From Coffea arabica (taxonomy: Eukaryota > Streptophyta > Magnoliopsida > Gentianales > Rubiaceae): 64,000 nucleotides of DNA. Made by a program: the position numbers and the translations under genes. Shown here piece by piece: positions 1-64,000 of the stretch (positions are counted from its first letter, which is position 1; each line of letters opens with the position of its first letter). Below the pieces are notes generated by a model. It saw only the letters and a list, made by a program, of their open reading frames with translations, was not told the DNA's origin and did no database searches. The stretch lies in NCBI RefSeq assembly GCF_036785885.1, contig NC_092312.1, positions 18,432,001 through 18,496,000 on the forward strand, read 5' to 3'.

Positions 1-262
1 TTTGGAGGACCTTCAACAGTATAAAGCTTCATTGGAAGAGTTGAAGAAAAAGCTGTTGATGAGAGCCGATGACTTGATGTTGTTGAAAAATTCTTCTTCT
101 TCTTCAACTAATTTGGGCTTAAATAATAGCGGTGATATCAATCCCGGCGTGACTGCAGTTGGTTGTGATGATATGTTATTCAATCAGACGACGACTGAAT
201 ACTGCAACAACTCCATCGTTCCTTATGGTTCTGATGACTTCGGAAATTCTCTGCAGGTTTGA
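1..262 (+). CDS. MADS-A copy 1, 3' part only (type I M-alpha MADS, AGL62-like)
   Basis: This is the last 86 codons of a single-exon type I MADS-box gene cut by the left edge of the window. It matches residues 155-240 of the full copy at 27802. It holds the second half of the leucine- and lysine-rich coiled-coil segment after the WW motif, a serine run and a polar C-terminus ending in NSLQV. The DNA-binding MADS domain lies outside the window. Relative to copy 2 it has Asp at residue 157 (Glu in copy 2) and Met at 180 (Ile in copy 2). Asp157 is shared with copy 3, so this end is not simply identical to the next unit. The truncation is a window effect, not a biological break. Confidence 0.85.
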   Translation, partial: LEDLQQYKASLEELKKKLLMRADDLMLLKNSSSSSTNLGLNNSGDINPGVTAVGCDDMLFNQTTTEYCNNSIVPYGSDDFGNSLQV

Positions 263-930
263 AGATCTGTGGTTGGCAAAGTCCGGATAAGTTTAATATA
301 TGCATGGCTTTCAGCAGTTTTTTTTTACTGTTTAGTTTATTGACGATTTTTCACAGTGTTGTTAGCGTTCGTTCCTTATGAATTACTATAAATTAGGCTC
401 TTGCAGTGTTTTATTTTATTGTGTTGACTGATGTCTCTTTTTTTGTTTTTGTCTTTCAGTGATTTTTAAGTAGGGAGTATTCTTTATCTCCCCCTCTATG
501 CGTGCATATATTTATATATATATGTGTGTGCGATCCAATCTTAAATAATTGATATTAGTGTTAAAAAGCACACTTACTTTGTGTGCAATTTAGAAATCAT
601 TATTATTTTTTATGAATTTGTAAATTTTATTGTTTCATTAATAAATTTTATAAGAACTTTTCATTAACAAACTTCAATTTATAATTAATTTTTTCTTCAA
701 TTAAAAATAGATAATTTGGTAATTGCAATATTTAGAGTGATTATGTTGGTAAATGTGATCACGTGACTTAGGGTAAAAAATTAATTTTCTAAGAATAAAA
801 TTGAAAGTTCGAAAAAAAATTGTAGAAAATATTTACACTGGCTGTCAATGCCCTCTTCTTATATATTGTATAAGATTGAGGGCCTGGACTAAATGACACC
901 AAATAGACAAAGTGAGATGTGTAAAAATAA
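263..930. other. 3' flank of MADS-A up to the truncated AspRS gene
   Basis: AT-rich spacer holding the MADS-A 3' UTR, a short TA/TG microsatellite near 508-531 and no recognisable exon. The missing C-terminal exons of the neighbouring minus-strand aspartyl-tRNA synthetase should lie here if that gene were complete. Reading the minus strand shows only stop-rich sequence. The array's founding breakpoint therefore lies in this interval or just inside AspRS intron 10 (263-1011). Confidence 0.6.
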
Positions 931-3900
931 TTAATCCAAGTTTCCTTTCCTTTTTCTTTTAAATCCAATAGTATATTGCATGAAATTAAAAGCTTTAAGC
1001 AGTAAACTTACAGGATCAATCAAGCCCAAATCATGGGCTACATACAACCTCAGCCTATCTAAAGTTTTATTTACTGATGCAGGCTGACCCACTGCAAACA
1101 AGATGAGATCACCTGATCCCGCAGATAAGTGTTTGAGTAACTTGTCTTTCTTTGTGTGGTCCAAGCATGATACCAGTGGGGAAATCCCTTCAATTGCCCC
1201 TAAAAGATATACATCAAGCACTAAGAACAATATAATCTGCAAAATGCGATGAAATGTGCAAACAATCACAAACATCACTCTCACCATCTTCTAACACCTT
1301 TAAGAAAGGCAAACCCTTTGCTCCAGATTTAATAGCTTCATTGTAAATATCACCTTTCTTCAAAGCAGTATTTGAGTATGTCTTTCCTCCTGAAGGGACA
1401 CACAAGGCTTTAACAATTCCCCCACTCTTCAAGGTATCTGCAAATGCCTTGAAGGAGGAATCTGAAAATATCTCAGATACCTGCAAGCCAAGACCATTAG
1501 GTAATCACTCCAAAAAACAAAAAATAGATTTAAGATTTCATAATATAGTATCATCTATGGTACCAAAAGAATGACAACCTGTCTCCCCCCCCCCCCCCCC
1601 CCCCTCTCCCAAAAAAAAAAAAGAAAAAGGGAAAAGAAACTATTTTTCTTGGGACAAACTGAAGAAGGGGCTATAGACTGCATTGGCAGCTCTCAGTTGA
1701 GAAAATTGAAAGAGATAAAGAATAAAAACAAATAATGCATGAAAACCAACAAGCTTTACATCTTTCAATCCAAGATCAAAACGAGTATCTGGCCTATCTG
1801 AACCGTATTGGCTCATGGCTTCAGCATAAGTGAGCCTTGGGAAAGGGTCAGGTAGCTGGACACCTTTGATCTCAAGGAAAACCTGCAGGAAAATATTTAT
1901 CATGCCCCGTCAACTTACCAGTTGAATATCAGAAGTAACAGCAAAAGTAATATCAATACAGAATTAAGAGTTGTATTAAACATCTAAATTGGGCCATCAG
2001 AGCCCTCATCTACCCATGTAACCCATGCCTCGCTAGACCCTAACTCCATGCTACAAAAGGAAAAATTGGACAGCATCCAGCTTTAAACTTCAGGGGAAAA
2101 AATCAAGCTTATTAGAACAAACAACTATTTCGGAACAAACCTACATATATATATATATATATTATTTGCTGATACCAAAAGGAATCATATGATAGACTAC
2201 AAGCATGACGAGGTAAAATTTACACTAAAACATACGTATAATTTGTTTCAATCTTCTAAAAGATATTTAGTCAGATAATGCAAAAGATTGTCATGTTTAC
2301 TCAGAAGTAATAATTATTTTCGGCACCACATATAGGCCAAGCATGTGCACAGCTGATGATGTTTAGCTTCTATACAGCAAAATGTTATACAAGTTTTAAC
2401 AAGATTAATGCTATTACAGTTCAATTCCCACACCCAGCCCATAACACAGGAGAATGTTACTAAAATTGGAAAGTAAAAGATCATACAAAAATCTACCAGG
2501 AGGTGCGAAACCTAGGTCATCAAATTCAAATACTAACCAATCAGTTGAAAAACAGGATTCAACCATCATATAGGCTCTGGTCGAAAATAACATTCGATTC
2601 AGAATTTCTGGAAGGTATTAAAAATTCAAATCAACAGTTTAGAGCCCCACAATGTACGTAAATTTAGTTATAATATTGCTATGGAAGAACAGCTTCTTTT
2701 AATGAAAATTTCAGGACATGTTTTACAGAATTTTATGTGCAGAAAATATATCTCACTTCAATAGAGGATTTTATCAAAGGTCTGAAGGAACTCACAAATT
2801 GTGAAATCAGATTATTGCTCTACTATCTATTAGGCTATCAACTACAGCAAACTAATTGGCAGGATCAAGGAAGTGAGAGGGGTCAGCTAAATGAAACGTA
2901 TCTTAACTCACTGGATCATTCTAATGCTTTTATCCCCACCTCATTTCATTTTGTGATTTGTTACCTCATCAAACTATTTCTACCACCCAAAAAAAAAAAA
3001 AAAGACAACCTTCCTAATCAAATCTTCATTAAGTCTGAGCATGTCCTCTAAGGGAGTGAAAGCCATCTCCATATCTAGTTGCGTAAATTCAGGTTGTCTA
3101 TCTGCCCTTAGATCTTCATCCCTGAAACACCTGCAAAGCAAGAGCAGATGAAGTCACATTGTGGTCTTGGTTGTATACTAATAAATGACCCAGCAATAAA
3201 TGCAAAATTTCTTGATCCCCCCTCTAGAATCCTTTTTCCTCATAATAATCTGAGGGGGGAAGGGGGGAGATCCTCTTCACATAAGTTGAACAATGTGTGG
3301 CAGAATGTAAAGATGCAAGAGAAAAGGGGAATTTAAATGAAAATCAACAGTCTGATCAAATAGTCGTAAACTTAAAACTTATTACCTTGCAATTTGATAG
3401 TATTTATCAAAACCAGAGACCATCAACATTTGTTTGAACAGCTGCGGACTTTGGGGCAAGGCATAAAATGTTCCTGGCTTTAAATGATGGAATTAAGCAA
3501 TCAGATTTTTATTTGATGACTGATATATCTCTGGAAAACATAAACTTGAAACGTAGAGAATTAGATGTTAAAAAGCCAATAAAACAAGTAAATATTTTTC
3601 ATCCTTGATGTTTCGATGTATCAAATGCTGTATGGAAATTGTTCAGCCTCCATCACTTCCAAAAGATCTACACGAGTTGTATTAAATGGCGTTCTCCTTT
3701 TCTTATCTTACAAGTTGCCTTGAGCGGGTTCTCAACAACAAAGGTAAAAAGTTTGGGGAATAACAGCTCAAATGCAATGAAATTTTAACTCTGAGTATAA
3801 ATTTGAGAAGCTAAAAACATAGGTAGCCATAAAAGGCTGGAGATTAAGCGTAGCTTAGAAAACACAATTTGGCTTGAATTCGAGATTGAAGCCTGATGGG

Positions 3901-6843
3901 ATGGGAATTCTTTCAAAATCACTAAGTCATCACCAGGACAAACGACAACATCAATACCAAGATTACATTTTGTTTTTCAATTCACTTCAACAGAAAACAA
4001 GGGAAAACACCAAAAGAGTGAAGAGGAGAAATTAGAGATAATCCCGAGATAGGTACATTTAACAGGGCAAATACTGTACCTGAATTCTTGAAGGGACAAG
4101 ATAATCCCGAGCACCTTCTGGGGTAGATCTAGATAGAATTGGAGTCTCAATCTGCCTTACAAACATGAAGGCAAGGATCAGAGAGTGGAAGAGACAGACT
4201 CCAGTAGAATCTTCTGATTGCACTAAGATGTTAAAATGCAAACATTACCTCCACAAAATCATGTACATCCTCAAGGTACCTTCGGATGAGTTTTACCACT
4301 TGATGCCGCAATATAATGTTGGAAGTCATTTGTGGCCGGCGCAAATCAAGGCATCGATATCTAGTAACAGGTATGGGGACCATTTAATCCGTACAGTTTA
4401 AGAGACATGCATCGAAGATCTTACAAGCAGTAAACAATCAATATATTTTAGGCTATGGAAAAAACTATGGCCTCTGAAGCATTGCATGCTTTAAAGCCAC
4501 AAACTACATTGAATAGAAAACACACATCATAGGGTATGGAACATGCAAAATGTGAGAATTGATGGTAAATAACCCATGCTACCTCTTCAACTATGTGGTT
4601 CAAAGATCAACATCACCAAAATCCCTTATCATCATATAGTGATATTACTTACTAATTTTATTTCTTCTCTTGTAAATGAGGCAAGCACTAGTATTCTTTT
4701 ACTTAAGCAGTTAAGTGTCTCAGAAACAACTAGAACAACAAACCATGACCCAAGCAAACTCCAGTTTACCCACTCCAGTCACAATACCACAAATTAGCGA
4801 GAGGAAGCAGAAACAAAAGTAGACCTTCAATCATTAAGAAATGCCCAACTCGACCAGAAAAGTAAAAATATCAATTATCAAGAGAACTAACAGCAATCTG
4901 CAGAGAGAAGCAAAACATAAGCCCATGGTCAAAAAACTTCAGAAAGTTTTCACCTCAAGCGAATTTCCTCCTTTACAGATTCTTTGGCATCATCTGCAGT
5001 AGTAACTAAGAAAGGCAGCTTAGATCTCACAGTATTCAGAACATGGACACGCTCAGCAGCCACCTGCAAACTTAAGCAATTGTACTAAAACCACCAAAAA
5101 GAATAATCATCCAGGAGCAAATCCAAGTTAAGGAAATAATAAAACAGCGGTCATCAGTTATTAGAATTCGTCTTCCACAATCAACTACACATCATAATTC
5201 CACAACCAACTTTGCAGAAACTAAGTAAATTGTGGAGCACTGAGATAAAGAACTCATCCATGAACATATGATTATAACATCAGCAACAATTCATTACCTT
5301 TCCTTCTCTCCTAGTCAATCACCAGCATCAGACTTCGATTTTCTCTTTCTCTGATGCACCTAAGCTGTGATCTTCTTCTAATAACACTTATAGAATAGCA
5401 ATTCAAACAAGGTCGTATTTTAACCATATTAATCATTACACTTGGAAGGTTTTTGCGGGGGAAAACATAAAACATTGCCCTTGGATTGTTCTTGTTACAC
5501 CTGTTAATTTTAACACTTGAACACTTCAAAAATTGGGCCAGGGGGACTGCTTGAACAAAAGCCTAAAAAGGTTTTCCTTCAAATCACAATGCAAAACACC
5601 CTTGACACAATAGATCTGGTTGAATTCATAACAACTAGCACCACGCCTTGTTTTCAGCCATAGGCATGTTATTCTCAGTTTCTTAAAGAGTTCATGGAGA
5701 CTAAACAGACAGGTGAACTGCCAAAGGAGACCTCAAATTCAAATTTTCTAGACTTACTATAGTGAGAATGTCATCAGTGACTTCCTTCAGCTGCTTTTTC
5801 TGTAATTATTGCAGAATGCATCCATCTATGCATAAAGATTTAAAGCTAAAGCAGAACACACCTCTACTGCACCAGTCCTCATCTTCTTGTTGACAGACTC
5901 AATTGGGCGAGGCCGAACAACACCTTCTACGGCCACCACATACTCAACTCTTAAGTCATTCACTGTTGAATGAGCATCAGGAAATTCGTTGGGAAGGGTC
6001 GTAATCTGAAATTCCCAAAGCACAAAAGGTAAAGACCAGTTCAACAACTCGCCCCAAAGATACTCTTTGTCGCAATTTCATCAAATAGCATATTCATAGC
6101 TACTCTTTCCCATGCAGCATTTATCGCAAATCAACAAGCATTCTCAACAAAGAAAACAAACCAAAACACGGATTGTAGACTGTAAGTACTGGTAACTTCA
6201 GACAGATTACTTCAAATAAAATTCCATCAATGTTCAAAATTTTCCACGTTTCCTAGGCAGAATGCCTTAAATTTCTGACTTAAGTAAACAAACTAATGGT
6301 CATCATGTTCAAAAATATTTATTACAATGGAAAAATAAAAGCAATAGCCAGTCAAGAACTATTACATGCTCAAGAAATGAAAGATTGAGAATTCATTATT
6401 TTTTTTTAAAAAAAAAAAGGAGAGAGAGAGAGAAGAAAATGAAAAATAAGTACCTGTACAACACCGGTATGGTCACGGAGATTAACGAAAGTGAGGCCAC
6501 CATGAACACGATGAAGGGCAACCCAGCCGCAGAGCCTGACCCGTTTATTCACATCAGCTTCTGACAATTCACCGCAGAAAGCGGTCCGGCTCACCCATTC
6601 AAGAGAAGGGATGGAGCGAGATACTTTAGGGGAAGCGGCAACAAGTGGTGTTTCAGTTGAAGAAGGAGAAGGAGACGAAGCAGAAACAGAAGGAGTTGAA
6701 ATGCAGCGTTTAGGAGGTTGCGTGGGTTTGAAGCTGGGGCTGTGCGAGTTTAGGAATAGAAGAGGCAATGGAGGTGGTTTGAGTGAGAAGTGTTTATAGC
6801 GGAAGGCTATACTGGGCAGAGCGCGGAGGAGTTGTGCGGCCAT
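931..6843 (-). CDS. Organellar aspartyl-tRNA synthetase, 3'-truncated, unit 1
   Basis: Bacterial-type class II aspartate-tRNA ligase (plant chloroplast/mitochondrial form), which charges tRNA-Asp. I traced ten exons with GT-AG borders: 6843-6454, 6005-5862, 5063-4954, 4360-4249, 4151-4080, 3477-3386, 3130-3010, 1882-1760, 1480-1285 and 1199-1012. Together they give 1548 nt, 516 in-frame codons. Visible parts are a Ser/Pro/Thr-rich transit-peptide-like N-terminus (about 1-75), an OB-fold anticodon-binding domain ([21 protein letters not shown]), class II motif 1 ([13 protein letters not shown]), motif 2 ([16 protein letters not shown]) and the bacterial GAD insertion domain. After LGLIDP there is a perfect donor (GTAAGT) but no following exon. 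The segment with motif 3 and its ATP-binding GLDR-type arginine, roughly 150 residues in the family, is absent. Reading into the intron adds 26 codons to a stop at 931-933. It is probably non-functional, though all traced exons are undamaged. Confidence 0.85.
1587..1621. repeat. Poly-C/poly-A tract in AspRS intron 8
   Basis: A run of C followed by CTCTCCC and a run of A. Its length differs between units. It is 4 bp longer here than at 29844-29877, which accounts for the shift in offset from 28,260 to 28,256 across this point. It is an unstable tract and useful as a copy-specific marker. Confidence 0.8.
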
Positions 6844-9756
6844 CTCGCGGCAGCCGCTTCAATTTTTCAATTGAGACTCTGAGCAGATAAGTCCATGGCC
6901 GGGGGACGAAGCCGAATTGAATTGAGAGTCCAAAACTATGTCGTTTTCCTGGTCCTTTTACTTCAGTGTAGATTGGGCTTGGCCTACCAAAGCTTGCTGA
7001 GCCAGCCTGCTCCATTTGATCCCAATGTTGTTGTTGACCCTAACCATAACGTGATTGGGGTTGGGCATGTACGCTCGATCTATTTTAAAATGAAACAAAG
7101 TTGGGCCAAGTTACGTAGGAAAATCAAGTGAGTTAAAATAACTTCCTTGCGTATATTTGTTTGACAAGAAAAATTTGTAGATAAAATAAGTAGTTAATTA
7201 TACTTATTGAAAATATTGTGGTAATCAAATATTTTTCCTTTAAAGTCCTGTAAATTTGGATGCAATGTGCAGAAAATTAAGGTAGTATTTGTTGGTAAAG
7301 AAAAATATGGAAGAGTAAAGGAAAGTTAGTTATATTTTCCTTTAGCTCCTTTGAGGTTTAACCAAATTGCCAAATAAACTCTATAATTCTACAAAGTTAT
7401 AGATAACCCTCTTTGTGGTAAACAAATATAATAAAGACACTTTTTGATGTGAGTTAATTATTTTACTAACATTATTGGTCCTCTCGTCATTAATGTTATC
7501 AACATCGTCTTATGCTAGAAATCCTAAAATGCCCTTGAAACCATAAATTCCTCATTTCCTTCTACCGGAATCTACGTAATTTGCAAAAGTCCACCAAGTT
7601 GGCTGCTGCCAAATTCGATAATCATGAATTCACAATCAAAATACAAACATGAATCCCATGAACATCCATCCATACATCAGTATATCCTTTTCATTAACAC
7701 AGCAAAAATTAAATCCAAATGCAACAATTACGAGCTCTTAAAGTGTTATAAAATTAAGTTGGATGTGTACCAAATCGTCAAAAAAAAATAAAAATGTATG
7801 CTTTGTGTAGGCCCTACTATATTTGTTTGAGCCTGAATATTTGTGATTGGAATAAAAGAGAATCAAGAAAGAAATGAAGGTAATTGTAAAAGGGAAATGG
7901 CTCATCAAATTTGGTGCACAAAAGGAGAGAGTTAATGAAGCCTGGATGGTGGTTTTGGAGAAAGAATAGAGTTTCGAATTTTTCATAAAAAGAAGATTTA
8001 GAGCTGAAGTTACAGTAATGCAGCAGTAGCAGGGATATTAATGAAGCAAGGGGAAGTCCGATCGAATAATTGAAGAACAAAAACAAGTTAGTGGAATAGA
8101 AAAACATACTACACTCTTTTTCTTTTCCATATTTCCTCAATTTCCTTTCACCAACCTATTTAGTTACCTTTTCTCTTTCCTACCCTTTATGTTTACTTAC
8201 ATCATTTTCCTTTATGTTGGTTTGTTATGTCCTGTATGCATGTTATTAAGAAATTGTTTTTCGTTATTTTTGTTTCTTTACTTCTTCTAATTTATTCATT
8301 AACTTCTCTTTGGAATGCAAAAATTATTATGTTTAGATTGTATTCTCTTCCTTTCTTCCTATCTTTTCTTCTCTCTCTCTCTCTCTCTCTTTGCTTTTTT
8401 GACAAGGATTAGTTAAAATTTGCAAATTGTAGGAATAAGGGCATTTTTATCATTTCAGTATCTCAGTTAACAGGGGTTTAGACACCATCCATTGTAAGGG
8501 TATAATTATAATTTGGTCAAGCTATAGAGCTTATTTGGTGTTTTGGCCCGACTTCAGGGGAGGTAAATGTAATTAAGCCTAAAATGAATTGGAATTTACG
8601 AGCATATTCATACAATTCTTTGGTCTCAAGTCACAGCAGCTGTTTTTTTCCTTTTTTTTTTTTTTTTTTTGTCTAACGAACACAGCTGTTGCTATCAGTA
8701 AAGTGGAGCGATTTCATTGGTCGGGCGCACAGGCCATCATTTGACGTGGTCTGCAACGTGCATGCAAACGCTTAGAAACTAATTATGGCATATGATTAAA
8801 CAAGGCTACATAAGCGGGCAAGAGTTGTATTAGCTCAGGATATATAAGTACACATTGGAAACGAGTTGAAAACATTGAAATCTGTAACATTATTAATGGC
8901 TTCTTAACCTTTAATATTTCGCAATGACTAATAATAAGAATAGTAATTATCAATGCATATTTCCATAAATAATTGATGATATTTACTACGTCTCTGATAT
9001 AAGCTGCTACTAAATACTAAGCTAAGGTAAGTATATTAAGAAGAAATCAAAATCTTCAAAAATCTTGTAAGCAGTCTTAATTATTATTATTATTAGTAAT
9101 AAATTTGTATCATAACTGAGAAGATAATAACATTAATTATAAACTATGGCATGCTTTTATTTTATTTCATTTGGAAAAAGTTACATGTGCATGGTGTTTG
9201 CCCGCTCAATATTACGTCGAAACGAGTGTTCTTTTTTCAAATAACGGTCCGATCGCTTATTACCTTAATTGACATGAGTACTTGACAAAGTAACAAAAAA
9301 TTATTTTACATTCTTGTGATTACAATGTAGTGGCATGTCGTATTACTTTTTTTTTTTTTTTGGGGTTTTGGAAATTTACATATCATTCCTTTTATGTATC
9401 CAGTATTTTCACATTGAGATTAGAATCGCCCAAAAAAAAAATCTTATGCAATAATAATTACTACTATTTTGTAAGTTCTTATCTATATATCAGCATTTAC
9501 CATTCAAGTGTTACATGCCTTTTAATTGCTTACTCTTTTTTTTCTTTTTTGTCTATTCTGGATTAGGCTGTGAATGTGACCAAAAGGTAAGAACAAGTTA
9601 ACAGTCTTGGCTTAAAAGGTAACAAGAAGTTAATAGTCATATCCTAAATGGTAGCAAAAATCTACAACGATGTGGCAGAAACTTCTAGGAAAATGAACAC
9701 ACCCTTTAAATCCCCAGCCACATTCCTCCCATTGGAACATAATTCCTGCTTAAACA
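6844..9756. other. Spacer between AspRS and MADS-B: promoter regions and microsatellites
   Basis: No coding gene is supported. The stretch from 6844 to about 7100 is the upstream region of AspRS and is richer in G+C than the rest. Further right are a CT microsatellite at about 8371-8390, a poly-T run at about 8654-8670, a second poly-T at about 9347-9361 and short ATT repeats near 9081-9095. Small open frames here are stop-limited noise without codon structure. The last several hundred bases are the MADS-B promoter, with a TATA-like CCCTTTAAAT at 9702-9711, about 46 bp before the start codon. Confidence 0.5.
9702..9711 (+). promoter_or_regulatory. TATA-like element of MADS-B, unit 1
   Basis: CCCTTTAAAT lies 46 bp before the ATG at 9757. 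The same ten bases lie 91 bp before the MADS-C start, which supports a shared core-promoter element in these paralogues. The transcription start is not known, so this is tentative. Confidence 0.35.
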
Positions 9757-10422
9757 ATGGCAAGAAAGAGCAAGGGTAGGCAAAAGATTGAAATGACAAG
9801 AATGTCAAAAGAAAGCAACTTACTTGTTACTTTCTCAAAGCGCCGCTCTGGCCTTTTCAAGAAGGCTTATGAACTCCACACACTTTGTGGTGCTGAAATT
9901 GCAATAATCGTTTTCTCCCCAGGGAAAAAGGTTTTCTCCTATGGCCATCCTTGCCTTTACTCCATCATCGATCGTTTCGTAACCGGAAAAGCTGGCCCGA
10001 GTTCGAGCAGTTCGCAAATTGTTGAGGCACACAGGGCAGCGAGCATTCGCGAACTCAACATGCAATTGACTGAAATGCTTAATCAGTTAGACGCTGAGAG
10101 AAAGCGTGGTGAGGAGCTGATCAAACTGAGGACAGCGAGTCAAGGAAGATGCTGGTGGGAGGCTCCGGTTAATGATCTTGGACTTCAAGAACTGAAGCAA
10201 CTAAAGGCGGCCATGGAGGAGCTGAAGAAGAATGTGGCCAATCAGGCAGAGAAGTTGATGGTGGAGGCTTCCAACGCGACTGCGTTTCTTGGGTCATCGA
10301 GTTCCAAGGGAGGAGGCCATGTTGGTCCAATTAACATTGACGCTAAGGTTCCTCCTCCTGGTCTGGGACTTTCTATGACTCCTCATGGGTTTGCACTTGG
10401 ATATGGTCGTGGATTTTTCTAA
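9757..10422 (+). CDS. MADS-B, type I M-alpha MADS-box factor (AGL61/AGL62-like), unit 1
   Basis: Single-exon gene of 221 residues. The MADS (SRF-type) DNA-binding and dimerisation domain spans about residues 7-66. It starts GRQKIEM and contains VTFSKRRSGLFKKAYEL and CGAEIAIIVFSPGKKVFSYGHP, the signature of plant M-alpha genes. It lacks the K-box of type II MADS genes. A predicted coiled coil follows, broken by a WWEAPV motif at W133-W134 and then GLQELKQL; all three MADS paralogues here share this block. The C-terminus is Gly/Pro/Ser-rich and ends GYGRGFF. Known relatives act in the central cell and early endosperm; that role is inferred for this copy. The copy at 38013 is identical. Start choice: first ATG, directly before the basic MADS segment, preceded by a TATA-like element. 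Confidence 0.93.
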   Translation: MARKSKGRQKIEMTRMSKESNLLVTFSKRRSGLFKKAYELHTLCGAEIAIIVFSPGKKVFSYGHPCLYSIIDRFVTGKAGPSSSSSQIVEAHRAASIRELNMQLTEMLNQLDAERKRGEELIKLRTASQGRCWWEAPVNDLGLQELKQLKAAMEELKKNVANQAEKLMVEASNATAFLGSSSSKGGGHVGPINIDAKVPPPGLGLSMTPHGFALGYGRGFF

Positions 10423-11084
10423 ATCATATATCCAGAAATTGGTCTGATCTATTGTAGTAGTATTTTGTTCTGTTGAATCATATTTGGGTGTCTGTATTGT
10501 ACCGTATAAGTAAGTCTGGGTATTAATCTTATCTACTTTATTCCTGTGTATTTTTGTTGATGTTGTACAAGAAGCCTTTTATGCCAAAACAGTAAAAATG
10601 GGATAAAGTTTTCTTTTTCGATGTATTACCAATCTATCCCGTATTTGGAATCAAGGAAAGAAACCAATAGGAGATGATTGTAAAGTAAAAAGAAAAAACA
10701 TAAGAAACTTTTTTTCTGGCTTTAATCTTCTAGACTGCCGCATGCGATGAAACTGTCAAACAAAGATGTGAAATAATAATAATAATAGCGTTAAAGAATT
10801 GCATGACTTAGTTTGGACTTTTTTTCCCCTAATATCTCTTCACACCAGTATAATAGGGTTTTTCAGTAGGTATACTAGGTAAATATCGAGAGGCTAAAAT
10901 TAAAAATTAAAAATCTATCCAAACTAATGCTTTTCGATACCGAAGGCAGAACGGCTTTGTAATTCTTAGCTTCCTTCGTCCATTTCGGTGAAACATCAAA
11001 CAACCTATACATGTGAAAATTTTCCCCAAAAAAATGTTTAAAAATAGTTTCCAGAAAGAATTCTTAAACAACGCATTCAATTTG

Positions 11085-11231
11085 TTAATGTACTCATCTT
11101 TTTTTTTTTTTGGACTTTTTTTTTTATAAGTGGAATGTCTTGAACTTTGGATCTCTCACAACTCCTTTCTGCCTTATCATCTATCACATCCCTTCCCCCT
11201 CCCTCCTCTCTCGGATTAATGTACTCATCTT
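11085..11231 (-). mobile_element. Short SINE-like retroposon with 16-bp target-site duplication, unit 1
   Basis: A perfect 16-bp direct repeat (TTAATGTACTCATCTT) lies at 11085-11100 and 11216-11231. It brackets about 115 bp. Read on the minus strand, the insert starts CCGAGAGAGGAGG, contains an AGTTCAAGACATTCC word resembling a pol III B box, and ends in two A-rich runs. A long target duplication plus an A tail is the signature of LINE-mediated retroposition. The short body suggests a 5'-truncated SINE or other retroposed small RNA. It is present at the same place in unit 2, so it pre-dates that duplication. Confidence 0.7.
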
Positions 11232-13241
11232 GATGCTAGGTATTCACATTTATAACAATTTTTATAAAGTTTAGTACTTGTTTTGAGGATCTAAATTCTT
11301 CGCGATTGCTAGGGCTATTAGTCGAGTTTTTTGAATAGGGTTTTGATAAGTCCAAACTTTACTCACAAATTAAATGGTGCTTTTAGGTTTGGATTTCGTT
11401 AAAAGATTCAAATTCAACTCACACTTGTATAAACGTTTCAAAGTCAGAGGTTTAACCTAGTAAGATCCTAAATTAGCTCATATTTAATTCGAGTTTAATA
11501 TTCAGGGTCAAAATCTGTCAAGTCCGATTAAAGATAAAATCGAACGGTATTTTTTTTTTAACCGAATGGGTCAGACTCAGACTAATTCGACTCCATTAAC
11601 AATTCTAATAGTTGCAGGAACACTTGCATAATACATTTAACAGTTGGTTCGACCGAGTTGGTTCGAACTAATCTCAGCTATTAATTTGAAATTTAAATAA
11701 ATTTTAAATCAACAATCAAGATAAGCTCTAGCCTTGCCTGGTCGATCCCCACAATTAAAACCTTTAAAAGTCTTCTGCCAACATCACAGAATCCCAATTC
11801 GTGGTTTTGATGCCTGATTGACACTATACTAAGTTGTTTAGGATCACGGTTCGAAAGTGCATCGCTACAAATGAAAAGCATTTAGGTTTCATTTTGATTG
11901 GACGAAACGTCCTTTACAATAAAATTCACCATTCTTGTGCAAAATGTTTGATCATAATGAGTAAATTTTCGTCCAATATTTGAATGAATTACTGAAAAAA
12001 AAATGAATAGCATGTTGTTCCTGTTTCTTATGTTGGTTTTCTCATACTTGCACGTGTACACGTTAGTTCCTTTTACAATACCGATAGACAAACGATGTTT
12101 CCCCTTGTAGTACAAAAGAAGAAGAAGAGTAAAAACAAAAGGAATAGACGATGATTGTATAGTGTTTTGAACCATGGAGAGTTCACAATGATAATCAATA
12201 GGATATTAGCTAAATAGGTAGAGAAAAGTTGGGCGGATTTAATCCATGGGCCTTGAGATCAAAGTTCAGCGAATAAGGTTTACTGGGGTTTTTAGCTTGT
12301 CATAACTGTATGATACTGACCTACAACAAAAACCTTAGAAAGTACTATTGATCCAGATATGACGATAGAATTCTTGCTTTGATGACCCTTTGTTACTTTA
12401 AAGACAATGATGATAACTAGTTGAAGGTTGTCAGATTATTGTATGGCTTTCCGTTAATAGCTGGCATATATCATACTATATTTGAATCTTTGGAAGATTT
12501 CTTACCAAGTGTTTTCTAATCACTTTCAAGTAAGAACGTGTGACTAATTATCAATTTGGCATCTTCTTAAATTTTTTGATTCGTGGTAGCTTTTGCATCT
12601 TAGCTTTATTTCCTAAATTTTAAGGTTTTACTTTTTTTCACCGATTTCTTCACTTGTTAACAAAATCCCTGTAATTATTAATTAATAGCAGGAGGTAAAT
12701 AGCTACAATTCCTTTTTGACAAAAAAAAAAGCCACAATTCCTATTTACCCATTTGCCCTCTTAGTTCTTAGCATATAGGGCATGTGAAGTGAAGCTGCTG
12801 CCAATTCACTTACGTTATGATTCACTTCTTATCCTAATTACTACTAGCGTTTTATGGTAAAAACAGTTATACACAGCATTTTGCTCCTCTATAAATGCTC
12901 TTCCATCTTTCGGCTCTTTATGAAGACATAAGTAACGTGCCAAAAGCACTTTCTGTGCTCTAACAAATGCCTACAGAGTGAGTGTGAGTGCCAATTGATC
13001 ATCAATTCATACCCAAAATGAGTAGAGAAACACATATATATGAGTTGACTTTGGCTTGCAATAATAACTGATACTTCACCTTGTAATGCCAACTAAGAGA
13101 AGATTTATGTCACACCATCATAGCATTAAGATCTAAGATTTTTTTAAACTCCCAAATCAAGGGTAATTATGCCTAATGATTACATATACTAGCTAGCACA
13201 AATTACAATCAATCTATCCAGATTCAAGAGTAAACTTGAGG

Positions 13242-13251
13242 CCCTTTAAAT
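13242..13251 (+). promoter_or_regulatory. TATA-like element of MADS-C, unit 1
   Basis: CCCTTTAAAT lies 91 bp before the MADS-C ATG and is identical to the word before MADS-B. An alternative TATAAAT lies farther away at 12890-12896 and would imply a 5' leader of roughly 400 nt. Which is used cannot be told from sequence. Confidence 0.35.
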
Positions 13252-13341
13252 TGTTGCTTCTCCACTTTATCCATAACTCTTCATAGAACCACCAAACCTA
13301 ACCTAAAAAACCTCTCTCCCTCTTGTATTCAGAAGAAGATC

Positions 13342-14013
13342 ATGGCAAAGAAACCTAGCATGGGTCGCCAAAAGATCAAAATTGCAAAAATTGAGATCAA
13401 GAATCATCTCCAAGTTACATTTTCAAAACGCCGTTCGGGACTCTATAAGAAGGCGCACGAACTCAGCACTCTCTGTGGCGTTGAATTAGCCATTATAGTT
13501 TTTTCCCCAGCGGGAAAAGTATTTTCTTTTGGCCATCCTAGTGTCGATTACATAATCGATAAATTCATTGCGCGATGCAGAAATCCTCAGCCAAACTCGA
13601 GTGCACTCCACCTCGTTGGGGCTCACAGGAATGCCAGTAGTGTCCGGGAGCTCAACTTGCAGCTCACTCAAATTCTCAGTGAATTAGAAGTTGAGAAGAA
13701 AAGAGGCGAGGCATTTGATCTCATGAGAAAAGCCAGCCAAAATCATTATTGGTGGGAATCCCCTGTTAATGAACTTGGATTACACGAACTTGAACAACTA
13801 AGAGATTCACTGGAAAACATGAAAAACAGTGTGACGAGTCATGCTAGCAAGGTGGCGGCTGAGGCTAATTACAACAATTCTTCATTTTTTACACTAAACA
13901 ATTGTGCTGCTGCGGGATTGTATCATCAATATGAGAGCAAACCAACCGGGGTCAGCGTGGGTTCGGTCCATCCTAATATCTTCAACTTTGGATATGATAA
14001 TGGAGGATTTTGA
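13342..14013 (+). CDS. MADS-C, type I M-alpha MADS-box factor (AGL61/AGL62-like), unit 1
   Basis: Single-exon gene of 223 residues. The MADS domain covers about residues 8-67 (GRQKIKI, VTFSKRRSGLYKKAHEL, CGVELAIIVFSPAGKVFSFGHP). There is no K-box. A WWESPV motif at W137-W138 followed by GLHELEQL sits in a coiled-coil region and aligns with the same block in MADS-A and MADS-B. The C-terminus is Asn/Gly-rich and ends GYDNGGF, close to the GYGRGFF end of MADS-B, so B and C look like sister paralogues. The unit 2 copy is identical in protein. The unit 3 copy differs at three residues. The gene is expected to bind CArG-like DNA as a heterodimer in reproductive tissue; this is inferred from the family. 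Confidence 0.93.
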   Translation: MAKKPSMGRQKIKIAKIEIKNHLQVTFSKRRSGLYKKAHELSTLCGVELAIIVFSPAGKVFSFGHPSVDYIIDKFIARCRNPQPNSSALHLVGAHRNASSVRELNLQLTQILSELEVEKKRGEAFDLMRKASQNHYWWESPVNELGLHELEQLRDSLENMKNSVTSHASKVAAEANYNNSSFFTLNNCAAAGLYHQYESKPTGVSVGSVHPNIFNFGYDNGGF

Positions 14014-14164
14014 AGCCTATTCGGTATAAACTTATCTCGTTTTTCCGATTTGACTTTGGTGCATCAAGCTAGTGCCTCGCTAGTCTAAACTGTCAATAAT
14101 TATGTCATTGCTCTTCTCTGATGATTCCTCCATCAATCTACTATAAATAGTTTAATCTCATAAA

Positions 14165-14320
14165 GGGTGCGTTTGGTACTATAGAATTGAAATTGAATTA
14201 GAATTCGAATTCTATAAAATTGGAATTCCAAGTCATTGCAATTCTTTCGTTTGGAAAATGCATAGAATTGGTATGGAATTTCAAATTCTTTATTTGCGTG
14301 AGAGAAGAATTCATTAGATA
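14165..14320 (+). mobile_element. MITE-like remnant beginning GGGTGCGTTTGGT, unit 1
   Basis: The segment opens with GGGTGCGTTTGGT, followed by palindromic GAATT-rich sequence. That opening word is common at the ends of plant MITEs. The element at 26536-26668 ends, on its minus strand, with the related GGGTGGTTTGGTTCC and then the same TATAGAATTGA. I could not find a matching right end here, so the boundary is approximate and the call is tentative. Confidence 0.35.
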
Positions 14321-14877
14321 TTCATGAGATAAAAAAAGTAGCTCAAAAAATAATAAAGGTGGTGAGAAAAAATTGTGTTAAAAATCCCCAATAAAGTTTT
14401 TCCCAAACAACTACTATTCAAACAAACAATTTGGCTTCTAATTAGGATTAAAAGCAGTGAAACATCTCCAACAATCAACCGAGCTGCATGATACCCCTAG
14501 CGATTCTTGCACCTACTTTGGACCTTTGATCTGAACTGAATTAATGAAAAAGATAACTTCATCAATTTCATTAGATAAATGACCTTTGCAGCTTCACCCT
14601 CACCTTCAGTGGGATCCTTAATTGACGAGGCTAACTAAACAAAGGGAATTTGTCTTTTGATTTCCAGGGCAGGCTAGTCGTCCATTAGTGGCGGTCCGTG
14701 GACTTTTACTTTGGACATCTTACATGTTATGTTAGTTGAATTCCGTAGCACAGCCTTCACATCACTTAGAGCTATCAGCTATAATATTTGACAGTTGAGT
14801 TATTTTTCATGTTGTAAACATGTAACCGAGAGAAAACATGAACATTGTACTCTTCCTAACAGAGACCTTAGTTAGTG

Positions 14878-15261
14878 TACCAACAATGGTTCAAAGACTT
14901 GGCTGAGTCGTCACCAGAAATGGGCTTTCCGATCCGATACCAGGATGAGATGGTTCCGAGATAATGAATTGTCGAGAACTTGGCCGAATCACCGAAAACT
15001 CAACCAAGACGTCTTCGAAATGGATAGAAACGGTCGAATCGTCCCGAGTCACTCCGAATCATCCCAAATCAATTTGAATTTTTATTATTTTTACTAATTT
15101 TTAATTATTTTTGTTTATCATATTTTTTACAATTTTTAAAATATTAAATATTTTAAAAATTTGCGTTTCGCTGAGACCGCGGTCGATGCGTCGAGACAGA
15201 TGTGGAACAGTTTGGGCCGCGACCGCAACTGCGACGGCGACTTTGAACCATGTTACCAACA
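14878..15261. mobile_element. MITE with 11-bp inverted repeats and 8-bp flanking repeats, unit 1
   Basis: ATGGTTCAAAG at 14886-14896 is inverted as CTTTGAACCAT at 15241-15251. The direct repeat TACCAACA flanks at 14878-14885 and 15254-15261, with two extra bases on the right. An 8-bp duplication is typical of hAT-type elements. The body is about 366 bp with no transposase frame, so the element is non-autonomous. Its internal G+C-rich segment (about 15170-15240) differs from its AT-rich surroundings. It is present in unit 2 and missing from unit 3. Confidence 0.6.
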
Positions 15262-15730
15262 CGATTGTGATTCCTTTGATGACATGTTTTATAAGAGTGG
15301 GTAGAGGATTTATATATATATATATATGAAGTTTCTTGAAACCTACTAATGTATTTCTTTAGTGACATGTGCTAAATTTCCAAAACCCTATTTGATTATG
15401 AACAATGTGATTGATGGTAGTTTGATAGCGTACCATGTTTGTAAAAAACAAAACATTTCTAGGGGAAAGTGGAAAGATTGTGCATGACGCAGGAAACCAT
15501 ATGCTCAACCCCTCCTCTCATCGTCAACAAGCTGAATTCATTTCACCATCCATTGTCAACGTGGACTGCAATTGCCATTGATTCCCAACCAAAAGTACTC
15601 GTGCTGCTTGCAGCTTAGATATTGGCAACTTTTCTTAGTAGCTATCCACATTCAAATACCTTAATAAAAAAATAAAGGGGACGGTTTAGAGATCAGTTTG
15701 AAACCTCGGGCTGATTTTATCTACAGCTAG

Positions 15731-15737
15731 TATAAAT
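15731..15737 (+). promoter_or_regulatory. TATA box of the EG45-like gene, unit 1
   Basis: TATAAAT about 95 bp before the ATG at 15827, at a normal spacing for a plant core promoter with a 60-70 nt leader. The call rests on consensus match and distance only. Confidence 0.5.
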
Positions 15738-15826
15738 TTGAGGTAAATTAGGCACATTTCCCCCACATCCGAAGTCGAGAATCAAGCTACCCTACCTAGG
15801 CAGAAGTAAAGTCCACAGCCATAATC

Positions 15827-16463
15827 ATGGATCTCCTACGCTTCAAATTTGTCTTAATCAGCATATTCAGTCTGGCTAAAATAAACTTAGTCCTTGGACA
15901 CATTGGCACTGCCACTTCTTACAATCCTCCATATACCCGTGAGCAACATTTGATTTCTCAGAAGTTTCTATATCATTATTTAGCAGCAGCTTTTTTGTTT
16001 TTTCAGTTGTTTGAGAATCGTATTAGGAAGGATATGGAATTTGATTATAAAATTTACTCTAAATTTAACTCGTGCAGCCACCAAGTGCGGGGGAAACAGA
16101 AATGATCAGTTTCCAGCAGGAAATCTGTTCGTTGCTGTGAGTGAAGGGCTGTGGGATAACGGGGCTGCATGCGGCAGACGCTACAGATTAAGATGCTTGA
16201 GCGGCAGCAACAAGCCATGCAGAGATATTGGCACCACCATCGACGTTAGGGTGGTGGATTTCTGCCCAAGACGCCCATGCCCTTCCACCATTGTTTTGTC
16301 TAGTGATGCTTTTGCAGCTATCTCCCGCAACCCTGATGCCAAAATCAACATTGAATACATCCAGTACTTACACTTCTTCCTTGTCTCCAGCTTATTATCT
16401 TCACTATGTTCTTCGGTTGCTCCATTGCTTAATATTTTACGTCACACCTTTTGCAGGATATGA
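15827..16463 (+). CDS. EG45-like domain protein / plant natriuretic peptide-like, unit 1
   Basis: Three coding exons, 15827-15938, 16078-16363 and 16457-16463, give a 134-residue protein. Residues 1-24 form a signal peptide (hydrophobic FVLISIFSLA, ending LVLG). The mature part is a double-psi beta-barrel EG45/expansin-N-like domain with GTATSYNPPYTPTKCGG, WDNGAACGRRY, VRVVDFCP and a terminal NIEYIQI. Six cysteines are visible in the mature domain. Relatives are secreted to the apoplast and affect water and ion balance. The last exon codes for only the end of one codon, one isoleucine and the stop (7 nt). It converges with the AFG1-like gene, whose stop is 210 bp away. The EG45 frame would be missed without splicing, because unspliced reading hits stops inside intron 1. 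Confidence 0.88.
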
Positions 16464-16672
16464 AGAGGGATTTGACTTCCATATATATATATATATACGT
16501 GTAATTTTACGGGCTGAAGATCAAGAGGAAAAGGGCATCCTTGGAAATAGGAACAGAACTAGATAGCAAAATGTTGTTTAAAAATTCATTTCCCTTTGTT
16601 ATCGGTATATCCTATTAAATGATGGCAAACGAGCACAAAAAATGTACTAAAAGTTTCGACGTGATGTACACA

Positions 16673-19600
16673 TCAAATGATTTCAAGAGATGGTTCCCGA
16701 AATTGAGTTGCTTTTGCATTAAGAGTACCAAAGCTTTCCTTTTGATTCTGGAAATACGGATGAAGATGGCGGACACCTTCCAGGTATAAAGGTGTTTGCA
16801 TCTCAATCAAGCGGGAAACCTGCATGTACCAGCCTTTTAGTTCATGCCCTAATGTACAGTATATAGAGGCCACAATCACAACCACAACTTACCAGATAAC
16901 AAAGATAGAACAAAAGATATTAACAGATTATTCCTGATAGCAAATCTTAGGCCATGGCGAATACACCAGTCAAGAACTGAGTTAATGAATCCACCAGATT
17001 CATCTTATTATGGCAGCATGACAATTTCTTCTGCTAGTCTAATGAAGCAGGTATTATTGGGTGCAGCATGGGACACTATCTGAATGTTGCTAGGGGTACA
17101 AGTCTTAGTTGTTTTGACGACAAACTTGTTTTCATCAATGGCAATAGTGGGTTAAGTGTTACAAAACCAACTCAAGGAGTAAAGTGGGAGAAAGTAACTT
17201 TAAGACTAACATGCAAAGCATGCTAAACCTGATGGGGTTTTACTGCGATTAACCCTTCAGGGAAATTGCAATAACCTTCTATGAGAAGGTTTAACATGCT
17301 AAACTATGGACTTAGAAACAGCATTTCCTATGACTTGACAGAAAAAATGTAGAACATTCATGATAAAAGACGGCAAAAATTGACAATCACGCAAAAAATG
17401 ACTTACAGCTCGGCGAAATGCAAACATCTCCTCTTGACCAGATAGCATGGAAGTAATTCCAGTTGGTGTACCACCAGAACTAACTGTGCCCTCTGCTAGA
17501 ACATCTCGTCGCAGTTTGGCACCTTCAGTCTCTGTTTCAAATTGGAAGCTGGAAAAGGAGAGCAGAAATGAACCAATGTAGTCTTTATAACCAAAGACAG
17601 AAGTTGAAGCTAAAAGACAGGTGATGTAGATGGCATATTGCTTAAACTTTAAAGTTTTCCAGCAACTCTAGACGGGTCAAAGACTGGCCTTACGAATGTT
17701 ATCCATTCATATTTGATTCGATTTTCTCACTGAGAATGTACTTGACCAGAAACTTGATCATCAGTCACCAGACATAAAAGAGAAGTAATGTCTATGCCAA
17801 AAGTCACTTCCATACTCTTTTAAAACAGTAAATTCACTATATCCATTTTACTGCCAATCCTGATATCATGCTACCAACCTAGTGCATACCCTTAGATTTC
17901 TTAATAGCAGGTTTAGATGACATTGCCATTTGGGAAGCAATGTGTAATATAAAACTATGTCTTTTGCATTAAAAAGAGACAATTATTTGTGCCTAAATTT
18001 GAATTGATCAATTTATCACATCACTCTGTTAATGAAAATGTTATGATTCATTTTCTGGAGGGAAATATCACGTCTGCATACAAGGACGACATATTTGGTC
18101 TTTTAATCCTCGAATCCTTTCATAAGTATTACTAACATAACAATCTATTCTACTAAAATCAATTATTCATTGAAATCGCAGCAAGTAAATCATCTCTCTC
18201 TCTCTCTCTCTCTCTCTAATGTATATTAATGCTTTAGGATTGTCCTTGACGAATCATAGTTAATTTACATTATGAGATATTAGGCCAAAAGCACACTAAG
18301 TCATAAAAAGAAAAAATAAAGACGTACAGGGCAACATAAAACTGAACTGTCAGAATATAGGAAAAACAAAAATGAAAATAGGGCACACCGTAAGCAGAGG
18401 TAAAGCACAGCGCACATTTTTCACTGAAAATTGACACATAAAACTTGCATCATGAGAAACAATGTCAAAATGGTACAATAAAACCCTAGCTAATGAAAGA
18501 ACTTGGCTCTGCTCAGGAGAAAAGAAGCAGAAAACAGATATAATTAAAAAAAATGAAAAAAAAACCTCCATGGCTCTAGGAAACTTCTCATAATAGAATT
18601 TTGATACTTTTAGGGAATACTTTGTTATATAACATTGATCTATAATGAATTGATGACATGTTGCAAGTATGCTAGGTAGTGTAAAATAATTTCTGATGAA
18701 ACTCATGCGTGTCAATAGATGAAAGAGCTAACTAAGCAAAGCCAAAGGGTGTGGGGGTCATCCATGGACCAATGTGTCAAGAAACTCACAAAAGAAGAAT
18801 GATCAAATGATTTCCTCACCTCTCCAAGTCAAAAAGTGTACCCTCTTCAGTTCCTTGAAATAGGTCATCTATTGAAGAAGCAGCAGAACAGTATAGGCAG
18901 CAATGGTGATTGTAAAGTTCATCAATGAGAGTTATAAATCTCCGAGCCTGGAAGCGAGAAACCCAGTATCGGTAATTGTAGCTGGTAATCATACAGAAGC
19001 AATATCAATCTGTTTATTAGACTGTCAGTCTATCAGTTTGTCTTAGCTTTCCAAAGATAAGATAATCATTGGAAGCTTTAGAATGCTCACACATTGGTCA
19101 GTCTTATCCAAGAAAAACAGGATAACCTGATAAACTGCACAAGCACCTTGCAAGCATATAGAGCAATCTATTAGGTAGCTTGTAAACTGTTGTCCTTAAA
19201 AGGTGCCTTAAATTGTTTCACTAAAATGGCACCATATTTTAGTATGCTGAAAACTATGATCCCTAAATACACTGAGGGCGACTATACTTCAGAAACCCAT
19301 CCATGAGACTGAATAAGCCACCATGATCCATGGAACATGTTCAAACTCAAGCTAAGCGCATAGCAATCAGGAATCTAGAAGCTGTATCTTATTGTATACT
19401 ACTAATGGTGGCTGGTAAGTTTCGAAGTAAGTTTATCATAAACCTTGAGACAAGTATGATTTTCCCTTGAGATGACATTTTAAGGGAACCTGTTCGACCT
19501 TCAAAAGCTCCCTTCCCCCTTGATGTAATAGGTAAAATAAGAAAAGAAAGACTAAAGTGAAAAATAGGCAATTTCTCCTTACATTAAACTGAAAGAAGGA

Positions 19601-22600
19601 AAAAGAAGAATGTCAAGTGAACAGCATGGGCGATAAGAAGCATATCTATTCATTTAAAGCCTGATGTAAATCACAAAAACTTGCATGCACAAAAATGCTG
19701 TAGGAATTGATACTGATGTACTGAAGGAAATAGCATTCACTTAAGCAGCCTTGGTACCTTATCACGAATTCGCATGCTCATAGTAGGGATGTCTGAGATA
19801 AAGATCATGTGGTAATTTTTAGCTACAGAAATATAATCTGCGGCTCCAACCTGCAATAATTGCTAATGGGATCAAACAGGAAAAAGAAGGTAAAGGGGGA
19901 CGTGCAACAAGGTCAAGCATCAAAAAATTAAATTAAAATGCAGTGCAGATGTCACTGAGTGGTTGGTTCATCTATCAGGGACAGGAATTGATAGCTTTAG
20001 TATACACTCACAAACAGTAAGAATCATCTGAGACTTGGAAGATATTTTTTAGGAAGGAATACTCATATTTTTCCACCAAAGTACTTTTCTTTGTAGTAAT
20101 ATCCAATAATATGACAGTATGAACTCTTTGAATATTGATCTAGACATGGACCTAGCTATTTTCATTTGTTTCATCAAGTTTCCTTCCTTTTGTTTGCAAA
20201 AGTACATTACAAGATGGAAGGAAGGATTTCAATTTAAAGATGTGCAAAAATATACGAGGCACAAATCTTAGAAAGAGTCAAAGCAAGTTTAACAGTCTTT
20301 AGTCGTAAAATCGACCAGATATTGCTTCTGTTTTCGAATGTTTTCAGATAATGAATGATACTAAATATGCATCAGCATACACACAATAGAAATTGTTCCA
20401 GCATGAACAGAGCGCCAAAAGAGAGAGAAAAAAGATAGACTAGCTTTGAATTAGTGATACTATAAAAAAACACTAAACCACAATCTAAATATTTCGAGCT
20501 TTTCTATTTACAGTACCATCATTTAAACAATCCTAAATCATTATAGGCAGGTTTCAGCTTATAAATTATTTTGAAGAAAGAATGATTTAGATGGTATTAA
20601 TTTAAATAGCACAACAATATAAAAGATACTTTTACCCAAAATGAAGCAATTTACCGGTCGACCGCATAGGTACTCAAATGTGAAACGTGCCAAACCGTTA
20701 CAGCTTAGGCGAACCTCCAATGTTCTGATTGCGAAAAAAATGTAATATCAAAAGCTGAGTGAGATATATCAGTAAAATGGACGCAGATAGATTGAAGAGT
20801 ACCTCCCAAACATCACTCGAATTGCCTTTGAAGTGATTATTCCCCCAGATAGTCTTGTAAGCTTGTCCCACATAATCTCAAATTCCTCTGTTTTGATACT
20901 ATTCAGTGGCCAAAAATAATGAACCTGAATAGACATAGGAAAATGGAGATGCACTTAACCCCAAAAACAACATCTAAGTACAGGTTGGACTTATTCTATG
21001 ACTAACAGATAACCAATATATTGGAGCAACGAAGACGATGAGACTGAAGTAGAATATAGAAAATTCAATTAAGTTCAGAAAGAAACAAAAATATATATCT
21101 CAACCACACCAACTAAGACTCAAGTTCATCTTTTTGCCAGGAGAATCTTTAGAAATGTTACGAGTGTGAATATTCCTACAGCTGAATGGACCAATTAAAG
21201 AATTTAGACAAAAAGAAACTGAATCTTATTGCAATGTAATACCACATTCTTGTTTAGCAAACCATTCATTATTCAGAGCTATCTCCAGGATACACCTTCA
21301 AATGTGCTTAAATTTTCAAGCTTGTTCTTTTTATTGCTCTCTTTGTCAATCATTAAGGTTCTGTACAATACTCGTACATCTGCATGTATGGTAATTAAGG
21401 ATGTGGCCATCACATCTTTCACAACTAAAAGTCATAAAAACAGAAACACATGGAAAAGATAATTGATTTGCCTTCATGCTCACCTGATCAATAGATCTTT
21501 TTGCTATAAGACGGCGATAGTCAATTTCACTTCCTATTAGACAGTTATCACATTGTTCATCCAATTTTGCTACAAGCTTTTGGAAGATTTCCTTTTGCAT
21601 ACCATCCTGAAAGGAAGGAGAGAAGTTGCAGGAACATTTTATATGGGGTGCAATATATGTTCAAAGTCCCATGCATAGCATGTCACAGAGTCCTGGATAG
21701 AACACCAAAGGAAGCATAAAAACATAAATTTATTTAGTATAAAGACACCTGATTCAGGTCTCTCGGTGCACGATTACTGGTGGCAACAAGAATTGTTCCA
21801 TTGCTTAACAATCTACTTAGAATTCCAGATAATGCTACGATTGCAAAAACATCAACTGTCTGCAAGAGCAAGTAAGATATTAAATTTAAAGATTCCGTCT
21901 CCAAAATTTCAATCCGACTCAGAAATTTGCACGAAATAAAGAATATAACTTAATCATTCAAAGAAAAATTATGCCCCACTCATTTGCAGAAAATAATATA
22001 AGGTAAAACAAAACCCGCTTCATAATATAATTCCAATATCCAGTTCAAGTAGCAGTAAACTGATCTACAAAATGAATCACGTTAGATGTAGTAGTACAAT
22101 AACATAACACTTAGTCATGTTGCAAATTAGATTTCTTTAACAGGGTCTGTTATTCATGTTTGTACTTAGGAATTCTACAAGGGTAGAACTCAAACATTTT
22201 ATTACAGTAGATGACTAACTTGAATATTCTGTCTTCCCACTTATAGTAACAAACATCAGTTGAACCTAATATTCTTGCTCAGATAACTAACAAAAAAAAG
22301 GATTTATAAAGAAGACAGTAACAGATATCTGTAGGTAAGGATGTAGATAATTCTTGAAGAACCACTAAAGTAAATCTATGAAACATTACATCATCAGACC
22401 TGTATTTCATCAAAGCACAGAAGGCTAGCTCCTGCATGATTTCCATGGGCTTCAGTGAGAAACTTATCAGCTACAGCAGGAAGGATGTTTTTCATCTGCA
22501 CCTCTTGCTTATATCTTTCTTCTGCAGCTAACCACTCTTTAATTTTTGTATCAAAGGGAAGATTAGTAATCCAACTAGAAATACTTGACTGCAAACTTTT

Positions 22601-25325
22601 ATTCTTAACTTGATCCTTCCATATCTTATGCATGTGCTCATTTATTAACAGCATAGCCTGTCGAGAAAAGACATTTTTAAAGAGCAATAAAAAAATAATT
22701 ATGGAAACAAAAATGAAAATCCGCAAAAATTAAGGTTTGAAGCAAGTTAAGCCCAAACCAACTTATATTGTGTGTGTGTGTGTGTGTCTTTATTTGTGTT
22801 CTGCATGCTTCCTGTTGGTCAACATTCCTCAAGCCAGATGAGGAGTGAGTACTTTTGATTTGCCAAAGCATTAGTTGGTACAGAGTGGTCTTAATATAAA
22901 ACCTACTCCTCCATCTGTTAATGTTGATATCTACACATGATGGGTTTGTAGAGAAACATTATAGGTAAAGCAAATGTGGTGTCACTGACTACTGTGGCAC
23001 GTTAAATATTTCCCTATTAGTTCTGTGATTCTATCCTCCTGTACCAACTTCATGATGTGCTAATTCTGAAAGTTTGATTCATTCTTCTTCTGCTTTTACA
23101 GAAGTAGTTATCAACTTTTTAACTGCTGCCTTCTTGCACTACCTACCCAGAAAGTCTTGTTTACGTCCATCAATCAGTTTTAAGCTTCTTACCAAGAAAA
23201 ACAAGGATAGAGCAACGACTAGACCTACTACAGAACTTTCAATATGGAATCCATGAGAGTTTGTTATACCTTTGATAGGAAGCATCAAGCAAAAAGAAGC
23301 TATAATTAGAATAAATGCAATATATGCTCCATTTTAATCTCATTTGCCTTAAACTCTACAAGTCTTTTGTTTGTGGTTTATCATCTTATGGAATGCCTAG
23401 GGTTCTCTCACCAAATGCCTTACAGTCAAGAGAAAGACATGCCAGAAGTCAAAGAAGATATAGCAGGGCTTACATATGCCCATCCAACATTGACAAGGAG
23501 AAACCAAGAAGAAACAAGATATGATGAACCAAATAAAAGCTAGCAAAGTGGAGACTGGCAAATGAACAGAAAGTAATAAGAACTTGTAACTTAATTTTTT
23601 CCAAGTAGAATTGCATAACAGCTGCTTAGGAAAATAATTCACATAATAAAATTCAGAAGATGGCATAGTGAAATTACACCACACTCTGTACCAGTATGCA
23701 GTCACCTCATGAAAGTGAAATCTTCTTTGGTGTTTTACAACTCCTTCAGTCGCACCATAAAACATATCCATAAGCATTGTCTTACCTAAATGATGCAAAA
23801 ATTTCTTCAAATTGGTATGTGAAAAAGTAAAACCACAACCAGAATAATATTAATAGAGAGAGATGCTGTGTATTAACATGCTATTCATGTTAGATTGCAT
23901 GTCTACTTTATAAAAGATAAGTGAAATCATTGAATCCTTTTAGTGCCTTAATGTAGTAACATACTAGAAATCTTAAGTGCAGAAATGTGCATTGGCAAGG
24001 AAGTGCAGATAATCAAGATGCAGGAACGAACCACTTCCAACGTTCCCATAAAGATACAATCCTCTGGGGGCTGGAGGAGCAGTGGGACGACGACCAACCA
24101 GTGAATCTAATTTCTTCTCTCGATTAAGATATGAGACCCATTTCCCTACTCCTGGCTCTACAATTTCATGTTTCTTCCTGAATGAAGACAAATATCACTA
24201 GCAGGGAAAAAATATATTTCTTTTGACTGATGAAGGGAGCAAAATACAGGAATTGGACCTCATGCTGAACTTTACAGAATTCGCAACTGGTTCAATGACA
24301 GGAAATCCTATTCAGATTTTTGTGAACCAACGTATAATTCATTGAAATATCCAGTTTCAGTATTGCTACAAAATCAAGGGAAAATTGATAGCCTTACCGG
24401 GACATCCATCTTTGGAAAAGATTTCGCTGCTTGCTTATTGATGTCATACCACCCCCCTCTTGTTTGGTCTCAGCTTCCTGCATCAAAAGCCTGCGCCGTT
24501 CGTTTTCCCTCTTCTGCTCCCATTTGGTAAGCTTTTCCTATGAATATGAGGAATAACATAAGGCCAGGAACAGCGTTTCAGTATTATTTAACCACTATAA
24601 ACTGTTGTGGCCTACATGGTACTCCTCCATATCTTTCTCATATTGCTCCATTCTCCCAAGCAGATTTTCCAGTTTAAAAGCAACCTCTTCCTGGTAAGGA
24701 TCATGCTGCAGCTTCCCTTGCTTAACAAGACTCCTATACTGTGCAAGTGGCCCTGCAGGAGATCCATTGAAAAGATAATTTGAGTTCACAGCTAAACAAC
24801 TTGGAAAATAAATGCAAAGGCACAGATAATCTAGTATAACCAATGTCTTGCACCTAACAAAATTATGCTCCAAAGGGATAAAAAATATACTGTATCACTG
24901 CATTCAGTATCTCTAAGCATTCTTGTAAGAAAAGATGGAAGCAACACTAAATATATACTTTTTGTCGGTAAATATATTCTGAAGTTTTGAGCATTGTGCA
25001 GACACAAGTACACAACAAGATAATGCACAATCTCTCAGCATTTAATCAGAGCAAGAGGCAGGGGAAAAAATAATTGATCCGGTAGCTTTCTGGGTACCAA
25101 CTTTGAGTATGAACTCTATGTTACTTTCTCCTCTTATGATATATTAGGTAAATCACCTAAGAAACAGACAATTTTACAGTTTAGAAAATCTAGTAAAGAA
25201 CCTGAATGCTGCCAAAAATGGGGAGCAATTTGTCCAGTGATTTTAGTGTTCTCTATTGCAGAATCAAGTTGTAACACATCTAGATCTTCATAACCAACAA
25301 TCCATTGGAGAACCACCAGCAAAAG
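16673..25325 (-). CDS. AFG1-like (LACE1-type) mitochondrial AAA+ ATPase, unit 1
   Basis: Fourteen exons traced: 25325-25202, 24752-24616, 24537-24398, 24177-24032, 23785-23706, 22657-22400, 21859-21749, 21606-21484, 20924-20803, 20724-20655, 19850-19758, 18947-18820, 17548-17407 and 16819-16673. They sum to 1821 nt, open throughout. Landmarks are GPLAQYRSLV, KWVSYLNRE, Walker A GNVGSGKTMLMDMFY (split by an intron), HFHEAM, Walker B LLCFDEIQ, the sensor-like ILVATSNRAP, and the family C-terminus with MSMRIRDKARRF, LIDELYNHH and AFRRAVSRLIEMQT. Yeast Afg1 and animal LACE1/AFG1L act in the mitochondrial matrix in quality control of respiratory-complex subunits. The exon at 25325-25202 has an in-frame stop not far upstream and no ATG, so it must be entered by splicing (TTCAG acceptor). 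The first exon with the start codon and presequence was not found. Exon phases across the 25202/24752 junction agree (HSGPLAQ). Confidence 0.87.
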
Positions 25326-26523
25326 CTGAACATGTGAGTAGAGGAATTAAATAATACTCTCCCTCCTCATGCGTGGAAGGTATATCATTGTAATAGGCCA
25401 AACATGTGGGACAAAAAATTAATAGGATATACAGATAAAGCCCTCAGTAGGTTGACGTAATTTTCCATTACAAAGTACAATATCCATTTATTAATGCATC
25501 ATAGACCCTAACCCATGTAAAATGTAGTCCCCAGCAAAACAAGATACATTGTGTGATTGAGAGCTTGGACTCCCTAGAGAAGCACTAATCAACTAAAGCA
25601 GTCTTCACTCAATAATCAACCAAAGCTAAACGGTCTCCATTCAGAATATTAAACTGTTTGTCAAGCATCAGAAAGAACAATATAAAAGCTTCATAGAAGC
25701 ATTCTCCGAGATCACAGATTAACAAGTTAAGATTGGAGCATTTCTCTGTCCAGGGAATCAAGCATATAAAAGGAAATCTTCGCAGAATGGTTTAACTAGT
25801 AAGACCACATGGTAGATCTCTAGCTAGCCATCCTTTGAGCAGCCATATCCATGAGAGAAAAACCTCACATGACCTGCTTTTTGTCCAGTTTTCAGTTGCT
25901 CTTATTTCTCACTCACACAGTATGACATTGGCTTTTATTCGTGAATGGGATATATCTAACAAAGAGAGGGCAATAAAGTGAAAAGGAAGGAAGAATGATA
26001 GAGAAGAAAACTTGCAATTTTTCTCAATGAAGCCACGAGGTTAGGCTTTCTGTATAATGGTTTAGTGCTCATGAAATTGCGACTCATTATATAATTTTCA
26101 GACTTTTTAAACTATAATCAAATTTTGACATGCGAAATATGAAGAGAACTGAGCAGTGGCTTAAGTTAGTGTGTCAATAAGTTTGGACATTTCTGTAGTG
26201 AAAAAGACAAATCAATAATTAGAATTATTTTCATGAAACATTTGCTTACATAAAATTTTTATTTTATTTTTATATAATAATTTTTTTCTTACATTTAGCT
26301 AATTTTTACTAAAAATTTAAAGGAAAAAATCAATTTATGCCTTTAATAATTTATTTTTTCGTGCATTTAGCTAATTGTTACTAAAGCTTTAAAGAAAAAA
26401 GCAAATTACTTCCTTTTTTTTGGCAAAATACCAGCCAAAGCCCCAAAACCAGCTGAGACATTCAGCAAAAATTACAACCAACAATGACAATATAAATAGA
26501 AAATATTGCAACAATGACAATAT

Positions 26524-26680
26524 AAAGTGTCATTGAATTCAAGCCCCGTAGAATTGAAATTCAATTCTAATTATTTGGGAAAGTTAGAAGCCAAACAAAA
26601 GAATTAGAATTGAGGCTTCCAATTCCAATTCTATGCCTCAATTCTATAGGAACCAAACCACCCAAACAAAAGTGTCATTG
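26524..26680. mobile_element. Small MITE-like element with 12-bp flanking direct repeats, before MADS-A of unit 2
   Basis: AAAGTGTCATTG occurs at 26524-26535 and 26669-26680, flanking about 133 bp. The inner ends are imperfectly inverted: CGTAGAATTGA near the left and, on the other strand, TATAGAATTGA near the right, next to GGGTGGTTTGGTTCC. The body is rich in GAATT palindromes. The same element sits at 54271-54427 and at the window end from 63902. Confidence 0.5.
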
Positions 26681-27456
26681 CTTAAATTGTTTCAAAGCCT
26701 GCCCCATTCATTCACCCCCAAAAAAAATAATAATAACAAAACGGAACGTAGAGAATAACTTCACTGTGGTTCAATTCCTGGACGTAATTAGGTGAGGCAA
26801 CTTATACAATGCACAAAAAGTAGTTGAGTTGATTTTTTCCATTCAATTTGAGCGGATGAGGGGTGAAAGTGGAATTTAACAAGCTCCATTCCTAGAGTCC
26901 GAGCTACATCGCACTTGCCTGGCACGGATTAAGGAAATAATTGGAAAAATTGTTTACTAAGAGTCCTATATACTTAATACATGTAAATCATACTCGATTA
27001 CCGCCCACGGATTAAGGAAATAATTGGAAAAGTAGTTTCATTTTTATTGATCTATTTAACGAAGTTGAATTGAGAACATTTTGGAGACACTTTAGTTGTC
27101 ACCAAGCTGAGGAAATAAATTTTTCTAATTTTAACCTAGGCAAGAAAATACTTAGCCAAAAAAAGAAGAAGAAATAATTAGATTTTTGGAAGTATATATG
27201 TTTCTATATGTTGATGCATGAATTCATCCAAACAATATGTATATCGCTTTGCTAAAAGATAATAAACCATTAACTACTTAAACTAACTACACATGCCATT
27301 AAATAACAATTTGATCGTTTGTTTTTTTTTTTGTAATTTTGATGAAATGATTAGATCGATAGTTCTCAACAATGCCATTTTCTTGGTCAGTGTGAGAGAG
27401 TAAATTATGTTTTGCCAGGAAAAGAAGAAAATAGCTGTTAATTCTAGACAAATTGT

Positions 27457-27589
27457 CCATTTCTAAGTTTAATCCATCAATCAATGAGGAGTTAACACTA
27501 ATTTATATTTTGTCGAAAAAAAAGAGAGAAAAAGATAGAGATGTTACTCTACATAAATCATCCATTTCTAAGTTTAATCCATCAATCAA
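27457..27589. repeat. 28-bp direct repeat upstream of MADS-A
   Basis: The same 28 bases, starting CCATTTCTAAGTTTAATCC, occur at 27457-27484 and 27562-27589. They represent a partial local duplication with a period of 105 bp, about 210-345 bp before the MADS-A start. It is also present upstream of the unit 3 copy (about 55202-55335). Confidence 0.7.
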
Positions 27590-27709
27590 GGGGAAATTAG
27601 GAGGGTGAAACAATGGAAACTGGAGAAAATATATCGACCGAATCACAATAAAATCTTTGACGTTTTTAGGAAACAAAATTACGGGTAAATATTAAGGAAG
27701 GTGGAACCT

Positions 27710-27718
27710 TATATAATA
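27710..27718 (+). promoter_or_regulatory. TATA box of MADS-A, unit 2
   Basis: TATATAATA lies 84-92 bp before the ATG at 27802, at the usual distance. An A-rich leader follows and runs into a poly-A tract just before the start codon. Consensus and spacing are the only support. Confidence 0.5.
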
Positions 27719-27801
27719 ATAGGATGGGATGCCAAAGCAATGTAGCTAGCCCTTAATTCATCAAAATCCCACCAAAAGACAAAAAAAAAAAAAAGGCGAA
27801 A

Positions 27802-28524
27802 ATGAACAACATGATGATGAAGAAGAAGACGACCCAAGGTCGAAAAAAAATCGAGATCAAGAAGATAGACAACTTGAGCAACAGGCAAGTAACCTTCTCC
27901 AAGCGAAGAGTCGGTCTCTTCAAGAAAGCAAGTGAACTTTGCGTCTTGACCGGGGCAGAAGTTGCCATCATCGTTCATTCTTTGGGCAAGCGCGTCTTTG
28001 CTTTTGGTCACCCCAACATTGACGCTGTTATTAACCGCTATACCACGGGATCGGCATCATCATCATCATCATCATCCTCCTCGTCATCCGTTGCTGATCC
28101 GAAAATCCCATTGGGTGCTCATGAGATTCAACAACACAACCGACACTATGCTAAAGTGTCCAAAGAATTAGAGGTCGAGAGAAAAAGAAAGGAATTGATT
28201 GAAGGTTCGAAGTTAGAGAACGGTGGGAGTTTTTGGTGGGATGACCCAATTGAGCATATGGGTTTGGAGGAGCTTCAACAGTATAAAGCTTCATTGGAAG
28301 AGTTGAAGAAAAAGCTGTTGATGAGAGCCGATGACTTGATATTGTTGAAAAATTCTTCTTCTTCTTCAACTAATTTGGGCTTAAATAATAGCGGTGATAT
28401 CAATCCCGGCGTGACTGCAGTTGGTTGTGATGATATGTTATTCAATCAGACGACGACTGAATACTGCAACAACTCCATCGTTCCTTATGGTTCTGATGAC
28501 TTCGGAAATTCTCTGCAGGTTTGA
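27802..28524 (+). CDS. MADS-A, type I M-alpha MADS-box factor (AGL62-like), unit 2
   Basis: Single-exon gene of 240 residues. A short Met/Lys-rich leader precedes the MADS domain at about residues 13-72 (GRKKIEIKKID, VTFSKRRVGLFKKASEL, TGAEVAIIVHSLGKRVFAFGHP). A poly-serine run (about 86-96) encoded by TCA/TCC repeats links to a coiled coil. WW at 145-146 (FWWDDPI) is followed by MGLEELQQY, the same block as in MADS-B and MADS-C, but the linker and C-terminus are unrelated, so A is the more distant paralogue. A second serine run lies near 184-190. Compared with the unit 3 copy it has Met4, Ile102, Glu157 and Leu213. The M-alpha family works as heterodimers in central cell and endosperm; this role is inferred. 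Confidence 0.94.
   Translation: MNNMMMKKKTTQGRKKIEIKKIDNLSNRQVTFSKRRVGLFKKASELCVLTGAEVAIIVHSLGKRVFAFGHPNIDAVINRYTTGSASSSSSSSSSSSVADPKIPLGAHEIQQHNRHYAKVSKELEVERKRKELIEGSKLENGGSFWWDDPIEHMGLEELQQYKASLEELKKKLLMRADDLILLKNSSSSSTNLGLNNSGDINPGVTAVGCDDMLFNQTTTEYCNNSIVPYGSDDFGNSLQV
28056..28090 (+). repeat. Trinucleotide repeat coding the serine run of MADS-A
   Basis: A (TCA)n tract passes into TCC/TCG codons and encodes about 11 serines directly after the MADS domain. Shifting one frame gives poly-His, which explains a spurious 69-residue open frame here. The same length is seen at 55803-55837. The tract is prone to length change, so it may vary between copies or individuals. Confidence 0.8.
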
Positions 28525-29190
28525 AGATCTGTGGTTGGCAAAGTCCGGATAAGTTTAATATATGCATGGCTTTCAGCAGTTTTTTTTTACTGTTTAGTTT
28601 ATTGACGATTTTTCACAGTGTTGTTAGCGTTCGTTCCTTATGAATTACTATAAATTAGGCTCTTGCAGTGTTTTATTTTATTGTGTTGACTGATGTCTCT
28701 TTTTTTGTTTTTGTCTTTCAGTGATTTTTAAGTAGGGAGTATTCTTTATCTCCCCCTCTATGCGTGCATATATTTATATATATGTGTGTGCGATCCAATA
28801 TTAAATAATTGATATTAGTGTTAGAAAGCACACTTACTTTGTGTGCAATTTAGAAATCATTATTATTTTTTATGAATTTGTAAATTTTATTGTTTCATTA
28901 ATAAATTTTATAAGAACTTTTCATTAACAAACTTCAATTTATAATTAATTTTTTCTTCAATTAAAAATAGATAATTTGGTAATTGCAATATTTAGAGTGA
29001 TTATGTTGGTAAATGTGATCACGTGACTTAGGGTAAAAAATTAATTTTCTAAGAATAAAATTGAAAGTTCGAAAAAAAATTGTAGAAAATATTTACACTG
29101 GCTGTCAATGCCCTCTTCTTATATATTGTATAAGATTGAGGGCCTGGACTAAATGACACCAAATAGACAAAGTGAGATGTGTAAAAATAA
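28525..29190. other. 3' flank of MADS-A, unit 2
   Basis: Counterpart of 263-930, with several substitutions and a shorter TA run. As in unit 1 there is no AspRS 3' exon, so the truncation of that gene is shared by the units. Confidence 0.6.
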
Positions 29191-32100
29191 TTAATCCAAG
29201 TTTCCTTTCCTTTTTCTTTTAAATCCAATAGTATATTGCATGAAATTAAAAGCTTTAAGCAGTAAACTTACAGGATCAATCAAGCCCAAATCATGGGCTA
29301 CATACAACCTCAGCCTATCTAAAGTTTTATTTACTGATGCAGGCTGACCCACTGCAAACAAGATGAGATCACCTGATCCCGCAGATAAGTGTTTGAGTAA
29401 CTTGTCTTTCTTTGTGTGGTCCAAGCATGATACCAGTGGGGAAATCCCTTCAATTGCCCCTAAAAGATATACATCAAGCACTAAGAACAATATAATCTGC
29501 AAAATGCGATGAAATGTGCAAACAATCACAAACATCACTCTCACCATCTTCTAACACCTTTAAGAAAGGCAAACCCTTTGCTCCAGATTTAATAGCTTCA
29601 TTGTAAATATCACCTTTCTTCAAAGCAGTATTTGAGTATGTCTTTCCTCCTGAAGGGACACACAAGGCTTTAACAATTCCCCCACTCTTCAAGGTATCTG
29701 CAAATGCCTTGAAGGAGGAATCTGAAAATATCTCAGATACCTGCAAGCCAAGACCATTAGGTAATCACTCCAAAAAACAAAAAATAGATTTAAGATTTCA
29801 TAATATAGTATCATCTATGGTACCAAAAGAATGACAACCTGTCTCCCCCCCCCCCCCCCCTCTCCCAAAAAAAAAAAAGAAAAAGGGAAAAGAAACTATT
29901 TTTCTTGGGACAAACTGAAGAAGGGGCTATAGACTGCATTGGCAGCTCTCAGTTGAGAAAATTGAAAGAGATAAAGAATAAAAACAAATAATGCATGAAA
30001 ACCAACAAGCTTTACATCTTTCAATCCAAGATCAAAACGAGTATCTGGCCTATCTGAACCGTATTGGCTCATGGCTTCAGCATAAGTGAGCCTTGGGAAA
30101 GGGTCAGGTAGCTGGACACCTTTGATCTCAAGGAAAACCTGCAGGAAAATATTTATCATGCCCCGTCAACTTACCAGTTGAATATCAGAAGTAACAGCAA
30201 AAGTAATATCAATACAGAATTAAGAGTTGTATTAAACATCTAAATTGGGCCATCAGAGCCCTCATCTACCCATGTAACCCATGCCTCGCTAGACCCTAAC
30301 TCCATGCTACAAAAGGAAAAATTGGACAGCATCCAGCTTTAAACTTCAGGGGAAAAAATCAAGCTTATTAGAACAAACAACTATTTCGGAACAAACCTAC
30401 ATATATATATATATATATTATTTGCTGATACCAAAAGGAATCATATGATAGACTACAAGCATGACGAGGTAAAATTTACACTAAAACATACGTATAATTT
30501 GTTTCAATCTTCTAAAAGATATTTAGTCAGATAATGCAAAAGATTGTCATGTTTACTCAGAAGTAATAATTATTTTCGGCACCACATATAGGCCAAGCAT
30601 GTGCACAGCTGATGATGTTTAGCTTCTATACAGCAAAATGTTATACAAGTTTTAACAAGATTAATGCTATTACAGTTCAATTCCCACACCCAGCCCATAA
30701 CACAGGAGAATGTTACTAAAATTGGAAAGTAAAAGATCATACAAAAATCTACCAGGAGGTGCGAAACCTAGGTCATCAAATTCAATTACTAACCAATCAG
30801 TTGAAAAACAGGATTCAACCATCATATAGGCTCTGGTCGAAAATAACATTCGATTCAGAATTTCTGGAAGGTATTAAAAATTCAAATCAACAGTTTAGAG
30901 CCCCACAATGTACGTAAATTTAGTTATAATATTGCTATGGAAGAACAGCTTCTTTTAATGAAAATTTCAGGACATGTTTTACAGAATTTTATGTGCAGAA
31001 AATATATCTCACTTCAATAGAGGATTTTATCAAAGGTCTGAAGGAACTCACAAATTGTGAAATCAGATTATTGCTCTACTATCTATTAGGCTATCAACTA
31101 CAGCAAACTAATTGGCAGGATCAAGGAAGTGAGAGGGGTCAGCTAAATGAAACGTATCTTAACTCACTGGATCATTCTAATGCTTTTATCCCCACCTCAT
31201 TTCATTTTGTGATTTGTTACCTCATCAAACTATTTCTACCACCCAAAAAAAAAAAAAAAGACAACCTTCCTAATCAAATCTTCATTAAGTCTGAGCATGT
31301 CCTCTAAGGGAGTGAAAGCCATCTCCATATCTAGTTGCGTAAATTCAGGTTGTCTATCTGCCCTTAGATCTTCATCCCTGAAACACCTGCAAAGCAAGAG
31401 CAGATGAAGTCACATTGTGGTCTTGGTTGTATACTAATAAATGACCCAGCAATAAATGCAAAATTTCTTGATCCCCCCTCTAGAATCCTTTTTCCTCATA
31501 ATAATCTGAGGGGGGAAGGGGGGAGATCCTCTTCACATAAGTTGAACAATGTGTGGCAGAATGTAAAGATGCAAGAGAAAAGGGGAATTTAAATGAAAAT
31601 CAACAGTCTGATCAAATAGTCGTAAACTTAAAACTTATTACCTTGCAATTTGATAGTATTTATCAAAACCAGAGACCATCAACATTTGTTTGAACAGCTG
31701 CGGACTTTGGGGCAAGGCATAAAATGTTCCTGGCTTTAAATGATGGAATTAAGCAATCAGATTTTTATTTGATGACTGATATATCTCTGGAAAACATAAA
31801 CTTGAAACGTAGAGAATTAGATGTTAAAAAGCCAATAAAACAAGTAAATATTTTTCATCCTTGATGTTTCGATGTATCAAATGCTGTATGGAAATTGTTC
31901 AGCCTCCATCACTTCCAAAAGATCTACACGAGTTGTATTAAATGGCGTTCTCCTTTTCTTATCTTACAAGTTGCCTTGAGCGGGTTCTCAACAACAAAGG
32001 TAAAAAGTTTGGGGAATAACAGCTCAAATGCAATGAAATTTTAACTCTGAGTATAAATTTGAGAAGCTAAAAACATAGGTAGCCATAAAAGGCTGGAGAT

Positions 32101-35099
32101 TAAGCGTAGCTTAGAAAACACAATTTGGCTTGAATTCGAGATTGAAGCCTGATGGGATGGGAATTCTTTCAAAATCACTAAGTCATCACCAGGACAAACG
32201 ACAACATCAATACCAAGATTACATTTTGTTTTTCAATTCACTTCAACAGAAAACAAGGGAAAACACCAAAAGAGTGAAGAGGAGAAATTAGAGATAATCC
32301 CGAGATAGGTACATTTAACAGGGCAAATACTGTACCTGAATTCTTGAAGGGACAAGATAATCCCGAGCACCTTCTGGGGTAGATCTAGATAGAATTGGAG
32401 TCTCAATCTGCCTTACAAACATGAAGGCAAGGATCAGAGAGTGGAAGAGACAGACTCCAGTAGAATCTTCTGATTGCACTAAGATGTTAAAATGCAAACA
32501 TTACCTCCACAAAATCATGTACATCCTCAAGGTACCTTCGGATGAGTTTTACCACTTGATGCCGCAATATAATGTTGGAAGTCATTTGTGGCCGGCGCAA
32601 ATCAAGGCATCGATATCTAGTAACAGGTATGGGGACCATTTAATCCGTACAGTTTAAGAGACATGCATCGAAGATCTTACAAGCAGTAAACAATCAATAT
32701 ATTTTAGGCTATGGAAAAAACTATGGCCTCTGAAGCATTGCATGCTTTAAAGCCACAAACTACATTGAATAGAAAACACACATCATAGGGTATGGAACAT
32801 GCAAAATGTGAGAATTGATGGTAAATAACCCATGCTACCTCTTCAACTATGTGGTTCAAAGATCAACATCACCAAAATCCCTTATCATCATATAGTGATA
32901 TTACTTACTAATTTTATTTCTTCTCTTGTAAATGAGGCAAGCACTAGTATTCTTTTACTTAAGCAGTTAAGTGTCTCAGAAACAACTAGAACAACAAACC
33001 ATGACCCAAGCAAACTCCAGTTTACCCACTCCAGTCACAATACCACAAATTAGCGAGAGGAAGCAGAAACAAAAGTAGACCTTCAATCATTAAGAAATGC
33101 CCAACTCGACCAGAAAAGTAAAAATATCAATTATCAAGAGAACTAACAGCAATCTGCAGAGAGAAGCAAAACATAAGCCCATGGTCAAAAAACTTCAGAA
33201 AGTTTTCACCTCAAGCGAATTTCCTCCTTTACAGATTCTTTGGCATCATCTGCAGTAGTAACTAAGAAAGGCAGCTTAGATCTCACAGTATTCAGAACAT
33301 GGACACGCTCAGCAGCCACCTGCAAACTTAAGCAATTGTACTAAAACCACCAAAAAGAATAATCATCCAGGAGCAAATCCAAGTTAAGGAAATAATAAAA
33401 CAGCGGTCATCAGTTATTAGAATTCGTCTTCCACAATCAACTACACATCATAATTCCACAACCAACTTTGCAGAAACTAAGTAAATTGTGGAGCACTGAG
33501 ATAAAGAACTCATCCATGAACATATGATTATAACATCAGCAACAATTCATTACCTTTCCTTCTCTCCTAGTCAATCACCAGCATCAGACTTCGATTTTCT
33601 CTTTCTCTGATGCACCTAAGCTGTGATCTTCTTCTAATAACACTTATAGAATAGCAATTCAAACAAGGTCGTATTTTAACCATATTAATCATTACACTTG
33701 GAAGGTTTTTGCGGGGGAAAACATAAAACATTGCCCTTGGATTGTTCTTGTTACACCTGTTAATTTTAACACTTGAACACTTCAAAAATTGGGCCAGGGG
33801 GACTGCTTGAACAAAAGCCTAAAAAGGTTTTCCTTCAAATCACAATGCAAAACACCCTTGACACAATAGATCTGGTTGAATTCATAACAACTAGCACCAC
33901 GCCTTGTTTTCAGCCATAGGCATGTTATTCTCAGTTTCTTAAAGAGTTCATGGAGACTAAACAGACAGGTGAACTGCCAAAGGAGACCTCAAATTCAAAT
34001 TTTCTAGACTTACTATAGTGAGAATGTCATCAGTGACTTCCTTCAGCTGCTTTTTCTGTAATTATTGCAGAATGCATCCATCTATGCATAAAGATTTAAA
34101 GCTAAAGCAGAACACACCTCTACTGCACCAGTCCTCATCTTCTTGTTGACAGACTCAATTGGGCGAGGCCGAACAACACCTTCTACGGCCACCACATACT
34201 CAACTCTTAAGTCATTCACTGTTGAATGAGCATCAGGAAATTCGTTGGGAAGGGTCGTAATCTGAAATTCCCAAAGCACAAAAGGTAAAGACCAGTTCAA
34301 CAACTCGCCCCAAAGATACTCTTTGTCGCAATTTCATCAAATAGCATATTCATAGCTACTCTTTCCCATGCAGCATTTATCGCAAATCAACAAGCATTCT
34401 CAACAAAGAAAACAAACCAAAACACGGATTGTAGACTGTAAGTACTGGTAACTTCAGACAGATTACTTCAAATAAAATTCCATCAATGTTCAAAATTTTC
34501 CACGTTTCCTAGGCAGAATGCCTTAAATTTCTGACTTAAGTAAACAAACTAATGGTCATCATGTTCAAAAATATTTATTACAATGGAAAAATAAAAGCAA
34601 TAGCCAGTCAAGAACTATTACATGCTCAAGAAATGAAAGATTGAGAATTCATTATTTTTTTTTAAAAAAAAAAAGGAGAGAGAGAGAGAAGAAAATGAAA
34701 AATAAGTACCTGTACAACACCGGTATGGTCACGGAGATTAACGAAAGTGAGGCCACCATGAACACGATGAAGGGCAACCCAGCCGCAGAGCCTGACCCGT
34801 TTATTCACATCAGCTTCTGACAATTCACCGCAGAAAGCGGTCCGGCTCACCCATTCAAGAGAAGGGATGGAGCGAGATACTTTAGGGGAAGCGGCAACAA
34901 GTGGTGTTTCAGTTGAAGAAGGAGAAGGAGACGAAGCAGAAACAGAAGGAGTTGAAATGCAGCGTTTAGGAGGTTGCGTGGGTTTGAAGCTGGGGCTGTG
35001 CGAGTTTAGGAATAGAAGAGGCAATGGAGGTGGTTTGAGTGAGAAGTGTTTATAGCGGAAGGCTATACTGGGCAGAGCGCGGAGGAGTTGTGCGGCCAT
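29191..35099 (-). CDS. Organellar aspartyl-tRNA synthetase, 3'-truncated, unit 2
   Basis: Copy of the gene at 931-6843, with exons 35099-34710, 34261-34118, 33319-33210, 32616-32505, 32407-32336, 31733-31642, 31386-31266, 30138-30016, 29740-29545 and 29459-29272. All ten keep splice sites and frame, and I saw no amino-acid change relative to unit 1. Motifs 1 and 2 and the GAD domain are present. Motif 3 and the rest of the C-terminal catalytic half are missing in the same way, with the same 26-codon read-through into intron 10 ending at 29191. Two identical truncated copies cannot complement each other. The plant must have a complete gene elsewhere, or the true locus is broken by assembly. 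Confidence 0.84.
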
Positions 35100-38012
35100 C
35101 TCGCGGCAGCCGCTTCAATTTTTCAATTGAGACTCTGAGCAGATAAGTCCATGGCCGGGGGACGAAGCCGAATTGAATTGAGAGTCCAAAACTATGTCGT
35201 TTTCCTGGTCCTTTTACTTCAGTGTAGATTGGGCTTGGCCTACCAAAGCTTGCTGAGCCAGCCTGCTCCATTTGATCCCAATGTTGTTGTTGACCCTAAC
35301 CATAACGTGATTGGGGTTGGGCATGTACGCTCGATCTATTTTAAAATGAAACAAAGTTGGGCCAAGTTACGTAGGAAAATCAAGTGAGTTAAAATAACTT
35401 CCTTGCGTATATTTGTTTGACAAGAAAAATTTGTAGATAAAATAAGTAGTTAATTATACTTATTGAAAATATTGTGGTAATCAAATATTTTTCCTTTAAA
35501 GTCCTGTAAATTTGGATGCAATGTGCAGAAAATTAAGGTAGTATTTGTTGGTAAAGAAAAATATGGAAGAGTAAAGGAAAGTTAGTTATATTTTCCTTTA
35601 GCTCCTTTGAGGTTTAACCAAATTGCCAAATAAACTCTATAATTCTACAAAGTTATAGATAACCCTCTTTGTGGTAAACAAATATAATAAAGACACTTTT
35701 TGATGTGAGTTAATTATTTTACTAACATTATTGGTCCTCTCGTCATTAATGTTATCAACATCGTCTTATGCTAGAAATCCTAAAATGCCCTTGAAACCAT
35801 AAATTCCTCATTTCCTTCTACCGGAATCTACGTAATTTGCAAAAGTCCACCAAGTTGGCTGCTGCCAAATTCGATAATCATGAATTCACAATCAAAATAC
35901 AAACATGAATCCCATGAACATCCATCCATACATCAGTATATCCTTTTCATTAACACAGCAAAAATTAAATCCAAATGCAACAATTACGAGCTCTTAAAGT
36001 GTTATAAAATTAAGTTGGATGTGTACCAAATCGTCAAAAAAAAATAAAAATGTATGCTTTGTGTAGGCCCTACTATATTTGTTTGAGCCTGAATATTTGT
36101 GATTGGAATAAAAGAGAATCAAGAAAGAAATGAAGGTAATTGTAAAAGGGAAATGGCTCATCAAATTTGGTGCACAAAAGGAGAGAGTTAATGAAGCCTG
36201 GATGGTGGTTTTGGAGAAAGAATAGAGTTTCGAATTTTTCATAAAAAGAAGATTTAGAGCTGAAGTTACAGTAATGCAGCAGTAGCAGGGATATTAATGA
36301 AGCAAGGGGAAGTCCGATCGAATAATTGAAGAACAAAAACAAGTTAGTGGAATAGAAAAACATACTACACTCTTTTTCTTTTCCATATTTCCTCAATTTC
36401 CTTTCACCAACCTATTTAGTTACCTTTTCTCTTTCCTACCCTTTATGTTTACTTACATCATTTTCCTTTATGTTGGTTTGTTATGTCCTGTATGCATGTT
36501 ATTAAGAAATTGTTTTTCGTTATTTTTGTTTCTTTACTTCTTCTAATTTATTCATTAACTTCTCTTTGGAATGCAAAAATTATTATGTTTAGATTGTATT
36601 CTCTTCCTTTCTTCCTATCTTTTCTTCTCTCTCTCTCTCTCTCTCTTTGCTTTTTTGACAAGGATTAGTTAAAATTTGCAAATTGTAGGAATAAGGGCAT
36701 TTTTATCATTTCAGTATCTCAGTTAACAGGGGTTTAGACACCATCCATTGTAAGGGTATAATTATAATTTGGTCAAGCTATAGAGCTTATTTGGTGTTTT
36801 GGCCCGACTTCAGGGGAGGTAAATGTAATTAAGCCTAAAATGAATTGGAATTTACGAGCATATTCATACAATTCTTTGGTCTCAAGTCACAGCAGCTGTT
36901 TTTTTCCTTTTTTTTTTTTTTTTTTTGTCTAACGAACACAGCTGTTGCTATCAGTAAAGTGGAGCGATTTCATTGGTCGGGCGCACAGGCCATCATTTGA
37001 CGTGGTCTGCAACGTGCATGCAAACGCTTAGAAACTAATTATGGCATATGATTAAACAAGGCTACATAAGCGGGCAAGAGTTGTATTAGCTCAGGATATA
37101 TAAGTACACATTGGAAACGAGTTGAAAACATTGAAATCTGTAACATTATTAATGGCTTCTTAACCTTTAATATTTCGCAATGACTAATAATAAGAATAGT
37201 AATTATCAATGCATATTTCCATAAATAATTGATGATATTTACTACGTCTCTGATATAAGCTGCTACTAAATACTAAGCTAAGGTAAGTATATTAAGAAGA
37301 AATCAAAATCTTCAAAAATCTTGTAAGCAGTCTTAATTATTATTATTATTAGTAATAAATTTGTATCATAACTGAGAAGATAATAACATTAATTATAAAC
37401 TATGGCATGCTTTTATTTTATTTCATTTGGAAAAAGTTACATGTGCATGGTGTTTGCCCGCTCAATATTACGTCGAAACGAGTGTTCTTTTTTCAAATAA
37501 CGGTCCGATCGCTTATTACCTTAATTGACATGAGTACTTGACAAAGTAACAAAAAATTATTTTACATTCTTGTGATTACAATGTAGTGGCATGTCGTATT
37601 ACTTTTTTTTTTTTTTTGGGGTTTTGGAAATTTACATATCATTCCTTTTATGTATCCAGTATTTTCACATTGAGATTAGAATCGCCCAAAAAAAAAATCT
37701 TATGCAATAATAATTACTACTATTTTGTAAGTTCTTATCTATATATCAGCATTTACCATTCAAGTGTTACATGCCTTTTAATTGCTTACTCTTTTTTTTC
37801 TTTTTTGTCTATTCTGGATTAGGCTGTGAATGTGACCAAAAGGTAAGAACAAGTTAACAGTCTTGGCTTAAAAGGTAACAAGAAGTTAATAGTCATATCC
37901 TAAATGGTAGCAAAAATCTACAACGATGTGGCAGAAACTTCTAGGAAAATGAACACACCCTTTAAATCCCCAGCCACATTCCTCCCATTGGAACATAATT
38001 CCTGCTTAAACA
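35100..38012. other. Spacer between AspRS and MADS-B, unit 2
   Basis: Same content as 6844-9756 at a constant offset of 28,256: the AspRS upstream region, a CT microsatellite near 36627-36646, poly-T runs and the MADS-B promoter with CCCTTTAAAT at 37958-37967. I saw no gene and no copy-specific change. Confidence 0.5.
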
Positions 38013-38678
38013 ATGGCAAGAAAGAGCAAGGGTAGGCAAAAGATTGAAATGACAAGAATGTCAAAAGAAAGCAACTTACTTGTTACTTTCTCAAAGCGCC
38101 GCTCTGGCCTTTTCAAGAAGGCTTATGAACTCCACACACTTTGTGGTGCTGAAATTGCAATAATCGTTTTCTCCCCAGGGAAAAAGGTTTTCTCCTATGG
38201 CCATCCTTGCCTTTACTCCATCATCGATCGTTTCGTAACCGGAAAAGCTGGCCCGAGTTCGAGCAGTTCGCAAATTGTTGAGGCACACAGGGCAGCGAGC
38301 ATTCGCGAACTCAACATGCAATTGACTGAAATGCTTAATCAGTTAGACGCTGAGAGAAAGCGTGGTGAGGAGCTGATCAAACTGAGGACAGCGAGTCAAG
38401 GAAGATGCTGGTGGGAGGCTCCGGTTAATGATCTTGGACTTCAAGAACTGAAGCAACTAAAGGCGGCCATGGAGGAGCTGAAGAAGAATGTGGCCAATCA
38501 GGCAGAGAAGTTGATGGTGGAGGCTTCCAACGCGACTGCGTTTCTTGGGTCATCGAGTTCCAAGGGAGGAGGCCATGTTGGTCCAATTAACATTGACGCT
38601 AAGGTTCCTCCTCCTGGTCTGGGACTTTCTATGACTCCTCATGGGTTTGCACTTGGATATGGTCGTGGATTTTTCTAA
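38013..38678 (+). CDS. MADS-B, type I M-alpha MADS-box factor (AGL61/AGL62-like), unit 2
   Basis: Second copy of MADS-B, 221 residues, with the same protein as at 9757. It has the MADS domain at 7-66, the WWEAPV block at 133-138 and a Gly/Pro-rich tail. With no amino-acid difference it has either been duplicated very recently, homogenised by gene conversion, or duplicated in the assembly. No MADS-B exists in unit 3: the sequence between 29988 and 41086 that carries it was replaced there. Confidence 0.93.
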   Translation: MARKSKGRQKIEMTRMSKESNLLVTFSKRRSGLFKKAYELHTLCGAEIAIIVFSPGKKVFSYGHPCLYSIIDRFVTGKAGPSSSSSQIVEAHRAASIRELNMQLTEMLNQLDAERKRGEELIKLRTASQGRCWWEAPVNDLGLQELKQLKAAMEELKKNVANQAEKLMVEASNATAFLGSSSSKGGGHVGPINIDAKVPPPGLGLSMTPHGFALGYGRGFF

Positions 38679-41597
38679 ATCATATATCCAGAAATTGGTC
38701 TGATCTATTGTAGTAGTATTTTGTTCTGTTGAATCATATTTGGGTGTCTGTATTGTACCGTATAAGTAAGTCTGGGTATTAATCTTATCTACTTTATTCC
38801 TGTGTATTTTTGTTGATGTTGTACAAGAAGCCTTTTATGCCAAAACAGTAAAAATGGGATAAAGTTTTCTTTTTCGATGTATTACCAATCTATCCCGTAT
38901 TTGGAATCAAGGAAAGAAACCAATAGGAGATGATTGTAAAGTAAAAAGAAAAAACATAAGAAACTTTTTTTCTGGCTTTAATCTTCTAGACTGCCGCATG
39001 CGATGAAACTGTCAAACAAAGATGTGAAATAATAATAATAATAGCGTTAAAGAATTGCATGACTTAGTTTGGACTTTTTTTCCCCTAATATCTCTTCACA
39101 CCAGTATAATAGGGTTTTTCAGTAGGTATACTAGGTAAATATCGAGAGGCTAAAATTAAAAATTAAAAATCTATCCAAACTAATGCTTTTCGATACCGAA
39201 GGCAGAACGGCTTTGTAATTCTTAGCTTCCTTCGTCCATTTCGGTGAAACATCAAACAACCTATACATGTGAAAATTTTCCCCAAAAAAATGTTTAAAAA
39301 TAGTTTCCAGAAAGAATTCTTAAACAACGCATTCAATTTGTTAATGTACTCATCTTTTTTTTTTTTTGGACTTTTTTTTTTATAAGTGGAATGTCTTGAA
39401 CTTTGGATCTCTCACAACTCCTTTCTGCCTTATCATCTATCACATCCCTTCCCCCTCCCTCCTCTCTCGGATTAATGTACTCATCTTGATGCTAGGTATT
39501 CACATTTATAACAATTTTTATAAAGTTTAGTACTTGTTTTGAGGATCTAAATTCTTCGCGATTGCTAGGGCTATTAGTCGAGTTTTTTGAATAGGGTTTT
39601 GATAAGTCCAAACTTTACTCACAAATTAAATGGTGCTTTTAGGTTTGGATTTCGTTAAAAGATTCAAATTCAACTCACACTTGTATAAACGTTTCAAAGT
39701 CAGAGGTTTAACCTAGTAAGATCCTAAATTAGCTCATATTTAATTCGAGTTTAATATTCAGGGTCAAAATCTGTCAAGTCCGATTAAAGATAAAATCGAA
39801 CGGTATTTTTTTTTTAACCGAATGGGTCAGACTCAGACTAATTCGACTCCATTAACAATTCTAATAGTTGCAGGAACACTTGCATAATACATTTAACAGT
39901 TGGTTCGACCGAGTTGGTTCGAACTAATCTCAGCTATTAATTTGAAATTTAAATAAATTTTAAATCAACAATCAAGATAAGCTCTAGCCTTGCCTGGTCG
40001 ATCCCCACAATTAAAACCTTTAAAAGTCTTCTGCCAACATCACAGAATCCCAATTCGTGGTTTTGATGCCTGATTGACACTATACTAAGTTGTTTAGGAT
40101 CACGGTTCGAAAGTGCATCGCTACAAATGAAAAGCATTTAGGTTTCATTTTGATTGGACGAAACGTCCTTTACAATAAAATTCACCATTCTTGTGCAAAA
40201 TGTTTGATCATAATGAGTAAATTTTCGTCCAATATTTGAATGAATTACTGAAAAAAAAATGAATAGCATGTTGTTCCTGTTTCTTATGTTGGTTTTCTCA
40301 TACTTGCACGTGTACACGTTAGTTCCTTTTACAATACCGATAGACAAACGATGTTTCCCCTTGTAGTACAAAAGAAGAAGAAGAGTAAAAACAAAAGGAA
40401 TAGACGATGATTGTATAGTGTTTTGAACCATGGAGAGTTCACAATGATAATCAATAGGATATTAGCTAAATAGGTAGAGAAAAGTTGGGCGGATTTAATC
40501 CATGGGCCTTGAGATCAAAGTTCAGCGAATAAGGTTTACTGGGGTTTTTAGCTTGTCATAACTGTATGATACTGACCTACAACAAAAACCTTAGAAAGTA
40601 CTATTGATCCAGATATGACGATAGAATTCTTGCTTTGATGACCCTTTGTTACTTTAAAGACAATGATGATAACTAGTTGAAGGTTGTCAGATTATTGTAT
40701 GGCTTTCCGTTAATAGCTGGCATATATCATACTATATTTGAATCTTTGGAAGATTTCTTACCAAGTGTTTTCTAATCACTTTCAAGTAAGAACGTGTGAC
40801 TAATTATCAATTTGGCATCTTCTTAAATTTTTTGATTCGTGGTAGCTTTTGCATCTTAGCTTTATTTCCTAAATTTTAAGGTTTTACTTTTTTTCACCGA
40901 TTTCTTCACTTGTTAACAAAATCCCTGTAATTATTAATTAATAGCAGGAGGTAAATAGCTACAATTCCTTTTTGACAAAAAAAAAAGCCACAATTCCTAT
41001 TTACCCATTTGCCCTCTTAGTTCTTAGCATATAGGGCATGTGAAGTGAAGCTGCTGCCAATTCACTTACGTTATGATTCACTTCTTATCCTAATTACTAC
41101 TAGCGTTTTATGGTAAAAACAGTTATACACAGCATTTTGCTCCTCTATAAATGCTCTTCCATCTTTCGGCTCTTTATGAAGACATAAGTAACGTGCCAAA
41201 AGCACTTTCTGTGCTCTAACAAATGCCTACAGAGTGAGTGTGAGTGCCAATTGATCATCAATTCATACCCAAAATGAGTAGAGAAACACATATATATGAG
41301 TTGACTTTGGCTTGCAATAATAACTGATACTTCACCTTGTAATGCCAACTAAGAGAAGATTTATGTCACACCATCATAGCATTAAGATCTAAGATTTTTT
41401 TAAACTCCCAAATCAAGGGTAATTATGCCTAATGATTACATATACTAGCTAGCACAAATTACAATCAATCTATCCAGATTCAAGAGTAAACTTGAGGCCC
41501 TTTAAATTGTTGCTTCTCCACTTTATCCATAACTCTTCATAGAACCACCAAACCTAACCTAAAAAACCTCTCTCCCTCTTGTATTCAGAAGAAGATC
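38679..41597. other. Spacer between MADS-B and MADS-C, unit 2
   Basis: Counterpart of 10423-13341, including the SINE-like insertion, TATAAAT at 41146-41152 and CCCTTTAAAT at 41498-41507. The stretch from 41087 rightwards is also present in unit 3 (from 62114). Confidence 0.5.
39341..39487 (-). mobile_element. SINE-like retroposon with 16-bp target-site duplication, unit 2
   Basis: Same insertion as 11085-11231, with direct repeats at 39341-39356 and 39472-39487 and an A tail on the minus strand. Both copies share the target site, so the insertion happened before the units duplicated. Confidence 0.7.
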
Positions 41598-42269
41598 ATG
41601 GCAAAGAAACCTAGCATGGGTCGCCAAAAGATCAAAATTGCAAAAATTGAGATCAAGAATCATCTCCAAGTTACATTTTCAAAACGCCGTTCGGGACTCT
41701 ATAAGAAGGCGCACGAACTCAGCACTCTCTGTGGCGTTGAATTAGCCATTATAGTTTTTTCCCCAGCGGGAAAAGTATTTTCTTTTGGCCATCCTAGTGT
41801 CGATTACATAATCGATAAATTCATTGCGCGATGCAGAAATCCTCAGCCAAACTCGAGTGCACTCCACCTCGTTGGGGCTCACAGGAATGCCAGTAGTGTC
41901 CGGGAGCTCAACTTGCAGCTCACTCAAATTCTCAGTGAATTAGAAGTTGAGAAGAAAAGAGGCGAGGCATTTGATCTCATGAGAAAAGCCAGCCAAAATC
42001 ATTATTGGTGGGAATCCCCTGTTAATGAACTTGGATTACACGAACTTGAACAACTAAGAGATTCACTGGAAAACATGAAAAACAGTGTGACGAGTCATGC
42101 TAGCAAGGTGGCGGCTGAGGCTAATTACAACAATTCTTCATTTTTTACACTAAACAATTGTGCTGCTGCGGGATTGTATCATCAATATGAGAGCAAACCA
42201 ACCGGGGTCAGCGTGGGTTCGGTCCATCCTAATATCTTCAACTTTGGATATGATAATGGAGGATTTTGA
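41598..42269 (+). CDS. MADS-C, type I M-alpha MADS-box factor (AGL61/AGL62-like), unit 2
   Basis: Second copy of MADS-C, 223 residues, identical in protein to the copy at 13342: MADS domain 8-67, WWESPV at 137-142, tail ending GYDNGGF. It shares Ile19, Val117 and Cys188 with unit 1, against Thr19, Ile117 and Gly188 in unit 3. It keeps the full upstream spacer, unlike unit 3. Confidence 0.93.
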   Translation: MAKKPSMGRQKIKIAKIEIKNHLQVTFSKRRSGLYKKAHELSTLCGVELAIIVFSPAGKVFSFGHPSVDYIIDKFIARCRNPQPNSSALHLVGAHRNASSVRELNLQLTQILSELEVEKKRGEAFDLMRKASQNHYWWESPVNELGLHELEQLRDSLENMKNSVTSHASKVAAEANYNNSSFFTLNNCAAAGLYHQYESKPTGVSVGSVHPNIFNFGYDNGGF

Positions 42270-44082
42270 AGCCTATTCGGTATAAACTTATCTCGTTTTT
42301 CCGATTTGACTTTGGTGCATCAAGCTAGTGCCTCGCTAGTCTAAACTGTCAATAATTATGTCATTGCTCTTCTCTGATGATTCCTCCATCAATCTACTAT
42401 AAATAGTTTAATCTCATAAAGGGTGCGTTTGGTACTATAGAATTGAAATTGAATTAGAATTCGAATTCTATAAAATTGGAATTCCAAGTCATTGCAATTC
42501 TTTCGTTTGGAAAATGCATAGAATTGGTATGGAATTTCAAATTCTTTATTTGCGTGAGAGAAGAATTCATTAGATATTCATGAGATAAAAAAAGTAGCTC
42601 AAAAAATAATAAAGGTGGTGAGAAAAAATTGTGTTAAAAATCCCCAATAAAGTTTTTCCCAAACAACTACTATTCAAACAAACAATTTGGCTTCTAATTA
42701 GGATTAAAAGCAGTGAAACATCTCCAACAATCAACCGAGCTGCATGATACCCCTAGCGATTCTTGCACCTACTTTGGACCTTTGATCTGAACTGAATTAA
42801 TGAAAAAGATAACTTCATCAATTTCATTAGATAAATGACCTTTGCAGCTTCACCCTCACCTTCAGTGGGATCCTTAATTGACGAGGCTAACTAAACAAAG
42901 GGAATTTGTCTTTTGATTTCCAGGGCAGGCTAGTCGTCCATTAGTGGCGGTCCGTGGACTTTTACTTTGGACATCTTACATGTTATGTTAGTTGAATTCC
43001 GTAGCACAGCCTTCACATCACTTAGAGCTATCAGCTATAATATTTGACAGTTGAGTTATTTTTCATGTTGTAAACATGTAACCGAGAGAAAACATGAACA
43101 TTGTACTCTTCCTAACAGAGACCTTAGTTAGTGTACCAACAATGGTTCAAAGACTTGGCTGAGTCGTCACCAGAAATGGGCTTTCCGATCCGATACCAGG
43201 ATGAGATGGTTCCGAGATAATGAATTGTCGAGAACTTGGCCGAATCACCGAAAACTCAACCAAGACGTCTTCGAAATGGATAGAAACGGTCGAATCGTCC
43301 CGAGTCACTCCGAATCATCCCAAATCAATTTGAATTTTTATTATTTTTACTAATTTTTAATTATTTTTGTTTATCATATTTTTTACAATTTTTAAAATAT
43401 TAAATATTTTAAAAATTTGCGTTTCGCTGAGACCGCGGTCGATGCGTCGAGACAGATGTGGAACAGTTTGGGCCGCGACCGCAACTGCGACGGCGACTTT
43501 GAACCATGTTACCAACACGATTGTGATTCCTTTGATGACATGTTTTATAAGAGTGGGTAGAGGATTTATATATATATATATATGAAGTTTCTTGAAACCT
43601 ACTAATGTATTTCTTTAGTGACATGTGCTAAATTTCCAAAACCCTATTTGATTATGAACAATGTGATTGATGGTAGTTTGATAGCGTACCATGTTTGTAA
43701 AAAACAAAACATTTCTAGGGGAAAGTGGAAAGATTGTGCATGACGCAGGAAACCATATGCTCAACCCCTCCTCTCATCGTCAACAAGCTGAATTCATTTC
43801 ACCATCCATTGTCAACGTGGACTGCAATTGCCATTGATTCCCAACCAAAAGTACTCGTGCTGCTTGCAGCTTAGATATTGGCAACTTTTCTTAGTAGCTA
43901 TCCACATTCAAATACCTTAATAAAAAAATAAAGGGGACGGTTTAGAGATCAGTTTGAAACCTCGGGCTGATTTTATCTACAGCTAGTATAAATTTGAGGT
44001 AAATTAGGCACATTTCCCCCACATCCGAAGTCGAGAATCAAGCTACCCTACCTAGGCAGAAGTAAAGTCCACAGCCATAATC
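42270..44082. other. Spacer between MADS-C and EG45-like, unit 2
   Basis: Counterpart of 14014-15826. It holds a MITE-like remnant from 42421, the MITE at 43134-43517, an AT run near 43566-43583 and TATAAAT at 43987-43993 before the EG45 start. No gene is seen. Confidence 0.5.
43134..43517. mobile_element. MITE with 11-bp inverted repeats and 8-bp flanking repeats, unit 2
   Basis: Same element as 14878-15261: ATGGTTCAAAG at 43142-43152, CTTTGAACCAT at 43497-43507, TACCAACA on both sides. It has no coding capacity. Confidence 0.6.
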
Positions 44083-44719
44083 ATGGATCTCCTACGCTTC
44101 AAATTTGTCTTAATCAGCATATTCAGTCTGGCTAAAATAAACTTAGTCCTTGGACACATTGGCACTGCCACTTCTTACAATCCTCCATATACCCGTGAGC
44201 AACATTTGATTTCTCAGAAGTTTCTATATCATTATTTAGCAGCAGCTTTTTTGTTTTTTCAGTTGTTTGAGAATCGTATTAGGAAGGATATGGAATTTGA
44301 TTATAAAATTTACTCTAAATTTAACTCGTGCAGCCACCAAGTGCGGGGGAAACAGAAATGATCAGTTTCCAGCAGGAAATCTGTTCGTTGCTGTGAGTGA
44401 AGGGCTGTGGGATAACGGGGCTGCATGCGGCAGACGCTACAGATTAAGATGCTTGAGCGGCAGCAACAAGCCATGCAGAGATATTGGCACCACCATCGAC
44501 GTTAGGGTGGTGGATTTCTGCCCAAGACGCCCATGCCCTTCCACCATTGTTTTGTCTAGTGATGCTTTTGCAGCTATCTCCCGCAACCCTGATGCCAAAA
44601 TCAACATTGAATACATCCAGTACTTACACTTCTTCCTTGTCTCCAGCTTATTATCTTCACTATGTTCTTCGGTTGCTCCATTGCTTAATATTTTACGTCA
44701 CACCTTTTGCAGGATATGA
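44083..44719 (+). CDS. EG45-like domain protein / plant natriuretic peptide-like, unit 2
   Basis: Copy of the gene at 15827, with coding exons 44083-44194, 44334-44619 and 44713-44719. It predicts the same 134-residue secreted protein: a signal peptide of about 24 residues, a double-psi barrel with six cysteines and a YIQI end. The splice sites (CCC/GTGAGC, GTGCAG/CC, CCA/GTACTT, TTTGCAG/GA) are unchanged. It is absent from unit 3. Confidence 0.87.
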
Positions 44720-44928
44720 AGAGGGATTTGACTTCCATATATATATATATATACGTGTAATTTTACGGGCTGAAGATCAAGAGGAAAAGGGCATCCTTGG
44801 AAATAGGAACAGAACTAGATAGCAAAATGTTGTTTAAAAATTCATTTCCCTTTGTTATCGGTATATCCTATTAAATGATGGCAAACGAGCACAAAAAATG
44901 TACTAAAAGTTTCGACGTGATGTACACA

Positions 44929-47900
44929 TCAAATGATTTCAAGAGATGGTTCCCGAAATTGAGTTGCTTTTGCATTAAGAGTACCAAAGCTTTCCTTTTG
45001 ATTCTGGAAATACGGATGAAGATGGCGGACACCTTCCAGGTATAAAGGTGTTTGCATCTCAATCAAGCGGGAAACCTGCATGTACCAGCCTTTTAGTTCA
45101 TGCCCTAATGTACAGTATATAGAGGCCACAATCACAACCACAACTTACCAGATAACAAAGATAGAACAAAAGATATTAACAGATTATTCCTGATAGCAAA
45201 TCTTAGGCCATGGCGAATACACCAGTCAAGAACTGAGTTAATGAATCCACCAGATTCATCTTATTATGGCAGCATGACAATTTCTTCTGCTAGTCTAATG
45301 AAGCAGGTATTATTGGGTGCAGCATGGGACACTATCTGAATGTTGCTAGGGGTACAAGTCTTAGTTGTTTTGACGACAAACTTGTTTTCATCAATGGCAA
45401 TAGTGGGTTAAGTGTTACAAAACCAACTCAAGGAGTAAAGTGGGAGAAAGTAACTTTAAGACTAACATGCAAAGCATGCTAAACCTGATGGGGTTTTACT
45501 GCGATTAACCCTTCAGGGAAATTGCAATAACCTTCTATGAGAAGGTTTAACATGCTAAACTATGGACTTAGAAACAGCATTTCCTATGACTTGACAGAAA
45601 AAATGTAGAACATTCATGATAAAAGACGGCAAAAATTGACAATCACGCAAAAAATGACTTACAGCTCGGCGAAATGCAAACATCTCCTCTTGACCAGATA
45701 GCATGGAAGTAATTCCAGTTGGTGTACCACCAGAACTAACTGTGCCCTCTGCTAGAACATCTCGTCGCAGTTTGGCACCTTCAGTCTCTGTTTCAAATTG
45801 GAAGCTGGAAAAGGAGAGCAGAAATGAACCAATGTAGTCTTTATAACCAAAGACAGAAGTTGAAGCTAAAAGACAGGTGATGTAGATGGCATATTGCTTA
45901 AACTTTAAAGTTTTCCAGCAACTCTAGACGGGTCAAAGACTGGCCTTACGAATGTTATCCATTCATATTTGATTCGATTTTCTCACTGAGAATGTACTTG
46001 ACCAGAAACTTGATCATCAGTCACCAGACATAAAAGAGAAGTAATGTCTATGCCAAAAGTCACTTCCATACTCTTTTAAAACAGTAAATTCACTATATCC
46101 ATTTTACTGCCAATCCTGATATCATGCTACCAACCTAGTGCATACCCTTAGATTTCTTAATAGCAGGTTTAGATGACATTGCCATTTGGGAAGCAATGTG
46201 TAATATAAAACTATGTCTTTTGCATTAAAAAGAGACAATTATTTGTGCCTAAATTTGAATTGATCAATTTATCACATCACTCTGTTAATGAAAATGTTAT
46301 GATTCATTTTCTGGAGGGAAATATCACGTCTGCATACAAGGACGACATATTTGGTCTTTTAATCCTCGAATCCTTTCATAAGTATTACTAACATAACAAT
46401 CTATTCTACTAAAATCAATTATTCATTGAAATCGCAGCAAGTAAATCATCTCTCTCTCTCTCTCTCTCTCTCTAATGTATATTAATGCTTTAGGATTGTC
46501 CTTGACGAATCATAGTTAATTTACATTATGAGATATTAGGCCAAAAGCACACTAAGTCATAAAAAGAAAAAATAAAGACGTACAGGGCAACATAAAACTG
46601 AACTGTCAGAATATAGGAAAAACAAAAATGAAAATAGGGCACACCGTAAGCAGAGGTAAAGCACAGCGCACATTTTTCACTGAAAATTGACACATAAAAC
46701 TTGCATCATGAGAAACAATGTCAAAATGGTACAATAAAACCCTAGCTAATGAAAGAACTTGGCTCTGCTCAGGAGAAAAGAAGCAGAAAACAGATATAAT
46801 TAAAAAAAATGAAAAAAAAACCTCCATGGCTCTAGGAAACTTCTCATAATAGAATTTTGATACTTTTAGGGAATACTTTGTTATATAACATTGATCTATA
46901 ATGAATTGATGACATGTTGCAAGTATGCTAGGTAGTGTAAAATAATTTCTGATGAAACTCATGCGTGTCAATAGATGAAAGAGCTAACTAAGCAAAGCCA
47001 AAGGGTGTGGGGGTCATCCATGGACCAATGTGTCAAGAAACTCACAAAAGAAGAATGATCAAATGATTTCCTCACCTCTCCAAGTCAAAAAGTGTACCCT
47101 CTTCAGTTCCTTGAAATAGGTCATCTATTGAAGAAGCAGCAGAACAGTATAGGCAGCAATGGTGATTGTAAAGTTCATCAATGAGAGTTATAAATCTCCG
47201 AGCCTGGAAGCGAGAAACCCAGTATCGGTAATTGTAGCTGGTAATCATACAGAAGCAATATCAATCTGTTTATTAGACTGTCAGTCTATCAGTTTGTCTT
47301 AGCTTTCCAAAGATAAGATAATCATTGGAAGCTTTAGAATGCTCACACATTGGTCAGTCTTATCCAAGAAAAACAGGATAACCTGATAAACTGCACAAGC
47401 ACCTTGCAAGCATATAGAGCAATCTATTAGGTAGCTTGTAAACTGTTGTCCTTAAAAGGTGCCTTAAATTGTTTCACTAAAATGGCACCATATTTTAGTA
47501 TGCTGAAAACTATGATCCCTAAATACACTGAGGGCGACTATACTTCAGAAACCCATCCATGAGACTGAATAAGCCACCATGATCCATGGAACATGTTCAA
47601 ACTCAAGCTAAGCGCATAGCAATCAGGAATCTAGAAGCTGTATCTTATTGTATACTACTAATGGTGGCTGGTAAGTTTCGAAGTAAGTTTATCATAAACC
47701 TTGAGACAAGTATGATTTTCCCTTGAGATGACATTTTAAGGGAACCTGTTCGACCTTCAAAAGCTCCCTTCCCCCTTGATGTAATAGGTAAAATAAGAAA
47801 AGAAAGACTAAAGTGAAAAATAGGCAATTTCTCCTTACATTAAACTGAAAGAAGGAAAAAGAAGAATGTCAAGTGAACAGCATGGGCGATAAGAAGCATA

Positions 47901-50900
47901 TCTATTCATTTAAAGCCTGATGTAAATCACAAAAACTTGCATGCACAAAAATGCTGTAGGAATTGATACTGATGTACTGAAGGAAATAGCATTCACTTAA
48001 GCAGCCTTGGTACCTTATCACGAATTCGCATGCTCATAGTAGGGATGTCTGAGATAAAGATCATGTGGTAATTTTTAGCTACAGAAATATAATCTGCGGC
48101 TCCAACCTGCAATAATTGCTAATGGGATCAAACAGGAAAAAGAAGGTAAAGGGGGACGTGCAACAAGGTCAAGCATCAAAAAATTAAATTAAAATGCAGT
48201 GCAGATGTCACTGAGTGGTTGGTTCATCTATCAGGGACAGGAATTGATAGCTTTAGTATACACTCACAAACAGTAAGAATCATCTGAGACTTGGAAGATA
48301 TTTTTTAGGAAGGAATACTCATATTTTTCCACCAAAGTACTTTTCTTTGTAGTAATATCCAATAATATGACAGTATGAACTCTTTGAATATTGATCTAGA
48401 CATGGACCTAGCTATTTTCATTTGTTTCATCAAGTTTCCTTCCTTTTGTTTGCAAAAGTACATTACAAGATGGAAGGAAGGATTTCAATTTAAAGATGTG
48501 CAAAAATATACGAGGCACAAATCTTAGAAAGAGTCAAAGCAAGTTTAACAGTCTTTAGTCGTAAAATCGACCAGATATTGCTTCTGTTTTCGAATGTTTT
48601 CAGATAATGAATGATACTAAATATGCATCAGCATACACACAATAGAAATTGTTCCAGCATGAACAGAGCGCCAAAAGAGAGAGAAAAAAGATAGACTAGC
48701 TTTGAATTAGTGATACTATAAAAAAACACTAAACCACAATCTAAATATTTCGAGCTTTTCTATTTACAGTACCATCATTTAAACAATCCTAAATCATTAT
48801 AGGCAGGTTTCAGCTTATAAATTATTTTGAAGAAAGAATGATTTAGATGGTATTAATTTAAATAGCACAACAATATAAAAGATACTTTTACCCAAAATGA
48901 AGCAATTTACCGGTCGACCGCATAGGTACTCAAATGTGAAACGTGCCAAACCGTTACAGCTTAGGCGAACCTCCAATGTTCTGATTGCGAAAAAAATGTA
49001 ATATCAAAAGCTGAGTGAGATATATCAGTAAAATGGACGCAGATAGATTGAAGAGTACCTCCCAAACATCACTCGAATTGCCTTTGAAGTGATTATTCCC
49101 CCAGATAGTCTTGTAAGCTTGTCCCACATAATCTCAAATTCCTCTGTTTTGATACTATTCAGTGGCCAAAAATAATGAACCTGAATAGACATAGGAAAAT
49201 GGAGATGCACTTAACCCCAAAAACAACATCTAAGTACAGGTTGGACTTATTCTATGACTAACAGATAACCAATATATTGGAGCAACGAAGACGATGAGAC
49301 TGAAGTAGAATATAGAAAATTCAATTAAGTTCAGAAAGAAACAAAAATATATATCTCAACCACACCAACTAAGACTCAAGTTCATCTTTTTGCCAGGAGA
49401 ATCTTTAGAAATGTTACGAGTGTGAATATTCCTACAGCTGAATGGACCAATTAAAGAATTTAGACAAAAAGAAACTGAATCTTATTGCAATGTAATACCA
49501 CATTCTTGTTTAGCAAACCATTCATTATTCAGAGCTATCTCCAGGATACACCTTCAAATGTGCTTAAATTTTCAAGCTTGTTCTTTTTATTGCTCTCTTT
49601 GTCAATCATTAAGGTTCTGTACAATACTCGTACATCTGCATGTATGGTAATTAAGGATGTGGCCATCACATCTTTCACAACTAAAAGTCATAAAAACAGA
49701 AACACATGGAAAAGATAATTGATTTGCCTTCATGCTCACCTGATCAATAGATCTTTTTGCTATAAGACGGCGATAGTCAATTTCACTTCCTATTAGACAG
49801 TTATCACATTGTTCATCCAATTTTGCTACAAGCTTTTGGAAGATTTCCTTTTGCATACCATCCTGAAAGGAAGGAGAGAAGTTGCAGGAACATTTTATAT
49901 GGGGTGCAATATATGTTCAAAGTCCCATGCATAGCATGTCACAGAGTCCTGGATAGAACACCAAAGGAAGCATAAAAACATAAATTTATTTAGTATAAAG
50001 ACACCTGATTCAGGTCTCTCGGTGCACGATTACTGGTGGCAACAAGAATTGTTCCATTGCTTAACAATCTACTTAGAATTCCAGATAATGCTACGATTGC
50101 AAAAACATCAACTGTCTGCAAGAGCAAGTAAGATATTAAATTTAAAGATTCCGTCTCCAAAATTTCAATCCGACTCAGAAATTTGCACGAAATAAAGAAT
50201 ATAACTTAATCATTCAAAGAAAAATTATGCCCCACTCATTTGCAGAAAATAATATAAGGTAAAACAAAACCCGCTTCATAATATAATTCCAATATCCAGT
50301 TCAAGTAGCAGTAAACTGATCTACAAAATGAATCACGTTAGATGTAGTAGTACAATAACATAACACTTAGTCATGTTGCAAATTAGATTTCTTTAACAGG
50401 GTCTGTTATTCATGTTTGTACTTAGGAATTCTACAAGGGTAGAACTCAAACATTTTATTACAGTAGATGACTAACTTGAATATTCTGTCTTCCCACTTAT
50501 AGTAACAAACATCAGTTGAACCTAATATTCTTGCTCAGATAACTAACAAAAAAAAGGATTTATAAAGAAGACAGTAACAGATATCTGTAGGTAAGGATGT
50601 AGATAATTCTTGAAGAACCACTAAAGTAAATCTATGAAACATTACATCATCAGACCTGTATTTCATCAAAGCACAGAAGGCTAGCTCCTGCATGATTTCC
50701 ATGGGCTTCAGTGAGAAACTTATCAGCTACAGCAGGAAGGATGTTTTTCATCTGCACCTCTTGCTTATATCTTTCTTCTGCAGCTAACCACTCTTTAATT
50801 TTTGTATCAAAGGGAAGATTAGTAATCCAACTAGAAATACTTGACTGCAAACTTTTATTCTTAACTTGATCCTTCCATATCTTATGCATGTGCTCATTTA

Positions 50901-53007
50901 TTAACAGCATAGCCTGTCGAGAAAAGACATTTTTAAAGAGCAATAAAAAAATAATTATGGAAACAAAAATGAAAATCCGCAAAAATTAAGGTTTGAAGCA
51001 AGTTAAGCCCAAACCAACTTATATTGTGTGTGTGTGTGTGTGTCTTTATTTGTGTTCTGCATGCTTCCTGTTGGTCAACATTCCTCAAGCCAGATGAGGA
51101 GTGAGTACTTTTGATTTGCCAAAGCATTAGTTGGTACAGAGTGGTCTTAATATAAAACCTACTCCTCCATCTGTTAATGTTGATATCTACACATGATGGG
51201 TTTGTAGAGAAACATTATAGGTAAAGCAAATGTGGTGTCACTGACTACTGTGGCACGTTAAATATTTCCCTATAGTTCTGTGATTCTATCCTCCTGTACC
51301 AACTTCATGATGTGCTAATTCTGAAAGTTTGATTCATTCTTCTTCTGCTTTTGCAGAAGTAGTTATCAACTTTTTAACTGCTGCCTTCTTGCACTACCTA
51401 CCCAGAAAGTCTTGTTTACGTCCATCAATCAGTTTTAAGCTTCTTACCAAGAAAAACAAGGATAGAGCAACGACTAGACCTACTACAGAACTTTCAATAT
51501 GGAATCCATGAGAGTTTGTTATACCTTTGATAGGAAGCATCAAGCAAAAAGAAGCTATAATTAGAATAAATGCAATATATGCTCCATTTTAATCTCATTT
51601 GCCTTAAACTCTACAAGTCTTTTGTTTGTGGTTTATCATCTTATGGAATGCCTAGGGTTCTCTCACCAAATGCCTTACAGTCAAAAGAAAGACATGCCAG
51701 AAGTCAAAGAAGATATAGCAGGGCTTACATATGCCCATCCAACATTGACAAGGAGAAACCAAGAAGAAACAAGATATGATGAACCAAATAAAAGCTAGCA
51801 AAGTGGAGACTGGCAAATGAACAGAAAGTAATAAGAACTTGTAACTTAATTTTTTCCAAGTAGAATTGCATAACAGCTGCTTAGGAAAATAATTCACATA
51901 ATAAAATTCAGAAGATGGCATAGTGAAATTACACCACACTCTGTACCAGTATGCAGTCACCTCATGAAAGTGAAATCTTCTTTGGTGTTTTACAACTCCT
52001 TCAGTCGCACCATAAAACATATCCATAAGCATTGTCTTACCTAAATGATGCAAAAATTTCTTCAAATTGGTATGTGAAAAAGTAAAACCACAACCAGAAT
52101 AATATTAATAGAGAGAGATGCTGTGTATTAACATGCTATTCATGTTAGATTGCATGTCTACTTTATAAAAGATAAGTGAAATCATTGAATCCTTTTAGTG
52201 CCTTAATGTAGTAACATACTAGAAATCTTAAGTGCAGAAATGTGCATTGGCAAGGAAGTGCAGATAATCAAGATGCAGGAACGAACCACTTCCAACGTTC
52301 CCATAAAGATACAATCCTCTGGGGGCTGGAGGAGCAGTGGGACGACGACCAACCAGTGAATCTAATTTCTTCTCTCGATTAAGATATGAGACCCATTTCC
52401 CTACTCCTGGCTCTACAATTTCATGTTTCTTCCTGAATGAAGACAAATATCACTAGCAGGGAAAAAATATATTTCTTTTGACTGATGAAGGGAGCAAAAT
52501 ACAGGAATTGGACCTCATGCTGAACTTTACAGAATTCGCAACTGGTTCAATGACAGGAAATCCTATTCAGATTTTTATGAACCAACGTATAATTCATTGA
52601 AATATCCAGTTTCAGTATTGCTACAAAATCAAGGGAAAATTGATAGCCTTACCGGGACATCCATCTTTGGAAAAGATTTCGCTGCTTGCTTATTGATGTC
52701 ATACCACCCCCCTCTTGTTTGGTCTCAGCTTCCTGCATCAAAAGCCTGCGCCGTTCGTTTTCCCTCTTCTGCTCCCATTTGGTAAGCTTTTCCTATGAAT
52801 ATGAGGAATAACATAAGGCCAGGAACAGCGTTTCAGTATTATTTAACCACTATAAACTGTTGTGGCCTACATGGTACTCCTCCATATCTTTCTCATATTG
52901 CTCCATTCTCCCAAGCAGATTTTCCAGTTTAAAAGCAACCTCTTCCTGGTAAGGATCATGCTGCAGCTTCCCTTACTTAACAAGACTCCTATACTGTGCA
53001 AGTGGCC
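44929..53007 (-). pseudogene. AFG1-like ATPase, unit 2, broken by a nonsense codon and 5' deletion
   Basis: Copy of the gene at 16673-25325. The exons from 52792-52653 (EKLTKWEQK...) through Walker A (split across 52432-52287 and 52040-51961), Walker B (50913-50656) and the terminal exon 45075-44929 are retained and open. Two lesions hit the 5' part. The exon at 53007-52871 has TAA at 52975-52973 where unit 1 has CAA, changing LVKQGK to LVK-stop. The preceding exon (25325-25202 in unit 1) is gone with a 508-bp deletion whose join lies at about 53077-53079. A shorter protein starting at a later Met (for example in GRMEQYEK) could still carry the ATPase core but would lack the original N-terminus and any transit peptide. 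I therefore call it a pseudogene, probably recent. Confidence 0.85.
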
Positions 53008-55548
53008 CTGCAGGAGATCCATTGAAAAGATAATTTGAGTTCACAGCTAAACAACTTGGAAAATAAATGCAAAGGCACATGTGAGTAGAGGAATTAAATA
53101 ATACTCTCCCTCCTCATGCGTGGAAGGTATATCATTGTAATAGGCCAAACATGTGGGACAAAAAATTAATAGGATATACAGATAAAGCCCTCAGTAGGTT
53201 GACGTAATTTTCCATTACAAAGTACAATATCCATTTATTAATGCATCATAGACCCTAACCCATGTAAAATGTAGTCCCCAGCAAAACAAGATACATTGTG
53301 TGATTGAGAGCTTGGACTCCCTAGAGAAGCACTAATCAACTAAAGCAGTCTTCACTCAATAATCAACCAAAGCTAAACGGTCTCCATTCAGAATATTAAA
53401 CTGTTTGTCAAGCATCAGAAAGAACAATATAAAAGCTTCATAGAAGCATTCTCCGAGATCACAGATTAACAAGTTAAGATTGGAGCATTTCTCTGTCCAG
53501 GGAATCAAGCATATAAAAGGAAATCTTCGCAGAATGGTTTAACTAGTAAGACCACATGGTAGATCTCTAGCTAGCCATCCTTTGAGCAGCCATATCCATG
53601 AGAGAAAAACCTCACATGACCTGCTTTTTGTCCAGTTTTCAGTTGCTCTTATTTCTCACTCACACAGTATGACATTGGCTTTTATTCGTGAATGGGATAT
53701 ATCTAACAAAGAGAGGGCAATAAAGTGAAAAGGAAGGAAGAATGATAGAGAAGAAAACTTGCAATTTTTCTCAATGAAGCCACGAGGTTAGGCTTTCTGT
53801 ATAATGGTTTAGTGCTCATGAAATTGCGACTCATTATATAATTTTCAGACTTTTTAAACTATAATCAAATTTTGACATGCGAAATATGAAGAGAACTGAG
53901 CAGTGGCTTAAGTTAGTGTGTCAATAAGTTTGGACATTTCTGTAGTGAAAAAGACAAATCAATAATTAGAATTATTTTCATGAAACATTTGCTTACATAA
54001 AATTTTTATTTTATTTTTACATAATAATTTTTTTCTTACATCTAGCTAATTTTTACTAAAAATTTAAAGGAAAAAATCAATTTATGCCTTTAATAATTTA
54101 TTTTTTCGTGCATTTAGCTAATTGTTACTAAAGTTTTAAAGAAAAAAGCAAATTACTTCCTTTTTTTTGGCAAAATACCAGCCAAAGCCCCAAAACCAGC
54201 TGAGACATTCAGCAAAAATTACAACCAACAATGACAATATAAATAGAAAATATTGCAACAATGACAATATAAAGTGTCATTGAATTCAAGCCCCGTAGAA
54301 TTGAAATTTAATTCTAATTATTTGGGAAAGTTAGAAGCCAAACAAAAGAATTAGAATTGAGGCTTCCAATTCCAATTCTATGCCTCAATTCTATAGGAAC
54401 CAAACCTCCCAAACAAAAGTGTCATTGCTTAAATTGTTTCAAAGCCTGCCCCATTCATTTCACCCCCAAAAAAAATAATAATAACAAAACGGAACGTAGA
54501 GAATAACTTCACTGTGGTTCAATTCCTGGACGTAATTAGGTGAGGCAACTTATACAATGCACAAAAAGTAGTTGAGTTGATTTTTTCCATTCAATTTGAG
54601 CGGATGAGGGGTGAAAGTGGAATTTAACAAGCTCCATTCCTAGAGTCCGAGCTACATCGCACTTGCCTGGCACGGATTAAGGAAATAATTGGAAAAATTG
54701 TTTACTAAGAGTCCTATATACTAAATACATGTAAATCATACTCGATTACCGCCCACGGATTAAGGAAATAATTGGAAAAGTAGTTTCCTTTTTATTGATC
54801 TATTTAACGAAGTTGAATTGAGAACATTTTGGAGACACTTTAGTTGTCACCAAGCTGAGGAAATAAATTTTTCTAATTTTAACCTAGGCAAGAAAATACT
54901 TAGCCAAAAAAAGAAGAAGAAATAATTAGATTTTTGGAAGTATATATGTTTCTATATGTTGATGCATGAATTCATCCAAACAATATGTATATCGCTTTGC
55001 TAAAAGATAATAAACCATTAACTACTTAAACTAACTACACATGCCATTAAATAACAATTTGATCGTTTGTTTTTTTTTGTAATTTTGATGAAATGATTAG
55101 ATCGATAGTTCTCAACAATGCCATTTTCTTGGTCAGTGTGAGAGAGTAAATTATGTTTTGCCAGGAAAAGAAGAAAATAGCTGTTAATTCTAGACAAATT
55201 GTCCATTTCTAAGTTTAATCCATCAATCAATGAGGAGTTAACACTAATTTATATTTTGTCGAAAAAAAAGAGAGAAAAAGATAGAGATGTTACTCTACAT
55301 AAATCATCCATTTCTAAGTTTAATCCATCAATCAAGGGGAAATTAGGAGGGTGAAACAATGGAAACTGGAGAAAATATATCGACCGAATCACAATAAAAT
55401 CTTTGACGTTTTTAGGAAACAAAATTACGGGTAAATATTAAGGAATGTGGAACCTTATATAATAATAGGATGGGATGCCAAAGCAATGTAGCTAGCCCTT
55501 AATTCATCAAAATCCCACCAAAAGACAAAAAAAAAAAAAAAGGCGAAA
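53008..55548. other. Spacer between broken AFG1-like and MADS-A of unit 3
   Basis: Counterpart of 24753-27801 with the 508-bp deletion at about 53078, many single-base differences from the unit 1 version, the MITE at 54271-54427, the 28-bp direct repeat near 55202-55335 and the MADS-A TATA box at 55456-55464. No complete gene is seen. Confidence 0.5.
54271..54427. mobile_element. MITE-like element before MADS-A of unit 3
   Basis: Same element as 26524-26680, with AAAGTGTCATTG at 54271-54282 and 54416-54427. It differs by a few bases (for example CCTCCC where unit 1 has CCACCC near the right end). Confidence 0.5.
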
Positions 55549-56271
55549 ATGAACAACATAATGATGAAGAAGAAGACGACCCAAGGTCGAAAAAAAATCG
55601 AGATCAAGAAGATAGACAACTTGAGCAACAGGCAAGTAACCTTCTCCAAGCGAAGAGTCGGTCTCTTCAAGAAAGCAAGTGAACTTTGCGTCTTGACCGG
55701 GGCAGAAGTTGCCATCATCGTTCATTCTTTGGGCAAGCGCGTCTTTGCTTTTGGTCACCCCAACATTGACGCTGTTATTAACCGCTATACCACGGGATCG
55801 GCATCATCATCATCATCATCATCCTCCTCGTCATCCGTTGCTGATCCGAAAACCCCATTGGGTGCTCATGAGATTCAACAACACAACCGACACTATGCTA
55901 AAGTGTCCAAAGAATTAGAGGTCGAGAGAAAAAGAAAGGAATTGATTGAAGGTTCGAAGTTAGAGAACGGTGGGAGTTTTTGGTGGGATGACCCAATTGA
56001 GCATATGGGTTTGGAGGACCTTCAACAGTATAAAGCTTCATTGGAAGAGTTGAAGAAAAAGCTGTTGATGAGAGCCGATGACTTGATATTGTTGAAAAAT
56101 TCTTCTTCTTCTTCAACTAATTTGGGCTTAAATAATAGCGGTGATATCAATCCCGGCGTGACTGCAGTTGGTTGTGATGATATGTTCTTCAATCAGACGA
56201 CGACTGAATACTGCAACAACTCCATCGTTCCTTATGGTTCTGATGACTTCGGAAATTCTCTGCAGGTTTGA
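55549..56271 (+). CDS. MADS-A, type I M-alpha MADS-box factor (AGL62-like), unit 3
   Basis: Full-length third copy, 240 residues, with MADS domain 13-72, serine run 86-96, WW at 145-146 and an intact tail. It differs from the unit 2 copy by Met4Ile, Ile102Thr, Glu157Asp and Leu213Phe. All lie outside the MADS domain, which is unchanged. With copy 1 it shares Asp157 but not Met180. The 3' flank carries further substitutions. This is the most diverged MADS-A here, and its open frame with changes confined outside the DNA-binding domain suggests it is still functional. Confidence 0.93.
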   Translation: MNNIMMKKKTTQGRKKIEIKKIDNLSNRQVTFSKRRVGLFKKASELCVLTGAEVAIIVHSLGKRVFAFGHPNIDAVINRYTTGSASSSSSSSSSSSVADPKTPLGAHEIQQHNRHYAKVSKELEVERKRKELIEGSKLENGGSFWWDDPIEHMGLEDLQQYKASLEELKKKLLMRADDLILLKNSSSSSTNLGLNNSGDINPGVTAVGCDDMFFNQTTTEYCNNSIVPYGSDDFGNSLQV

Positions 56272-56939
56272 AGATCTGTGGTTGGCAAAGTCAGGATAAG
56301 TTTAATATATGCATGGCTTTCAGCAGTTTTTTTTTACTGTTTAGTTTATTGATGGTTTTTCACAGTGTTGTTAGCGTTCGTTCCTTATGAATTACTATAA
56401 ATTAGGCTCTTGCAGTGTTTTATTTTATTGTGTTGACTGATGTCTCTTTTTTTGTTTTTGTCTTTCAGTGATTTTTAAGTAGGGAGTATTCTTTATCTCC
56501 CCCTCTATGCGTGCATATATTTATATATATATGTGTGTGCGATCCAATCTTAAATAATTGATATTAGTGTTAAAAAGCACACTCACTGTGTGTGCAATTT
56601 AGAAATCATTATTATTTTTTATGAATTTGTAAATTTTATTGTTTCATTAATAAATTTTATAAGAACTTTTCATTAGCAAACTTCAATTTATAATTAATTT
56701 TTTCTTCAATTAAAAATAGATAATTTGGTAATTGCAATATTTAGAGTGATTATGTTGGTAAATGTGATCACGTGACTTAGGGTAAAAAATTAATTTTCTA
56801 AGAATAAAATTGAAAGTTCGAAAAAAAATTGTAGAAAATATTTACACGGGCTGTCAATGCCCTCTTCTTATATATTGTATAAGATTGAGGGCCTGGACTA
56901 AATGACACCAAACAGACAAAGTGAGATGTGTAAAAATAA
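56272..56939. other. 3' flank of MADS-A, unit 3
   Basis: Counterpart of 263-930 with several substitutions and small indels relative to unit 2. The first few hundred bases match unit 1 better than unit 2 at some sites (longer TA run, CAATCTTA, GTTAAAAAGC). No exon is seen. Confidence 0.55.
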
Positions 56940-57736
56940 TTAATCCAAGTTTCCTTTCCTTTTTCTTTTAAATCCAATAGTATATTGCATGAAATTAAAA
57001 GCTTTAAGCAGTAAACTTACAGGATCAATCAAGCCCAAATCATGGGCTACATACAACCTCGGCCTATCTAATGTTTTATTTACTGATGCAGGCTGACCCA
57101 CTGCAAACAAGGTGAGATCACCTGATCCCGCAGATAAGTGTTTGAGTAACTTGTCTTTCTTTGTGTGGTCCAAGCATGATACCAGTGGGGAAATCCCTTC
57201 AATTGCCCCTAAAAGATATACATCAAGCACTAAGAACAATATAATCTGCAAAATGCGATGAAATGTGCAAACAATCACAAACATCACTCTCACCATCTTC
57301 TAACACCTTTAAGAAAGGCAAACCCTTTGCTCCAGATTTAATAGCTTCATTGTAAATATCACCTTTCTTCAAAGCAGTATTTGAGTATGTCTTTCCTCCT
57401 GAAGGGACACACAAGGCTTTAACAATTCCCCCACTCTTCAAGGTATCTGCAAATGCCTTGAAGGAGGAATTTGAAAATATCTCAGATACCTGCAAGCCAA
57501 GACCATTAGGTAATCACTCCAAAAAACAAAAAATAGATTTAAGATTTCATAATATAGTATCATCTATGGTACCAAAAGAATGACAACCTGTCTCCCCCCC
57601 CCCCCCCCCCCTCCCAAAAAAAAAAAAGAAAAAGGGAAAAGAAACTATTTTTCTTGGGACAAACTGAAGAAGGGGCTATAGACTGCATTGGCAGCTCTCA
57701 GTTGAGAAAATTGAAAGAGATAAAGAATAAAAACAA
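56940..57736 (-). pseudogene. AspRS remnant, exons 9-10 only, unit 3
   Basis: Only the last two traced exons of the truncated AspRS gene remain, at 57489-57294 and 57208-57021, with about 250 bp of intron 8. Homology to unit 2 stops at 57736, 28 bp short of where exon 8 would end. Exons 1-8, the promoter, motifs 1 and 2 and the anticodon-binding domain are all gone. The remaining codons carry changes not seen in units 1 and 2 (Asp to Asn in IFSNSS, Ile to Thr in DLTLF, Leu to Pro in DRPRL), as expected without constraint. It cannot encode a synthetase. Confidence 0.88.
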
Positions 57737-58463
57737 GTTTACATAATATAGTTAAGATAGTTTACATAATGATTCTTTTTGAGAAATAAATATCTTGGGA
57801 GAATAATTAATCTAGGATTATTTCCTTTTTCTTTGTTATAAGTTTTATTGTTTTTGCTGCTGGTACTCTCCTAATAAAGTACAAAGCAAGTGAATTTGAA
57901 ACTTTATGGTCCTGTAATTTTAGGTTTAGGTCGTATTATGCGAGAATTAAATCAAACTCAGAGCCTCAGATGCTAACTGAAGTGATAGGAGGACCAAATG
58001 ATATCTAGAATAAACAAAAATGATTGTTGCTTTGCTTAGCCGTGCTTAGGCTTAGTTTGCTGCTGCCCAATTTCAGTCATTTGTTTTACAAAACATTGCA
58101 CAAATAAGGTCTTCAGAATTGCTGGAATTTCATATTTAAATTGCTCAAAAGAGTCCGAGAATTCTTACGTTTCCAATAAAAAAATTTCCACCTTCATGAA
58201 CATGCATTTAATATATTAACATGAGGAAATCAGAATTCTGTTCTTAGCATCTCCAAGCAGTAGTGCAGCAAGTTAACTCTTTGGTGTCGTGCTTAACTGT
58301 TTAAGCTGTTGTATAAAACTGGACTGTTCTTTCTTTATTTATATATTCCTATGCTCGAGGAAGTGTACATTCTGTTTGATTACATTTCTTTTGTCATGTA
58401 TAAGCATCATGTTAAAGTTTTGGCTGTATTTGTGATGGATTATTGCGAATCATTTTGCCATAG

Positions 58464-61017
58464 GTTCCTTGACATTCTGCATGAGGCTCCTTTATTTGGT
58501 CACCGGAAGCCTACTAGCATTTTGGGGAGTATATTCTACTGTATTTTGCTGGCAAGTGGTAGCTATTATCTGCTTCGGAGTCAACTAAGTTAATTACTAC
58601 ATTTTCAGTTTGTACCAAGAACTGCTGATTTTCTTGAATTTTAGGCAGGTTATGCTATTATTGCTGCTGGAGCTACATGGTTTTTTCACCCTCAACCGGA
58701 ACTGATTTCACCTTTGCTCTGTAGTTCTGATGTCATTCTTTTGGTAATCACAGGTACATGCTTGGTCTTCTTTACCCTTTTTTGATGTATTCTTCGATGT
58801 GATGACTTAACTGCCCTGGAAGTTGGCGGTGATTTTAACTTTGCTTTTTGCAGGCTTCATCTTTCAAGTTTCATTTGATTTAGATGTCATATAATTCATC
58901 TCAGTTTTTTTGAGTTTTCTTTTCAAATACTTCCTGATCTGTAGTTTATCATTGTTACTGTGTTTTCCAGGTTTATTTCAGCAATACCTTGTCTATCAAG
59001 TGCAGAAAATACGGTTACAGGTTCTCTCTCTCTCTCATACACACACTCACACACACGCACAGACACACATACACACACAGAAGCACATACATAAACATGA
59101 GTTCATATGCATTTGGGGTATGTATGTGTATAATCCTTTCTATTTATCAATTGATTTCAAGTCCATCTTGGTACTAATTTGTTTTCTTTTGTGTATGTAT
59201 GTTTCTTTTCTTCCAACTTTGGGAAGATGTAAATAATTCTTTGAACTAAAGGTAGAACTTCAGAAGGAAACCTTAACCATCATTGTCAACTGCATAAATA
59301 ATTTGGAAGCCAAAGTTTTGATTGAATTTTGGGATTTGTGAAGTCTAAGCTAAGAGAGGAGCTAATAAATTGACTAAAGAATTAGGTATAAGACAACACA
59401 CAAGGCGAGATGTGAGGAGATTGGTGGAATCATGGGGACATTAGGACATTCTGAGTGCACATGTGTTCGTAATAGTTATGTTCTTGAACTAATTTATGTG
59501 TGCTGTTATTTTACTTAGCAAGTTTATGAGTATTTTTCTTGATCTCTTGGTTGCTGTTATTTTATCCCAGCTTAAAATTTGTAGCTTTTGAAGCTTAGAT
59601 TCAAGGCATGCATGTGTTTTGTAGGGTTACTACGTTTTCAGCCAAAAGTTGAAGCACATTATTCGCCTACCTTTTGCTGTTATAGCATGTGGTACGTTTG
59701 TATCTGCATTTTCATGCCCTATGATGTTGTAACCTGAAGAATTTCTAAATATGAAGAAATCATAGTAAATATTTACTCCATTTTGACATCAAATTAGTTT
59801 GTCCCATTCTATATAGTCTAGTGTTTATCTCGCATTTGGACGCAGTTCTTTGCTTTTTGTTTGAAGACATTTTCAGAATTCAATCTTCACCTAGCATTTT
59901 TTAGTCCTTAAGTAGGTCATCTTTGCCTTTTGACCAGTCTTCCATCCAAATATTACTGGAAATCTTACTAAATTACTACTTTTTCTTTTTCATTTTAAAT
60001 TATTATTCTTTTTCTTTAAGTTCCTTGTTTACTGCATGATGATCAACCTTCTTTTATTGAATGTTCCTCCATTTATCTCTTGTAATACCTTGCTCGTATT
60101 CTTCACAGAAATACTGAAATGTAGTCAGCACCTTTTTGGCTTTCAATGAGATATCTCTATGATATATGCACTGCAGGAACTGCAGCTATGCTGCTTATCC
60201 ATGTCTGGGAAATTTATATACGCTTTCTGTCCATATCAACAATACTTAGGTATGCTATTAGTTCTTTGAATACATACTCAAGTTCACTAGGTTCATCTGG
60301 ACTAATGTAAACTCTCTTTTTTCAATCTGTCTGGAAGAAACAAACATGCATATGTTAAGCACTTTTTTTTATGTGAAAAGTTACTTTTGCCAAATGCAAG
60401 AAGCATATGTAGCATCTAGGAATCCATGATTGCTGCCAAGGGAAACTGTTCATTTCTGACTATTTAATCACTTAGCATTAAATGTGCAGGATTATTATGC
60501 TAGCTGAGATAATTTGTGCTGCGTTCTTCATGAGTGTCTATATTGGTGAGTTTTGACTGGCTAATTGTTATATGTAGTCATTAAAAATTCCACATTTTTT
60601 TGGCAATTAAATCGAGATGCTTTTGTTAGGATCTTGTTGATGACTGCACTGACATGCATTCTATCATATAATAGCAACTTCATCTTGCTTAAAACTTTAT
60701 TACTTTTGCCTATCAAGCACTACACTAACTAGTCCAGTATATAAGGTTCAACTATAGCTGATTTGCTATCAGTTATAATTTTTCTTTCTGCAGGCTTCCA
60801 ATTTTTAGTCATATGTAAGCATTGTAATGTTTTGGACTATGAATGCTGCAATGGCCAGCACAAGTAGCTCCACAATGGTTCTTGTGCCATCAGTGTTTAA
60901 TAAACATTTCTGTGCTGCAGGTTATGTACACCAGTACAGTGCATTGGATTCTCAACCTGATGTTTTGAAATCATTATATTCTCCACTTCAACCATCCAGC
61001 TCTCTGGAAGAGTTAAG
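58464..61017 (+). pseudogene. Fragment of a four-helix membrane-protein gene (possibly TMEM192-like), seven exons
   Basis: Exons 58464-58551, 58645-58753, 58971-59020, 59625-59691, 60177-60249, 60491-60546 and 60921-61017 join in frame to about 180 residues. Four hydrophobic helices are visible: SILGSIFYCILL, VILLVITGLFQQYLVY, LPFAVIACGTAAMLLI and IIMLAEIICAAFFMSVYIG. They are followed by YSALDSQPDVLKSLYSPLQP. The four-helix layout is reminiscent of the TMEM192 family, but this comes from memory and is weak. The first exon needs two bases from an upstream exon, and the last ends in an open phase before a good donor, so both ends of the gene are missing. The exons show no stops or frameshifts, so the fragment was moved recently or the rest lies in unsplit flanks I did not recognise. 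The first intron uses either a GC donor at 58552 or a weak GT donor at 58556. Confidence 0.6.
59038..59080. repeat. (CA)n-rich microsatellite in an intron of the membrane-protein fragment
   Basis: Interrupted CACACA tract after a CT run. Its translation gives low-complexity His/Thr strings in all frames, so the open frames over it are not genes. Confidence 0.75.
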
Positions 61018-62113
61018 GTAACAATATTACAATGGTCGGACTGCTTCAGCCTCTGAACAATTTTTCAGCTAGTTTACTTTCTTTCCTGTAATGTCTTAAG
61101 GCTGATGTGGTAGGTCACCACACAGTGTAGGTGATTGCTTTCACTACCATAAAATTAACCTTCCACTGCCCCCGGTACCTCCCCTATCCAGAAGTTGTAC
61201 TACATAATAGCGCATTTTGAGAACTTCTGATGACTCTGCTACACTTTTTGCCAGCAGTTCTCTTGAAACCGTTCTGTTACTGCCGGCATTTGAAACTTCC
61301 TGATAATTGCTAATCATGAGCTTGAGTTATATTAGACCACTTTGGATACCAATCTATCTAAACTAGATGTTCCAAGTCTATTTGTGTGCTTAAACTTCAA
61401 CACTCTTTTTCACCACCTCTTGGTCATTCTTCTGCAGATGCATATCCAAAGTTTGCTTTCTATTTGTCATTATTGTATTACCTTGATGAAACTAGAATGT
61501 ATATTGTTGTAAAGCAGGAGTTTTCATGTTCAACTGGCCTATAAGGCAAAGTATTATGTAACAAATCCATGACATCATGATGTATTTGTGCTCACAATCT
61601 TCTCTTCTACATGAATTCTTGCATTTATGAAGATGTTCTCAGCATCTAGATAAATGCTTTCATGATTGTTATCCCAATTTAATTTTGGGAATGATTATTG
61701 CTCTTATCTCATTCAATACTCTGGAAGATCACAGATAAATGGAGATAAAGTACTGAAACAGTAGGCCATTATTGTGCTTCCAGACCCAAGCAGAAAATGG
61801 GCAAGTAATTTTTGGTGCTCAATTGAAATCAAATGCTGCTTCTGTGCCAATTAGCTTGCCTGGATTTGGATTTTTTTTGGGGCTCGACTGAGATGGCTCA
61901 ATTGTGGTTTGAAAGTGGCATTTTTGAAATACTTTCCTAGGATGAGAGTTTTGATAATTAAGTTGAAATGTGTACAACTGTGACGTGGTTGGTTTTAATG
62001 CACTCTAATAAGGACATCTGGTTTTTTTTTTTTTTTTAGATTTTGTATTCTGAAAATCAGTACTTGGGATAGCACACTGATAAGGATGTCTCTTTTCTTT
62101 TCTTTATGTCTTA

Positions 62114-62624
62114 ATCCTAATTACTACTAGCGTTTTATGGTGAAAACAGTTATACACAGCATTTTGCTCCTCTATAAATGCTCTTCCATCTTTCGGCTCT
62201 TTATGAAGACATAAGTAACGTGCCAAAAGCACTTTCTGTGCTCTAACAAATGCCTACAGAGTGAGTGTGAGTGCCAATTGATCATCAATTCATACCCAAA
62301 ATGAGTAGAGAAACACATATATATGAGTTGACTTTGGCTTGCAATAATAACTGATACTTCACCTTGTAATGCCAACTAAGAGAAGATTTATGTCACACCA
62401 TCATAGCATTAAGATCTAAGATTTTTTTAAACTCCCAAATCAAGGGTAATTATGCCTAATGATTACATATACTAGCTAGCACAAATTACAATCAATCTAT
62501 CCAGATTCAAGAGTAAACTTGAGGCCCTTTAAATTGTTGCTTCTCCACTTTATCCATAACTCTTCATAGAACCACCAAACCTAACCTAAAAAACCTCTCT
62601 CCCTCTTGTATTCAGAAGAAGATC
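62114..62624. promoter_or_regulatory. Retained 511-bp upstream region of MADS-C, unit 3
   Basis: Homology to the array resumes at ATCCTAATTACTACTAG (12831 in unit 1, 41087 in unit 2) and continues to the MADS-C start. It keeps TATAAAT at 62173-62179 and CCCTTTAAAT at 62525-62534. Everything farther upstream is replaced by foreign DNA, so any distal elements are different for this copy. Confidence 0.6.
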
Positions 62625-63296
62625 ATGGCAAAGAAACCTAGCATGGGTCGCCAAAAGATCAAAATTGCAAAAATTGAGACCAAGAATCATCTCCAAGTTA
62701 CATTCTCAAAACGCCGTTCGGGACTCTATAAGAAGGCGCACGAACTCAGCACTCTCTGTGGCGTTGAATTAGCCATTATAGTTTTTTCCCCAGCGGGAAA
62801 AGTATTTTCTTTTGGCCATCCTAGTGTCGATTACATAATCGATAAATTCATTGCGCGATGCAGAAATCCTCAGCCAAACTCGAGTGCACTCCACCTCGTT
62901 GGGGCTCACAGGAATGCCAGTAGTGTCCGGGAGCTCAACTTGCAGCTCACTCAAATTCTCAGTGAATTAGAAATTGAGAAGAAAAGAGGCGAGGCATTTG
63001 ATCTCATGAGAAAAGCCAGCCAAAATCATTATTGGTGGGAATCCCCTGTTAATGAACTTGGATTACACGAACTTGAACAACTAAGAGATTCACTGGAAAA
63101 CATGAAAAACAGTGTGACGAGTCATGCTAGCAAGGTGGCGGCTGAGGCTAATTACAACAATTCTTCATTTTTTACACTAAACAATGGTGCTGCTGCGGGA
63201 TTGTATCATCAATATGAGAGCAAACCAACCGGGGTCAGCGTGGGTTCGGTCCATCCTAATATCTTCAACTTTGGATATGATAATGGAGGATTTTGA
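62625..63296 (+). CDS. MADS-C, type I M-alpha MADS-box factor (AGL61/AGL62-like), unit 3
   Basis: Third full-length MADS-C, 223 residues, with the MADS domain, the WWESPV block and the GYDNGGF end intact. It differs from units 1 and 2 by Ile19Thr in the basic N-terminal part of the MADS domain, Val117Ile and Cys188Gly. Its neighbours have changed: the membrane-protein fragment lies on its left, and on its right the sequence passes within 300 bp to the region that precedes MADS-A. It is the only array gene besides MADS-A that is complete in unit 3. Confidence 0.93.
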   Translation: MAKKPSMGRQKIKIAKIETKNHLQVTFSKRRSGLYKKAHELSTLCGVELAIIVFSPAGKVFSFGHPSVDYIIDKFIARCRNPQPNSSALHLVGAHRNASSVRELNLQLTQILSELEIEKKRGEAFDLMRKASQNHYWWESPVNELGLHELEQLRDSLENMKNSVTSHASKVAAEANYNNSSFFTLNNGAAAGLYHQYESKPTGVSVGSVHPNIFNFGYDNGGF

Positions 63297-64000
63297 AGCC
63301 TATTCGGTATAAACTTATCTCGTTTTTCCGATTTGACTTTGGTGGATCAAGCTAGTGCCTCGCTAGTCTAAACTGTCAATAATTAGGTCATTGCTCTTCT
63401 CTGATGATTCCTCCATCAATCTACTGTAAATAGTTTAATCTCATAAAGGGTGCGTTTGGTACTATAGAATTGAAATTGAATTAGAATTCGAATTCTATAA
63501 AATTGGAATTCCAAGTCATTGCAATTCTTTCGTTTGGAAAATGCATAGAATTGGTATGGAATTTCAAATTCTTTGCGTGAGAGAAGAATTCATTAGGAAT
63601 TAGAATTATTTTCATGAAATATTTGCTTACATAAAATTTTTATTTTATTTTTATATAATAATTTTTTTCTTACATTTGGCTAATTTTTACTAAAAATTTA
63701 AAGGAAAAAATCAATATATGCCTTTAATAATTTATTTTTTCGTGCATTTAGCTAATTGTTACTAAAGCTTTAAAGAAAAAAGCTTACTTCCTTTTTTTTG
63801 GCAAAATACCAGCCAAAGCCCCAAAACCAGCTGAGACATTCAGCAAAAATTACAACCAACAATGACAATATAAATAGAAAATATTGCAACAATGACAATA
63901 TAAAGTGTCATTGAATTCAAGCCCCGTAGAATTGAAATTCAATTCTAATTATTTGGGAAAGTTAGAAGCCAAACAAAAGAATTAGAAATAAGGCTTCCAA
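63297..64000. other. End of unit 3 and start of unit 4
   Basis: From 63297 to about 63596 the sequence follows the MADS-C 3' flank, including the GGGTGCGTTTGGT MITE-like word at 63448. From 63598 it follows the sequence found at 26217 upstream of MADS-A, with small indels, and includes the left part of the MITE from 63902. By alignment a MADS-A copy would start roughly 1.2 kb beyond the window. Confidence 0.8.

Follow-up and report, generated by a model that had tools for sequence, protein, structure and literature searches.

A tandem array of chimeric units carrying putative AGL62-like MADS genes on one of two homeologous chromosomes 2 in a Coffea arabica assembly

Introduction

How does a small cluster of MADS genes come to be multiplied on one chromosome of a polyploid, and from what DNA are its repeated units built? 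These questions are raised by a 64,000-bp stretch of Coffea arabica DNA (C3:18432001-18496000; hereafter the window), in which predicted AGL62-like genes recur together with unrelated neighbours. In a review, AGL62 is linked to endosperm proliferation and to dose-sensitive seed size, and is named as causal in an Arabidopsis endosperm crossing barrier (PMC13293092), while M-alpha* genes are defined by endosperm expression and by pairing with M-gamma (PMC8788222). Coffee is grown for its seed, and an array of genes that appear to be of the AGL62 type is of interest for that reason.

The window was compared with the whole genome (1,197,963,845 bp in 131 contigs). From assembly statistics, we take contigs C3/C4, C11/C12 and C15/C16 to be the homeologues of chromosomes 2, 6 and 8, respectively. 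Chromosome lengths follow those of Kona Typica (PMC12307819): across 11 pairs, r = 0.996 when the shorter homeologue is used and 0.971 when the two are averaged. The longer homeologue exceeds Kona Typica by several Mb in some pairs, most of all in pair 11 (62.7 vs 47.3 Mb). An alternative reading of C3 and C4 as alleles of a phased diploid was replaced by the homeologue reading, since the assembly statistics match those of ET-39.

Results

Two full units and one rearranged unit

A preliminary description of this DNA had proposed a 28.3-kb block repeated head to tail three times or more, with a fourth start at 63598. The repeat itself is present, in the form of two full units of 28,262 and 27,747 bp, and what follows is a rearranged unit: from 56010 onwards only 1,731 bp match the unit start, and the idea of a third full copy within the window was rejected, as there is no further full 28-kb match. 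The last stretch, 63598-64000, repeats 26217-26622, and position 63598 therefore lies upstream of a further MADS-C and is no block start. The count of seven complete open MADS frames plus one cut by the edge was borne out, the complete frames (221-240 aa) starting at 9757, 13342, 27802, 38013, 41598, 55549 and 62625. The features of the window are as follows.

1..262, forward: 3' part of MADS-C, cut by the window edge (whole gene C3:18431540-18432262)
931..6858, reverse: bacterial-type aspartyl-tRNA synthetase (AspRS), with GAD exons at 931-1504 and a first exon with the OB fold at 6406-6858
9757..10422, forward: MADS-A of unit 1, 221 aa (open reading frame; SRF-TF 6e-23)
13342..14013, forward: MADS-B of unit 1, 223 aa (open reading frame; SRF-TF 4.9e-24)
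14318..14640, forward: 323-bp filler, 318/323 identical to C3:63931545-63931868 (minus strand)
14641..26217, forward: 11.6-kb chromosome 8 segment with C16 as likely donor (search query 15800-24800)
15800..16463, forward: EG45-like gene inside the chromosome 8 segment (Pfam DPBB_1 6e-12)
22394..24894, reverse: AFG1-like ATPase exons inside the chromosome 8 segment (three joined exon pieces 4.6e-7; a single exon, at E 0.024, falls below the cut-off)
24825..25329, no strand: about 508 bp kept in unit 1 with C16-like spacing and deleted in unit 2 (shared 3-bp ACA)
27802..28524, forward: MADS-C, 240 aa, spanning the join of units 1 and 2 (open reading frame; SRF-TF 7.9e-21)
28263..56009, forward: unit 2, copy of 1-28262, 27,747 bp (sequence match)
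38013..38678, forward: MADS-A of unit 2 (open reading frame)
41598..42269, forward: MADS-B of unit 2 (open reading frame)
55549..56271, forward: MADS-C of unit 2 (open reading frame)
56010..57736, reverse: MADS-C end and 3' half of AspRS (a truncated AspRS copy), rearranged unit
57737..57747, forward: 11-bp templated filler GTTTACATAAT, with the same letters at 57760-57770
57748..62110, forward: 4.4-kb chromosome 6 segment (C11/C12; search query 57800-62100)
62109..63596, forward: MADS-B piece of the rearranged unit, joined to MADS-C upstream DNA as on C4
62625..63296, forward: MADS-B of the rearranged unit, 223 aa (open reading frame; 3 amino-acid changes from unit 1)
63598..64000, forward: DNA upstream of the next MADS-C (gene at C3:18497178-18497900, beyond the window)

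Across 24.8 kb, identity between unit 1 (1-28262) and unit 2 (28263-56009) is 99.94%, with 9 mismatches and 3 gap openings, and not a single substitution separates them between unit positions 2530 and 23098; 508 bp of unit 1 are absent from unit 2, and the ends of this deletion share ACA. In the rearranged unit, 4.4 kb of chromosome 6 DNA stands in place of unit positions 1732 to 12826, so that MADS-A and the 5' part of AspRS are missing. No counterpart of 57737-62108 was found elsewhere in the window, and 62109-63596 is a repeat of the MADS-B piece at 12827-14317. Short tandem repeats of 25 and 72 bp upstream of MADS-C (26246-26416 and 54029-54163) vary slightly between units, and are possible markers for telling copies apart.

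Units contain DNA matching other chromosomes

What the preliminary description had left out is that the units are chimeric, containing two kinds of inserted DNA that match other chromosomes. All five full units carry 323 bp followed by 11.6 kb of chromosome 8 DNA between MADS-B and MADS-C. The chromosome 8 segment is found in five copies on C3 and once each on C16 (99%) and C15 (98%); no C4 copy was among the matches listed for the query 15800-24800, and no match was found at the C4 locus. On both homeologues a stretch 82% similar to the EG45-bearing part adjoins the donor locus (C16:235325-235860 and C15:666916-667467), which supports chromosome 8 as the source. The 323-bp pieces, five in the array and identical to each other in the search, have partial relatives nearby on chromosome 2, for example at C3:64.17 Mb (94%). 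At 5/323 differences (1.5%) from its best match, against about 0.1% for the adjoining chromosome 8 piece, the 323-bp piece is the more diverged of the two, implying either that its real donor is another copy or that the two arrived in separate steps.

Of 31 matches to the chromosome 6 segment, three are full copies on C3, identical to each other in the search, C11 and C12 contribute one apiece, and the remaining 26 are shorter than 90 bp; query 57800-62100 gave no long match on C4. No Pfam domain was found in the 4 frames of this segment that were tried.

Across the first insert (MADS-B/323 bp/chromosome 8/MADS-C) the joints overlap by 1, 0 and 2 bp; the chromosome 6 insert has an 11-bp filler at its near end, whose letters recur 23 bp downstream, while its opposite end overlaps by about 1 bp. 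As a control, a random 11-mer of the window was found in a random 60-bp stretch of donor DNA in 1 of 20,000 draws. On C4, MADS-B runs directly into MADS-C, as it does in the rearranged unit, with a one-base difference at the insertion point. Taken with the ACA of the 508-bp deletion and the AGC of a deletion in the first unit of the array (below), these 0-2-bp overlaps and the templated filler are marks of end joining.

The repeated genes resemble AGL62

An N-terminal MADS (SRF-TF) domain was recovered by Pfam in MADS-A, -B and -C and in the MADS-B of the rearranged unit (7.9e-21 to 1.2e-24), with no further Pfam domain above the cut-off and, at E 0.001, no K-box in any of the four proteins. 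Each gene is one uninterrupted frame of 221-240 codons, the lack of introns being judged from the frame alone. Absence of a K-box together with a single-exon frame is a hallmark of type I MADS genes. In pairwise BLASTP comparisons with approximate reference sequences, MADS-A, -B and -C align to AGL62 at 48.5, 49.5 and 36% identity over 194-257 aa, extending beyond the MADS core; the M-gamma protein AGL80 aligns only across 47-50 aa within that core, and SEP3 across 56-81 aa. MADS-A and MADS-B are themselves 47% identical. These comparisons support a classification of all three as putative AGL62-like type I MADS genes. Coding changes between array copies are too few for a usable rate ratio; the five inner MADS-A copies carry two amino-acid differences from C4.

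The three passenger genes of the preliminary description are AspRS, an EG45-like gene and an AFG1-like gene. Its account of three type I MADS genes amplified in tandem segments along with passengers stands, as does the AGL62-like label in so far as similarity of sequence can carry it. AspRS is a gene of the host locus, also present on C4: Pfam identifies GAD (7.4e-11) and OB-fold (2.3e-7) domains, and its joined exon pieces match AspRS in the PDB at 1.6e-19, where a single piece alone gave no match. In the sequence fetched from C3, AspRS is present in five copies whose two marker exons match those of unit 1 exactly; there are also an older copy that has a deletion, a pair of 3' fragments and part of a copy in the last unit. 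On C4 there are one copy and a 3' fragment.

The array is large on C3 and a single set on C4

The window covers about one period of a larger array (C3:18393025-18577040) that repeats roughly every 65.6 kb, each period consisting of unit 1, unit 2 and the rearranged unit. Comparison of C3:18393025-18474358 with C3:18458672-18540000 gave 7 mismatches and 15 gap positions across 81 kb. At the left of the array lies a diverged first unit, 1.56% away, in which MADS-B is deleted; it has two deletions, one with a 3-bp overlap (AGC) and the other without overlap. To the right of the main array, at C3:18577038-18637080, is a second array of 11 MADS-C-like copies with 5.06- and 6.1-kb spacing, of which 8 have an open frame of just 149 codons and 3 a longer one (among the 150 of 260 family-search candidates scored). 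This second array is older than the main one.

MADS-C is found 20 times on C3, counting the second array, and once on C4 (27/27 candidates scored). For MADS-B the figures are 8 full copies plus 1 truncated copy against 1 (12/12 candidates scored), and for MADS-A 7 against 1, as drawn from the 150 of 260 candidates scored in the family search together with fetched sequence outside C3:18540001-18570000. This brings C3 to 36 MADS copies, including the truncated MADS-B and the 11 of the second array, and C4 to 3, with MADS-A again counted from the 150 of 260 candidates scored. Copies in C3:18540001-18570000 and 18590001-18640000 are known from the searches.

Among the 150 of 260 candidates scored in the family search, MADS matches on C11 (20926501-21064193) recur at about 52.76 kb (20947589/21000353 and 20961385/21014147), which suggests another segmental duplication of MADS genes. 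Within the same 150 of 260, C17 has two equal-score matches with 388-codon frames on opposite strands, 53 kb apart (6914949, plus; 6967622, minus), a possible inverted duplication.

Divergence and the order of events

The chromosome 6 segment differs from C11 by 0.66% (13/1,982) and from C12 by 1.21%, with C11 and C12 0.56% apart, as compared over 2.0 of its 4.4 kb. The middle 5 kb of the chromosome 8 segment differ from C16 by 0.061% (3/4,938) and from C15 by 1.18%, where C15 and C16 differ by 1.11%; its edges add 0/152 on the left and 3/353 on the right, giving 6/5,443 (0.11%) to C16 over all compared letters; the right edge is thus less similar to the donor than the middle is. Between one 65.6-kb block and the next, 3 substitutions and a 4-bp gap were counted across 45.9 kb. 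From these steps, the chromosome 6 capture looks older than the capture from chromosome 8, which looks recent, and the duplication of blocks looks youngest of all. The polyploidy event of Arabica is dated to 350-610 thousand years ago (PMC11018527), and the chromosome 8 counts are too small to place that capture before or after it.

Across the AspRS/MADS-A/B segment, four of the five full copies differ by 0-0.007% (0-1 substitutions in 13.4 kb), whereas full copies stand 0.67-0.68% from C4; the last unit is 0.2% from other units, and the left flank differs by 1.46% between C3 and C4. Since the full units are so close to each other relative to C4, and their inserts lack a long C4 match, amplification of the full unit would have followed the split of C3 and C4. 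Other parts of the array are older. In the rearranged unit, MADS-B stands 0.74% from its counterparts elsewhere in the array and equally far from C4 (array copies to C4, 0.47-0.74%), two classes of MADS-C within the array are 0.73% apart and 0.88-1.08% from C4, and a copy of the second array has a dS of 0.04. The 0.74% and 0.73% values suggest that several unit lineages reach back to about the time when C3 and C4 split, so that loss on C4 may explain some of the imbalance.

Discussion

We interpret the locus, with a probability of roughly 0.7, as a chimeric tandem array of recent origin on one of the two homeologous chromosomes 2, generated by end-joining capture of foreign DNA followed by unequal crossing-over. 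An older small cluster of AspRS, MADS-A, MADS-B and MADS-C would have been broken, one set and an AspRS fragment remaining on C4. Repair by end joining with template capture would then have brought chromosome 6 DNA into one unit, and another unit would have taken up 323 bp and 11.6 kb of chromosome 8 DNA between MADS-B and MADS-C. Unequal crossing-over between units may then have multiplied these joints, giving 28-kb units first and 65.6-kb blocks next. Old lineages among the units count against the simplest form of this account, in that the cluster must already have had several units beforehand. While the array structure, the matching donors, the joints and the open frames can be read directly in the assembly, it is the repair route and the order of these steps that we infer from them.

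How far the count of copies can be trusted depends on the assembly. An array that is real, but in which the number and arrangement of copies partly reflect the assembly process, its identical stretches being longer than the reads, is the most serious competitor, albeit one we hold to be the less probable reading. The ET-39 HiFi assembly was built from a 20-kb fragment library and a di-haploid line (PMC11018527); the 65.6-kb blocks share identical runs of up to 34.3 kb, and units share runs of up to 20.5 kb, both longer than the fragments of that library, and the copy number is therefore uncertain. The identity of the three chromosome 6 segments and of the five 323-bp pieces points the same way. 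Against this, the units carry variants (the 508-bp deletion, MADS-C classes 0.73% apart, a last unit 0.2% away) that argue for several distinct copies, and assemblers usually collapse such repeats. Furthermore, allelic copies are unexpected in the di-haploid source line (PMC11018527). The joints and the presence of several distinct copies are consequently better supported than copy number or order. The imbalance might instead reflect contraction, both homeologues having once held several units, some of which C4 then lost. In keeping with this, C4 retains the joint between MADS-C and the AspRS fragment, an old joint common to C3 and C4, and several C3 lineages date from about the split (first unit 1.56%, rearranged-unit MADS-B 0.74%, MADS-C classes 0.73%, second-array dS 0.04). 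We nevertheless consider it unlikely that contraction accounts for a good part of the imbalance, as the four full units compared are 0-0.007% apart and 0.67% from C4, where neither insert query (15800-24800 and 57800-62100) gave a long match.

Two further routes would explain the chimeric units differently. One repeated block joins segments matching four loci, as might be expected if several loci had been joined in extrachromosomal circular DNA and reintegrated after amplification, like EPSPS in Palmer amaranth. This appears improbable, given that all long copies of the chimeric segments belong either to the donor pair or to the direct array, which sits at the native locus, and that unequal crossing-over explains the stepwise series of ages. 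Least probable of all is that the inserts are gene-capturing transposons of the Helitron or Pack-MULE type, despite the genes in the chromosome 8 insert, the clean ends of the chromosome 6 insert and the several chromosome 2 relatives of the 323-bp piece. The ends of the chromosome 6 segment share no 14-mers, direct or inverted, except for a T run and a self-palindrome, and the empty site on C4 reveals no clear target duplication (a 1-bp difference, 0-2-bp overlaps, with the chromosome 8 segment judged by its ends alone). In addition, the joints resemble end joining, and beyond the array long copies of the chromosome 6 and 8 segments are confined to one homeologous pair each.

Under the preferred reading of end-joining capture and unequal crossing-over, the likely consequence is a higher dose of AGL62-type M-alpha factors, a prediction from gene content, along with a raised dose of the AspRS, EG45 and AFG1 passengers. 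A rather improbable extension is that, after polyploidy, one subgenome rebuilt its endosperm M-alpha dose through very recent, repair-made amplification of chimeric units, some copies gaining an upstream region from chromosome 6, and that this alters seed (bean) development or crossing between lines differing in copy number. If the copy number holds, the 7- to 20-fold imbalance between homeologues would offer a direct test of M-alpha dose in a polyploid. Moreover, the joints, likely donors and unamplified partner locus are all visible in one assembly, so that break, capture and unequal exchange can be ordered by divergence. Within the limited coverage of our literature search on the topic, no title or abstract reported this coffee MADS array.

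Several known systems invite comparison. Polymerase-theta end joining leaves short overlaps at joints and short templated insertions from nearby DNA. The coffee joints are similar in their overlaps and filler, but differ in that the captured piece reaches 11.6 kb and includes genes. The EPSPS unit of Amaranthus palmeri is reportedly made of segments from several genomic places, a likeness to the coffee units; however, the coffee array is chromosomal and direct, whereas the amaranth amplification is described as lying on extrachromosomal DNA (PMC6808082). For M-type MADS genes generally, a review describes birth-and-death evolution in which frequent duplication, pseudogenes and high copy number are usual (PMC13293092). 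Unlike what is described there, the coffee case involves segments of 28 and 65.6 kb with passengers, near-zero divergence among full units and one homeologue. The closest parallel is EPSPS in Kochia scoparia, for which a published study describes a direct tandem array at one locus with dominant unit lengths of 56.1 and 32.7 kb and co-duplicated neighbour genes, and proposes unequal crossing-over and microhomology repair (PMC6808082). Both are direct single-locus arrays with two unit lengths, passenger genes and foreign DNA at unit joints. The Kochia insert is one mobile element, some units are inverted and copy number confers herbicide resistance, whereas in coffee each insert matches one locus on a different chromosome, amplification concerns predicted developmental regulators and no selection is known. 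With direct head-to-tail units at the native locus and an unamplified homeologue on C4, the coffee array as assembled has the layout of an amplicon of the Kochia kind.
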